The translations under genes were made by a program, and so were the position numbers. From the NCBI RefSeq assembly GCF_009725985.1, contig NZ_RCNR01000039.1:1-43943 (forward strand): a stretch of DNA of 43,943 nucleotides. Reading direction: 5' to 3'. The notes beneath the pieces were generated by a model. It worked only from the letters and a program-made list of their open reading frames with translations. It was not told the DNA's origin and searched no databases. Shown one piece after another: positions 1-43,943 of the stretch. Numbering within the stretch: the stretch's first letter is position 1; every line of letters starts with the position of its first letter. This DNA is from Zobellia amurskyensis (GTDB taxonomy: Bacteria; Bacteroidota; Bacteroidia; Flavobacteriales; Flavobacteriaceae).

Positions 1-2
1 TT

Positions 3-680
3 TTTGCCCGTGGAAATTGGAGAGGAACCGTAACCGCCTATGACGCTATTTATAAGGACGGGTATTACCGTCAAGCTACGGGAGGAGCTTTGTCTTTATT
101 GTTCCATACCAAAGTAGGGCTAGTGTTAGCAGCAAGTATGGCCAAATATAAGTTGGTAGAGCCATTAAACCAACAACCCAATCCCGGAGAAGATTTTCCG
201 TTTACCCCAAGAATAGAAACCGTACATAATGACGAATGGAGCTCTAATATTTTTGATCGTGCTGCGACTATTTCGTCCGAAGATACCAATGGACAGATTC
301 TAATAAATGCGCAATGCCAATTAAAAAACGAGTACAATCAAGCTGTTGAGGCTACCGCCTCGGACTTTGATTTAACTTATGAATGTTCGGAAAGTTCTTT
401 ACGAATAATTGCTAAAACCGATCAGGAAATTATTTCGAGAACCTCTTTTGTACTACCTATTATTTCTCCTAGCAGAGAGACGGTCACACAACTCAATACG
501 AATGAGCTTACCGTACAAAAACCAGAAGGTTTGGTAAAAATCACTTCAAATGTCCCCCTCACCATAAGGGAAACGTCTAAAGAACGTATCTTTAATATGG
601 TTCCCGGCGCCGAAGCTATTCCTATCATGGCCTATTTTGACAAAAACAAAGTGGTAAAACTAACAATTGAAATCTTCTAA
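3..680 (+). CDS. Heparinase II/III-like secreted protein, C-terminal part (5' truncated by window)
   Basis: The open frame enters from the left edge without a start codon, and about 225 C-terminal residues are visible. The segment GNWRGTVTAYDAIYK followed by ATGGALSLLFH and LVLAASMAKY resembles the beta-sandwich half of heparinase II/III-like polysaccharide lyases of Bacteroidota; this is family recall and no alignment was made. The last 150 residues are rich in beta-strand-like sequence with no recognised motif. It ends 21 bases before a sulfatase in the same orientation, so the two are probably co-transcribed. If correct, it would be a second lyase-like protein in the locus beside the one at 30596-33109. 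The catalytic half lies outside the window, so activity cannot be judged. It could instead be an uncharacterised polysaccharide-binding protein. Confidence 0.6.
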   Translation, partial: FARGNWRGTVTAYDAIYKDGYYRQATGGALSLLFHTKVGLVLAASMAKYKLVEPLNQQPNPGEDFPFTPRIETVHNDEWSSNIFDRAATISSEDTNGQILINAQCQLKNEYNQAVEATASDFDLTYECSESSLRIIAKTDQEIISRTSFVLPIISPSRETVTQLNTNELTVQKPEGLVKITSNVPLTIRETSKERIFNMVPGAEAIPIMAYFDKNKVVKLTIEIF

Positions 681-701
681 AGGCCCTATAAAATTCACCT
701 T

Positions 702-2225
702 ATGAAAAATGGAGTATTTTTCGTTCTTTTCTTAAGTTTATTATGTTTATTCGCATGTAAGGAGAAAGGGGAAACAAAAAAAAACATAAAAACAGAACAT
801 CCTAACGTAGTATTCATTGCTGTAGACGACCTGAATAATATGATCGGAATACTCGATAAGTATTCGGGCTCCAAGACCCCCAACATAGACCGATTGGCCT
901 CTAGAGGGGTGATTTTTTCCGATGCGCATTGCCAAGCCCCCTTGTGCGGCCCTTCAAGAGCTTCATTAATGACAGGTCTACGACCATCAACCACTGGCAT
1001 TTATGGCATGATATCGGATGAAAAAATACGTTCTGAGAACAATCCCGCAACAAAGGATATTATAATGCTTCCCGAATACTTTAAGAAAAATGGCTATCAT
1101 ACCATGGGGATTGGCAAATTGTTCCATACCCATGCCCCAAATGAAGTTTTTGACGAGTCTGGCGGCAGGAAGAAGGGTTTTGGACCTTATCCCGAGAAAC
1201 GATTTGTTTGGGACGGTTTCGGTTCCTCCGACCGTAAGAAATATGGAAGAACAAGTACAGATTGGGGTGCTTTCCCAGAAGCCGACTCATTGATGCCCGA
1301 CCACCAATCCGTAAATTGGGTCAACGAGCGTTTAAAGAAAACCTACGACCGTCCCTTTTTTATGGGAATAGGTTTCTTACGGGTACATGTACCACTTTAT
1401 GTGCCACAAAAGTGGTTTGACCTCCATCCGCTCGACAGTATAAAAACTAGGCCCTATTGGGCAGATGATTTAAACGATGTACCTCCTGTGGCATTACAAA
1501 TAAACGATTTGCCTATGATGCCCTCTACAGATTGGGCCATTAAAAGTGGGGAATGGCCAAAAATCATTCAGGCATATTTGGCTTGTATCAGCTATGTGGA
1601 TTACGAAATAGGAAGACTGTTAGATGCACTTGATGAAAGTGAACACGCCAATAATACCGTTATTGTTCTTTGGTCCGATCATGGCTATCGCTTGGGGGAA
1701 AAAAGCACCTTCGCCAAGCATGCCCTTTGGAATGCGGCTACCAAGACACCCTTATTATTTGCAGCCCCCAATTTACCTAAAGGAAAAGTAATAGATAAAC
1801 CCGCGGAGTTATTATCCATTTACCCTACTCTTTTGGAACTGTGCGGACTACCGGCTTATGAAAGAAACGAAGGAAAAAGTCTTGTCCCCTTAATGAATGA
1901 TAACGATCTAAATCCCCATTTTGCAATCACAACCTTTGGGATGAACAATCATGCCGTCAAGTCCAAGCAATTTAGATATATTCGCTACGAAGATGGAACG
2001 GAAGAATTATATGATCATAAAAATGACCCCAACGAATTCACCAATCTAGCGAACCACCCTGATTACCTAGACATTAAAAGCCGTTTAAAACAACATCTGC
2101 CCACTAGTAATACCATTTGGGACGATAACTCTTCCTATACTTTTCAACCTTATTTTGTTGAACAAAAAGCGAGAACGAACAGTAATGGCGGAAAAAATAT
2201 ACACGTGATTGGAGCAGCTCAATAA
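702..2225 (+). CDS. S1-family sulfatase lipoprotein, iduronate-2-sulfatase-like
   Basis: This is a formylglycine-dependent sulfatase of 507 residues that would remove sulfate esters from polysaccharide fragments. The N-terminus is a lipoprotein signal with lipobox LFAC (Cys19). The metal-binding pair D42-D43 sits in FIAVDDLNN, and the maturation motif CGPSR starts at Cys82, the residue converted to formylglycine. Features typical of the iduronate-2-sulfatase-like group (SulfAtlas S1_7 by recall) are the GYHTMGIGKLFH segment near residue 135 and WSDHGYRLGEKSTFAKH near residue 325. Length is normal for the group. It follows the lyase-like gene by 21 bases. No sulfatase-maturating enzyme is encoded in this window, so maturation must rely on a gene elsewhere. 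Sulfate position and sugar cannot be read from the sequence. Confidence 0.93.
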   Translation: MKNGVFFVLFLSLLCLFACKEKGETKKNIKTEHPNVVFIAVDDLNNMIGILDKYSGSKTPNIDRLASRGVIFSDAHCQAPLCGPSRASLMTGLRPSTTGIYGMISDEKIRSENNPATKDIIMLPEYFKKNGYHTMGIGKLFHTHAPNEVFDESGGRKKGFGPYPEKRFVWDGFGSSDRKKYGRTSTDWGAFPEADSLMPDHQSVNWVNERLKKTYDRPFFMGIGFLRVHVPLYVPQKWFDLHPLDSIKTRPYWADDLNDVPPVALQINDLPMMPSTDWAIKSGEWPKIIQAYLACISYVDYEIGRLLDALDESEHANNTVIVLWSDHGYRLGEKSTFAKHALWNAATKTPLLFAAPNLPKGKVIDKPAELLSIYPTLLELCGLPAYERNEGKSLVPLMNDNDLNPHFAITTFGMNNHAVKSKQFRYIRYEDGTEELYDHKNDPNEFTNLANHPDYLDIKSRLKQHLPTSNTIWDDNSSYTFQPYFVEQKARTNSNGGKNIHVIGAAQ

Positions 2226-3068
2226 ATATTAAGTAAATAAAAAAATTGAAAGTAATTTAATATATAATGAAACTATAGTAAGAATCATAGAAATAACTAG
2301 TTAATAGAATCTTACTATGACACTTTATCAGTTATTAGAAACATATTCATGAATATTTTAGAGCATAGTAAGTAAGCATATTTAAACTTACCAATTGTTC
2401 AAAATAAAGATAACAGCATCCAAAAACAGTTTCGACACTCATACATTAAACAAATAATCTTTCTTAACAACTGTGAATCCTATTTTTTAAAATACTATCG
2501 GCTTCAATTCCTAGTCTAACTATATAAATCCAGAAAGAACATTTCAGGTTTATGATGGATACGTCAGAGATTTTAATTTCACAAACCTGAGGATTTTACT
2601 AATTCATACTCCTATAACATAACCTATTCAAGCACAAAACAGCACCAATTCCAAACACGAATTCGATGATATTTCATGTAATCTTATGAATGTGAAAATT
2701 AACCTGAAACTCATTGTATATATACAGCGCATTGTCCCTCCGATTTTATCCCTTCCCCTACTGCTACACAGTCTACTAGTATCAGGCTCTACATCCTTCA
2801 CTATAAATCAAGTTTGTAAAACAAAGTATTTCCACCCAAAAAATAACATAAGTAGTTCTAAAGTTCGAAATAGGAGTAAAAATGTCCAGAAGTCACAATT
2901 TACAGCATAGTACAGGTAAGTTAACTCATCCCGTTAACATAATATTGTCATGTTGTTAACAAAAGATTAAGAGTCGTATTTCACCTCCAATTCAGCTCTA
3001 ATAAACGAGCCTTCTATTGCTTAAAAAAAACTTAACACCAATCGATTTAAACTCAAAAGGAAAAAGAA
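2226..3068. other. 843-base gene-free region before the first susC
   Basis: This AT-rich stretch has no convincing coding region; the one short open frame (2686-2910) lacks any recognisable protein feature. It holds a 9-base inverted repeat ATAGTAAGA/TCTTACTAT (2275-2283 with 2310-2318) just after the sulfatase, possibly a weak terminator. It also holds an 8-base inverted repeat TCAGGTTT/AAACCTGA (2544-2551 with 2583-2590) of unknown meaning. The shared regulatory block lies at 2873-2923. A decayed gene or a small RNA cannot be excluded. Confidence 0.5.
2873..2923 (+). promoter_or_regulatory. Conserved upstream block of susC pair 1, containing the CAGCATAGTACAGG element
   Basis: This 51-base stretch aligns without gaps to 8187-8237 before the second susC. 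Both begin GGRGTAAAAA, and both carry the core CAGCATRGTACAGG (here 2903-2916) 30 bases in. The core ends 152 bases before the susC start, almost the same distance as at the second pair (162). It is probably an operator bound by the AraC-type output domain of the hybrid regulator at 34336-38421. The similarity is seen directly; the binding partner is inferred. Confidence 0.5.
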
Positions 3069-6000
3069 ATGAAAGAACCTAATTTAAAGAAAATGAAATG
3101 GTTGTTGACACTGTTTCTATTGAACATTGCTAGCTTTTACGCTACTGCACAACAAACCACTGTAACCGGAACGGTAACCGATGTACAAGGCGTACCTATT
3201 CCCGGAGTAAATATTGTGCAAAAAGGGACAACAAACGGTGTTGTATCCGATTTTGATGGTAACTATACCATTAACCTTAATGATGGGTCCGATATTTTAA
3301 TATTCACCTACATAGGATACCGGAGCACGGAAGAAGAAGTTGGTAGCAAAACTATAGTAAACGTGACCTTGAGCGAAGATACCCAAGCCTTGGACGAAGT
3401 TGTGGTTATTGGATATGGTACACAGCGAAAATCGGATTTGACAGGTTCCGTTGCATCCGTAAGTTCCGAGGACATTACCCAAGTACCATCTTCACGTGTA
3501 GATCAAGTACTTCAAGGTAGAGCCGCCGGTGTACAAGTTACCCAAACTAGTGGTGCGCCAGGGGCAGGTACTGTAATCAGGGTTCGTGGAGGAAATTCAA
3601 TCACAGGAAGTAACGAGCCTCTTTGGGTAATAGATGGTATTGTAGTAGGAACCAATTTTAACCTCAACAATATTAATGCAAATGACATTAAATCCATAGA
3701 AATTCTAAAAGATGCATCTTCTATTGCCATTTATGGCTCAAGAGGAGCAAATGGTGTGGTCTTGGTAACTACTAAAAATGGTGCTGGAGCCGGATCTGGA
3801 AAACCGCAGGTTAGTGTAGGCTTATATACCAGTATGCAAATGGTACCCGAACAACCTGATATGCTTACCCAAGCAGAACAAATAGCGTTTACAAATGAAA
3901 GTGCCCGGTTTAGATCGGCCGCAGAGCCATTTCCTAACGCCCCATCTACCTATCCGGATAATGACTGGTACGATTTGTTAATGGACCCATCTCCTATCTA
4001 CAATGCGGATATTTCTATTGCCGGATCATCTGAAAATGGGAACGTAAACTATTACAACTCACTAAATTTTTTCGATCAAGATGGTATTATAAAGAGTTCT
4101 GGAATACAGAAATATATTTTCCGCTCAAATTTAGACATTAAGCTAAATGATAAACTAAAAACAGGATTTCGTATTAACTATTCTAGAATAAGTCAAGATA
4201 ACGGAGTGGTAAGTTTTGGAAACGCCTTTGCCATATTACCCACTCAACCTATTTATAATGATGACGGAACTTTTAACGGTTTTGATGAAGTTATTGGTAC
4301 TCCTTTCTCCAACCCAATAGCAAATATTGCTTTGAATACGAATGAAACCTTTACCAATAATCTATTGGCCACGGCCTATTTGGAATACAAACCGTGGGAA
4401 AATTGGATGATCAGATCTACATTTAGTCCAGAATTCAATAACACCAAGCAAAATAGGTTTATATCTAGCCAAAGTCCGGATTTACTTATAGTAGATGATT
4501 TGGGTAGAGCAAGTGTACGCACCGTAGCTAGTAACGGTTGGAACAATGAAAACACAATTCAATATCAATCAGACTTTAGTGAAAACCACAACTTAACCTT
4601 ACTTGGTGGCGCTTCGTTTCAAAAAGTATCGACCGAAGTTACCGAAGCAGAAGCATTTGGTATTACTAGCGATGCCGTTGGATTCAACAATTTAGGTTTC
4701 TCCGATCCTACGAGATCTGTAATTAACAGTGACTATACTGGATTTCAGATTGCATCATTTTTTGGAAGAATCAACTATTCTTATAAGGATAAATACCTTT
4801 TCACCTTAGTGGGAAGAACAGATGGTAGCTCTGTATTTGCTTCAGGAAACAAGTATGAATTTTACCCTTCTGTGGCAGGAGCCTGGAAAATAAGCGAAGA
4901 AGGCTTCATGCAAAACCAAAGCTTTTTTAAGGATTTAAAGCTGAGAACAAGTTATGGCAAGTCTGGTAATCAAGCTATTGGTCCATATAGAACACTAGGG
5001 TTATTGACCGAAGCGAATACGACCCTGAACGGTTCCGAAATTCCTGGATTGACCCTAGGAAGACCTTCTAACCCCAGTTTAAAATGGGAAACTACCACTT
5101 CTTTTGATATTGCCTTGGAAGCGTCAATGTTCGGGGGTGCTCTATTTACGGAGTTTAACTATTATCAGAAAGAAACAAACGACTTACTGTTAGACGTTAC
5201 CATTCCTAGACAGACCGGTTTTACCAGCCAATTGCAAAATGTTGGATCATTGGAAAATAAAGGATGGGAACTTCTTGTAAACTCCAAAAATATACAAAAT
5301 GATAACTTCAGCTGGAACTCTACCTTAACGTTGTCATCCAACAAAAACAAAATATTGGATCTTGGAGGCGTTGATTTTATAGATGTTACAGTCGATGAAA
5401 TTTTGGGGTCGGGAAATACCCGCCTTATAGTAGGTCAACCGGTTCCTGTCTTTACGGGAGTAAGGTATTTGGGAACCTGGAAAAGTCAGGAAGAAATTGA
5501 TGCTTCGGGCTTAACTTCTCCCCAAGTGGTTGGTGGATCCAGATTTGAAGATTTAAATGGAGATGGTATAATTTCAACCGAAGATAATGTTGTCTTGGGA
5601 GACCCTACCCCAGACCTGATTTTTGGACTACAAAATACATTTACCTATAAGAACTTGGACTTTTCCTTTCATTTTCAAGGAACTAAAGGCAATGAAGTAT
5701 TCAACCTAAGAACACGTAACCACTACTTTAACCGTGGAGAAACCACAAAATTTGGAGACTTACGTAATCGTTGGACAGAAAGCAATACTACCTCAGATAT
5801 TCCAAGAGCTGGTGCGGACTCTGTAACCAATACCCCTAGTAACTCGGAATATGTAGAAGACGGATCGCATGTACGACTTAAAACGGCAAGATTGGCATAT
5901 AATTTTCCAATGGACAAAATGGGATGGGGAGACACAGTCAAAAACATGAGTCTTTATGTTTCCGGAAGTAACCTATTACTGTTTTCCGATTTTAGATTAA

Positions 6001-6119
6001 TAGACCCTGAGACCAGTAGTTTTGGGAGAAACGGTCTGGGTAATATAGCCCAAGGATACTCTAATGGAGAATATCCTAATCCGCGAGTTGTAACACTTGG
6101 TCTAAACGTAACTTTTTAA
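3069..6119 (+). CDS. SusC/RagA-family TonB-dependent outer-membrane transporter, pair 1
   Basis: This 1016-residue outer-membrane channel imports oligosaccharides with energy from TonB. It has a signal peptide ending near ATAQQ. A carboxypeptidase-D-like regulatory domain spans about residues 30-105 (VTGTVTDVQGVPIPGVNI, FDGNYTI). The TonB-box region is ALDEVVVIGYGTQRKSDLTGSV. The plug domain covers about 120-240 (VLQGRAAGVQV, RVRGGNSI, PLWVIDGI, IAIYGSRGANGVVLV), followed by a long beta-barrel ending in an aromatic residue (VTF). Length is typical of SusC. A later Met9 just before the hydrophobic segment is an alternative start. The susD partner follows after 11 bases, forming the classic transporter and lid pair. 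The upstream shared regulatory block suggests substrate induction. Confidence 0.96.
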   Translation: MKEPNLKKMKWLLTLFLLNIASFYATAQQTTVTGTVTDVQGVPIPGVNIVQKGTTNGVVSDFDGNYTINLNDGSDILIFTYIGYRSTEEEVGSKTIVNVTLSEDTQALDEVVVIGYGTQRKSDLTGSVASVSSEDITQVPSSRVDQVLQGRAAGVQVTQTSGAPGAGTVIRVRGGNSITGSNEPLWVIDGIVVGTNFNLNNINANDIKSIEILKDASSIAIYGSRGANGVVLVTTKNGAGAGSGKPQVSVGLYTSMQMVPEQPDMLTQAEQIAFTNESARFRSAAEPFPNAPSTYPDNDWYDLLMDPSPIYNADISIAGSSENGNVNYYNSLNFFDQDGIIKSSGIQKYIFRSNLDIKLNDKLKTGFRINYSRISQDNGVVSFGNAFAILPTQPIYNDDGTFNGFDEVIGTPFSNPIANIALNTNETFTNNLLATAYLEYKPWENWMIRSTFSPEFNNTKQNRFISSQSPDLLIVDDLGRASVRTVASNGWNNENTIQYQSDFSENHNLTLLGGASFQKVSTEVTEAEAFGITSDAVGFNNLGFSDPTRSVINSDYTGFQIASFFGRINYSYKDKYLFTLVGRTDGSSVFASGNKYEFYPSVAGAWKISEEGFMQNQSFFKDLKLRTSYGKSGNQAIGPYRTLGLLTEANTTLNGSEIPGLTLGRPSNPSLKWETTTSFDIALEASMFGGALFTEFNYYQKETNDLLLDVTIPRQTGFTSQLQNVGSLENKGWELLVNSKNIQNDNFSWNSTLTLSSNKNKILDLGGVDFIDVTVDEILGSGNTRLIVGQPVPVFTGVRYLGTWKSQEEIDASGLTSPQVVGGSRFEDLNGDGIISTEDNVVLGDPTPDLIFGLQNTFTYKNLDFSFHFQGTKGNEVFNLRTRNHYFNRGETTKFGDLRNRWTESNTTSDIPRAGADSVTNTPSNSEYVEDGSHVRLKTARLAYNFPMDKMGWGDTVKNMSLYVSGSNLLLFSDFRLIDPETSSFGRNGLGNIAQGYSNGEYPNPRVVTLGLNVTF

Positions 6120-6130
6120 CAATAACACAG

Positions 6131-7714
6131 ATGAAAGCAAAAACTATAATTTTATATGTCTTAGTAATCTTCTCAGGGTTTAGCTGTGAGAAGTTTTTAG
6201 AAGAGGAGCCAAGAGCCCTTATTGCCCCCGAAACATTCTTTGCTTCGGAAAACGACGCAAGACAGGCCGTGAACGGTATATACGCAATTCTAAAGAATAA
6301 TTCTATCTACGGGCAAGTAGGTCTAGATCATTTTTATGACAATGGTGCAGATATAATTGAGCCTAACCGTTCCGCTGATTTTGTAGAGCCTATTGGCAAT
6401 TACTCCATGAATGAGGCATTGGCAGATGTTTCCGTTCAAAAAATGAGTGTTTCGGATACTTGGAAAGATTTGTACAGAGTTATTTTCAATACAAATATCA
6501 TAATTGAACGCGTAACGGGTAACGAAGCAATATCCCAAGAAGCACAGACCAATATAATTGCCGAAACTACATTAATACGTGCTTTATGTTATTGGCATAT
6601 TACCAATCTTTGGGGAGACGCACCATATTATACCGAAGCATTACCGTTGGACGAGGTTAGAGTTTTAGGAAGAACAGATGAGGCTACGATTATTAGTGGA
6701 GTCATGGCTGATTTAGAGTTTGCACAAGCAAACTTACCCAGTTCCTATAGCGGTGACGATAGCGGGAGAGCCTCTAAGTGGGTAGCAGCCATTATAGCTG
6801 CAAAAATCTACATGAAACAAAAAGACTGGAGACCTGCGTTGGATAAGTGTTTAGAGATCATTAACCAGTCCGGCCATTCATTATCGCCTACTTATGAAGA
6901 AGTTTTTGACCCTTCAAATGAGTACAATGCAGAGATTATTTGGTCCTTGGATTTTGCCAAAGATATTAGAGGCCAATTTGAAGAAGGTACGGTAAGGGCC
7001 GATGGTAGTTTACCTAGTGTTTTTGGTAACGGAAACTGGAGGCCAAGTATGTTTAGTCCACGTCTTAGAGACGAACCAAAGAACTCTAGTGAACGTGCTG
7101 CATTGGCGAGTGCTCTTTCTGCCAATGGCGAAGCTTTTAACGGAACTGGTTTACAAGTTGCATCAAAAGATTTTGCCGAAAAATTTCCTCTTAACGATTT
7201 AAGACGGCCTTTAAATGTGATGGACAATTATTTAGGGTTTGAACTTAACTTCCCTTACATGCCAAAAATCTGGAATTTAAACACATCCGATTCTCCTAGG
7301 TTTAATCACAAAGACAATAGGTTAATATTTAGGTTGGCCGATGTCTACCTTATGGCGGCCGAATGTGAAAATGAACTAAACGGCCCAGCAAATGCATATC
7401 AATACATTCATGCAGTTAGAGAGCGGGCTTATGCTACACAAGCTGAATGGGAGCTTGTAGGACTTAGCCAACAAGAATTCAGGGAAGCCATTTATGATGA
7501 GCGTAAGTGGGAGTTAGCGGGTGAGGCCCATAGACGGTACGATTTGATAAGATGGGGAATTTTAATGGATGTAGTCCAAAATTTGGAATACCGTTTCTGG
7601 CAACCTAATCTGAATATTAAACCTTACCATGTATTATTACCTATTCCATTACAAGAATTACAAATAAATCCTGCGTTATTGGAGTCAGATCCAACCAACA
7701 ATGGGTACCGATAA
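6131..7714 (+). CDS. SusD/RagB-family surface glycan-binding lipoprotein, pair 1
   Basis: This 527-residue lipoprotein sits at the cell surface, binds the glycan and acts as the lid of the neighbouring SusC channel. It has a lipoprotein signal (GFSC, Cys19). The typical SusD opening CEKFLEEEPRALIAPETFF is followed by the TPR-like helical region (ARQAVNGIYAIL; TTLIRALCYWHITNLWGDAPYY near 155). The conserved C-terminal segments are LADVYLMAAECENELN, IYDERKWELAGEAHRRYDLIRWG and LLPIPLQELQINP. It starts 11 bases after susC and is followed by a terminator hairpin, so this operon appears to contain only the pair. Identity as a SusD is secure; the ligand is unknown. Confidence 0.96.
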   Translation: MKAKTIILYVLVIFSGFSCEKFLEEEPRALIAPETFFASENDARQAVNGIYAILKNNSIYGQVGLDHFYDNGADIIEPNRSADFVEPIGNYSMNEALADVSVQKMSVSDTWKDLYRVIFNTNIIIERVTGNEAISQEAQTNIIAETTLIRALCYWHITNLWGDAPYYTEALPLDEVRVLGRTDEATIISGVMADLEFAQANLPSSYSGDDSGRASKWVAAIIAAKIYMKQKDWRPALDKCLEIINQSGHSLSPTYEEVFDPSNEYNAEIIWSLDFAKDIRGQFEEGTVRADGSLPSVFGNGNWRPSMFSPRLRDEPKNSSERAALASALSANGEAFNGTGLQVASKDFAEKFPLNDLRRPLNVMDNYLGFELNFPYMPKIWNLNTSDSPRFNHKDNRLIFRLADVYLMAAECENELNGPANAYQYIHAVRERAYATQAEWELVGLSQQEFREAIYDERKWELAGEAHRRYDLIRWGILMDVVQNLEYRFWQPNLNIKPYHVLLPIPLQELQINPALLESDPTNNGYR

Positions 7715-7775
7715 AACATGAGCACTGTTTTACATTGTTGACAATTTTTTTTTGAGTTGTTTTGAGTTAGTTGGT

Positions 7776-7810
7776 AAAGAGGGGCAAATTCATTTTGTCC
7801 CTCTTTTTTA
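7776..7810 (+). terminator. Rho-independent terminator after susCD pair 1
   Basis: The arms AAAGAGGGGCAAA and TTTTGTCCCTCTTT pair with a single G-T wobble around a short loop and are followed by a run of T residues. It lies about 60 bases after the susD stop codon. Confidence 0.75.
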
Positions 7811-8186
7811 TGCGCCTTTTTTACTGTATTTACACACTTTAAAACTCGAAAAGAGCATTTTATATCTATTGGCAAGCGGAAATATAATCCGCAACATTTT
7901 GAGATTAATGTGTAGAAGAAATGCAACGGCTCCATACCCATTCCAAAAAGGAACTGCACAACTCTATTCATACGCTTTAGAGAACATTTTCATCAATCTT
8001 GGGATACCCAGCAATCAAACGTTATCACTCAGACCACAATCGGGAAAAGCACCAATTCCTCCTACAATACACTTAGCCTAAATTTGTATTAGACTATATC
8101 CACCCCCAAATCAATAACTTAAATTTTACCTTAAACATAAATATTATTTTATCGCTGTTATAGATGGTACACAATAATACTTCAAA
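7811..8186. other. Gene-free spacer between the two susCD operons
   Basis: No convincing coding sequence is visible on either strand; the longer open frames here lack start signals and recognisable protein features. A short hairpin GCGGA/TCCGC occurs near 7875-7891. The stretch leads into the regulatory block of the second susC and probably carries its promoter and 5' leader only. Confidence 0.45.
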
Positions 8187-8237
8187 GGGGTAAAAACGTA
8201 CAAAACTACTGAATTTCAGCATGGTACAGGCAAGTAC
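8187..8237 (+). promoter_or_regulatory. Conserved upstream block of susC pair 2, containing the CAGCATGGTACAGG element
   Basis: This block is the counterpart of 2873-2923, alignable over 51 bases without gaps, with core CAGCATGGTACAGG at 8217-8230, 162 bases before the susC start. A second GTACA lies 26 bases upstream of the one in the core, which would fit a direct-repeat operator for an AraC-type regulator. Another GGTACA occurs at 8166-8171. The role is inferred from conservation and position. Confidence 0.5.
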
Positions 8238-8392
8238 TTTTAATCCAAATAAGTATCATTGGTCAAGCGAATTTAATGGGAAAGGGGATATAGTTCTCTC
8301 TTAATAGGCGCCTAAGACCTGGTAGTAAAACTAAGACTGCTTCCTCCCCTGTTCGATTCAAACAAATACTCAACAAAACTAAATTTAACGAG

Positions 8393-11300
8393 ATGAAAAG
8401 AAACTTTCACGAACATTTTAAACGCTTTTTGGCTCTGTCCATAATGTTCTTGGCCAGTTACTATGCCAGTGCCCAGCAAAAGACGGTCACTGGAACGGTA
8501 ATTGCTGCGGACGGCCTGCCCATACCAGGTGTGAACATTGTACAAAAAGGCACTAACAACGGATCGGTATCCGACTTTGATGGTAATTACAGTATTAAAC
8601 TTTCCGACGGCAGTAAAACTCTAGTATTTTCCTACATAGGTTATAAAACCGTAGAACGATCTTCTAGTAAAAAAACAGTAATAGATGTTACTCTTGAAGA
8701 AGATTCACAAGCTTTAGATGAAGTAGTTGTAATTGGTTACGCTGCAGTTTCTCGCGAAAAAGTACTAGGTGCATTGTCTTCTGTAAAGTCTGAAGATATT
8801 GCCCAAGTCACCCCTACCAACGCTTTTGAAGGGGTACAAGGTCGTTTAGCGGGAGTTCAAATCGCATCAAACAGTGGCCCTGGTGGTTCTTTTGATATTA
8901 GAGTAAGGGGAACTTCTACCTTTAGCGCTGGCGGTACGGGTCCTCTTTATGTGGTAGATGGGCAGCAACTAGATAACATAGATAACATTGACCCAAATGA
9001 TATTGCCTCCTTAGAAGTGCTAAAAGATGGAGCTACTACAGCTATTTACGGAACAAGAGGAGCAAATGGTGTAGTACTTATAACAACCAAGTCGGGAAAA
9101 TCGGGGGAAGTAAACGTAGACGTAAATGTTGTAACAGGAATCAATACCTTAAACGGTGCAATTCCGGTATCCAATACAAGACAGCGCTTATTTTATGAAG
9201 ATGTACGAAGAACACCCCAACAAAGGGAAACCCCTGCCGGTCGTGATAGGGATTCACTAAGCCTATTGGTGAGAAATTCTGCTGATTTGCAAGATTTAAT
9301 TACAAAAGCCGGCATCCGTAATCAAATAAATGTTTCACTAAGTTCTGGCAGCGATAAATTAAAAGCCTATTGGAATACAGGATATTTAGAAGAGGACGGT
9401 ATTGTCCTTAACAGTGATTTTAAAAGAATCAACACTAGATTTAAATTAGACTTTACACCAAGTAAAAAACTGACGGTGAGTACTTCATTTAATGGGTCTT
9501 TTGAAGAGCTTAACGGTTTAAGCGAATTTCAGGTTTTTACACAACTGGTGCAGCGTATTCCATATTACCCACTCTTTCAGCCTGATGGCACTTACACACC
9601 TGATTTGTTCAGTAGACAAAACCCACTGGCAGAAGCTGAACTACGTACCCAGAAACTAAGAACTTGGCGAGGTCAAAGTTTTAATTCCATACAATATAAA
9701 ATTACCCCTTCATTTTCCCTAAAATCTACACTGGGTCTAAACTTTAGGCTAAGAAGAGATAATATATTTTCTCCATTATTGGTATTAAGTAGAAGAGCAG
9801 TAAATGCAGAGGGAAGTTTTCGAGATCGAATAGATTACGACATCCAGCAAGAAAATTTCATGAACTACAACAACACTTTTGGAAAACATAGTGTATCAGG
9901 GTTCGCAGGTATGCAGATTCAGCGTCGTTTTGGAGAGAATTTTGGTCTTAACAGTACTGAATTTGTCTCTGAAGACATTAGGACATTTAATAATGCCATA
10001 CCGGAAGACCTTGCAATCAATGCTGGGCAAACCTTCAACTCCCGAAGTAATCTGTTCTCTTTGTTCGGAGGGTTTAATTACGATTTTGACAACCGCTATC
10101 TCATAAGTGGTACGATAAGACGTGATGGTTCATCTCGTTTTGGTGACAATAAAGAATTTGGTTATTTCCCATCGGGTTCAGTAGGCTGGCGTGTTAGTAA
10201 CGAGCCTTTCCTTAAGAATAGCGGTGTTGTTAATAATTTACTTATAAGAGCTAGTTATGGTGAGACCGGTAACGACAGGATTGGAGATTACGATTTTGTT
10301 TCCGCATTTTTACCAGGAGCCATTTATAACGACGTAAGTGGAGTTTCTCCTACTAGGCTCGGTAACCCGGAGTTAAGCTGGGAAAGCACCAACCAAACCA
10401 ACCTTGGTTTTGATCTTGGTATGTTCAAGAACAGGTTAACGTTTACATTTGAAGCTTGGAGAAAAGATACCGAAGATTTGTTGGCAACCGTTCAATTACC
10501 GGAAGAATCCGGCTTTAACGGTATTCGCCAAAATGTTGGAGCCGTAAGGAACCAAGGGCTTGAGTTTAATCTTAGCGGTACCATATTAAGAACAAAAGAC
10601 TTCAGTTGGAACAGTAACTTTAATATCACTATCCAAGAAAATGAAGTTACCAAATTAGCAGGAGGCACTCCTTTTAGAAGCGGTGATTACTTAATTGAGG
10701 AGGGACAGCCAATTGGTAACATTTCAGGATACAAAAACCTTGGTGTTTACCAATATGACGAGTCTAATGCGTATACCGATGCCGGCGTACAACTTACACC
10801 TAATTTTAATGCATCCGGAGATTTTGAGAATTATACCCTAAACGGCCAGAACTATACGGGTAATGTTAACCAAATGAAAAATGGAGGAGCTACCCCACAA
10901 GGTGGAGACATCATATGGGAAGACCTAGACGGAGATTTTAATATTACTACCGAAGATCGCCAGACCATTGGAAATGGACTACCTACAACCTTTGGTGGTT
11001 TCTCCAATGATTTTAAGTACAAAGAACTGAGTTTAAGCTTCCTTTTAGATTACACCTTTGGTAATGACGTTTGGAAAAGATGGGACGAAGAACGTGATGA
11101 TTTAAACAATAGTGTAGAAACTCCTGGTCCTTTTCGTATTGACGGTGCTTGGCAGAACCCAGGAGATGTTACCGTTTATCCTAGATTGACCCGAGTGGCA
11201 CAGAACCGGGAAAGACCCAATAGCTTTTTTGTTGAAGATGGAAGTTTCATAAAACTAAGATTTGTTCGTCTTGGGTACGAGTTACCAAAATCAGTTTTGG

Positions 11301-11485
11301 ACAAAATGAACATCTTTAAAAAGTGCGCATTCTACATATCTGCCAATAATCTGGTTACTTGGACAAATTACACAGGATTTAATCCAGAATTGGGAACACG
11401 CGGTAATCCACTGCAACCAGGTAATGATGGTTTAAGATTTCCAAACGACCGTGAAGTAATATTAGGCTTAAATCTTAAATTTTAA
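8393..11485 (+). CDS. SusC/RagA-family TonB-dependent outer-membrane transporter, pair 2
   Basis: This 1030-residue outer-membrane oligosaccharide importer has the same domain order as the first SusC. The signal peptide ends near ASAQQ. The carboxypeptidase-D-like domain includes VTGTVIAADGLPIPGVNI and FDGNYSIKLSDG. The TonB-box region is ALDEVVVIGYAAVSREKVLGAL. The plug includes AFEGVQGRLAGVQI, RVRGTSTF, PLYVVDGQQL and TAIYGTRGANGVVLI. The barrel ends in LNLKF. The N-terminal 110 residues are close to those of pair 1, while the plug and barrel have diverged. The pairs are therefore paralogous but probably recognise different fragments or lengths of the glycan. SusD follows after 12 bases and a fasciclin-like lipoprotein completes the operon. 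Confidence 0.96.
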   Translation: MKRNFHEHFKRFLALSIMFLASYYASAQQKTVTGTVIAADGLPIPGVNIVQKGTNNGSVSDFDGNYSIKLSDGSKTLVFSYIGYKTVERSSSKKTVIDVTLEEDSQALDEVVVIGYAAVSREKVLGALSSVKSEDIAQVTPTNAFEGVQGRLAGVQIASNSGPGGSFDIRVRGTSTFSAGGTGPLYVVDGQQLDNIDNIDPNDIASLEVLKDGATTAIYGTRGANGVVLITTKSGKSGEVNVDVNVVTGINTLNGAIPVSNTRQRLFYEDVRRTPQQRETPAGRDRDSLSLLVRNSADLQDLITKAGIRNQINVSLSSGSDKLKAYWNTGYLEEDGIVLNSDFKRINTRFKLDFTPSKKLTVSTSFNGSFEELNGLSEFQVFTQLVQRIPYYPLFQPDGTYTPDLFSRQNPLAEAELRTQKLRTWRGQSFNSIQYKITPSFSLKSTLGLNFRLRRDNIFSPLLVLSRRAVNAEGSFRDRIDYDIQQENFMNYNNTFGKHSVSGFAGMQIQRRFGENFGLNSTEFVSEDIRTFNNAIPEDLAINAGQTFNSRSNLFSLFGGFNYDFDNRYLISGTIRRDGSSRFGDNKEFGYFPSGSVGWRVSNEPFLKNSGVVNNLLIRASYGETGNDRIGDYDFVSAFLPGAIYNDVSGVSPTRLGNPELSWESTNQTNLGFDLGMFKNRLTFTFEAWRKDTEDLLATVQLPEESGFNGIRQNVGAVRNQGLEFNLSGTILRTKDFSWNSNFNITIQENEVTKLAGGTPFRSGDYLIEEGQPIGNISGYKNLGVYQYDESNAYTDAGVQLTPNFNASGDFENYTLNGQNYTGNVNQMKNGGATPQGGDIIWEDLDGDFNITTEDRQTIGNGLPTTFGGFSNDFKYKELSLSFLLDYTFGNDVWKRWDEERDDLNNSVETPGPFRIDGAWQNPGDVTVYPRLTRVAQNRERPNSFFVEDGSFIKLRFVRLGYELPKSVLDKMNIFKKCAFYISANNLVTWTNYTGFNPELGTRGNPLQPGNDGLRFPNDREVILGLNLKF

Positions 11486-11497
11486 AATTAAGAAACA

Positions 11498-13096
11498 ATG
11501 AAATCTATATACACACATCAACATATACTAAAAATAGCCTTGGCTACTTTGGTTGTTTCATTTGCACTATCGTGCGACGATTTGGTAGACGAATCACCAA
11601 TAAGTGAAATTAACCCAAATGGTTTTTTCAGGACCAACAAAGACGCTTTAGGTTCGGTAATAGGTACGTATGACGCCATGCAAGGTGCCGTGAGGCTCCA
11701 ACATTTTTATTGGGGCGAGTTCAGGGCTGACAATTATGACCTTAATGAAGCTGCCAATCCAAATAACGCGGAACTTGCCAATAACAATGTAACCCAAGGA
11801 AATAATCAAGCTTTGGACTGGGGCAACTGGTACGATATGATCAATAGAGCAAATTTTGCCATTTCACAAATTCCAACTATACCAAATTTTGACGCCAACT
11901 TATTAGCGGAGGCACAAGCCCTTAGAGCTTTTGCCTATTTTCAAGCCATACGTGTTTGGGGCGATGTTCCTTTATTTATAGAGCCCACAGCAAGTGCCGA
12001 AGACATAGAGGCATTGGCCAAACCTAGAGCGGATGCCAACACTATACTAAATGAGGTTATTATACCGGACATGTTGGCCGCTGAAGAAAATTTCACCATA
12101 AACAGATTAACCGATCCCTATAGGTTTTCCTTAACGAGCCTGTGGTCTCTACAAGCTGAAGTTTATGGTTATCTGGGCAACGATGAAGCCGCTCGTGAAG
12201 CACTTTTAAAAGTAGTGAACAGCAATAGGTTCAGTTTGACCAACACCCCGGAAGATTGGCAAAACCTTTTCCTGAACGACAATGGTCTAGAAGGCGATCA
12301 AGCAGGGCCGTTAAAATTCCAAACCGGTCCGGAATTGATTATGTCAGTTAATTATAACATTACAGAACCTGCCGGTGGAGGCAATGTAAACAGATCTGGA
12401 ATTTTCAGCCTCTTTTTTGCAGGTGTACCCTCTTATTTAATGTCCACAAATTTAGAGAACAAATGGCGTGAAAAATTCCCTGTAGATTCTTTAGAGTGGG
12501 TTACAAAATATCCGAACACAGAACCCGCATTAGCAGAAACTCTCATTATTACAGATGAAAACGGTACAGAAAGAGATTCTCTTGTTCCAATATATGGAGA
12601 CTATCGCTTCTATTTTTCTAGAGAGGGAGGAACAGATTTAAGTGTGAGAGAAATTGGAGAGGCCAGAATGGCCAAATACAATAAGTCCAATTATAATGTT
12701 CAGTTTGATGATACGGATATTGTTCTATATAGATATTCCGGAACACTTCTGTATTTAGCCGAGCTGGAAAACAGGTTGGGCAATGATGCCAGGGCCTTAG
12801 AGTTGGTAAACGAAATCAGGACCGCCCGACAGCTTCCTCTTGTAGATGCAATGGTATTTGGAGTTTCCGTTGAAGAAAGGGAGCTTTTCATTCTAGATGA
12901 GCGTCAATTGGAGTTGTTTGGAGAGGCCCACAGATGGTGGGACCTTATACGAACAGGAAGAGCTATCGAAATTATGAACCCTATTTTAAGTAGTTCCGAA
13001 GAAGGAGTGCCATTAACAGAGGAGCGTTTGTTTCTACCGGTTTTTGAAGAACACTTGCTAGAAAATGAAAATCTGGAGCAAACTCCTGGTTATTAA
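11498..13096 (+). CDS. SusD/RagB-family surface glycan-binding lipoprotein, pair 2
   Basis: This 532-residue cell-surface glycan-binding lipoprotein is the lid of the second SusC. Its lipoprotein signal is ALSC (Cys26), followed by the SusD opening DDLVDESPISEINPNGFF. The TPR-like region includes AEAQALRAFAYFQAIRVWGD near residues 145-164. Conserved C-terminal segments are YSGTLLYLAELENRLGN, ILDERQLELFGEAHRWWDLIRTG and LFLPVFEEHLLENENLEQTPGY. It lies 12 bases after susC and 23 bases before the fasciclin-like lipoprotein gene. It is clearly divergent from the first SusD, which again suggests the two importers take different ligands. Confidence 0.96.
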   Translation: MKSIYTHQHILKIALATLVVSFALSCDDLVDESPISEINPNGFFRTNKDALGSVIGTYDAMQGAVRLQHFYWGEFRADNYDLNEAANPNNAELANNNVTQGNNQALDWGNWYDMINRANFAISQIPTIPNFDANLLAEAQALRAFAYFQAIRVWGDVPLFIEPTASAEDIEALAKPRADANTILNEVIIPDMLAAEENFTINRLTDPYRFSLTSLWSLQAEVYGYLGNDEAAREALLKVVNSNRFSLTNTPEDWQNLFLNDNGLEGDQAGPLKFQTGPELIMSVNYNITEPAGGGNVNRSGIFSLFFAGVPSYLMSTNLENKWREKFPVDSLEWVTKYPNTEPALAETLIITDENGTERDSLVPIYGDYRFYFSREGGTDLSVREIGEARMAKYNKSNYNVQFDDTDIVLYRYSGTLLYLAELENRLGNDARALELVNEIRTARQLPLVDAMVFGVSVEERELFILDERQLELFGEAHRWWDLIRTGRAIEIMNPILSSSEEGVPLTEERLFLPVFEEHLLENENLEQTPGY

Positions 13097-13119
13097 ACTG
13101 AAAACATAAAATTAAAAAA

Positions 13120-13833
13120 ATGAAAAGTATACATATTCTTAAAACTTGGAGCATTCTAAGCATAGTTTGCCTGTTCATAGGTTGCGACCTTCCTGTTCAA
13201 GAACGCTTCATTTTTAAACCCGAAGTGGATATAGTAGATCCGTTTGCAGAAATTACAGCTTGGGAATTCATAAATTCTGGCCGAGCATTGGAATTGGATG
13301 ATGAAGGTGAGTTAATAGGTGATAATTTCAACTATCTAAAGGCGGCAATTGAAGCTGCCGATATGGTTGATGAATACAATTCAGCGGATAATGAACGAAC
13401 CTACCTTCTTCTCAATAACAACTCCTTCTTAGGAAATGGAGACGTTATAGATCTTATAACCGGTTCCGAAGAAATTGAGGAAGGAGAGACTCCTGAAGAA
13501 ATAATGGCAAGGGCAGACTTAGATGTCTTACGATCAATTCTAAAGTATCATATCGTTACTACCTACATTACCCAGACCAATGTCTTATTAGAAACGGATG
13601 TTAGCGTTAAATTCCAAACCCTTATACCCGGTGAAGACGGTGTGATCTATATGAGACGTAACGCCCTGTGGAGCATACAAATAAACCAAAACCCCGTTCC
13701 TTTACCCAACTCGGCATTTGGAGGAGGTAACAACGAAACGGTAAGGAACCATAATTACGTATTCAATAATGGAATAGGTCACAGCCTTAACGACCCAGTT
13801 AGGAATAGGCCCTACCCTACTCCAAACAACTAA
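13120..13833 (+). CDS. Fasciclin-domain-like surface lipoprotein in the glycan-binding position of susCD pair 2
   Basis: This 237-residue lipoprotein (lipobox FIGC, Cys22) lies 23 bases after susD, where PULs usually encode a SusE/F-like surface glycan-binding protein. The sequence instead looks like a divergent fasciclin (FAS1) domain. YLKAAIEAADMVDEYN near residue 70 leads to YLLLNNNSFL, then VLRSILKYHIVTTYI near residue 145 corresponds to the conserved helix with Tyr-His. A final strand region is VRNHNYVFNNGIGHSLNDPV. There is an acidic insert (EEIEEGETPEEI) in the middle. FAS1 domains mediate adhesion or ligand binding; a role in holding the polysaccharide at the surface is inferred. The domain call rests on recalled motifs and should be checked by profile search. 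Confidence 0.75.
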   Translation: MKSIHILKTWSILSIVCLFIGCDLPVQERFIFKPEVDIVDPFAEITAWEFINSGRALELDDEGELIGDNFNYLKAAIEAADMVDEYNSADNERTYLLLNNNSFLGNGDVIDLITGSEEIEEGETPEEIMARADLDVLRSILKYHIVTTYITQTNVLLETDVSVKFQTLIPGEDGVIYMRRNALWSIQINQNPVPLPNSAFGGGNNETVRNHNYVFNNGIGHSLNDPVRNRPYPTPNN

Positions 13834-13865
13834 ACACTATCCATTAAGCACCCCACTATTCAAAA

Positions 13866-13905
13866 AATATCCTCTGGTCTATTTGTATGTATTCCGGAGG
13901 GTATT
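13866..13905 (+). terminator. Putative terminator after susCD pair 2 operon
   Basis: The arms AATATCCTCTGG and CCGGAGGGTATT form a stem with two mismatched or wobble positions and a 16-base loop. It lies 32 bases after the lipoprotein gene. The following T-run is weak, so efficiency is uncertain. Confidence 0.45.
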
Positions 13906-14067
13906 TATCCTAATAAAGTTCTTTAAGGAGTTTTATTGACAGACGGGTACAAACCATATTTACCCTTAAATCAACAGGACTTCTCTCTTTTACAAAAGGA
14001 AGCCAATAAAAAATTAAACAATTCTTTTCCTAGACTGGGGCTGATTTCTTAAAACCAAAAAATCCAA

Positions 14068-15804
14068 ATGAAAATAGAAAAAAACAAAATAGGCCTGATT
14101 ATTTTAGTTCTATCCATGGTGCATTCCATAAACTTTTGGGGACAAAAATCAGCAGACCAAAATCATGACAAACCTAATATTATTTTCATATTAACGGACG
14201 ATCAGCGGTTTGATGCTTTGGGTTACGCAGGTAATGAACTCATTTCCACCCCGGAAATGGACAAATTGGCCAAAGAAGGCACCTATTTTAAGAACGCTAT
14301 GGTCACCACGCCTATTTGTGCGGCAAGCCGGGCCAGTATCCTTACTGGGCTTTACGAACGTTCACACAACTACAATTTTAGTACAAAGAAAATTCGTGAT
14401 GTATATATGCAAAATTCCTATCCTAAAATTTTAAAGGATAACGGATACTATACTGCCTTTTACGGAAAATATGGTGTACGCTATGATGGACTCAAAAAAC
14501 AATTTAACGAGTTTGAATCTTATGACCGTAAAGATAAATACCCGGACAAACGTGGGTATTACTACAAAACAATAGGTAAGGACACAGTACACCTCACCAG
14601 ATATACGGGTCAAAAAGCAATTGATTTTATAGATTCAAAAAATAGCTCTCAACCCTTTTGCCTGTCACTTAGTTTTAGTGCGCCCCATGCGCACGACTCA
14701 GCCAAAGACCAATATTTTTGGCAAGACGAATCGGATAAACTTCTTAAAAACACAATCATACCACCAGCAAAACTCTCTGATGACCTATACTTTAAATCAC
14801 AGCCAGATTTTGTTAAATCCGGTTTTAACAGATTAAGATGGAGATGGCGTTATGACACACCTGAGAAATACCAGTATAGTGTTAAAGGATATTACCGCAT
14901 GATTTCCGGCATTGACCGAGAAATAAAAAAAATTAGAAAAGAACTAAAAAAGAAAGGGCTTGATAAGAACACGGTCATCATTCTAATGGGTGATAACGGA
15001 TACTTTTTAGGAGAGCGCCAAATGGCCGGTAAATGGTTGTTATATGATAATTCACTAAGAGTTCCACTGATTGTTTTTGACCCACGTGTAAAAAACCAGG
15101 AGGACAGTAAAGAAATGGCCCTTAACATAGACATTGCACCTACAATTTTGGATTTGGCAGGAATTCAAATTCCACAAAATTGGCACGGTAAAAGTCTTAT
15201 GCCCGTTGCCACAAAAGAACAAACCAGTTTGAAAAGAGATACCGTTCTGTTTGAACATCTCTGGGAATTTGAACATATATCACCCAGTGAAGGGGTACGC
15301 ACCAAAGAATGGAAATATTTCAGGTATGTAAATAATATGTCGTTCGAAGAACTGTATCATATAAAAAACGACCCACAAGAAACAAAGAACCTAGCTAAAG
15401 ACCCAGAATTTAAATCCGTTTTAGAGAAGCTAAGGACCAAGTGCAATGCACTTATAAATGAAAAAAGTGATACTTATTTCAATGGTCCTACAGCATTAAA
15501 GGTCAACATTACAGAAGCTCCACAATCTATACCCGAATTTCAATGGCAGGTACCCACTAAAAACTTTGAACAAACCTCCTATCAAATTTTATTGGCTTCC
15601 TCAAAGAAAAAATTAGACCAGAATATAGGTGATTTATGGAACAGTGGCCAAGTAATCCAAAAGGTTGCCAAAGCTTATAAAGATGGAAGAATATATCTAA
15701 AAGATGGCCAAACGTACTTTTGGAAAGTGAGGGTTTGGGATCAAGAAAATAGGTTCTCCAAATATTCAGAATGTCAAACCATTCAGCTTAATGGCTCCAA
15801 ATAA
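14068..15804 (+). CDS. S1-family sulfatase with C-terminal GH78-type Fn3-like domain
   Basis: This 578-residue secreted sulfatase has an N-terminal signal ending near FWGQK. Its metal-binding D44-D45 lies in [14 protein letters not shown]. The maturation motif is CAASR (Cys84), the Ala variant of C-x-P/A-S-R. The active-site segment [21 protein letters not shown] lies near residues 308-328. The sulfatase fold ends around residue 475. Residues about 488-574 form an extra beta domain ([38 protein letters not shown]). This domain matches the N-terminal domain of the GH78 encoded downstream (LSWQLNS, TAYEIRVADS, IWTSGKV, VYWQVRVWDNKNR). The shared domain points to a rhamnose-linked substrate. It stands alone, 234 bases after the lipoprotein and 88 bases before the GH5 operon. 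Confidence 0.93.
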
Positions 15805-15838
15805 ACACGTGGCTATTGGCATAAGAACATTTATTAAA

Positions 15839-15852
15839 CAGGATAGTACAAG
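15839..15852 (+). promoter_or_regulatory. Shared regulatory element CAGGATAGTACAAG before the GH5-GH2-GH78 operon
   Basis: It matches the susC-1 core CAGCATAGTACAGG at 12 of 14 positions. It lies 39 bases before the GH5 start codon, closer than at the susC genes, so the promoter geometry must differ. It is one of five such sites, all in intergenic DNA. The function is inferred. Confidence 0.4.
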
Positions 15853-15891
15853 ATAGATATCACTATCCAAGAACGTATTTTACCTCCGAAA

Positions 15892-17325
15892 ATGAAAAAT
15901 AAATTCCAAGCCATATCAAATAAAAAAATTGTTGGGTTACTAGCATTGCTCTTAACCTCTATGACCGCAATATCTCAAATTAAACACGGACTTAGAGATA
16001 TTTCCGGCAGGCACGTTATTACACGGGGTTTTGTAATTAACACTAACGACCATAAAGGAGAAGTTTTTTTTGATTCTGACGATTATAAAAGAATGGTGCG
16101 TATGGGCGCCAACGCTCAGGTCATCCGTTTAGAGTTGGGCAAGTTAAGTTCCTTTCCTGGTGGAAGCCTAGACCAAACGTACTTAAAAAAACTAGACTCA
16201 CTTGTTTCCTTAGGAAGAAACTCTGGCATGAAAACTGTCTTTAAGCTAACGGTCTACGGGGTTACCAAATTTTCATGGGAAGAGTTTTGGACAAACAAGA
16301 AAAATGAACACCAAACCTATATTAAAGCTTGGAAAGTAATTTGGAAAAGATATGCGAACGATACCTCTGTTCTTGGCTATGACATTGTAAACGAGCCACG
16401 AAAATTGACCATGAATATTTCCTATGAGGATTTGACCAATACGTACTTAATACCATTATATCAAAAAATTATAGACGAAAGCCATAAGATAAATCCTGAT
16501 AAAAAGATATTGCTCCAATCCATTTTCATGAACAAAGGAGAAGGAATTGACAATAATCAATATGCAGAGATAACGGCACCCGTAAATCGGAAAAATATCA
16601 TTTTCGCACCGCACATTTACCAAAACAAAATAGATTTCATCAAGCCTGTTATGGATAGGTTTGATAGGGAATCTGACATGCTTGAAGCGCCAATTTTAGT
16701 AGGCGAATGGGGCTTTCCCACCTTTGCTACTACAGACACTCTTACATCTGGTCGCCTTGGCCAATTAGAGTACAGGGAGCTTTACATAAAAACAGCGGAG
16801 GTTTTTGACCGCATGGGAATAGGTTCGATAAAAGCTTGGTTTTTAGGAAACCGAAGCATGCAATACTTCCTTTCTGGCGGCCCATCTACATGGGCGATTT
16901 TTAGTGATAAAACGGATGCGGGAACAGTAGAACGAAAATATATTACTGACATTATTTCAAGACCTTTCCCCCAAGTAATTGCCGGAGATATACAATCTTT
17001 CTTATACAATTTTGCGACGCGTACACTCAATTTAAACATAAAATCCAATAATAGTAAAGGAGCCTCTAAAATTTTCATTGGAGCAGACCGGCATTACCCT
17101 GATGGTTTCTCCATTATTATCAACGATGATTTTATACTGTATCACAACCCATTAAAAAACATAGGTCTTGAGGTCTACAAATCTTATGAAAACGGAAATC
17201 CATCCGATTTTATTTGGGACGACTATAGCCAACAATTGGTAGTGCTAAAATGGCCTGTGGATAATTCCATGCTGAACATTAAAATTGTACCGGGTCTTCG
17301 GAATTTTGAACTTGTAAAAAAATAA
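15892..17325 (+). CDS. GH5-like secreted glycoside hydrolase (clan GH-A)
   Basis: This 477-residue secreted enzyme is expected to cleave a beta-glycosidic bond by a retaining mechanism. A signal peptide ends near AISQ. The (beta/alpha)8 barrel signatures of GH5 are visible: YDIVNEP with the acid/base Glu168, FAPHIYQ with the conserved His241, and ILVGEWG with the nucleophile Glu272. Residues about 365-477 form a beta domain after the barrel, as in endoglycosylceramidase-like GH5 members. The opening DISGRHVITRGFVIN is also of that type. The stop codon is one base from the GH2 start, so the two are probably translationally coupled. A regulatory element lies 39 bases upstream. GH5 subfamily and substrate cannot be fixed from sequence reading alone. 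Confidence 0.88.
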   Translation: MKNKFQAISNKKIVGLLALLLTSMTAISQIKHGLRDISGRHVITRGFVINTNDHKGEVFFDSDDYKRMVRMGANAQVIRLELGKLSSFPGGSLDQTYLKKLDSLVSLGRNSGMKTVFKLTVYGVTKFSWEEFWTNKKNEHQTYIKAWKVIWKRYANDTSVLGYDIVNEPRKLTMNISYEDLTNTYLIPLYQKIIDESHKINPDKKILLQSIFMNKGEGIDNNQYAEITAPVNRKNIIFAPHIYQNKIDFIKPVMDRFDRESDMLEAPILVGEWGFPTFATTDTLTSGRLGQLEYRELYIKTAEVFDRMGIGSIKAWFLGNRSMQYFLSGGPSTWAIFSDKTDAGTVERKYITDIISRPFPQVIAGDIQSFLYNFATRTLNLNIKSNNSKGASKIFIGADRHYPDGFSIIINDDFILYHNPLKNIGLEVYKSYENGNPSDFIWDDYSQQLVVLKWPVDNSMLNIKIVPGLRNFELVKK

Positions 17326-17326
17326 G

Positions 17327-19918
17327 ATGCAGCCAGCTCATTTCAACATACAAAAGTTAAGATGGCTAATTGCTTTTTCTTTATATCTTTTTTTTAACCC
17401 ACAAATTAGCACTGCACAACAGACGCATCGGATATGGTTGTCCGGACAAGATGAAGCTACGGCGGTAAACTGGAATTTTATGATTTCAGGAGGTCGAAAT
17501 AGCGGGTATTGGACCCAAATACCGGTTCCTGCCAACTGGGAATTTCACGGTTTTGGAAACTATACTTATGGCTATGGAGGAGATTTTGACAAAATGAATA
17601 AGAATCCTGAGATAGGATTTTACAAACAGAAATTTAATATTGAAGATAGCGACCGTGTGAATACACACATACGACTCGTATTTGAGGGGGCCATGACCGA
17701 CACCCAAGTCAAATTAAATGGAAAAATAGTAGGAAAAATTCACCAAGGAGGTTACACTAAATTTAGCTACGATGTTACCGAATTTCTTCAGACCGGAATT
17801 AATGTAATAGAAGTTACAGTTCATAAAAACTCAAATAATGCCTCCATTCAAAATTCGGAACGCATTGGCGACTTTTGGATGTTTGGCGGTATTTACCGTC
17901 CGGTATATTTAGAGATTTTACCTCAAAAACATGTAAAGAGAGTGGCTATTGACGCTGATATGAACGGAGATTTAAAAATGGATGTCTATACCTCCCCCCT
18001 ATCAAACGGAGATCAGATTGTAATAACAGTCTTAAACGATGAAAAACAAATAATCGGTAAACCTGTTTATACGAAAGTAAAAACTTCCAAAGATCAATTT
18101 TTGGTTAGAGCTAAATTCAACGCCCCAAAGCAGTGGTCTCATGAATTCCCCAACCTCTATTCTGCTAAAATTCAATTACAGAAAGGGACTAAAATTCTGC
18201 ATGAATATTACCAGAAATTTGGATTTCGAACCTTCGAAATCAGAGACCATGATGGTTTTTACCTGAACGGTAAAAAGCTATTGCTCAAAGGTGCCTCCAT
18301 ACATAGTTTTCGTCCGGATTCGGGTAGAGCACTTTCAAAAGACGATATACTACAAAACGTTCTTTTGATGAAAGAAATGAATTTCAACACAGCACGTCCT
18401 TGCCATTACCCTCCCGACGATTACTTCTTTGATGTATGTGATTCTTTAGGCCTTTTGGCTTTTGATGAGTTACCAGGCTGGAAAATTCCTCTAAACAACA
18501 AAGAAGGAACACGTCTTGTCAAAGAACTGGTGGTGCGTGATGTAAATCATCCTTCAATAGTTTTGTGGAGCAATGGAAATCACATGTCTCACAATCCTGA
18601 GTTGGATAGTGTTTTTTTTACTTGGGATATTCAAAAAAGAAGGCCGTTGAAAAACGCTGCAAAAAATGAAGATATTTTTGCAAATTATTCACCAAACTTT
18701 GATATCGTAGACACAAGATATTATCCTTCATATGATTCATTAAAAAGACGATTAAAAGGAAAACATATTGTTTTGCCCAATGAAGCACTACATGCCTTGT
18801 ATGATGGGGGTGGCGCTGCCGGACTTAAAGAGTATTGGGATGCATTGGAAGCATCTAAAGTTGGTGGTGGATTAATGATATGGGCTCTGTTCGACGAAGG
18901 TATTGTCAATACAGACAAAGGAGGGGCTATTGATTTAAACGGTAACAGCGCAGCCGACGGTATCGTAGGCCCTTACGGTGAAAAGGAAGGGAGTTTTTAC
19001 GCCATTCGCGAGATTTGGTCACCGATTCGACTTCTGGAGCTCAATGAAAGCATCAATTTTAACGGAACCGTACAGCTACAAAATAAATTTATCTTTACAA
19101 ATCTCAACCAGTGCAAATTTAAATGGAAATTACAGAATTTCACTGGTCCGAACGAAGCCTCTGCAGGTCATAGAACTATCGTTTCCAATAAAGTAAATGT
19201 TCCTGATACTCCCCCAGGAAAAACAACTTCTTTAAAGTTAGAACTCCCAAAAAATTGGAAAGGTTATGAAGCTCTCGAAATCGAGGCCGTAAGCCCGAAA
19301 GGTGATGTAGTACTATCTTGGAGGTTTCCCCTTAAAAAGAAAAGTCATTTTGCAAAAAAACTATCTCCTCCTATCAAATTACAACTAAGTAGAGATAAAA
19401 ACAACCCATATACCTTCATAGCTGGCCGAATAAAATATAAATTCAACGAAAACACCGGAAGTTTGAAAGAGGTAAGTGTCGATAATAAAACACTTCCAAT
19501 AAGTGACTTACCGTCAATTTTTGCTTCAAACACAAAAGACAGTCTCTCACTTTTCTCTTTGGGAAAGGTTTCCGTTCAAAAACACGAAAATTTTTATACG
19601 ATTAAAAGTATTGGAGCCAATGGTTTCGATTCTTTCACTTGGATAATTGACCAAAACGGAACCTTGAGACTAGACTACAGCTATACACTTCCTACAGGAA
19701 ACTATCATTATGCCGGCATCGGTATGAAAACCAATGCCAAGGCTATCATCTCTAAAAAGTGGTTAGGCGAAGGTCCATTCAGAATATATAACAACCGAAC
19801 CAACGGAGGTCTATTGGATGTTTGGGATATAAAGAATACAGTTAATACTCCTGGAAAAATATGGGACGGACCAGAATTTGAAGGTTTTTTTTGCTCCATG
19901 GTATTGGGCTGTATTTAG
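17327..19918 (+). CDS. GH2-family glycoside hydrolase, frameshifted near 3' end, acid/base Glu replaced by His
   Basis: The 863 residues as encoded start one base after the GH5 stop. A signal peptide ends near STAQQ. The GH2 sugar-binding jelly roll spans about 60-195 (FGGIYRPVYLEIL), the immunoglobulin-like domain 200-300, and the TIM barrel from about 305 (GFYLNGKKLLLKGASIHSF). At the acid/base position the motif reads NHPSIVLWSNGNHM, with His419 where related enzymes have Glu. The likely nucleophile is Glu486 in LPNEALHALYDGG. The frame then runs off at a T8 tract (19885-19892) and stops at 19918. Removing one T would continue in the 20213 frame to about 961 residues with a normal family ending. 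The protein is truncated by about 100 residues, or the T8 is a sequencing artefact. Activity is therefore doubtful. Confidence 0.85.
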   Translation: MQPAHFNIQKLRWLIAFSLYLFFNPQISTAQQTHRIWLSGQDEATAVNWNFMISGGRNSGYWTQIPVPANWEFHGFGNYTYGYGGDFDKMNKNPEIGFYKQKFNIEDSDRVNTHIRLVFEGAMTDTQVKLNGKIVGKIHQGGYTKFSYDVTEFLQTGINVIEVTVHKNSNNASIQNSERIGDFWMFGGIYRPVYLEILPQKHVKRVAIDADMNGDLKMDVYTSPLSNGDQIVITVLNDEKQIIGKPVYTKVKTSKDQFLVRAKFNAPKQWSHEFPNLYSAKIQLQKGTKILHEYYQKFGFRTFEIRDHDGFYLNGKKLLLKGASIHSFRPDSGRALSKDDILQNVLLMKEMNFNTARPCHYPPDDYFFDVCDSLGLLAFDELPGWKIPLNNKEGTRLVKELVVRDVNHPSIVLWSNGNHMSHNPELDSVFFTWDIQKRRPLKNAAKNEDIFANYSPNFDIVDTRYYPSYDSLKRRLKGKHIVLPNEALHALYDGGGAAGLKEYWDALEASKVGGGLMIWALFDEGIVNTDKGGAIDLNGNSAADGIVGPYGEKEGSFYAIREIWSPIRLLELNESINFNGTVQLQNKFIFTNLNQCKFKWKLQNFTGPNEASAGHRTIVSNKVNVPDTPPGKTTSLKLELPKNWKGYEALEIEAVSPKGDVVLSWRFPLKKKSHFAKKLSPPIKLQLSRDKNNPYTFIAGRIKYKFNENTGSLKEVSVDNKTLPISDLPSIFASNTKDSLSLFSLGKVSVQKHENFYTIKSIGANGFDSFTWIIDQNGTLRLDYSYTLPTGNYHYAGIGMKTNAKAIISKKWLGEGPFRIYNNRTNGGLLDVWDIKNTVNTPGKIWDGPEFEGFFCSMVLGCI

Positions 19919-20213
19919 AACCACAAATGGTCAAAAATTTAGTGTAGCCTCCATATCCCAACAACTTGTATTGGGCGTTTTAAATCCAAAAAATGGAAAT
20001 GACCCTAAAAATGCGGTGTGGCAGTACCCAAAAGATGAAGGTATCTTCTTCTTCAACCGTATTTCAAGTGTTGGGGAGAAATGGAAACCAGCAAAAGAGT
20101 TAGGATCATCAGGACAACCACATTACATTTCCAGTACCCTTACTGGTAGTTTACTGTTTAATTTTAATAATGATTCCTCTCAATCTTCTAATTTCAAATT
20201 AGAAATCGAATAA
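19893..20213 (+). pseudogene. Out-of-frame C-terminal remainder of the GH2 gene
   Basis: The frame following the T8 tract reads APWYWAVFRTTNGQKFSV, then DEGIFFFNRISSVGEKW and a final TGSLLFNF. This is the usual C-terminal sandwich of GH2 proteins of this type. It has no start signal of its own. It joins the upstream frame in phase if a single T is removed from 19885-19892, and is therefore the displaced 3' end of the GH2 gene, not a separate gene. It ends 47 bases before the GH78 start. Confidence 0.8.
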
Positions 20214-20260
20214 AACAAAACAATAGTCAACTCAACAAGAACAACTCAAACTCGCCGAAA

Positions 20261-23023
20261 ATGAAACACAAGACAAAGATCACCTCTTTACTCCTTATTA
20301 TCCTAACCATGGTACTAACGGCCTTCAGCATAAAAAAGGCCCAGGTGTACCAGCTAGTTACAGAATACAAAACCAACCCTATTGGTATTGACGTCCTCAA
20401 ACCCAGATTAAGTTGGCAATTGAACTCAGACGAGAGAAATGTGATCCAGACAGCTTATGAAATTCGCGTAGCGGACTCAAAGGTTAATCTGCAAGAAGGT
20501 AAAAATCTTATTTGGACTTCAGGAAAAGTTGAAAGTGACCAATCCGTAAACGTAATCTATGAAGGACCTAAACTGCAATCTATGCAGCGAGTATATTGGC
20601 AAGTGCGGGTTTGGGACAACAAAAACAGAGCTTCGGCGTGGAGTACTCCCGCCTATTGGGAAATGGGTATTTTGGACAAAGCCCTATGGACTGCATCGTA
20701 CATTGCTATGAACGACATTACTACAGAAAAAAAATCACATCCGTCGCAGTACTTTAGAACGGAGTTCCAAACGAATAAAACCATAGTTTCGGCCAAGGTA
20801 CAAGCCACTTCTTTGGGAGTCTATGAACTTTACCTGAACGGGAAAAAAGTAGGTAATGACCTTTTTACGCCAGGCTACACTACCTATAACAAAAGGTTGC
20901 AGTACCAGACCTACGATGTAACGAATATGCTGAAAGACAATAATGCCATAGGTGCTATTGTAGGCGATGGTTGGTATAGAGGAAACATAGGCTGGAAAGG
21001 CGATTATGCCTTTTACGGAAACCAACTTGCCCTTTTAGTACAATTACATATAAACTATGCCGATGGAAGTAGTGAAACTATAGTAAGTAATGGTGATTGG
21101 AAAGTATCTTACGGCCCTATACTTGAATCTGATATGTACAATGGTGAAAAATACGATGCCCGACTAGAGATGGACGGTTGGAATCAAAACGGATTTGATG
21201 ATAGTAATTGGAAAAAAGTGGATATCTTAAACCATTCCAAAGATATTCTGGTCGCACCACAAGGACCTCCGGTAAGAGCAACTGAAGAAATAAAAACCAA
21301 AAAGCTCATTACCACCCCCAAAGGAGAGTTGGTATTGGATTTAGGACAGAACATAGTGGGCTGGGCCAGAATGAAGGTTAAAGGTCCTAAAGGCCATAAG
21401 GTGACCCTTAAATTTGCGGAAGTCCTTGATAAAGATGGTAATTTTTACACCAAAAACCTACGAGCAGCTGAGGCAAAAGACAGCTATATTTTAAAAGGTG
21501 AAGGAGAAGAAATTTTTGAACCACATTTTACCTCCCATGGTTTTAGATACATACAGGTCATAGATTACCCAGGCAACTTAAATCCTGACGCTATTATAGG
21601 AATTGTGATTCATTCGGATATCTCACCTACCGGAAGTTTTACAACTTCAGACCCAATGATCAATCAATTACAGAGTAATATTCAATGGGGACAACGAGAC
21701 AACTTTTTAGATATTCCTACGGACTGTCCACAGCGCGATGAACGAGCGGGTTGGACAGGTGATGCTCAAGTTTTTAGCATGACTGCTGCTTTTAATTTTG
21801 ACGTAGCTACATTTTATACAAAATGGTTAAAAGATTTAGCATTGGACCAGCACGATAACGGATCCGTGACCAACGTAGTGCCCGACATTTTAACGGGAGG
21901 AGAAGGCGTTAGTGCCAAAGGAGGCGCCACAGGCTGGGCAGATGCTGCGGTAATCATTCCTTGGACGGTATACCAGTCTTATGGTGACAAACGTGTTTTA
22001 AAAGAGCAATATGCCAGTATGAAAGGTTGGGTAGATTTTATGGCTCAGAAATCAGGTGAGGACTATTTATGGAACGACCCCAAGCATTGGCATTGGGGAG
22101 ACTGGTTAGCCTATGATGCGGACAAACCCGATTACAATGGTTCCGTAACCGAAAAAGATTTAATTGCTACCGCTTATGCTTATTATTCCACATCACTCTT
22201 TAGCGAAATAGCCAAAGTATTAGGAAGGACCGAAGACATTGACAAATATGCTCAGCAAGCCAAAAACATAAAAAAAGCTTTTGTGCAGGAGTATGTTACC
22301 CCAAACGGGCGTTTGGTCTCACACACGCAAACAGCTTATGCAATGGCCCTTTCCTTTAATCTGATTCCTGAAAATTTAAAGGAAAAATCCGCTGAATACT
22401 TCGCTCAGGACGTGAAAAAATTCGGGCATTTGACTACAGGCTTTTTAGGGACTCCCCTACTCTGCACAACCCTTTCCAAAATAGGACGTGATGATTTGGC
22501 CTTTATGTTACTCAACAGAAAGGAATTTCCGTCCTGGCTTTATCCAATAACCATGGGAGCCACTACTATTTGGGAACGATGGGACACGCAAAAACCCGAT
22601 GGGACTATTATTGAGGGTATGAACAGTTTTAATCACTATTCGTACGGTGCCATTGGAGAATGGCTTTATACCCATGTAGGAGGATTAAGAATAGACCCTA
22701 AAAATCCAGGTTATAAACACATCATATTTGACCCTCACCCAGGTGGAGGGTTGACAGCTGCAAAAGCTGAATTCATATCCCTTTATGGAAAAATAAAATC
22801 TGACTGGGAGATAAAAGATGGCGAATTTCATTATGAAGTAACCATACCCGCTAATACTACCGCATCTGTAACGTTATCTGGAGCTACATCAGAAAACATT
22901 AAGCTAAACAGCGCTAAGTTAAAAGCCGAAATGCAAAAAAACTTAAAGCAAACACAGCAAGGTGTACAGCTTGAACTGGGTTCAGGAACTTACCGCTTTT
23001 CGTATCCTCAACCGGCTAAATAA
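20261..23023 (+). CDS. GH78-family alpha-L-rhamnosidase
   Basis: This 920-residue secreted enzyme removes terminal alpha-L-rhamnose by an inverting mechanism. After a hydrophobic signal segment comes the Fn3-like N-domain (residues 38-130). Beta-sandwich domains follow (about 140-340, FRTEFQ, LYLNGKKVG, FTPGYTTYNKR; then 340-455, VLDLGQNIVGW). The (alpha/alpha)6 catalytic domain is 460-800, and a C-terminal beta domain follows. The catalytic signature DCPQRDERAGWTGDAQ gives general acid Glu494; TTIWERWD gives the general base Glu772. All key residues are present and the length is normal. It is the last gene of the GH5-GH2-GH78 run and is followed by a strong terminator. It is the clearest indicator that the target glycan contains L-rhamnose. 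Confidence 0.95.
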   Translation: MKHKTKITSLLLIILTMVLTAFSIKKAQVYQLVTEYKTNPIGIDVLKPRLSWQLNSDERNVIQTAYEIRVADSKVNLQEGKNLIWTSGKVESDQSVNVIYEGPKLQSMQRVYWQVRVWDNKNRASAWSTPAYWEMGILDKALWTASYIAMNDITTEKKSHPSQYFRTEFQTNKTIVSAKVQATSLGVYELYLNGKKVGNDLFTPGYTTYNKRLQYQTYDVTNMLKDNNAIGAIVGDGWYRGNIGWKGDYAFYGNQLALLVQLHINYADGSSETIVSNGDWKVSYGPILESDMYNGEKYDARLEMDGWNQNGFDDSNWKKVDILNHSKDILVAPQGPPVRATEEIKTKKLITTPKGELVLDLGQNIVGWARMKVKGPKGHKVTLKFAEVLDKDGNFYTKNLRAAEAKDSYILKGEGEEIFEPHFTSHGFRYIQVIDYPGNLNPDAIIGIVIHSDISPTGSFTTSDPMINQLQSNIQWGQRDNFLDIPTDCPQRDERAGWTGDAQVFSMTAAFNFDVATFYTKWLKDLALDQHDNGSVTNVVPDILTGGEGVSAKGGATGWADAAVIIPWTVYQSYGDKRVLKEQYASMKGWVDFMAQKSGEDYLWNDPKHWHWGDWLAYDADKPDYNGSVTEKDLIATAYAYYSTSLFSEIAKVLGRTEDIDKYAQQAKNIKKAFVQEYVTPNGRLVSHTQTAYAMALSFNLIPENLKEKSAEYFAQDVKKFGHLTTGFLGTPLLCTTLSKIGRDDLAFMLLNRKEFPSWLYPITMGATTIWERWDTQKPDGTIIEGMNSFNHYSYGAIGEWLYTHVGGLRIDPKNPGYKHIIFDPHPGGGLTAAKAEFISLYGKIKSDWEIKDGEFHYEVTIPANTTASVTLSGATSENIKLNSAKLKAEMQKNLKQTQQGVQLELGSGTYRFSYPQPAK

Positions 23024-23046
23024 AATTACCCATTACTATTTGGGAA

Positions 23047-23086
23047 GAACAACAAAGCCCAGCTTTAAAAGCTGGCTTTGTTGTTC
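23047..23086. terminator. Bidirectional rho-independent terminator between convergent genes
   Basis: GAACAACAAAGCC and AGCTTT pair with AAGCT and GGCTTTGTTGTTC around a short loop with one bulged C, giving a stem of about 18 base pairs. It lies between the GH78 stop (23023) and the leftward gene ending at 23154, so it can serve both strands. Confidence 0.85.
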
Positions 23087-23153
23087 TCGCATAAATGTGA
23101 CAATAAGTTGGTACTAAAAATGTATTTGACCAAGATATGGAGCATAAAGAAAG

Positions 23154-23792
23154 CTACAAAGACCAAGCTCTGCCTCCCGATACTTCCTGTAAATCTACAC
23201 ATCCTTTTTGCACTCCCGGAATAGGGTCATAGGCCAAGACCTCTTCCCCAATAATTTTACTGACTTTAAAAGCTTCTATTCCCCTGTTTCGTAATGAATT
23301 CAAAACAAAAAAATTAACCGCATCATCGGATGGTAGTTGAGCTCCCTCTTTTTCGGAGGCAGCTACCTCCATATTCCATTTCTTTTTATTCTCGGCATCA
23401 GCCTTAAAATAATGGGCCACCCTTTTTTCTATATCACCTTCCGTTAAATCAGTTGAAACGTTCTTTCCAGATTTTTCAAGGGTTGTAGACAAATACTGCT
23501 CTACACCTGCTTTAAATGCAGTTTTTTCTTTTTCCGTAGGTATAACATCTAGATAGACATCTATAAATTGGGCCAAGTTCAAATCTGTTGCTCCAGGCAC
23601 ATCTGGAGTCTTAGGTATCATTACCTCTAAGGTCTTAGAAACAATATCAGCTTCATCGGGCGAAAAAAATACAGGGTTCCATGAAACCTTTTTTTCTTGG
23701 GTACAACTTTGAATAAGTGTGACTACGGCAGATGACATGGTTAAGGAACCTAGCGATAACCCAATGTTCTTTAGTGCTTTTCTTCTTTCCAA
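23154..23792 (-). CDS. Gluconate 2-dehydrogenase subunit 3-like lipoprotein, partner of GMC oxidoreductase
   Basis: This 212-residue protein has a twin-arginine-like start (ERRKALKNIGLSLGSL) and a Cys at position 30 after LIQS, so it may be a Tat-exported lipoprotein. The region FFSPDEADIVSKTLEVMIPKTPDVPGATDLNLAQFID is the typical opening of the gluconate 2-dehydrogenase subunit 3 family. That small subunit accompanies a flavin-containing GMC dehydrogenase and is thought to assist its export or assembly. It begins 9 bases after the GMC gene ends, so they form one operon. The C-terminal segment YDPIPGVQKGCVDLQEV is also family-typical. No cytochrome c subunit is encoded next to it, so the electron acceptor is unknown. 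Confidence 0.88.
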   Translation of the reverse strand: MERRKALKNIGLSLGSLTMSSAVVTLIQSCTQEKKVSWNPVFFSPDEADIVSKTLEVMIPKTPDVPGATDLNLAQFIDVYLDVIPTEKEKTAFKAGVEQYLSTTLEKSGKNVSTDLTEGDIEKRVAHYFKADAENKKKWNMEVAASEKEGAQLPSDDAVNFFVLNSLRNRGIEAFKVSKIIGEEVLAYDPIPGVQKGCVDLQEVSGGRAWSL

Positions 23793-23801
23793 AACAGTTG
23801 T

Positions 23802-25502
23802 TTAAATATTCATTTTCTTTAATTCCTCTACAGCATGATTGGCTGCTCTTGCCGTTAGAGCCATGTATGTTAGTGAAGGATTTTGACATCCTGCAGAGGT
23901 CATACAAGCCCCATCGGTAACATATACATTAGGCACTTCATGCAGCTGGTTGTATTTATTTAAAACCGAAGTTTTCGGGTCCTTACCCATTCTAGCCGTA
24001 CCCATTTCGTGAATACCGCCTCCCATGTACGATTCCCTTTTGTTGGCCCTGACATCTTTAAAGCCTGAATTTTCCAACATTTCTTGGGCCTGCTCTATCC
24101 AATCTTTTTTCATCCGTTTTTCGTTATCTTTGAACTCGGCATCAAAAACAATTGTAGGTAAACCGTAGTCATCAAGCTTATCATAATTTAATGACATATG
24201 GTTTTCATGATACGGCAATACTTCTCCAAAACCGCCCAAGTTAATTCGCCAACCTCCAGGTTCCAGCATGGCTGCTTTCAATTCTTCTCCGTAGGCATAC
24301 TCAGGAATCAAAGTACTAAAGTCATTACGCCCGGCACTACCTTGGTATCCGTAACCCCGTATAAAATCTACTTTTTTAGAGGTGGAATCTACATTTCTAA
24401 ACCTTGGTATATAAAACCCGTTAGGTCTTCGTCCTTTATAGTACTTATCATCATAGCCATCTATTTTTCCGCTTGCACCACCACCTAATTGGTGATCCAT
24501 GATATTGTGTCCCAATTCACCACTGGCATTGCCCATACCGTTTGGAAAAATATCTGACTTTGATTGCATCAAAATTGCCGTAGAAGCCATGGACGAAGCA
24601 CACAAGAAGACTATTTTAGATTTAAACTCTATTACTTCCTTAGTATTGGCGTCTACAATCTTGACTCCTGTAGCTTTTTTTGTTTCCTTGTCGTACAATA
24701 CCTCGCAAACAATAGAATCTGGTCTTAGCGTCATATTTCCTGTAGCCTCTGCCATGGGAAGTGTTGATGAATTTGAGCTAAAATAACCACCGTACGGACA
24801 CCCGCGTTTGCAACGGTTCCTGTATTGGCAGGTTCCTCTTCCTGCCCCCGGTTTTGACCCTTCCGTAATATGAGCAACCCTACCTATGGTTAGTACACGA
24901 TCATCATATTTTTCAGAAATACCATTCTTTAAATGCTCTTCCACGCAATTGAGTTCCATAGGTTTTAAAAACACGCTGTCCGGTAAATGGGGCAACCCTA
25001 GGGCCTCTCCACTAATACCTACATGTTTTTCCACATGCTCATACCATGGCTTTAAATCTTTATATCGAATAGGCCAGTCTACACCAATACCATCTTTGAC
25101 ATTGGCTTCGAAATCCAAATCTGACCAACGATAGGTTTGCTTGCCCCATATGAGGGAACGGCCACCAACCTGTGTACCTCGAATCCAATCAAATCTTTTT
25201 GTTTCATCATAATCATATTTTGAATCGTCATTAAAAAAATGACGTGTGGTTTCATCAAAACCCCAACGCGATTGCTTTGGATATTTTTCCTTTATTTTAG
25301 CTGGGGTCTCACCTCCATTTGGTAAGTCCCACGGATCAAGGTTCATAGTTGGATAATCAACTACATGTTGTACCATTCTTCCACGTTCCAGAACTAAAGT
25401 TTTAAGCCCGTTCTCGCAAAGCTCTTTTGCTGCCCATCCTCCACTGACTCCGGTACCCACTACAATAGCATCAAAAGTTGTTGTTTCTGGTTTAATTGAC
25501 AT
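23802..25502 (-). CDS. GMC-family FAD-dependent oxidoreductase (gluconate/sugar dehydrogenase large-subunit type)
   Basis: This 566-residue flavoprotein is expected to oxidise an alcohol or sugar hydroxyl. The FAD-binding Rossmann motif GTGVSG lies at residues 16-21 with the acidic end LVLERG. A cysteine-rich segment CQYRNRCKRGCPYGG near 224-238 is typical of the dehydrogenase branch with a subunit-3 partner. The C-terminal GMC motif has His498 in HEMGTARMG and Asn541 in CQNPSLTY, the catalytic His/Asn pair. No signal peptide is visible, so export would depend on the Tat-type partner encoded 9 bases downstream. The shared regulatory element lies 151 bases before the start, as at the susC genes. 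It is therefore probably induced with the importers. The substrate may be a monosaccharide released from the glycan, but this is inference. Confidence 0.92.
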   Translation of the reverse strand: MSIKPETTTFDAIVVGTGVSGGWAAKELCENGLKTLVLERGRMVQHVVDYPTMNLDPWDLPNGGETPAKIKEKYPKQSRWGFDETTRHFFNDDSKYDYDETKRFDWIRGTQVGGRSLIWGKQTYRWSDLDFEANVKDGIGVDWPIRYKDLKPWYEHVEKHVGISGEALGLPHLPDSVFLKPMELNCVEEHLKNGISEKYDDRVLTIGRVAHITEGSKPGAGRGTCQYRNRCKRGCPYGGYFSSNSSTLPMAEATGNMTLRPDSIVCEVLYDKETKKATGVKIVDANTKEVIEFKSKIVFLCASSMASTAILMQSKSDIFPNGMGNASGELGHNIMDHQLGGGASGKIDGYDDKYYKGRRPNGFYIPRFRNVDSTSKKVDFIRGYGYQGSAGRNDFSTLIPEYAYGEELKAAMLEPGGWRINLGGFGEVLPYHENHMSLNYDKLDDYGLPTIVFDAEFKDNEKRMKKDWIEQAQEMLENSGFKDVRANKRESYMGGGIHEMGTARMGKDPKTSVLNKYNQLHEVPNVYVTDGACMTSAGCQNPSLTYMALTARAANHAVEELKKMNI

Positions 25503-25874
25503 TTATCTTTTTATTAGATTATTTTAATTCTAACCACAAATAGTTTTGCTTGACTATTTTTATCGGTAATCAATCCAAAGCATTTTTTTTAAGTCATCGA
25601 AAAATTTGCTTAGAAAAGAATTTAAAATTAGGCTTTTGCATAAAAAAAGGTGTCCTGCACTGTACTGTAAAGCTCATTTGAGATATGTTATACACGCCCT
25701 TTATAAAAACTCCTTATTAAAAAACTACGGCTATCTAGAACAAAAATTATTGCCGTTAAAAAAGATAACCCTACTATAAAAACAGACATCATATTTACAT
25801 TACTCTTTCCCATAGCAAAGAGCCGTTACTAGGTATTGAACGTGATACATTAAACTATTTCCTTAATTACTCCA
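25503..25874. other. 372-base gene-free region before the GMC operon
   Basis: No coding region was found. It contains the shared regulatory element on the minus strand (25654-25667), placed to control the GMC operon. It also covers the 3' end of the three-sulfatase operon, for which no clear terminator hairpin was recognised. Confidence 0.5.
25654..25667 (-). promoter_or_regulatory. Shared regulatory element CAGTACAGTGCAGG before the GMC operon
   Basis: Read on the minus strand, the 20 bases around it match the susC-1 site at 15 of 20 positions, including the flanking TTA. The core ends 151 bases before the GMC start codon, the same geometry as the two susC sites (152 and 162). This supports co-regulation. 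The binding protein is inferred. Confidence 0.45.
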
Positions 25875-27311
25875 TCACTTATAAAACGAATAATTAGTTC
25901 TAGGGAAACGTTCTCTCAGCAAGGTTTTCATTTTTGTCTCAACCCTTTTATGCGCTGTCTTGCCAGCAAGATTTTCCACAGCTACTGGATTGCCATCACT
26001 ATGATTGTAAAGTTCTACTGATTTAACCTGTTGCGTTTGGCTATCTCGCCACTCCGTGTACCGCCATAAACCATCCGAAACGGTACAACCCATAATTTTC
26101 TCTCCTCTTGGATATAAACTATATGCACCATCATTCCACGTTACATCCGGATTTTTAAGTAACGGTAATAAACTCTTTCCGTCCAAATCAGGCATTTTTA
26201 GATTGCAGGCTTCCACAAGAGTGGGAAACAAATCAACATTTTCAACCAAGGCTTTTGATACCTGCATTTCTTGAGGGGCGCTATCATCGTAATTGTTGCT
26301 AATTATCAAAGGTACCCGTACATCCAATTCAAAATTGGTATGCTTACACCATGCTCCATACTCACCGATTTTATAGCCATGGTCACTCATAAAAACAACG
26401 AGGGTATTTTTTCTCAAATCTAAATCATCCAGCGTTGTCATTATCTTACCAACTTGAGCATCCATATAACTAATTGATGCATAATAGCCATGTATTAAAT
26501 CTCTTGTAAGATTATCGTCTAAAGTACCTTCCTGAGGAATACCGTAATAGGCACGTAGTTCGTTCCAATTCGTAAGGGCATTCGAGTACATGTTTATAGG
26601 CTCATTCCGAGATGGTACTACGAACAAATCTTTATCATATAAATCCCAGTACTTTTTAGGTGCATTAAATGGTAAGTGAGGCTTTGTAAGTCCTACGAAC
26701 ATTACAAAATCATCATTCTTCAGTTCTTTTAAAGTTTGTATGGCATGTTGGGTTGCCCTGCCATCCTTATAACCTTCATCAGGTACATCTGCATTTTCAA
26801 AAGCAGGGCCTCTTGTGTTTTCTCGACCTTCCTTTTGAAATTTTTCGATAAGCTCTAGATTGGATTGGCTTGCCCATGAGTTGGGTTCTTTTTGAGTAAA
26901 ATTGGTCCAGCTTTCTATATCGTCCCTCCCATGATGGTAGACTTTACCAATACTTACGGTTTTATAACCATGCTCTTTAAAATATTTAGGCACCGTTAAC
27001 ATCTCCTTATGCACAGACCTAAGCGGGGTAAACAAATCATAAATACCAACGGTTTCGGGACGTAACCCCGTTAATATACTTATTCGTGATGGAGCGCAGA
27101 TTCCTTGCTGGCTATAGGCACGGGTAAACAGTGTACCCTCACTGGCCAACTTATCAATATTAGGGCTTTTAACCATATCGTTTCCATAACAGCCCAATTC
27201 TGTTCTTAAATCGTCTATTAAAAATACTAGCACATTTTGCTTCTCCTGAGCCTTTATACTATGTAGGGTCATTATTAACAATAGAACACTCCAAATCGTG
27301 TTATTTTTCAT
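25875..27311 (-). CDS. S1-family sulfatase, iduronate-2-sulfatase-like
   Basis: This 478-residue secreted sulfatase has a signal peptide ending near SIKAQ. Metal-binding D33-D34 lies in [14 protein letters not shown]. The maturation motif CAPSR has Cys72. Active-site segments are [19 protein letters not shown] near residue 112 and [21 protein letters not shown] near residue 310. The segment [22 protein letters not shown] is typical of the iduronate-2-sulfatase-like group. The same segment is almost identical in the next gene (27335-28768), so the two are tandem paralogues. It is the last gene of a three-sulfatase operon, 23 bases after its paralogue. The substrate sulfate is unknown. Confidence 0.93.
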
Positions 27312-27334
27312 TTTTGTAAACTTCAGTTAATTTG

Positions 27335-28768
27335 TCATTCGCTTAAAAAATCTTTGCCCCATTTTTCCCTTAAGTCTTTTGAAAGCGACTTCACCTTTTT
27401 CCGATATTCGGGTTTCTCCGCCAAATTGTCGAGTTCTAAAGAATCTGTGGAGTGATCAAACAACATGCGCGCATAGGCTACACCATCATCTTTGGTCCAT
27501 TCAGTATAAAATAAATCTCCTTTGATAATTGTAACGGCATCTTTGAATTTACTTACTGCCCAATCTTTACCGGTATTTTTACCGTTTAATAGAGGAACAA
27601 AACTTTTGCCTTGTACGGTTTTTGGAACATTTTCAATATCAACAAGTTCTGCAATACTTGGGTAAATATCTATATATTCGGTTATAGCGTCTGTTGTTTG
27701 TCCACTGGTTTTTCCAGGAACTTTTAGTAGTAAGGGCGTTCTTAAAGCCGTTTCAAATGTGACATGTTTACACCATAATTTATGATTTCCTAAATTCCAA
27801 CCATGATCTCCCCAAAGAACAACTATAGTATTATCTTCTAAATCTAAGCGTTTCAACTCGTCTAATACCAAACCAATTTGCGCATCAACATAACTTACGC
27901 AAGCATAATAACCATGTATGAGTTCTTTTGCTAAATCGTCAGGGATTTCCCCATTTTTAGGAATGTTACCATAGTTGCGCAATTCTCCGAAATTATGAAA
28001 GGCTTCTTTAGGGGTTGTTTCTGGTTGCACATAATTTTGAGGTAATTCTATATTGTTTCTATCATAAAGGTCCCAATATTTTTTTGGTGCAGTAAACGGT
28101 AGGTGTGGCTTCATAAAACCTAGAGCCAAGAAAAAAGGTTTTTTCTCATTTTTTAGCAATTTTAGGTCGGCAATACCTTTTTGGGCAATTTTACCATCAA
28201 AATAAGCGGTGTCATTAACTTCTGCCATTTCAAATGCGGTAGCTCCTGCAACAGCTAGATTGGCATTACCGTTTTCTTCAATATTTTTTTTAAGTTGATA
28301 ATTACGAATATTACCGTCAGGAAACCAAATGGCATCCCAAGCTAAACTGTCATCATCTATTTGATGATAAATTTTACCGTTAGATCGTGTTGTATAACCA
28401 TTTTGTTTAAGAAACTTAGGTAATGAAGTAGCAAAGGGTACGTCCACATCTGCTCTAGTGCTATAATTAATGAAACGATTTCTTGTAGGTCTCATACCGG
28501 TAAGCAAGCTCGCTCTTGATGCCCCGCATACCGGTATATTACAATATGCGCGGTTAAAGACTAAACTTTCACTGGCCAATTTGTTCAAGTTTGGTGAAAT
28601 TATGTGTTTGGCACCATAAAAATTTAATTCTGGGCGCAAATCATCAACAGCAATGAACAATATGTTTTTCGGTTTTTTTTCATGGGTTACAATAGGTTTA
28701 TTATTTTCATTTTTACATGAAAGCAACAAGGTTGCTACAAATAATATGATATATGAAAATCTATTCAT
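27335..28768 (-). CDS. S1-family sulfatase lipoprotein, iduronate-2-sulfatase-like
   Basis: The start is placed at Met9 of the longest open frame (28768) because the lipoprotein signal begins there ([10 protein letters not shown], lipobox LLSC, Cys18) and is preceded by the A-rich TTTAAA usual in this phylum. The longer frame starting at 28792 would overlap the upstream gene. The protein has 477 residues. Metal-binding Asp-Asp lies in [15 protein letters not shown]. The maturation motif is CGASR (Cys81), the Ala variant. [22 protein letters not shown] and [17 protein letters not shown] mark the iduronate-2-sulfatase-like group. It is paralogous to the gene at 25875-27311 but carries Ala where that one has Pro in the maturation motif. 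It is the middle gene of the three-sulfatase operon. Confidence 0.92.
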
Positions 28769-28785
28769 TTTAAATACTTTTATTA

Positions 28786-30264
28786 TTACCAATGCTCAAT
28801 TATTGTATAGTCTTCTTTTTGCAATGTATTTTTTAGTGAATCGGCAATTTGTCGTGTTGGCGTATCTTGATCCAACTTAAATCCTTTATTACCACTAGGG
28901 GTTATAATGGGCATATTACCGGCGATTTTATTAAGAATATCGCCTTGAGAATCCATCCAATTGAACATTTTCTTTGAAAGGGTGTCTTTTACGGGTTTTA
29001 GTTCTTGAACGTTAGCCAAGTTGTGCTGTTCAAATGGATCGTTCTGAATATCATATAACTCTTCAAAAGGTTCATTTTTAAATGTATTTGCCCCTCTTTT
29101 AATAAAGTAATCTACATATGTTTTTCCCGTGAGATTGTTCTCTACTACTTCTAGAGAATTAAAGTTTCTAATGTATTTGTATTTCTTGTTACGAATCATT
29201 CTTGAGGGGAAAATTTCTGAATTCAGTATATTTTGATTGGTTCTAACACCGTATACATATTCGTTTATTTCAACATCCTTACCTTGAAGTATTGGTAGAA
29301 AACTTTTACCATCCATATCTGGCATAGCTTTTCCGCCTGCAATATCTAAGAAGGTGGGGAGTACATCTGTGTAATGAACAAGTTGATCAGAGACTGATCC
29401 GGCCTTTATTACCTTTGGCCAACGTACAACAAAGGGTACTTTAAGGCCAATATCCTTAACAGTGAATTTGCCCGAAACACCATGATCTGCACTATAAATA
29501 AAAAGTGTATTGTTACTTAAATACGTGTCAACTAAATTTAAAACATCTTCTAGTTGCGTATTATCTTCTTTTATACTTCTATAGTAACCTGCTTTAGACT
29601 TTAAATATTCTGGGTTTGTCTTTTTATCGTCATTAAAGGGATAAAATTTAATATCCTCTGCTTTAGGGTTATCAACTTCAAAATATTTTCCATGCGGATA
29701 TTTTGAGGTTATGAACATACAAAATGGTTTAGTCGTATTTTTTAAATAATTTTCTATGCTATCTAACGGAATGTAATCTCTTGGTACGTTTTCTTTAGGC
29801 ACTGGTTCCCATTCTCTACCCCATTGATAAACATTAGAAGGTTTTACATGACTTTTTCCGGCCAATACTACTTCATACCCCAATTTTTTCATGTGGTCGG
29901 TAACACTTTCAATAGTTGGTCTTGTAGCCGTATGATTGGCAAAACACCCATTTTTTAATGGATATTTTCCTGTAAAGAGTTGAGATCTACTTGGTGCACA
30001 AATTGCTTGACCGGTAAACGCGTTTGTGAACAATAAACCTTCTTGAGCTAAACGGTCTACGGCAGGTGTATGTACTTTTTCATTGCCATAGCAACCATAA
30101 TCATATACATCTTGATCATCTGCCAAATAGAAAATGATATTGGGCGCTTGTCCATTACTTGTTTCAGTTTCTTTTAAACGATTAGTCATATTCTTAGCGT
30201 TACTGCCACAAGAAAAAGAATAAAGAATTAGACAAAAAAGACTAGTTTTTAGAATTAGGTTCAT
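28786..30264 (-). CDS. S1-family sulfatase lipoprotein, N-sulfoglucosamine/heparan-sulfatase-like
   Basis: This 492-residue sulfatase has a lipoprotein signal (SFSC, Cys19). Metal-binding D49-D50 lies in [16 protein letters not shown]. The maturation motif CAPSR has Cys89, followed by [17 protein letters not shown]. The segment [27 protein letters not shown] near residue 260 and the opening resemble the N-sulfoglucosamine sulfohydrolase-like branch, unlike its two operon partners. It is the first gene of the three-sulfatase operon and ends 17 bases before the next start. No shared regulatory element was recognised upstream. Actual substrates of bacterial members of this branch are often O-sulfated algal sugars, so the name gives only family relationship. 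Confidence 0.92.
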
Positions 30265-30595
30265 CTTATATTTTTAGTACACAACAATTCTTATTTGTAA
30301 ATAGAAATCAAACTACACTTCTATATCTGCTTCTTTCAATTTAAACTTGAAGGGTTTAACGATTCTATGACAATTAAGTCATGACTAAAGACTGGAACTT
30401 TTACTTTTCTCTGCTTATCTTGTTACGAACCCTCGCTCTAAATTGTACTTAAAAAGGCGTTGACTGCAGTTTTTTCCTTTAGAAATTTTACTAGTTTTCC
30501 AAATCCTGTCTAACATATCATTAGGTCTAGTGATTTTCTTGATAACTTAAAATTGATTCTATTACAAGTCATACCAGAAACATGCTCGATGTTTA
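30265..30595. other. 331-base gene-free region before the sulfatase operon
   Basis: No open frame of interest. It must hold the leftward promoter of the three-sulfatase operon and the 3' end of the lyase operon. A partial AGTACAA occurs on the minus strand near 30450, but without the CAG part of the shared element, so it is not called as a site. Confidence 0.45.
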
Positions 30596-33109
30596 TTACT
30601 CCGTGTCAAATTGTATTACCCCTCTCTTTAAAGCGTTTGACTTTAATTCTTTAGAACCCAATTTTAACACCTCTCCTTCTCCTATGTATAATACTATATT
30701 AGTACCATGAGCTTTAGCAGTCTTACGAACTACGCCAAATCGCCCTTTGAAGTAAAGATCTAAAGCCTCATTCTTATAAATAGCGTTATTGTTATCTTGA
30801 GATATGATAATATCCGATACAAGCGAATCTTTGACTTTGGAGATTATAATGGCACCTACAATCTTATCTCCGTCCCATAATGGTTCTACCTTTTGAATAC
30901 TAGCTTCTTTTTGAGTTGAAGGTTCAAATATTCCAATATAGGGTCTATCCCAAGCTTCACCCTGTTGCCTAACGGCCAATACTTGGGTCTTTTTATCTAT
31001 ATACCCGTTTTTTGCTTCGCGAGTTGGAGGTGCCAATGCTTTGGTGTATTCCCTAGAAACTCCTTCTGGAATAAAAAGGTGCATGAAAGTGTTGTCAAAT
31101 TCAATATCAAACCTAACCTTTATTCCTTTTTTAGTAGCCTTAGTTGATTGTGTGCCCTCATAATAACGCCATCCGGGAGACTTCACTACGTCACCAATGT
31201 TATTTTGATAGCGGTTTGTTTTTTTTAGTGTCAATTCCTGATTATCCAAAGTAAAAATTTGGGTTCTATCGCCTATATTATGATAGACATAATCATGGAA
31301 TTTATTTTCATCATTGGATTTAGAGCGAAACATATCAAAATAATATCCCGTAGTTGCACTAGTTCTTATAATACTTAAGGTACGTTCCTGTTTTGCATTG
31401 TTTACGGTATCATCCAAGAATTGAGTAGCAAAATTGAACTCTTTGGATATTCTTTCTTCCAAATGCTTGGGTTCCGCTGCGATATTTACCGTTTTATTCT
31501 GCCAAACATTAGCCTTGCCCTTCCATGAACCCTCGTCCTGCCCATGGGAAGAACCGTTCACTATTACCGTATTATTTCCCGCGTATAATCTGAAATAGTG
31601 TTCGTGCAAAGGAATTTTTCGCTCAGGAACAGAAGCCGGCAGACCTGCATTGGGCGCCATTATATAGCCCGCTCCATACAATTCCATACTTATTCCCGTA
31701 AGATGACTATGTACGTAGTGGGCTCCGCCTATAATACCGCATAATCCATACGTTTCATTATTTTCATCAACATAATTCCGTTGAAGAGCTATACCCGCAT
31801 GGTCTACAATAACGGTGGCTTTATCCAAGTTAACCGAGTCTTTCATTTTTTTGGGTACGGACTGTCCCCAAAATAGCTCCAACAAATTAAAATTATCAAA
31901 GATACTACCTGTGGATAGGTTTGGTCTATGACCTCCATTGGCCTCATAAGAATTTTTAAGAGCTAATTCCGCTTTATTTTGCAATGTCTTATATCCTTTT
32001 CTTGATGCAAGGTTCAATGTGTATCTATACAAATCCCCTGTAAAGTCATTATACCGTTTTGAATCTCCGTATCTAACAAAGGTCCTGTTGGGGTGTCGTA
32101 AATAATCGAATAGAAAGTTTCCTTCAAGAACATGTTTATAATCTGCCGTTACGTTCATTTCCGGTTTGACACGATCTACAATATTCAACACCATCGTAAT
32201 AATGGGCATAAAACTGTAGCTAAGTGATTCCGGCCAAATTCCTTGCCCCGAGAACATAGGCAAGATGGTATTCTTGAACGAGTTTTGATGAGCTGTACCC
32301 TTCTCCCAAAAAGTTTTGAACAGACGCTCACGTTCCATGTCATCTTCAATACATAAAATTCCAAATAGTGCTCCAGGTGCGGTAAGTATAGGATGGTTGG
32401 AAACTCTCTTACCATGTACATCCGGCTTTCCATATTCTTGCAGAACATTGCCTACCATATTGGCAATTGCCTTTTGTGCTTTAGTATTATCAAAAGCAAC
32501 TAAGTGACCCTTGTTTTTATCAAAGACCTTTACATTTTTTTGCTTTAAATAATTGTAGATAAAATCGTAGGCTACGGCAAATGGGGCATATGTAGTTCTT
32601 GGATCAAAAAAAGCATACCCGCATATAGTAGTGGTTTCGGGCGTTTTAATAGACAAAACATCTGTGTACACGGCTAAAATATCCGCTGCAAACTGTGCAT
32701 ATTTTTCATCTTGTGTTATGAAATATAGCGCTCCTGCATTAGCCGCTAGAGACAATACCTCGTTATGCGCAGCTGCTATTGGGCCGACTTCTCTTTCTTT
32801 GTTCTCATGGTCATGAACCGCAAACGCGGGTATTCTATTTAAAATAATTAACGGATGGGTCTGATGAACTTCCAAAGCTCCATCTACATGTTCATGCAAT
32901 TGAGAGACGACACTTTCTGCCCAATCATATTTTTTAATTTTCTCTAAAACAAAATCTCTTTCCTGTTGTGTTGTATAAATTATGGGATGTTGCAATGACT
33001 GCCCCTTAACCGTAATTGCCGTTAAAAAGAGAACTATAGAAATCCCTTTAAGAAATAGTTGATTTATCAAATAACATCCTGTAAGAGATTCTATACTAGA
33101 TTTTCCCAT
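30596..33109 (-). CDS. Heparinase II/III-like polysaccharide lyase
   Basis: This 837-residue secreted protein has a hydrophobic signal ending near TVKGQS. Residues about 50-400 form an alpha-helical toroid, and from about 430 a beta-sandwich with the heparinase II/III-like segment GGAHYVHSHLTGISMELYGAGY. Candidate catalytic residues by analogy with this fold are Asn238-His239 (RVSNHPIL), Tyr298 (WPESLSYSF) and His464 or a neighbouring His. It would cleave uronate-containing chains by beta-elimination. Ulvan lyase families with a related fold exist (PL37 and PL40 by recall); family assignment needs a profile search. It is encoded 35 bases after the nucleoside-hydrolase-like gene, in an operon preceded by the shared element. 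It is the main candidate for the chain-cutting step in this locus. Confidence 0.85.
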   Translation of the reverse strand: MGKSSIESLTGCYLINQLFLKGISIVLFLTAITVKGQSLQHPIIYTTQQERDFVLEKIKKYDWAESVVSQLHEHVDGALEVHQTHPLIILNRIPAFAVHDHENKEREVGPIAAAHNEVLSLAANAGALYFITQDEKYAQFAADILAVYTDVLSIKTPETTTICGYAFFDPRTTYAPFAVAYDFIYNYLKQKNVKVFDKNKGHLVAFDNTKAQKAIANMVGNVLQEYGKPDVHGKRVSNHPILTAPGALFGILCIEDDMERERLFKTFWEKGTAHQNSFKNTILPMFSGQGIWPESLSYSFMPIITMVLNIVDRVKPEMNVTADYKHVLEGNFLFDYLRHPNRTFVRYGDSKRYNDFTGDLYRYTLNLASRKGYKTLQNKAELALKNSYEANGGHRPNLSTGSIFDNFNLLELFWGQSVPKKMKDSVNLDKATVIVDHAGIALQRNYVDENNETYGLCGIIGGAHYVHSHLTGISMELYGAGYIMAPNAGLPASVPERKIPLHEHYFRLYAGNNTVIVNGSSHGQDEGSWKGKANVWQNKTVNIAAEPKHLEERISKEFNFATQFLDDTVNNAKQERTLSIIRTSATTGYYFDMFRSKSNDENKFHDYVYHNIGDRTQIFTLDNQELTLKKTNRYQNNIGDVVKSPGWRYYEGTQSTKATKKGIKVRFDIEFDNTFMHLFIPEGVSREYTKALAPPTREAKNGYIDKKTQVLAVRQQGEAWDRPYIGIFEPSTQKEASIQKVEPLWDGDKIVGAIIISKVKDSLVSDIIISQDNNNAIYKNEALDLYFKGRFGVVRKTAKAHGTNIVLYIGEGEVLKLGSKELKSNALKRGVIQFDTE

Positions 33110-33144
33110 GCTCCATATTAAGTTTAGTTCAAAAATTTTTGATT

Positions 33145-34029
33145 TTAATTCTTATCTATGAAATCCAACAAAAGTGCTTTTACGTCTTTTACAGTTCCCA
33201 ACTCCAGTCCTCCGTTCGTTGCTCCAGTTATCCAGTACAAAATCATACCTGCATCCGAACAATCCCATTTTCCCTTTTGAAACTTAACAACATCATCTAC
33301 TTCGGCAATTTTCCCCTGAAGCCAGATTTGTTGCAGTCTAGAATCCGGATGGTTTTTGGCCCAATCCCATTCTGGCAATGCTACTTTTAAATGGGTGTTT
33401 TGATCTGGAATACGAACTTCTTCCACTCCAAAATCCAATATTTGCTGCCATGTGTAAAAGTCTCCCGCATTATCATTAGCTGGATGATGCGTTACTACTT
33501 TCACATATTTATGTTTTGATTTTTCCGATGCATCTAGGGCCATTCCAATAATATCGGGCTCCCCTGCCTCGATAATCCAAAGCGGATCCTTTTCGGATGA
33601 AGCGTTAATTGCAGTTTTTAAATCGTTCACCGTTTTTTCTTTTTGCCAACTAGCATCTAAAAAAGTTAAGCCCGAAAAACCACCCCACCTTCTTGCAGTA
33701 ACATCGCACGAACTCTGCATTAATGCATGTCTTTCATTTTCCGCTCGTTCAGAAATTCGGTCACCCCTAACCAAATCACAACTATGGGAATAATGCACAA
33801 GTCTATTATCTAGATTTGCAGCTCTTAATAGTGCCAAAGAAACAGCAGTACCCCCTAAATCATCAGGGTCAGGGGAATTCCCATCTGCAACAATTGCAAT
33901 GCGCCCCGCTGGTGGTTGAATCTCCGGCAACGTTTTTGTCTCCTTTATATTAGTTTGCCCCATTAAGGTACCACACAAAACCATGCAAAAAAGGAACAGG
34001 TAAACAACAATGCATTTTTTCATTTCCAT
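33145..34029 (-). CDS. Secreted nucleoside-hydrolase-like protein
   Basis: This 294-residue protein has a signal peptide ending near LMGQT (Met3 is an alternative start). The segment RIAIVADGNSPDPDDLGGTAVSLALL carries an Asp cluster (D49, D54, D56, D57) that resembles the calcium-binding DxDxxxDD motif of nucleoside hydrolases. Later segments PLWIIEAGEPDIIGMALDASE and VKVVTHHPANDNAGDFYTW fit the same Rossmann-like fold. Secretion and a place at the head of a lyase operon argue against nucleoside salvage. A role as a glycosidase or ligand-binding protein acting on the same glycan is possible but unproven. The shared regulatory element lies 52 bases before the start. The fold call is from motif recall. 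Confidence 0.72.
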   Translation of the reverse strand: MEMKKCIVVYLFLFCMVLCGTLMGQTNIKETKTLPEIQPPAGRIAIVADGNSPDPDDLGGTAVSLALLRAANLDNRLVHYSHSCDLVRGDRISERAENERHALMQSSCDVTARRWGGFSGLTFLDASWQKEKTVNDLKTAINASSEKDPLWIIEAGEPDIIGMALDASEKSKHKYVKVVTHHPANDNAGDFYTWQQILDFGVEEVRIPDQNTHLKVALPEWDWAKNHPDSRLQQIWLQGKIAEVDDVVKFQKGKWDCSDAGMILYWITGATNGGLELGTVKDVKALLLDFIDKN

Positions 34030-34335
34030 TCTAGTTCAATAGATATCTCTCAAAATTAACTTTCAAATAAAATGATAGCATCCTGTACTGTCCCGATGTA
34101 GCCATTTCTAAAACAGAATTAGCACTTCACCAAAAAAATAATTTTGGTAATTCCTTCTTTTCATTAATTTTGAAAACCGACATTGCTCCATTGTTAAAAT
34201 TGCCCACTCCGTTTTTTGCATTATTTTAGGTTCCAAGGGTTTCCATAAAACCATATGATTACCAAGAAAGATTAAATCATTTTTTTATAATACTTGCTTC
34301 ATATCAAAACTGTATCAAGAAACTAAAAATCACGA
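34030..34335. other. 306-base divergent intergenic region between the lyase operon and the regulator gene
   Basis: No gene is present. It holds the divergent promoters for the leftward lyase operon and the rightward hybrid regulator. The shared element at 34082-34095 is oriented toward the lyase operon and 240 bases from the regulator start. Confidence 0.5.
34082..34095 (-). promoter_or_regulatory. Shared regulatory element CGGGACAGTACAGG before the lyase operon
   Basis: On the minus strand it contains AGTACAGG exactly as at the susC-1 site and matches the consensus CAGNAYAGTACAGG except at position 2. It lies 52 bases before the nucleoside-hydrolase-like start. It could also influence the divergent regulator gene. 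The function is inferred. Confidence 0.4.
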
Positions 34336-37300
34336 ATGTCAACACTGAATCGTAACCGGTTTATGATTTTTTTTCTCCTCCTAGGAGAATGTCTTCTTGC
34401 GCAAGAAAATGATTTCCATTTTCGCCATTTATCAGTAGAGAATGGACTTTCAAACAATTCGGTAATTGCTATTGAACAAGACCGTTTGGGGCAAATGTGG
34501 TTTGGCACCCGAAATGGCCTAAACAGATATAATGGCACCAACATTGACATTTATAAACACGTTCCCGGAGATTCGACCAGTTTAAGCAACAGCGACATTC
34601 TATCTATAAATGAAGATAGTGATGGATACATTTGGGTAGGAACCTATAATGGGCTTAACCGGTACGATCCCGTTAAAAATACTTTTAAGAGCTTCTATAA
34701 AAGAAACGGTCCTGATGGTTTATGCAACGCTGTAGTTATTTGCAGTAAAGAAATAGGGAATGGAGAAATTTGGTTCGGTACGGCAAACGGAATATCAATC
34801 TTTAACAAATCTAAAAACAACTTTACCCATATACTGTACAAAGAAGGTGATGCCAATGGCCTGCCAGGCGAGAACATACAACGTATTTTTGTTGATGAAA
34901 GCAAACGGACCTGGATAGCGTCTACAAAGGGCTTGGCCAGATTGGAGAGTGGGGACAATGATAAATTTACTTTTAAACAGTTTAAGTACAATGATGGGAC
35001 TGAAAACCTGTTCATTCAAGATATAAACCAAACAGATTCTACCATCTTAGGTATAGCAACCAAATACAACGGCTATATGCTGTTTAACACTGAAAATGAA
35101 AAATTTCTTTTACCGAACGAACAGATTATTCCCCTCTCCGCAGATGTGCGCGTTGTTCAATCTTCCAATGATGGATCCGTTTGGCTAGGAACTTCACATG
35201 GGGTACGGGTCATAGGGCCCGAAAAAAAGATATGGGATTTAAAAAGTAACAATAGGGCAAAAAACTCATTAAGTCAAAATTTTATTAAATCTGCTTTTAA
35301 GGATAAAAATGGAACCATCTGGTTGGGCACATATAGTGGTGGTGTTAATATATGGACAGAGTCCAATGAAAACTTCGTGAATTTCGTCAATCATGATATT
35401 GATAATAATATAGTTAACTCAATTGTTTCAGATGATTCCTCTAATATATACTTTGGCACGGAAGGAGGAGATATTACCATCCTGAATCCAAAAAACAAAA
35501 AACTTGAGACCCTTAATTTATCGGATGCTGAAGAACTTAGGCCTAACAACATTCAAACCTTATATCTTTCTAAGAAAAACGTACTGTGGGCGGGAGTTTT
35601 AAATTATGGTATTCTCGTGTATGATGTCCATTCAAAAAAAATGTTGGAAGATGTTATATCCAATGAGCTTAAAGACTACCTCAAGAATACGGGTGTATAC
35701 GTAATAAAAGAAGCAAAAGACCAAGTATACTGGATAGGTACGTTTGGCAAAGGACTGGTCAGGTATGATTTAAAAACCAAGACTTTTAGAATCTATGGAA
35801 AAAAGTCGAAAACAGACCCGGTACTCTCTTCAAACGTTATAAAAACCTTATGTATAGATAGTATGGGTAGGATTTGGGCTGGCGGTTTGGGAGGCTTAAA
35901 CCTAATAACATTTAAAGATGAGGAAGAAAACCAATATGAAGTATCTCAATTCTTTAGAAGTACACTTTACGGTAATGATATTAAGACGGTGATCGAAGAC
36001 AGTAAGCAACAAATTTATGTTGGCACAAAAACCGAAGGTTTATTTAAGTTTAACGGTTTAGATTTTGAACAAATACCATTAAATAAAGAAAACTCCGTTT
36101 CTTCAGTATTCACTATTATTGAAAATGCCAAAGATGAATTTTGGCTGAGTACTGATAAAGGAATAGTTAAATACAATGCTAGCTCCAAAGAGTCTGTAGT
36201 TTATGACCAACGCTATTCATTAAATAGTAATGAGTTTAGCCCAAACGCAGGTTTGCGATTAAATGATGAAAAAATCTATTTTGGAGGTAACGAAGGGGTC
36301 ACATTTTTTAATCCTAAAAAACTAATTACCAATACCTATGCTCCAAAAATTATCCTCTCTGATTTACAAATAAAAAACAAATCCATACCCGTAAATGACG
36401 AACGGAATATATTAACGAGCACCATAACCTATTCCGATAAAATTACCCTGAATCATCAGAACTCTCATTTTTCCATTAATTATTCCATGCCAAGCTATAT
36501 AAGCCCCTATAACAATAGTTATGCCTACAGGCTGGTTGGTTTAGATGACACATGGACATTCACAAATAACACTGAAGCTTTTTATACACTTCAAAAACCA
36601 GGAGATTATCTATTTGAGGTAAAAGGGGCAAATAATGATGGTATTTGGAATGAAAGCGCAACACAACTAAACATCACCATTAAACCTGCCCCATGGAAAA
36701 GCAATTGGGCTTTTGCCCTATATGGTTTACTAATTGCTACTGGATCTTTCAGTTTATACCTCATTGTAAAATCTCGGGCGCGGTTAAAACAAGATTTACG
36801 ATGGGAGCAGTTGGAAAATAAGAGACAGGAAGAAAACCATTTGGCCAAACTGCAGTTTTTTACCAATATATCACATGACTTTAGAACGCCTCTAACCCTA
36901 ATTTTAGGTCCCTTACAACAAATACTTGCAGATTATAAAGGTAGTAGCCTAATGTATAAAAAATTGTTGGTCATAGAAAGTAGTGCCAATCACCTACTTC
37001 AATTAATCAATAGATTAATGGATTTCAGAAAATTAGAAGACCACCAATCCAAACTGCAAGCCGCCGAAGGAAATATTATAAAATTTCTACGGGAAATATA
37101 TTTATCCTTTACAGAATATGCCAAGGATAACGAATATACCTATACTTTTGAGAGTTCCCACGAAGAAATCTTAGTATTCTACGATAGATCTAAACTAGAG
37201 CAAGTTTTTTACAACCTGATCTCCAATGCATTTAAGTATACGCCTAACGGTGGCAAAATTGGCATCTATGTTTACAATAACCATGAAAACATTTTTATAG

Positions 37301-38421
37301 ATGTAAAAGATACAGGAATTGGTATCCCCCCCCCCTATCTTCAGCAGGTTTTTGATAGGTTTTTTGAAGTGCCCGAAGAAAAAAACGTAGGCCCCAATTA
37401 TACAAAAGGAACAGGCATAGGGCTTGCCATTGCCAAAAACACCGTTGAGTTGCACCATGGATCTATAGAGGCTCTCAATAATGAAGGAAAGGGAGCCATT
37501 TTTAAAGTAAGTTTACCGCTAGGAAAAGAACATCTTTCAGAAGAGGAAATCATTCCTGACTTTAAGTTTAGTGATGATATTGCACAATACACCTCTCAAT
37601 TAACACATGGGGATAAAGAGTTAATTTTTGATGACCCAATTGAAAACCTTCGCCCAAACAACGAATTGCCGTTAATTTTAATCGTTGAGGACAATGACCA
37701 ATTACGTTCATTTTTTAAAAATTTCCTAGGCAAAGAATATGCAATTAAAGAGGCTAAAAATGGAAAAGAAGGCTTGAAAAAAGCACTTAAATTTAATCCT
37801 GATTTGGTTATAAGCGATGTAATGATGCCTAAAATGTTCGGAACAGAATTATGTGTGCACCTTAAGCAAAATATTAAAACAAGCCATATACCCGTAATTT
37901 TACTTACAGCTCGTACCTCCTTAATATACAAATTTGAAGGTCTGGAAAGTGGTGCAGATGACTACATTAGCAAGCCCTTTAATATTAAAGAATTTAAATT
38001 AAGAATACGAAACCTGTTGGAATCTTCAAGACGTTTGAGAGAAAAATTCTCAAGCGAAACCCATCTCTTGGCCAGTGAGCTAACCGTAACTTCCTTAGAT
38101 GAAAAATTACTGGAAAAAGCCATGACAATTGTAGAAACCAACATTTCCAACGCCGAGTTTAATGTTGCGACATTTTGTAAAGAGTTAGGAGTAAGCCGTA
38201 CAATGTTATTCTCTAAAATAAAAGCATGGACAAATTTTACTCCAAAAGAATTTATTAGTGAAATAAGGTTAAAACGGGCGGCTCTTTACTTTGAACAAAG
38301 TAAAATGAATATTTCCGAAGTAAGTTATGAAGTAGGCTTTCGAAACCCTAAGTATTTTAGCAAATGTTTTCGTAAAAAATATGGAAAAACCCCTTCTGAA
38401 TATATTAAGAAGTTTTCTTGA
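34336..38421 (+). CDS. Hybrid two-component system regulator (sensor kinase, receiver and AraC-type DNA-binding domain in one protein)
   Basis: This 1361-residue inner-membrane regulator probably senses oligosaccharides in the periplasm and activates the locus. A signal segment (MIFFLLLGECLLAQ) precedes two seven-bladed propeller regions (about 30-700) with repeated WFGT/WVGT motifs. A Y_Y_Y-type domain (about 715-785) and one transmembrane helix (about 790-812) follow. The kinase has the phospho-acceptor His847 in ISHDFRTP, the N-box around 960-968 and the G1 box DTGIGIP at 992-998. The receiver has the phospho-acceptor Asp1161 in VISDVMMP and the switch region ending SKPF. The C-terminus is an AraC-type helix-turn-helix (about 1265-1361; VATFCKELGVSRTMLFSKI, ISEVSYEVGFRNPKYFSKCFRKKYG). 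It is intact in this sequence but contains a C10 tract at codons 997-1000. It is the only regulator in the window and so the best candidate to bind the shared element. Confidence 0.96.
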   Translation: MSTLNRNRFMIFFLLLGECLLAQENDFHFRHLSVENGLSNNSVIAIEQDRLGQMWFGTRNGLNRYNGTNIDIYKHVPGDSTSLSNSDILSINEDSDGYIWVGTYNGLNRYDPVKNTFKSFYKRNGPDGLCNAVVICSKEIGNGEIWFGTANGISIFNKSKNNFTHILYKEGDANGLPGENIQRIFVDESKRTWIASTKGLARLESGDNDKFTFKQFKYNDGTENLFIQDINQTDSTILGIATKYNGYMLFNTENEKFLLPNEQIIPLSADVRVVQSSNDGSVWLGTSHGVRVIGPEKKIWDLKSNNRAKNSLSQNFIKSAFKDKNGTIWLGTYSGGVNIWTESNENFVNFVNHDIDNNIVNSIVSDDSSNIYFGTEGGDITILNPKNKKLETLNLSDAEELRPNNIQTLYLSKKNVLWAGVLNYGILVYDVHSKKMLEDVISNELKDYLKNTGVYVIKEAKDQVYWIGTFGKGLVRYDLKTKTFRIYGKKSKTDPVLSSNVIKTLCIDSMGRIWAGGLGGLNLITFKDEEENQYEVSQFFRSTLYGNDIKTVIEDSKQQIYVGTKTEGLFKFNGLDFEQIPLNKENSVSSVFTIIENAKDEFWLSTDKGIVKYNASSKESVVYDQRYSLNSNEFSPNAGLRLNDEKIYFGGNEGVTFFNPKKLITNTYAPKIILSDLQIKNKSIPVNDERNILTSTITYSDKITLNHQNSHFSINYSMPSYISPYNNSYAYRLVGLDDTWTFTNNTEAFYTLQKPGDYLFEVKGANNDGIWNESATQLNITIKPAPWKSNWAFALYGLLIATGSFSLYLIVKSRARLKQDLRWEQLENKRQEENHLAKLQFFTNISHDFRTPLTLILGPLQQILADYKGSSLMYKKLLVIESSANHLLQLINRLMDFRKLEDHQSKLQAAEGNIIKFLREIYLSFTEYAKDNEYTYTFESSHEEILVFYDRSKLEQVFYNLISNAFKYTPNGGKIGIYVYNNHENIFIDVKDTGIGIPPPYLQQVFDRFFEVPEEKNVGPNYTKGTGIGLAIAKNTVELHHGSIEALNNEGKGAIFKVSLPLGKEHLSEEEIIPDFKFSDDIAQYTSQLTHGDKELIFDDPIENLRPNNELPLILIVEDNDQLRSFFKNFLGKEYAIKEAKNGKEGLKKALKFNPDLVISDVMMPKMFGTELCVHLKQNIKTSHIPVILLTARTSLIYKFEGLESGADDYISKPFNIKEFKLRIRNLLESSRRLREKFSSETHLLASELTVTSLDEKLLEKAMTIVETNISNAEFNVATFCKELGVSRTMLFSKIKAWTNFTPKEFISEIRLKRAALYFEQSKMNISEVSYEVGFRNPKYFSKCFRKKYGKTPSEYIKKFS

Positions 38422-38580
38422 CATAAAAATAATGTGACCTCGTATTATTATATATGCTAAAAACTTGCCTTCTTGATTATTCGTTAATTCGTAGAATCAA
38501 AACAGAAAGAAACTGTAATTTTTATTATATATCCTAGTTACGCAATAACACATTATATTTCCTGTAACAAAAAATACTCT

Positions 38581-38594
38581 TTGTACCAGTACAA
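38581..38594. repeat. Perfect palindrome TTGTACCAGTACAA between convergent genes
   Basis: Six-base arms TTGTAC and GTACAA flank a 2-base centre. The right half continues AGTACAAGATAG, identical over 12 bases to the element before the GH5 gene (15846-15857). It lies between the regulator stop and the 3' end of the leftward sulfatase, with no start codon nearby. Confidence 0.4.
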
Positions 38595-38619
38595 GATAGA
38601 ATTACAATGTTCATTCTCT

Positions 38620-40005
38620 CTACTTCTTGCCCCAAGGATCTTTATATTCTGGTTCTTCATTACTCATCAGCGATTTATGAATATGCCTAGTTATAGGCAT
38701 CCAGATTGGCCCTTCGTCCCAAAGAGGTTTCATTAATTCTGTTTCCCATTTTATATATTCCTGCTCAATTTGGCTTTTTTCGGTTGGTAAAACTCTTGTT
38801 AAATCAAAGGTTTCCCCTAAATCATTCTTTAAGTCATACATAACATTACCAAAACCTTTTAAAGCTATCAACTTTTTATTTCCCATTCTAACAGCACTCT
38901 CATCGAGCTTTCTCCAAAATAATTTCTCATGAGGAGATCCAGACTTAGCTTTTTTCAAATAAGGTAAAAGATTCACTCCATCCAAAATAAGCTCATCATC
39001 AACCTCTATATTAGCAGCCTTGACTGCTGTACTAAATATATCCAAAGAAGATGTTAAGCCGTCTAAAGAATTACCTGAAGGTAATTGACCCGGCCAACTT
39101 ACTACAAACGGCACACGATGACCTCCTTCAAACTTATTTCCCTTCCAACCTTTTAAAGGACCGGTACTGCTTTGATTGTTATGCGCACCACCGTTATCAC
39201 TTAAGAAGAAAACTAAAGTGTTTTCCACTACACCCTTATTTTTTAAAGCTCGTACGACCTTACCTATATTTTCATCTAAAGACCATGTCATTGCCGCCAA
39301 TGCTTGTCTTGGATGCCCCTTAAACTTTGCTAAATCTTCTTCTTTTGCTTCCATCGGGGTATGTACCGCATTGAAAGACAAATACATAAAAAATGGTTTA
39401 TTCCTTTTTTTATTAATAAAATTAACTGCCATGTCTCCCAAGGCATCGGTCATGTAACCGTTTAGTTTTACGCGCTTACCGTTATGCTGTAACATATCTA
39501 TTTGAGAAGGGTTTTCAATTGGAAAATAAGAACGACTACCTCCAATAAAACCGTAAAACTCTTGAAACCCTCTTTGATTTGGATGATCCGAAGGTTCTTC
39601 TCCCAAATGCCATTTTCCAATAGCATACGTATTGTAACCGTTATGGTTAAACACATCAGCCATAGTTTCTACATCGTTCGAAAGTCCTATACCTCCAGTT
39701 CCGTTGGCTTCGAACCCAAATCGTTGTTGATATTTACCCGTTAACAAACCGGCTCTTGATGGTGCACAAACCGTTGCACTTACATGTGCATCCGTAAAAA
39801 TAGTTCCGCTGGAGGCTAGTTTATCAATTTCAGGAGTTGATAAATCTTTACTGCCCATAAAACCAAAATCAACGTAACCAGCATCATCAAGTAAGATGAC
39901 AAGAATGTTCGGTGCTTCAAAAGTGTTATCTGTCTTAGATTGAGAATAACCAACCAAGGTAAAGCCAAGCATCACCAATAAAAGAAACTTCAACTTTATT
40001 TTCAT
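38620..40005 (-). CDS. S1-family sulfatase, arylsulfatase A-like
   Basis: The start is placed at Met11 of the longest open frame because an AAAGGA sequence lies 6 bases before it and the signal peptide begins there (MKIKLKFLLLVML, ending near VGYSQ). The longest frame starts at 40035. The protein has 461 residues. Metal-binding Asp-Asp lies in VILLDDAGYVDFGFMG. The maturation motif CAPSR has Cys80, followed by AGLLTGKYQQRFGFE. Typical arylsulfatase segments are YAIGKWHLGEEPSDHPNQRG near residue 130, FLSDNGGAHNNQSSTGPLKG near 275 and GGHRVPFVVSWPG. It belongs to the arylsulfatase A/N-acetylgalactosamine-sulfatase-like branch, unlike the other five. It ends close to the regulator gene in convergent orientation and starts 189 bases downstream of the GH2 stop codon. 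Confidence 0.92.
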   Translation of the reverse strand: MKIKLKFLLLVMLGFTLVGYSQSKTDNTFEAPNILVILLDDAGYVDFGFMGSKDLSTPEIDKLASSGTIFTDAHVSATVCAPSRAGLLTGKYQQRFGFEANGTGGIGLSNDVETMADVFNHNGYNTYAIGKWHLGEEPSDHPNQRGFQEFYGFIGGSRSYFPIENPSQIDMLQHNGKRVKLNGYMTDALGDMAVNFINKKRNKPFFMYLSFNAVHTPMEAKEEDLAKFKGHPRQALAAMTWSLDENIGKVVRALKNKGVVENTLVFFLSDNGGAHNNQSSTGPLKGWKGNKFEGGHRVPFVVSWPGQLPSGNSLDGLTSSLDIFSTAVKAANIEVDDELILDGVNLLPYLKKAKSGSPHEKLFWRKLDESAVRMGNKKLIALKGFGNVMYDLKNDLGETFDLTRVLPTEKSQIEQEYIKWETELMKPLWDEGPIWMPITRHIHKSLMSNEEPEYKDPWGKK

Positions 40006-40193
40006 AGATATCCTTTGATTTGAAATTTTTATCATTTTGCTGATGTCTTAGTTTCTTTTAAATCATTACTCCTATAATTTCCGATAGGCTTTTAATTATT
40101 CACCTGTTAAATTGACCGATTCTATGTTTCACTAATTGATAAATCGAGTCTTCAATTATTGATTTATTATCGGATTTTATTTTAAAACACTAT

Positions 40194-43100
40194 TTATTCT
40201 ATAGTTACTAAATCTATATTAGGCGCTTTAGAACCGGTTGACTCTAGCTCAATATAATTAGCCCCAACCTGAAAAGGCACTTTTACAGTAATATTATTCC
40301 AATCAGCATTATGAGAGCCTGTTGGTTCAAATTCAATAACCTTAATTAGCTTATCGTTCACTTTTAATGTCATTGGACATTTATTGTTCTCAAAATTATG
40401 AGCATATCTGAACGTTAAAGTGTATTCCTCTGCATCGCCATCATTTTCCTTAAACCATTTTACATATCCTTCATTTCCACTAAAATCTAAAAAACCTTCC
40501 CCCCTGTAATCCTTACCAACGGTTTGCTTTATAGCTCCTCCAAATGTTGCATCCTCAGCCTGAAGTGAGTACCCCCTTCCTTTCCATGGATTTATGGTGT
40601 TTTCATCACCAATAAAAAAACCTTCTTCCTTCCCAAAAGTTTCTGTTAGAGATAATAACACTTTGCCATTTTCAATAACTACGGCCCTTACCGTAGTTTT
40701 ATCACTAACTTCAAAAGGCTTGGAGTAGTCTTTGCCTTCCTTTAATGGGTCTTTCCCGGAAATGGTGTACTTAATCGTCAATTCGCTATCCACTTTTTCA
40801 CTAATTAAGTTAAATCGGTTCGCAACGATAGTAATCTTTTTAGATTTAAAGAGTGACTTGTCTCCCAATATTGCAGCCATAGTAACAGTTGCATTTTCAG
40901 GTTTATCCGTTGATTGAATAAATGCGCGCGTTTTTCCCATGAACATTTTTCGATATTCGGATTTAACCTGATTTACGGAGTCTACAGGGTCTCCGTTTTC
41001 TAGCGAAACCAATCTAATACTTTTGTCAAAGTGATAATATATCCTGTTCTCTGCATAAGGATATAAATTATCATTACTGTCTACACCGTCTGTAGTAATA
41101 ATAAAATAATCATTAAAACCTCCTTCACCATTTAATCTTTCGATGGAATTTCTTAATCTAGAAGGTTCCCCTGCCGTGACCATTTCATCCTTTGCCACTT
41201 GTTGTCCTCCTTGGTAAGCAATAGCTTCGAGCTTTCCTTCTTCGTAGGGGACTAACCATTCGCACTGCATTTCATTCCAAACCGTACCTGGTTTATCTTT
41301 ACCAAGGGATTTACCGTTTAAAAAAAGTTCTACTTCGTCCGCATTTGAATATACCCAGACCGGGACTAACGTGCCTTTGGGCATATGAGGATGTGTCCAG
41401 TGCGGTAAGATGTGTGCCATAGGTTTCTCTGTCCATTGGCTTTGATAAAAATAGAAAAGATCCTTTTCAAAACCGGCTACATCTATAATTCCGCCCATGA
41501 ATAAACGAAAAGGCCATCCGCCATGTGCTAGTTCGGCTTCTCCGTAATAATCAAATCCAGACCAACGGAACTGCCCACTGTACCAAGGAAAATCACGTGC
41601 TAGTTCCCAGCTTTTCCTGGCCGATATTCTAACGGTTGCATTGTCGTATGATGAGTTAAAATGCTGTTTACGATTATTCCATTTTAAAGGTGCGGCCCAT
41701 TGATCAAAAAATATTTCTTTCTTTGTAAGGTTTGGCAGCTCATAATATCGAGGGTTATATCCATCTCTAAACCAAGATTGAGTGCGGTAATACCCACGAG
41801 TCTGCCACGTATGGGGTGCTTCTGTAGAAAGAAAGGGTTTTTTAAAATTAGCGGTCTCAAAGAAAGTTTTTCGCTCTGAGCCACCGTTAATGCCAATAAT
41901 GTCCATATCATCAGGATTTGCAGTACCGGACGTGACCATTCTTGACGGATCAAGCGTGTGAACAAGGTCAACTAAACGGGGAGCAACCTCTCCGTCTGTT
42001 TCATTACCCACTCCCCACAAAATGATACTTGGGTGATTTCGATCTCGTGTAACCCACTCTTCTACATCTCTCTCCCACCATTCATCAAATGCCTGTTGCC
42101 CATAATCATAGAGCGCTTTTTTACTCCAACCGTCAAAGATTTCATCAATAAGCAGAATGCCCATTTCATCGCATAAATCGTAAAACATAGGAGGAAATGG
42201 TTTTACGGTCACCCGAATGGCATTAACACCCATACTTTTTAGTAAGTTAATTTTCCATCGCAGTAGCGGTTTGGTCCAAGCCCCGCCAAAAGGACCTCCC
42301 TCGTAATGCTCGCTAACGCCTTTTAATTTGATGTTTTCTCCGTTTAAATAAAACCCCGTTTTTGTTTTCCATTCAATCTCTCTAATACCAAATTTAGTAT
42401 GTATTTCATCCAAGACTACATCACCATTTTTGATACTAGTTATCAACGTATATTGTTTAGGTGATTCCAAATTCCACAGCTCCGGTTGTTTTACCGATAA
42501 GATTACATTACCGTATGGCTTTGAGCTATTGATTTCTTTATTAAAGGCGAGCAATTCTTGACCATCTGGCGAGATAACCGATATAGTTGTATAAGCATCA
42601 GGCCATTTATCGCCTAGATTCAGTATTTTAAAATCAATATTGATTTTTGCCAAGTCTTTGGATATTTTGGGTGTTCGAACAGCTATACTATTGGGGGCAA
42701 AATGCAATTTATTGGTCATAATCATTCTGACCGGAGCATAAATACCACATGGGTGATACCAACGTGCAGATGGTTCCTTCGAATTATCAACCCTAACCGC
42801 TAGAGTATTTTTCCCTTTTTTTATATACTTTGAAATTTCATAACGAAAACTTATATATCCATATGGCCGTTTTCCAAGATAATTACCATTAATCCACACT
42901 TCACTATTCATATAAACCCCATCAAAGTCTATGTAAATCGCTTTTCCTGTAGAGCTTCCTTTTAAATCAAACGTTTTTCTGTACCATCCGATTCCTCCAT
43001 CATGGTACCCCCCGGATTGACCTTGTGTTCCTTTCTTTAATATCCCTTCTTCAAAAGACCAGTCATGTGGAACTGAAATAATTCTCCAATCATTATCACT

Positions 43101-43259
43101 TAATATCTCCTTTGAATAATCCGGGCTATCACCTCGCTTAAATTTCCAATTCTTATTGAAATCAACCTCTGAACGAGATGAAAACAATTGGGTGGGAATA
43201 CAAAAAATTATAATGATAATGCATATAATTTTTGAATTGTAAAATTCCTTTGTAATCAT
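40194..43259 (-). CDS. GH2-family glycoside hydrolase with C-terminal carbohydrate-binding-like module
   Basis: This 1021-residue secreted enzyme is probably a beta-galactosidase or beta-glucuronidase-like exo-hydrolase. The signal segment IICIIIIIFCIPTQLFSS precedes the sugar-binding domain (about 33-185; SVPHDWSFEEG, GGIGWYRKTFDL, VWINGNYLGKRPYGYISF). An immunoglobulin-like domain and a TIM barrel (from about 303, GFYLNGENIKLKGVSEH) follow. Acid/base Glu420 lies in NHPSIILWGVGNETDG and nucleophile Glu480 in FLSTEAPHTW, so the catalytic pair is intact, in contrast to the other GH2. After the barrel, a chitobiase-type beta domain (about 840-885, YTISGKDPLKEGKDYS) and a CBM6/35-like or malectin-like module (about 905-1021, YSLQAEDATFGG) are visible. 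The C-terminal part of another GH2-like gene lies 129 bases upstream. Confidence 0.93.
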   Translation of the reverse strand: MITKEFYNSKIICIIIIIFCIPTQLFSSRSEVDFNKNWKFKRGDSPDYSKEILSDNDWRIISVPHDWSFEEGILKKGTQGQSGGYHDGGIGWYRKTFDLKGSSTGKAIYIDFDGVYMNSEVWINGNYLGKRPYGYISFRYEISKYIKKGKNTLAVRVDNSKEPSARWYHPCGIYAPVRMIMTNKLHFAPNSIAVRTPKISKDLAKINIDFKILNLGDKWPDAYTTISVISPDGQELLAFNKEINSSKPYGNVILSVKQPELWNLESPKQYTLITSIKNGDVVLDEIHTKFGIREIEWKTKTGFYLNGENIKLKGVSEHYEGGPFGGAWTKPLLRWKINLLKSMGVNAIRVTVKPFPPMFYDLCDEMGILLIDEIFDGWSKKALYDYGQQAFDEWWERDVEEWVTRDRNHPSIILWGVGNETDGEVAPRLVDLVHTLDPSRMVTSGTANPDDMDIIGINGGSERKTFFETANFKKPFLSTEAPHTWQTRGYYRTQSWFRDGYNPRYYELPNLTKKEIFFDQWAAPLKWNNRKQHFNSSYDNATVRISARKSWELARDFPWYSGQFRWSGFDYYGEAELAHGGWPFRLFMGGIIDVAGFEKDLFYFYQSQWTEKPMAHILPHWTHPHMPKGTLVPVWVYSNADEVELFLNGKSLGKDKPGTVWNEMQCEWLVPYEEGKLEAIAYQGGQQVAKDEMVTAGEPSRLRNSIERLNGEGGFNDYFIITTDGVDSNDNLYPYAENRIYYHFDKSIRLVSLENGDPVDSVNQVKSEYRKMFMGKTRAFIQSTDKPENATVTMAAILGDKSLFKSKKITIVANRFNLISEKVDSELTIKYTISGKDPLKEGKDYSKPFEVSDKTTVRAVVIENGKVLLSLTETFGKEEGFFIGDENTINPWKGRGYSLQAEDATFGGAIKQTVGKDYRGEGFLDFSGNEGYVKWFKENDGDAEEYTLTFRYAHNFENNKCPMTLKVNDKLIKVIEFEPTGSHNADWNNITVKVPFQVGANYIELESTGSKAPNIDLVTIE

Positions 43260-43388
43260 TTCAATGTTATTGTTTACTATTCAATCACATACTTACTAAA
43301 GAAAAACTCCAAAAAAGTACGCTCTATAAAAATCTTTATATTCGTTACTATATTAACAAGCCACTATTTATAACAGTTCACTCAAAGC

Positions 43389-43943
43389 TTAATTATAAAT
43401 ATCTTCAGCAGAGAAAATACTCTTGTTTTTATTTATTAGTATGTTTTCCAAATCTTCAATACGAATTGATTTGGAAGGAACAAAAGCATCGCTCTCCATA
43501 TAATTCAGTAAACTGTGTCTCAATTGTCTAGCCCCTGGTCTATCCTTTAAATTATTTGTAATATCTGTGGACGAAAAAATTAAGCTACCAGAACCTACCT
43601 TTACCTCAAATACATTTGATAAATTATGGTTGGTTACAAAATTATCTATAACCCTAACCAAAGGCGTAACCTCTAAGGAATCTGTAATAACAGATTTTGA
43701 TTTGATACATAAGTCCCACCATTGCCAGTCTGTATGCGAATCTGTGGGAAAATCATTAAAAGCGGGATGCTTTTCATCCAATAGTAAGCCCATAGTAGCA
43801 GGTTGGTTAGGAAAGTGAACAGGGCTCCAAAAAACTGGCACGAAACGTCCCTCAATACCTTTAATTCTCTCAAAATCTGGATTAAGCAATACTTTCTTTC
43901 CTTTTTGTAAAGCTGCCCACGCCTCTTCTATCGTATTTGTAAA
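43389..43943 (-). CDS. GH2-type glycoside hydrolase, C-terminal part (5' truncated by window)
   Basis: The open frame enters from the right edge with no start codon, and 184 C-terminal residues are visible. LQKGKKVLLNPDFERIKG followed by GRFVPVFWSPVHFPNQPATMG and DSHTDWQWWDL is the C-terminal extension often found after the GH2 barrel in large Bacteroidota beta-galactosidase or beta-glucuronidase-like proteins; this is from recall. VRVIDNFVTNHNLSNVFEVKVGSGSLIFSSTDI follows. The catalytic part lies outside the window. It is upstream of, and in the same direction as, the complete GH2 gene (129 bases apart), so the two may form an operon. It shows that the locus continues past the right edge. 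Confidence 0.7.
   Translation of the reverse strand, partial: FTNTIEEAWAALQKGKKVLLNPDFERIKGIEGRFVPVFWSPVHFPNQPATMGLLLDEKHPAFNDFPTDSHTDWQWWDLCIKSKSVITDSLEVTPLVRVIDNFVTNHNLSNVFEVKVGSGSLIFSSTDITNNLKDRPGARQLRHSLLNYMESDAFVPSKSIRIEDLENILINKNKSIFSAEDIYN

Follow-up and report, generated by a model that had tools for sequence, protein, structure and literature searches.

A 10-bp-period direct repeat is probably the operator of a RhaR-like GntR regulator that appears to coordinate polysaccharide loci and rhamnose breakdown in Zobellia amurskyensis

Control of PULs is usually pictured as local, exerted by the HTCS or the sigma factor of the locus itself. The window analysed here, the whole 43,943-nucleotide stretch of contig NZ_RCNR01000039.1 of Zobellia amurskyensis, carries a gene for such a hybrid regulator (34336..38421, +), whose product combines Reg_prop, Y_Y_Y, HisKA, HATPase, receiver and AraC-type HTH domains. 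A first-pass annotation had noticed a 14-base element before five transcription units of the locus and proposed it as the operator of this HTCS, defining a regulon inside the PUL. This raises the question of what the element is and which protein reads it.

A pattern search of the window located one exact match to the 14-mer, at 2903, and four sites with one mismatch each, at 8217, 15839, 25654 and 34082; there was no match with two mismatches, and the remaining ones of the 20 matches had three. Against these 5 matches at ≤1 mismatch, 200 dinucleotide-shuffled versions of the window contained 0.05 on average and never more than 1; the reversed pattern had none. All five sites were found at the positions and on the strands first reported, and all are intergenic and oriented toward the gene they precede (5/5 by the ORF list used, according to which the intergenic share of the window is 9.0%; 0.09^5 = 6e-6). 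The end of the 14-mer lies 152 (2903), 162 (8217) and 151 (25654) bases from the ATG, in agreement with the 151-162 bases announced for three sites, and 39 (15839) and 52 (34082) bases at the other two. None of the sites of this type in the window is directed at the HTCS gene. The repeated element is real and far above chance and, being common to five units, it marks a regulon as had been suggested.

An 18-bp direct repeat, CRGNAYRS-TA-CAGGAYRS, whose units follow each other at a period of 10 bp, has the 14-mer as its core, and positions 15-18 are part of the element. In all five sites the 14-mer stands exactly 23 nt before a box with 1, 1, 2, 1 and 0 mismatches to TAnnTTTG (TAATATTG to TAATTTTG, respectively). 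Predicted operator 1 (2903..2920, +; CAGCATAGTACAGGTAAG, two 8-bp repeats) and box TAATATTG (2940..2947, +) precede susC1-susD1 (3069..7714, +; Plug, CarbopepD_reg_2 and SusD_RagB). Predicted operator 2 (8217..8234, +; CAGCATGGTACAGGCAAG) and box TATCATTG (8254..8261, +) precede susC2-susD2 and the gene of a 237-aa protein without Pfam match (8393..13833, +). Predicted operator 3 (15839..15856, +; CAGGATAGTACAAGATAG) is followed by the box-like TATTTTAC (15876..15883, +) and by the GH5, GH2 and GH78 (alpha-L-rhamnosidase) genes (15892..23023, +). On the minus strand, predicted operator 4 (25650..25667; CAGTACAGTGCAGGACAC) and box TAATTTTA (25623..25630) head the GMC operon, encoding a GMC oxidoreductase and a gluconate 2-dehydrogenase subunit 3-like protein (23154..25502). 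Predicted operator 5 (34078..34095, -; CGGGACAGTACAGGATGC) and box TAATTTTG (34051..34058, -) head the lyase operon (30596..34029, -), which encodes a 294-aa protein without Pfam match and an 837-aa protein whose heparinase II/III C-terminal match is weak and falls short of the curated cut-off. TAnnTTTG corresponds to the sigma-A -7 box, located at -12 to -5 according to PMC9723704. From this published position, the element would cover about -49 to -32 of sigma-A-type promoters; no TTG is conserved at the expected -33 position.

The element extends well beyond the locus. In a scan of the whole genome, which had been set as a refuting check, the 14-mer has 22 matches at ≤1 mismatch and the reversed pattern 2; some of the 22 lie within genes. 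A regulon confined to the PUL is not supported, as 6/22 matches fall in one other cluster (C19). The composite element (repeat plus box) occurs 19 times in the genome, 7 of them on C19, with 0 occurrences of the reversed pattern. By inspection, it precedes a gene in 16/19 cases, the targets including the rhamnose operon, units with two rhamnose mutarotases, GH78, GH88/105, sulfatases, susCD and an ECF sigma gene. Divergent from the rhamnose operon, outside the window, lies the gene of a 348-aa protein (G000:C19:8457-9503), which we call RhaR-like GntR. It carries a GntR winged helix (PF00392) and a periplasmic-binding-protein-like domain (PF13377). The winged helix matches PDB 4egy (E 6e-6 over residues 13-81), the LacI-like domain following it; its best NCBIfam match is PdxR, far below the cut-off of that family. 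Foldseek searches with the structure model (pLDDT 88.6, pTM 0.69) returned mostly LacI-family regulators as top matches.

In the stretches retrieved for 80 named GntR loci, 1.58 Mb in total, the composite occurs 141 times and the reversed pattern not once; 72/80 loci have a composite, and the remaining 8/80 have none within the stretch retrieved. Composites precede RhaEW (bifunctional rhamnulose-1-phosphate aldolase) in 58/141 cases and a SusC relative in 22/141, while 10/141 are without assigned ORF. The element precedes rhamnose catabolic genes in several genera, gene identities being taken from NCBIfam and Pfam matches. It was found in 56/236 sampled genera of Flavobacteriaceae and also in 6 Lewinella-type loci. 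The promoter phase was examined with 108 14-mers (≤1 mismatch) chosen from the 80 loci without regard to promoters. An exact TANNTTTG followed at offset 23 in 42/108, at 33 in 2 and at 43 in 3, and nowhere else within offsets 5-59; at ≤1 mismatch, 91/108 had it at offset 23. In a test of the same type on the opposite strand, the best offset held at most 2/110 14-mers, and 98/110 were outside ORFs. Arrays contain 2 repeat units in 131/141 sites, 3 in 2 and 4 in 8. The element matrix compared to itself at a 10-bp shift scores 7.3 of 12.1 bits and every reverse-complement register tried was negative, on which grounds a reading as an imperfect AraR-like palindrome was rejected.

Among 299 Flavobacteriaceae genomes, 58 have both element and GntR gene, 4 the element only, 2 the GntR gene only and 235 neither; these genomes are related to each other, so that Fisher p-values overstate the independence of the co-occurrence. 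Among genomes with RhaEW, the element is present in 57/59 with the GntR gene and in 2/11 without it; in the latter two, a sister regulator goes with a repeat that is altered to match. In G133 and G249 the element is present and the GntR gene absent. Rhamnose genes can do without the element: at the RhaEW loci of G278, G301 and G320, no GntR gene lies nearby and the element is missing. The GntR gene is usually next to RhaEW, a linkage that confounds the co-occurrence; in G005 it adjoins RhaEW, and a second locus contains a RhaEW remnant together with RhaI.

The sister regulators form a clade (clade B) of 4 genomes with support 100/100. Their repeats, such as CAGAACRGTACAGAAC, carry a change in each unit, at corresponding positions, and, among other differences, their recognition helix reads SRDT[VI]V[KR]AY instead of SRDTVEKAY (V for E). 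When RhaEW promoters are scored with a pattern that gives no preference at bases 4 and 14, all 64 matched promoters of clade A (of 65 examined) show G at base 14, and both matched promoters of clade B (of 4 examined) show A; in the other two clade-B genomes, the repeat lies at another place in the cluster and is more divergent. The E/V residue does not amount to a complete code: the GntR of G031, which is 41-42% identical and groups as sister to clade B, carries E and no element was found in that genome, and V also occurs in a distant GntR group. Taken as a whole, these comparisons make it very probable that the element is the operator of RhaR-like GntR.

How does this reading compare with the others? 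Two points favour the original attribution to the HTCS at 34336: the five sites surround the HTCS gene, and the operators predicted for HTCSs in Bacteroides thetaiotaomicron are direct repeats (PMC3878776). Yet 2 to 6 composites at ≤1 mismatch occur in each of six congeneric genomes (G001, G002, G004, G005, G006 and G008) that have no HTCS match at E≤1e-250, in a search that scored no more than the 10 top candidates of each genome and may miss more distant HTCSs. G017 is the reverse case, with an HTCS relative (45% identity) and no element match. The 14-mer, moreover, precedes rhamnose catabolism genes away from the HTCS, its period is 10 bp against an average of 21 bp in the repeats described in PMC3878776, and another element in the window has the HTCS geometry (see below). 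The five sites are thus probably not the operator of this HTCS, an attribution that we regard as highly improbable; the element is linked instead to the GntR/LacI-type regulator whose gene usually adjoins that of the rhamnose aldolase. Still more remote is the idea that an alternative (ECF) sigma factor uses the element as its -35 sequence: spacing to the downstream box is fixed, but this box is the sigma-A -7 box as given in PMC9723704, and the element duplicates in 10-bp steps.

An unlinked activator, of the AraC family or other, might bind the element, GntR being a mere neighbour. Direct repeats with a 10-bp period at -49 to -32 would suit AraC or DeoR proteins, and RhaR of B. thetaiotaomicron is of AraC type (PMC3878776); the co-variation in clade B, however, points at GntR, and we hold this alternative to be rather unlikely. 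The one AraC gene that was found beside a site (C16:65362) was considered and rejected: its orthologues (at least 68%) occur in 7/299 genomes and it is absent from 56/62 genomes with the element. GntR could also bind as an AraR-like repressor relieved by sugar. Repression is the usual mode of GntR/LacI hybrids, and occupancy of the -33 region could keep polymerase out, but the single orientation, the fixed spacing to the -7 box and the absence of a conserved TTG at -33 suit an activator better. Repression is possible but less likely than activation.

Which sequence, then, would the HTCS read? Upstream of the 14-mer, the two susC promoters carry a direct repeat with a period of about 21 bp, at 2852..2891 (+; proximal copy AGGAGTAAAAATGTCCAGAA, 2872-2891) for susC1 and at 8166..8206 (+; proximal copy GGGGTAAAAACGTACAAAAC, 8187-8206) for susC2. 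Within the window and 221 kb of the same genome, it was found at these two promoters only, which belong to the HTCS's own PUL. In susC promoters of four species, T-38/T-17, C-36/C-15 and GG(-29,-28) are present in 8/8, G-50 and G-49 of the upstream copy in 7/8 each, and the proximal copy shows 0-3 departures from consensus. Nothing convincing was seen at the susC1 promoter of G009 (HTCS 55%) nor upstream of susC of G017 (HTCS 45%), whose HTCS operators may have diverged. This repeat is a better candidate HTCS operator than the 14-mer. The first-pass view that operators of hybrid regulators are rarely known was too strong, since PMC3878776 predicts motifs for 16/36 HTCSs of B. thetaiotaomicron, direct repeats on average 21 bp apart.

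In the mechanism that we propose for RhaR-like GntR, the two winged-helix domains of a dimer would read the two head-to-tail 8-bp units, and L-rhamnose or a catabolic intermediate would be bound through the LacI-like domain. GntR on its operator would then recruit RNA polymerase. Recruitment is likelier than blocking because the operator occupies the place expected for a -33 element and no TTG is conserved there; if GntR is the binder, it more probably acts by activation. The PUL of the window would be under two signals: rhamnose, acting through the element on five transcription units, and the HTCS, which probably acts through the 21-bp-period repeat and would reach no promoters other than those of the two susC genes.

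Known systems share parts of this layout. Like the element, the predicted HTCS operators of B. thetaiotaomicron are direct repeats in PUL promoters (PMC3878776); the 14-mer differs in repeating at 10 bp, in tracking a GntR gene and in covering monosaccharide catabolism and more than one PUL. RhaR BT3768 of Bacteroides likewise controls rhamnose catabolism, but belongs to the AraC family and has a single target operon in that study (PMC3878776), against 16 of the 19 composites before genes in many units here. The DeoR-family RhaR has operators resembling the element, imperfect direct repeats with 10-11 bp periodicity, but is of a different protein family, and 'GntR' has 0 occurrences in the main text of that paper (PMC3870299). 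In a literature search judged from titles and abstract openings, no GntR rhamnose regulator of Bacteroidota was recognised. GntR/LacI-type regulators such as AraR of B. subtilis bind palindromes and repress. AraR, whose DNA-binding domain is PDB 4egy, has the domain layout of C19:8457, GntR DNA-binding plus LacI-like sugar domain, whereas the element repeats head to tail and occupies a position typical of activators. Activation from direct repeats is known for some MocR proteins, but MocR regulators (PdxR, GabR) have an aminotransferase domain where C19:8457 has a LacI-like one. AusR is the GntR regulator of alginate use in Zobellia galactanivorans; it offers a case of algal polysaccharide use under GntR control in the same genus, with a different sugar and system.

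As a tentative generalization, which we put at slightly less than an even chance, a Bacteroidota clade of GntR/LacI hybrids would bind head-to-tail 10-bp repeats, sit in place of the -33 element and act as obligate activators. Their recognition helix (E or V among other differences) would decide between G and A at the corresponding position of each repeat, and monosaccharide sensing would be wired to several PULs, each HTCS adding an oligosaccharide signal only at its susC promoters. Judged from the sequence comparisons, a GntR switch appears to coordinate the seaweed-polysaccharide locus with other polysaccharide loci and with rhamnose-breakdown genes. One operator would thereby link two PUL clusters, separate rhamnosidase, mutarotase and GH88/105 units and the rhamnose pathway in one marine flavobacterium. 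The outcome is a promoter architecture that lends itself to direct testing, a regulator candidate, a specificity change found in nature and, apart from these, a far narrower operator candidate for the HTCS; the promoter sequence could serve to find rhamnose-related PULs.

The first-pass annotation had placed a 14-base element before five transcription units, at 2903-2916 (susC1), 8217-8230 (susC2), 15839-15852 (GH5-GH2-GH78) and, on the minus strand, 25654-25667 (GMC) and 34082-34095 (lyase). All five sites were recovered there, each intergenic and pointing toward the following gene; the claimed distance of 151-162 nt to the start codon holds for three (152, 162 and 151 nt), the remaining two being 39 and 52 nt. 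At up to one mismatch the window contains five matches, against a mean of 0.05 and a maximum of 1 in 200 dinucleotide shuffles, and none to the reversed pattern. At this threshold the 14-mer alone gives 22 matches in the whole genome versus 2 for the reversed pattern, several of the 22 being intragenic.

At all five window sites a TAnnTTTG-like box starts exactly 23 nt past the 14-mer. An excerpt of PMC9723704 locates the sigma-A box TAnnTTTG of a flavobacterium at -12 to -5; by that measure the 18-bp element would span roughly -49 to -32. A composite pattern, the 14-mer and TANNTT separated by 23 nt with at most 2 mismatches allowed, matched 19 times in the 5.14-Mb genome and never when reversed. 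Sixteen of these composites lie upstream of a gene, with ORFs judged by inspection; two are intragenic (contig positions C1:204219 and C9:93328) and C22:62163 is doubtful. The logo built on the 154 distinct sites among 158 gave the consensus aCRGNAYAGTACAGGAYRS-N19-TANNTTTG. The search pattern biases its positions 1-14 and TANNTT, but positions 15-18 and the final TG are conserved though the search did not demand them. The element matrix matched itself at a 10-bp shift with 7.3 of 12.1 bits and its own reverse complement in none of the registers tried; the element is therefore a direct repeat. For 108 14-mers selected regardless of the box, an exact TANNTTTG followed at offset 23 in 42 cases, 33 in 2 and 43 in 3, and at no other offset between 5 and 59. 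At the GH5 promoter (15876-15892) the leader would be about 3-4 nt, nearly leaderless.

The most probable binder of the element is a RhaR-like regulator, here GntR, encoded at C19:8457-9503 divergently from RhaEW, the bifunctional rhamnulose-1-phosphate aldolase gene. This protein of 348 aa combines a GntR winged helix with a LacI-like domain (structure model pLDDT 88.6; Foldseek top matches mostly LacI-family). In the best 80 of 127 related stretches from named genomes (at least 64% identity; Zobellia, Maribacter, Arenibacter, Algibacter, Polaribacter, Flavobacterium, Lewinella and others), the composite was found at 72 loci and not at the remaining 8, with 141 sites in total and none for the reversed pattern. 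These sites carry two repeat units in 131 cases, three in 2 and four in 8; they precede RhaEW in 58 cases and a SusC relative in 22, and 10 have no downstream ORF assigned. A refined composite was found in 62 of 299 family genomes (the reversed pattern in none) and GntR (E<=1e-95) in 60; 58 have both and 235 neither, counts whose Fisher values are not independent probabilities because the genomes share ancestry. Both GntR-only genomes (G203 is one) have weaker sites at RhaEW. Four genomes have the element alone: G133, G249, G252 and G276, the last two of which contain a sister regulator. Among 70 RhaEW genomes, the element is present in 57/59 with GntR versus 2/11 without. Ten of these 11 (all except G327) were inspected at RhaEW: in G067, G138, G252, G276 and G094 a GntR 39-43% identical lies nearby, G027 and G031 have one only elsewhere or at 41-43% identity, and none was seen in the inspected stretch of G278, G301 and G320.

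In G003 (L247-L249) the rhamnose operon directly adjoins the window-type PUL. In G007 (L250) a rhamnose transporter-like gene precedes susC1, where the window has a sulfatase gene. GntR genes of 78% (L254:6119-7165, G018) and 57% identity (L256:4212-5252, G009) lie within the PUL or beside its hybrid two-component regulator (HTCS) gene.

The HTCS at 34336 had been proposed as the binder of the 14-mer. It gave 6 matches at E<=1e-250, its own genome among them, in 60 relatives (best 10 candidates per genome scored). Six same-genus genomes with no HTCS match nevertheless contain 2 to 6 composites at up to one mismatch, and G017, whose HTCS is 45% identical, contains none, which argues against this assignment. 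When 2 mismatches are allowed, genomes that do not belong to the GntR group gave 0-4 matches versus 0-3 reversed, so that this level is near background. An AraC gene close to a site (C16:65362) was rejected as regulator, being found at 68% identity or more in only 7/299 genomes. The HTCS may instead have a candidate operator in AGGNGTAAAAANGTACAAAAC, found at both susC promoters with 0-3 departures in the window species, G003, G007 and G018; its GG starts 30 bp upstream of the 14-mer, and a weaker copy lies 21 bp farther upstream in 8/8 promoters. AGGNGTAAAAANGTACAAAAC is absent from the locus's other three promoters, and within the window and 221 kb of other same-genome stretches the two-copy form occurs only at the two susC promoters. 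It was not found in G009 and G017 (HTCSs 55% and 45% identical). HTCS operators of the same direct-repeat architecture are reported in an excerpt of PMC3878776, and the susC element resembles them as a 21-bp-spaced repeat in promoters. The two susC promoters may descend from a common ancestor, so that conservation from one to the other counts for less than conservation across species.

An apparent natural change of specificity speaks for the GntR assignment. The GntR proteins beside RhaEW in G067, G138, G252 and G276, genomes without the main GntR, are 39-41% identical to it and form one clade (B; support 100/100), in which, besides other differences, the recognition helix has V where the main GntR has E. 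Their loci contain repeats of type CAGAACRGTACAGAAC (off by one base in G067, by two in G276), with A as fourth base in both units. Under a pattern neutral at the changed positions, all 64 main-clade RhaEW promoters that matched (of 65 examined, in 84 loci) have G at base 14, and both clade-B promoters that matched (of 4 examined) have A. A search of 279 genomes with the variant pattern found 10 sites, spread over 9 genomes. Four belong to three of the four clade-B genomes, 5 are main-type sites at the 2-mismatch limit, and one is in G068, which is without a clade-B gene. In this small sample, both units changing with the protein is what would be expected of a dimer reading two equal units. 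A simple one-residue E/V code is opposed by E in G031, whose protein is the sister of clade B, and by V in a distant group. Repeats resembling CAGAACAGAACAG lie close to the genes of more distant GntR/LacI hybrids (L279, L193, L124; helix SRDTVFK); operators of the direct-repeat type may thus be a general feature of the family.

The -33 element is TTG, and in the logo no TTG is conserved at the expected place. Since the operator replaces this element with fixed spacing and orientation, GntR would most likely act as an activator, judging from promoter layout; the main alternative is that the same protein represses. The effector of GntR would be rhamnose or an intermediate, given the targets. 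Excerpts of PMC3870299 describe rhamnose regulons under AraC, DeoR and LacI regulators, the word GntR being absent from its main text. No GntR rhamnose regulator of Bacteroidota was found in the literature searched, within which this regulator and its operator appear undescribed.

Besides the five window units, eleven units elsewhere are preceded by composites, with genes identified by Pfam and NCBIfam. On C19 these are the RhaEW-RhaI-RhaB-lactate dehydrogenase-transporter operon (8307; the last gene, without Pfam or NCBIfam match, is a presumed transporter from its place), a Ppx/GppA-type phosphatase gene (10430) with a divergently oriented sulfatase gene whose own site is weaker (3 mismatches), a susCD pair (12917), a sulfatase ORF (19395) followed by a stretch with sulfatase and rhamnosidase domains, a GH78 rhamnosidase (33215-35977), a sulfatase (36586, 434 nt away) and an ECF sigma/FecR/susC cassette (33066). 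Away from C19, composites stand before a unit with a rhamnose mutarotase (C9:101487) and one in which a GH78-like protein comes ahead of a second mutarotase (C29:21742), so that both mutarotase genes (Pfam rhaM; C29:23501 and C9:101173) have the operator before their unit. The last two composites precede genes for a GH88/105 protein (C96:2373) and a cytochrome c protein (C16:64816). The operator is common to the GMC oxidoreductase/gluconate-dehydrogenase subunit 3 unit (window 23154-25502) and the cytochrome c protein (C16:62129-64816), hinting at periplasmic sugar oxidation. The window sulfatase (14068-15804) has a C-terminal Ig_Rha78A_N domain, and in C19:19395-22916 sulfatase domains are joined to GH78 rhamnosidase domains, which points to a family of sulfatase-rhamnosidase fusions. 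The site before the ECF sigma/FecR/susC cassette (C19:27720-33133) raises the possibility that the rhamnose operator has a trans-envelope signalling PUL nested below it. We infer that the target polysaccharide is rhamnose-containing and sulfated, such as ulvan.
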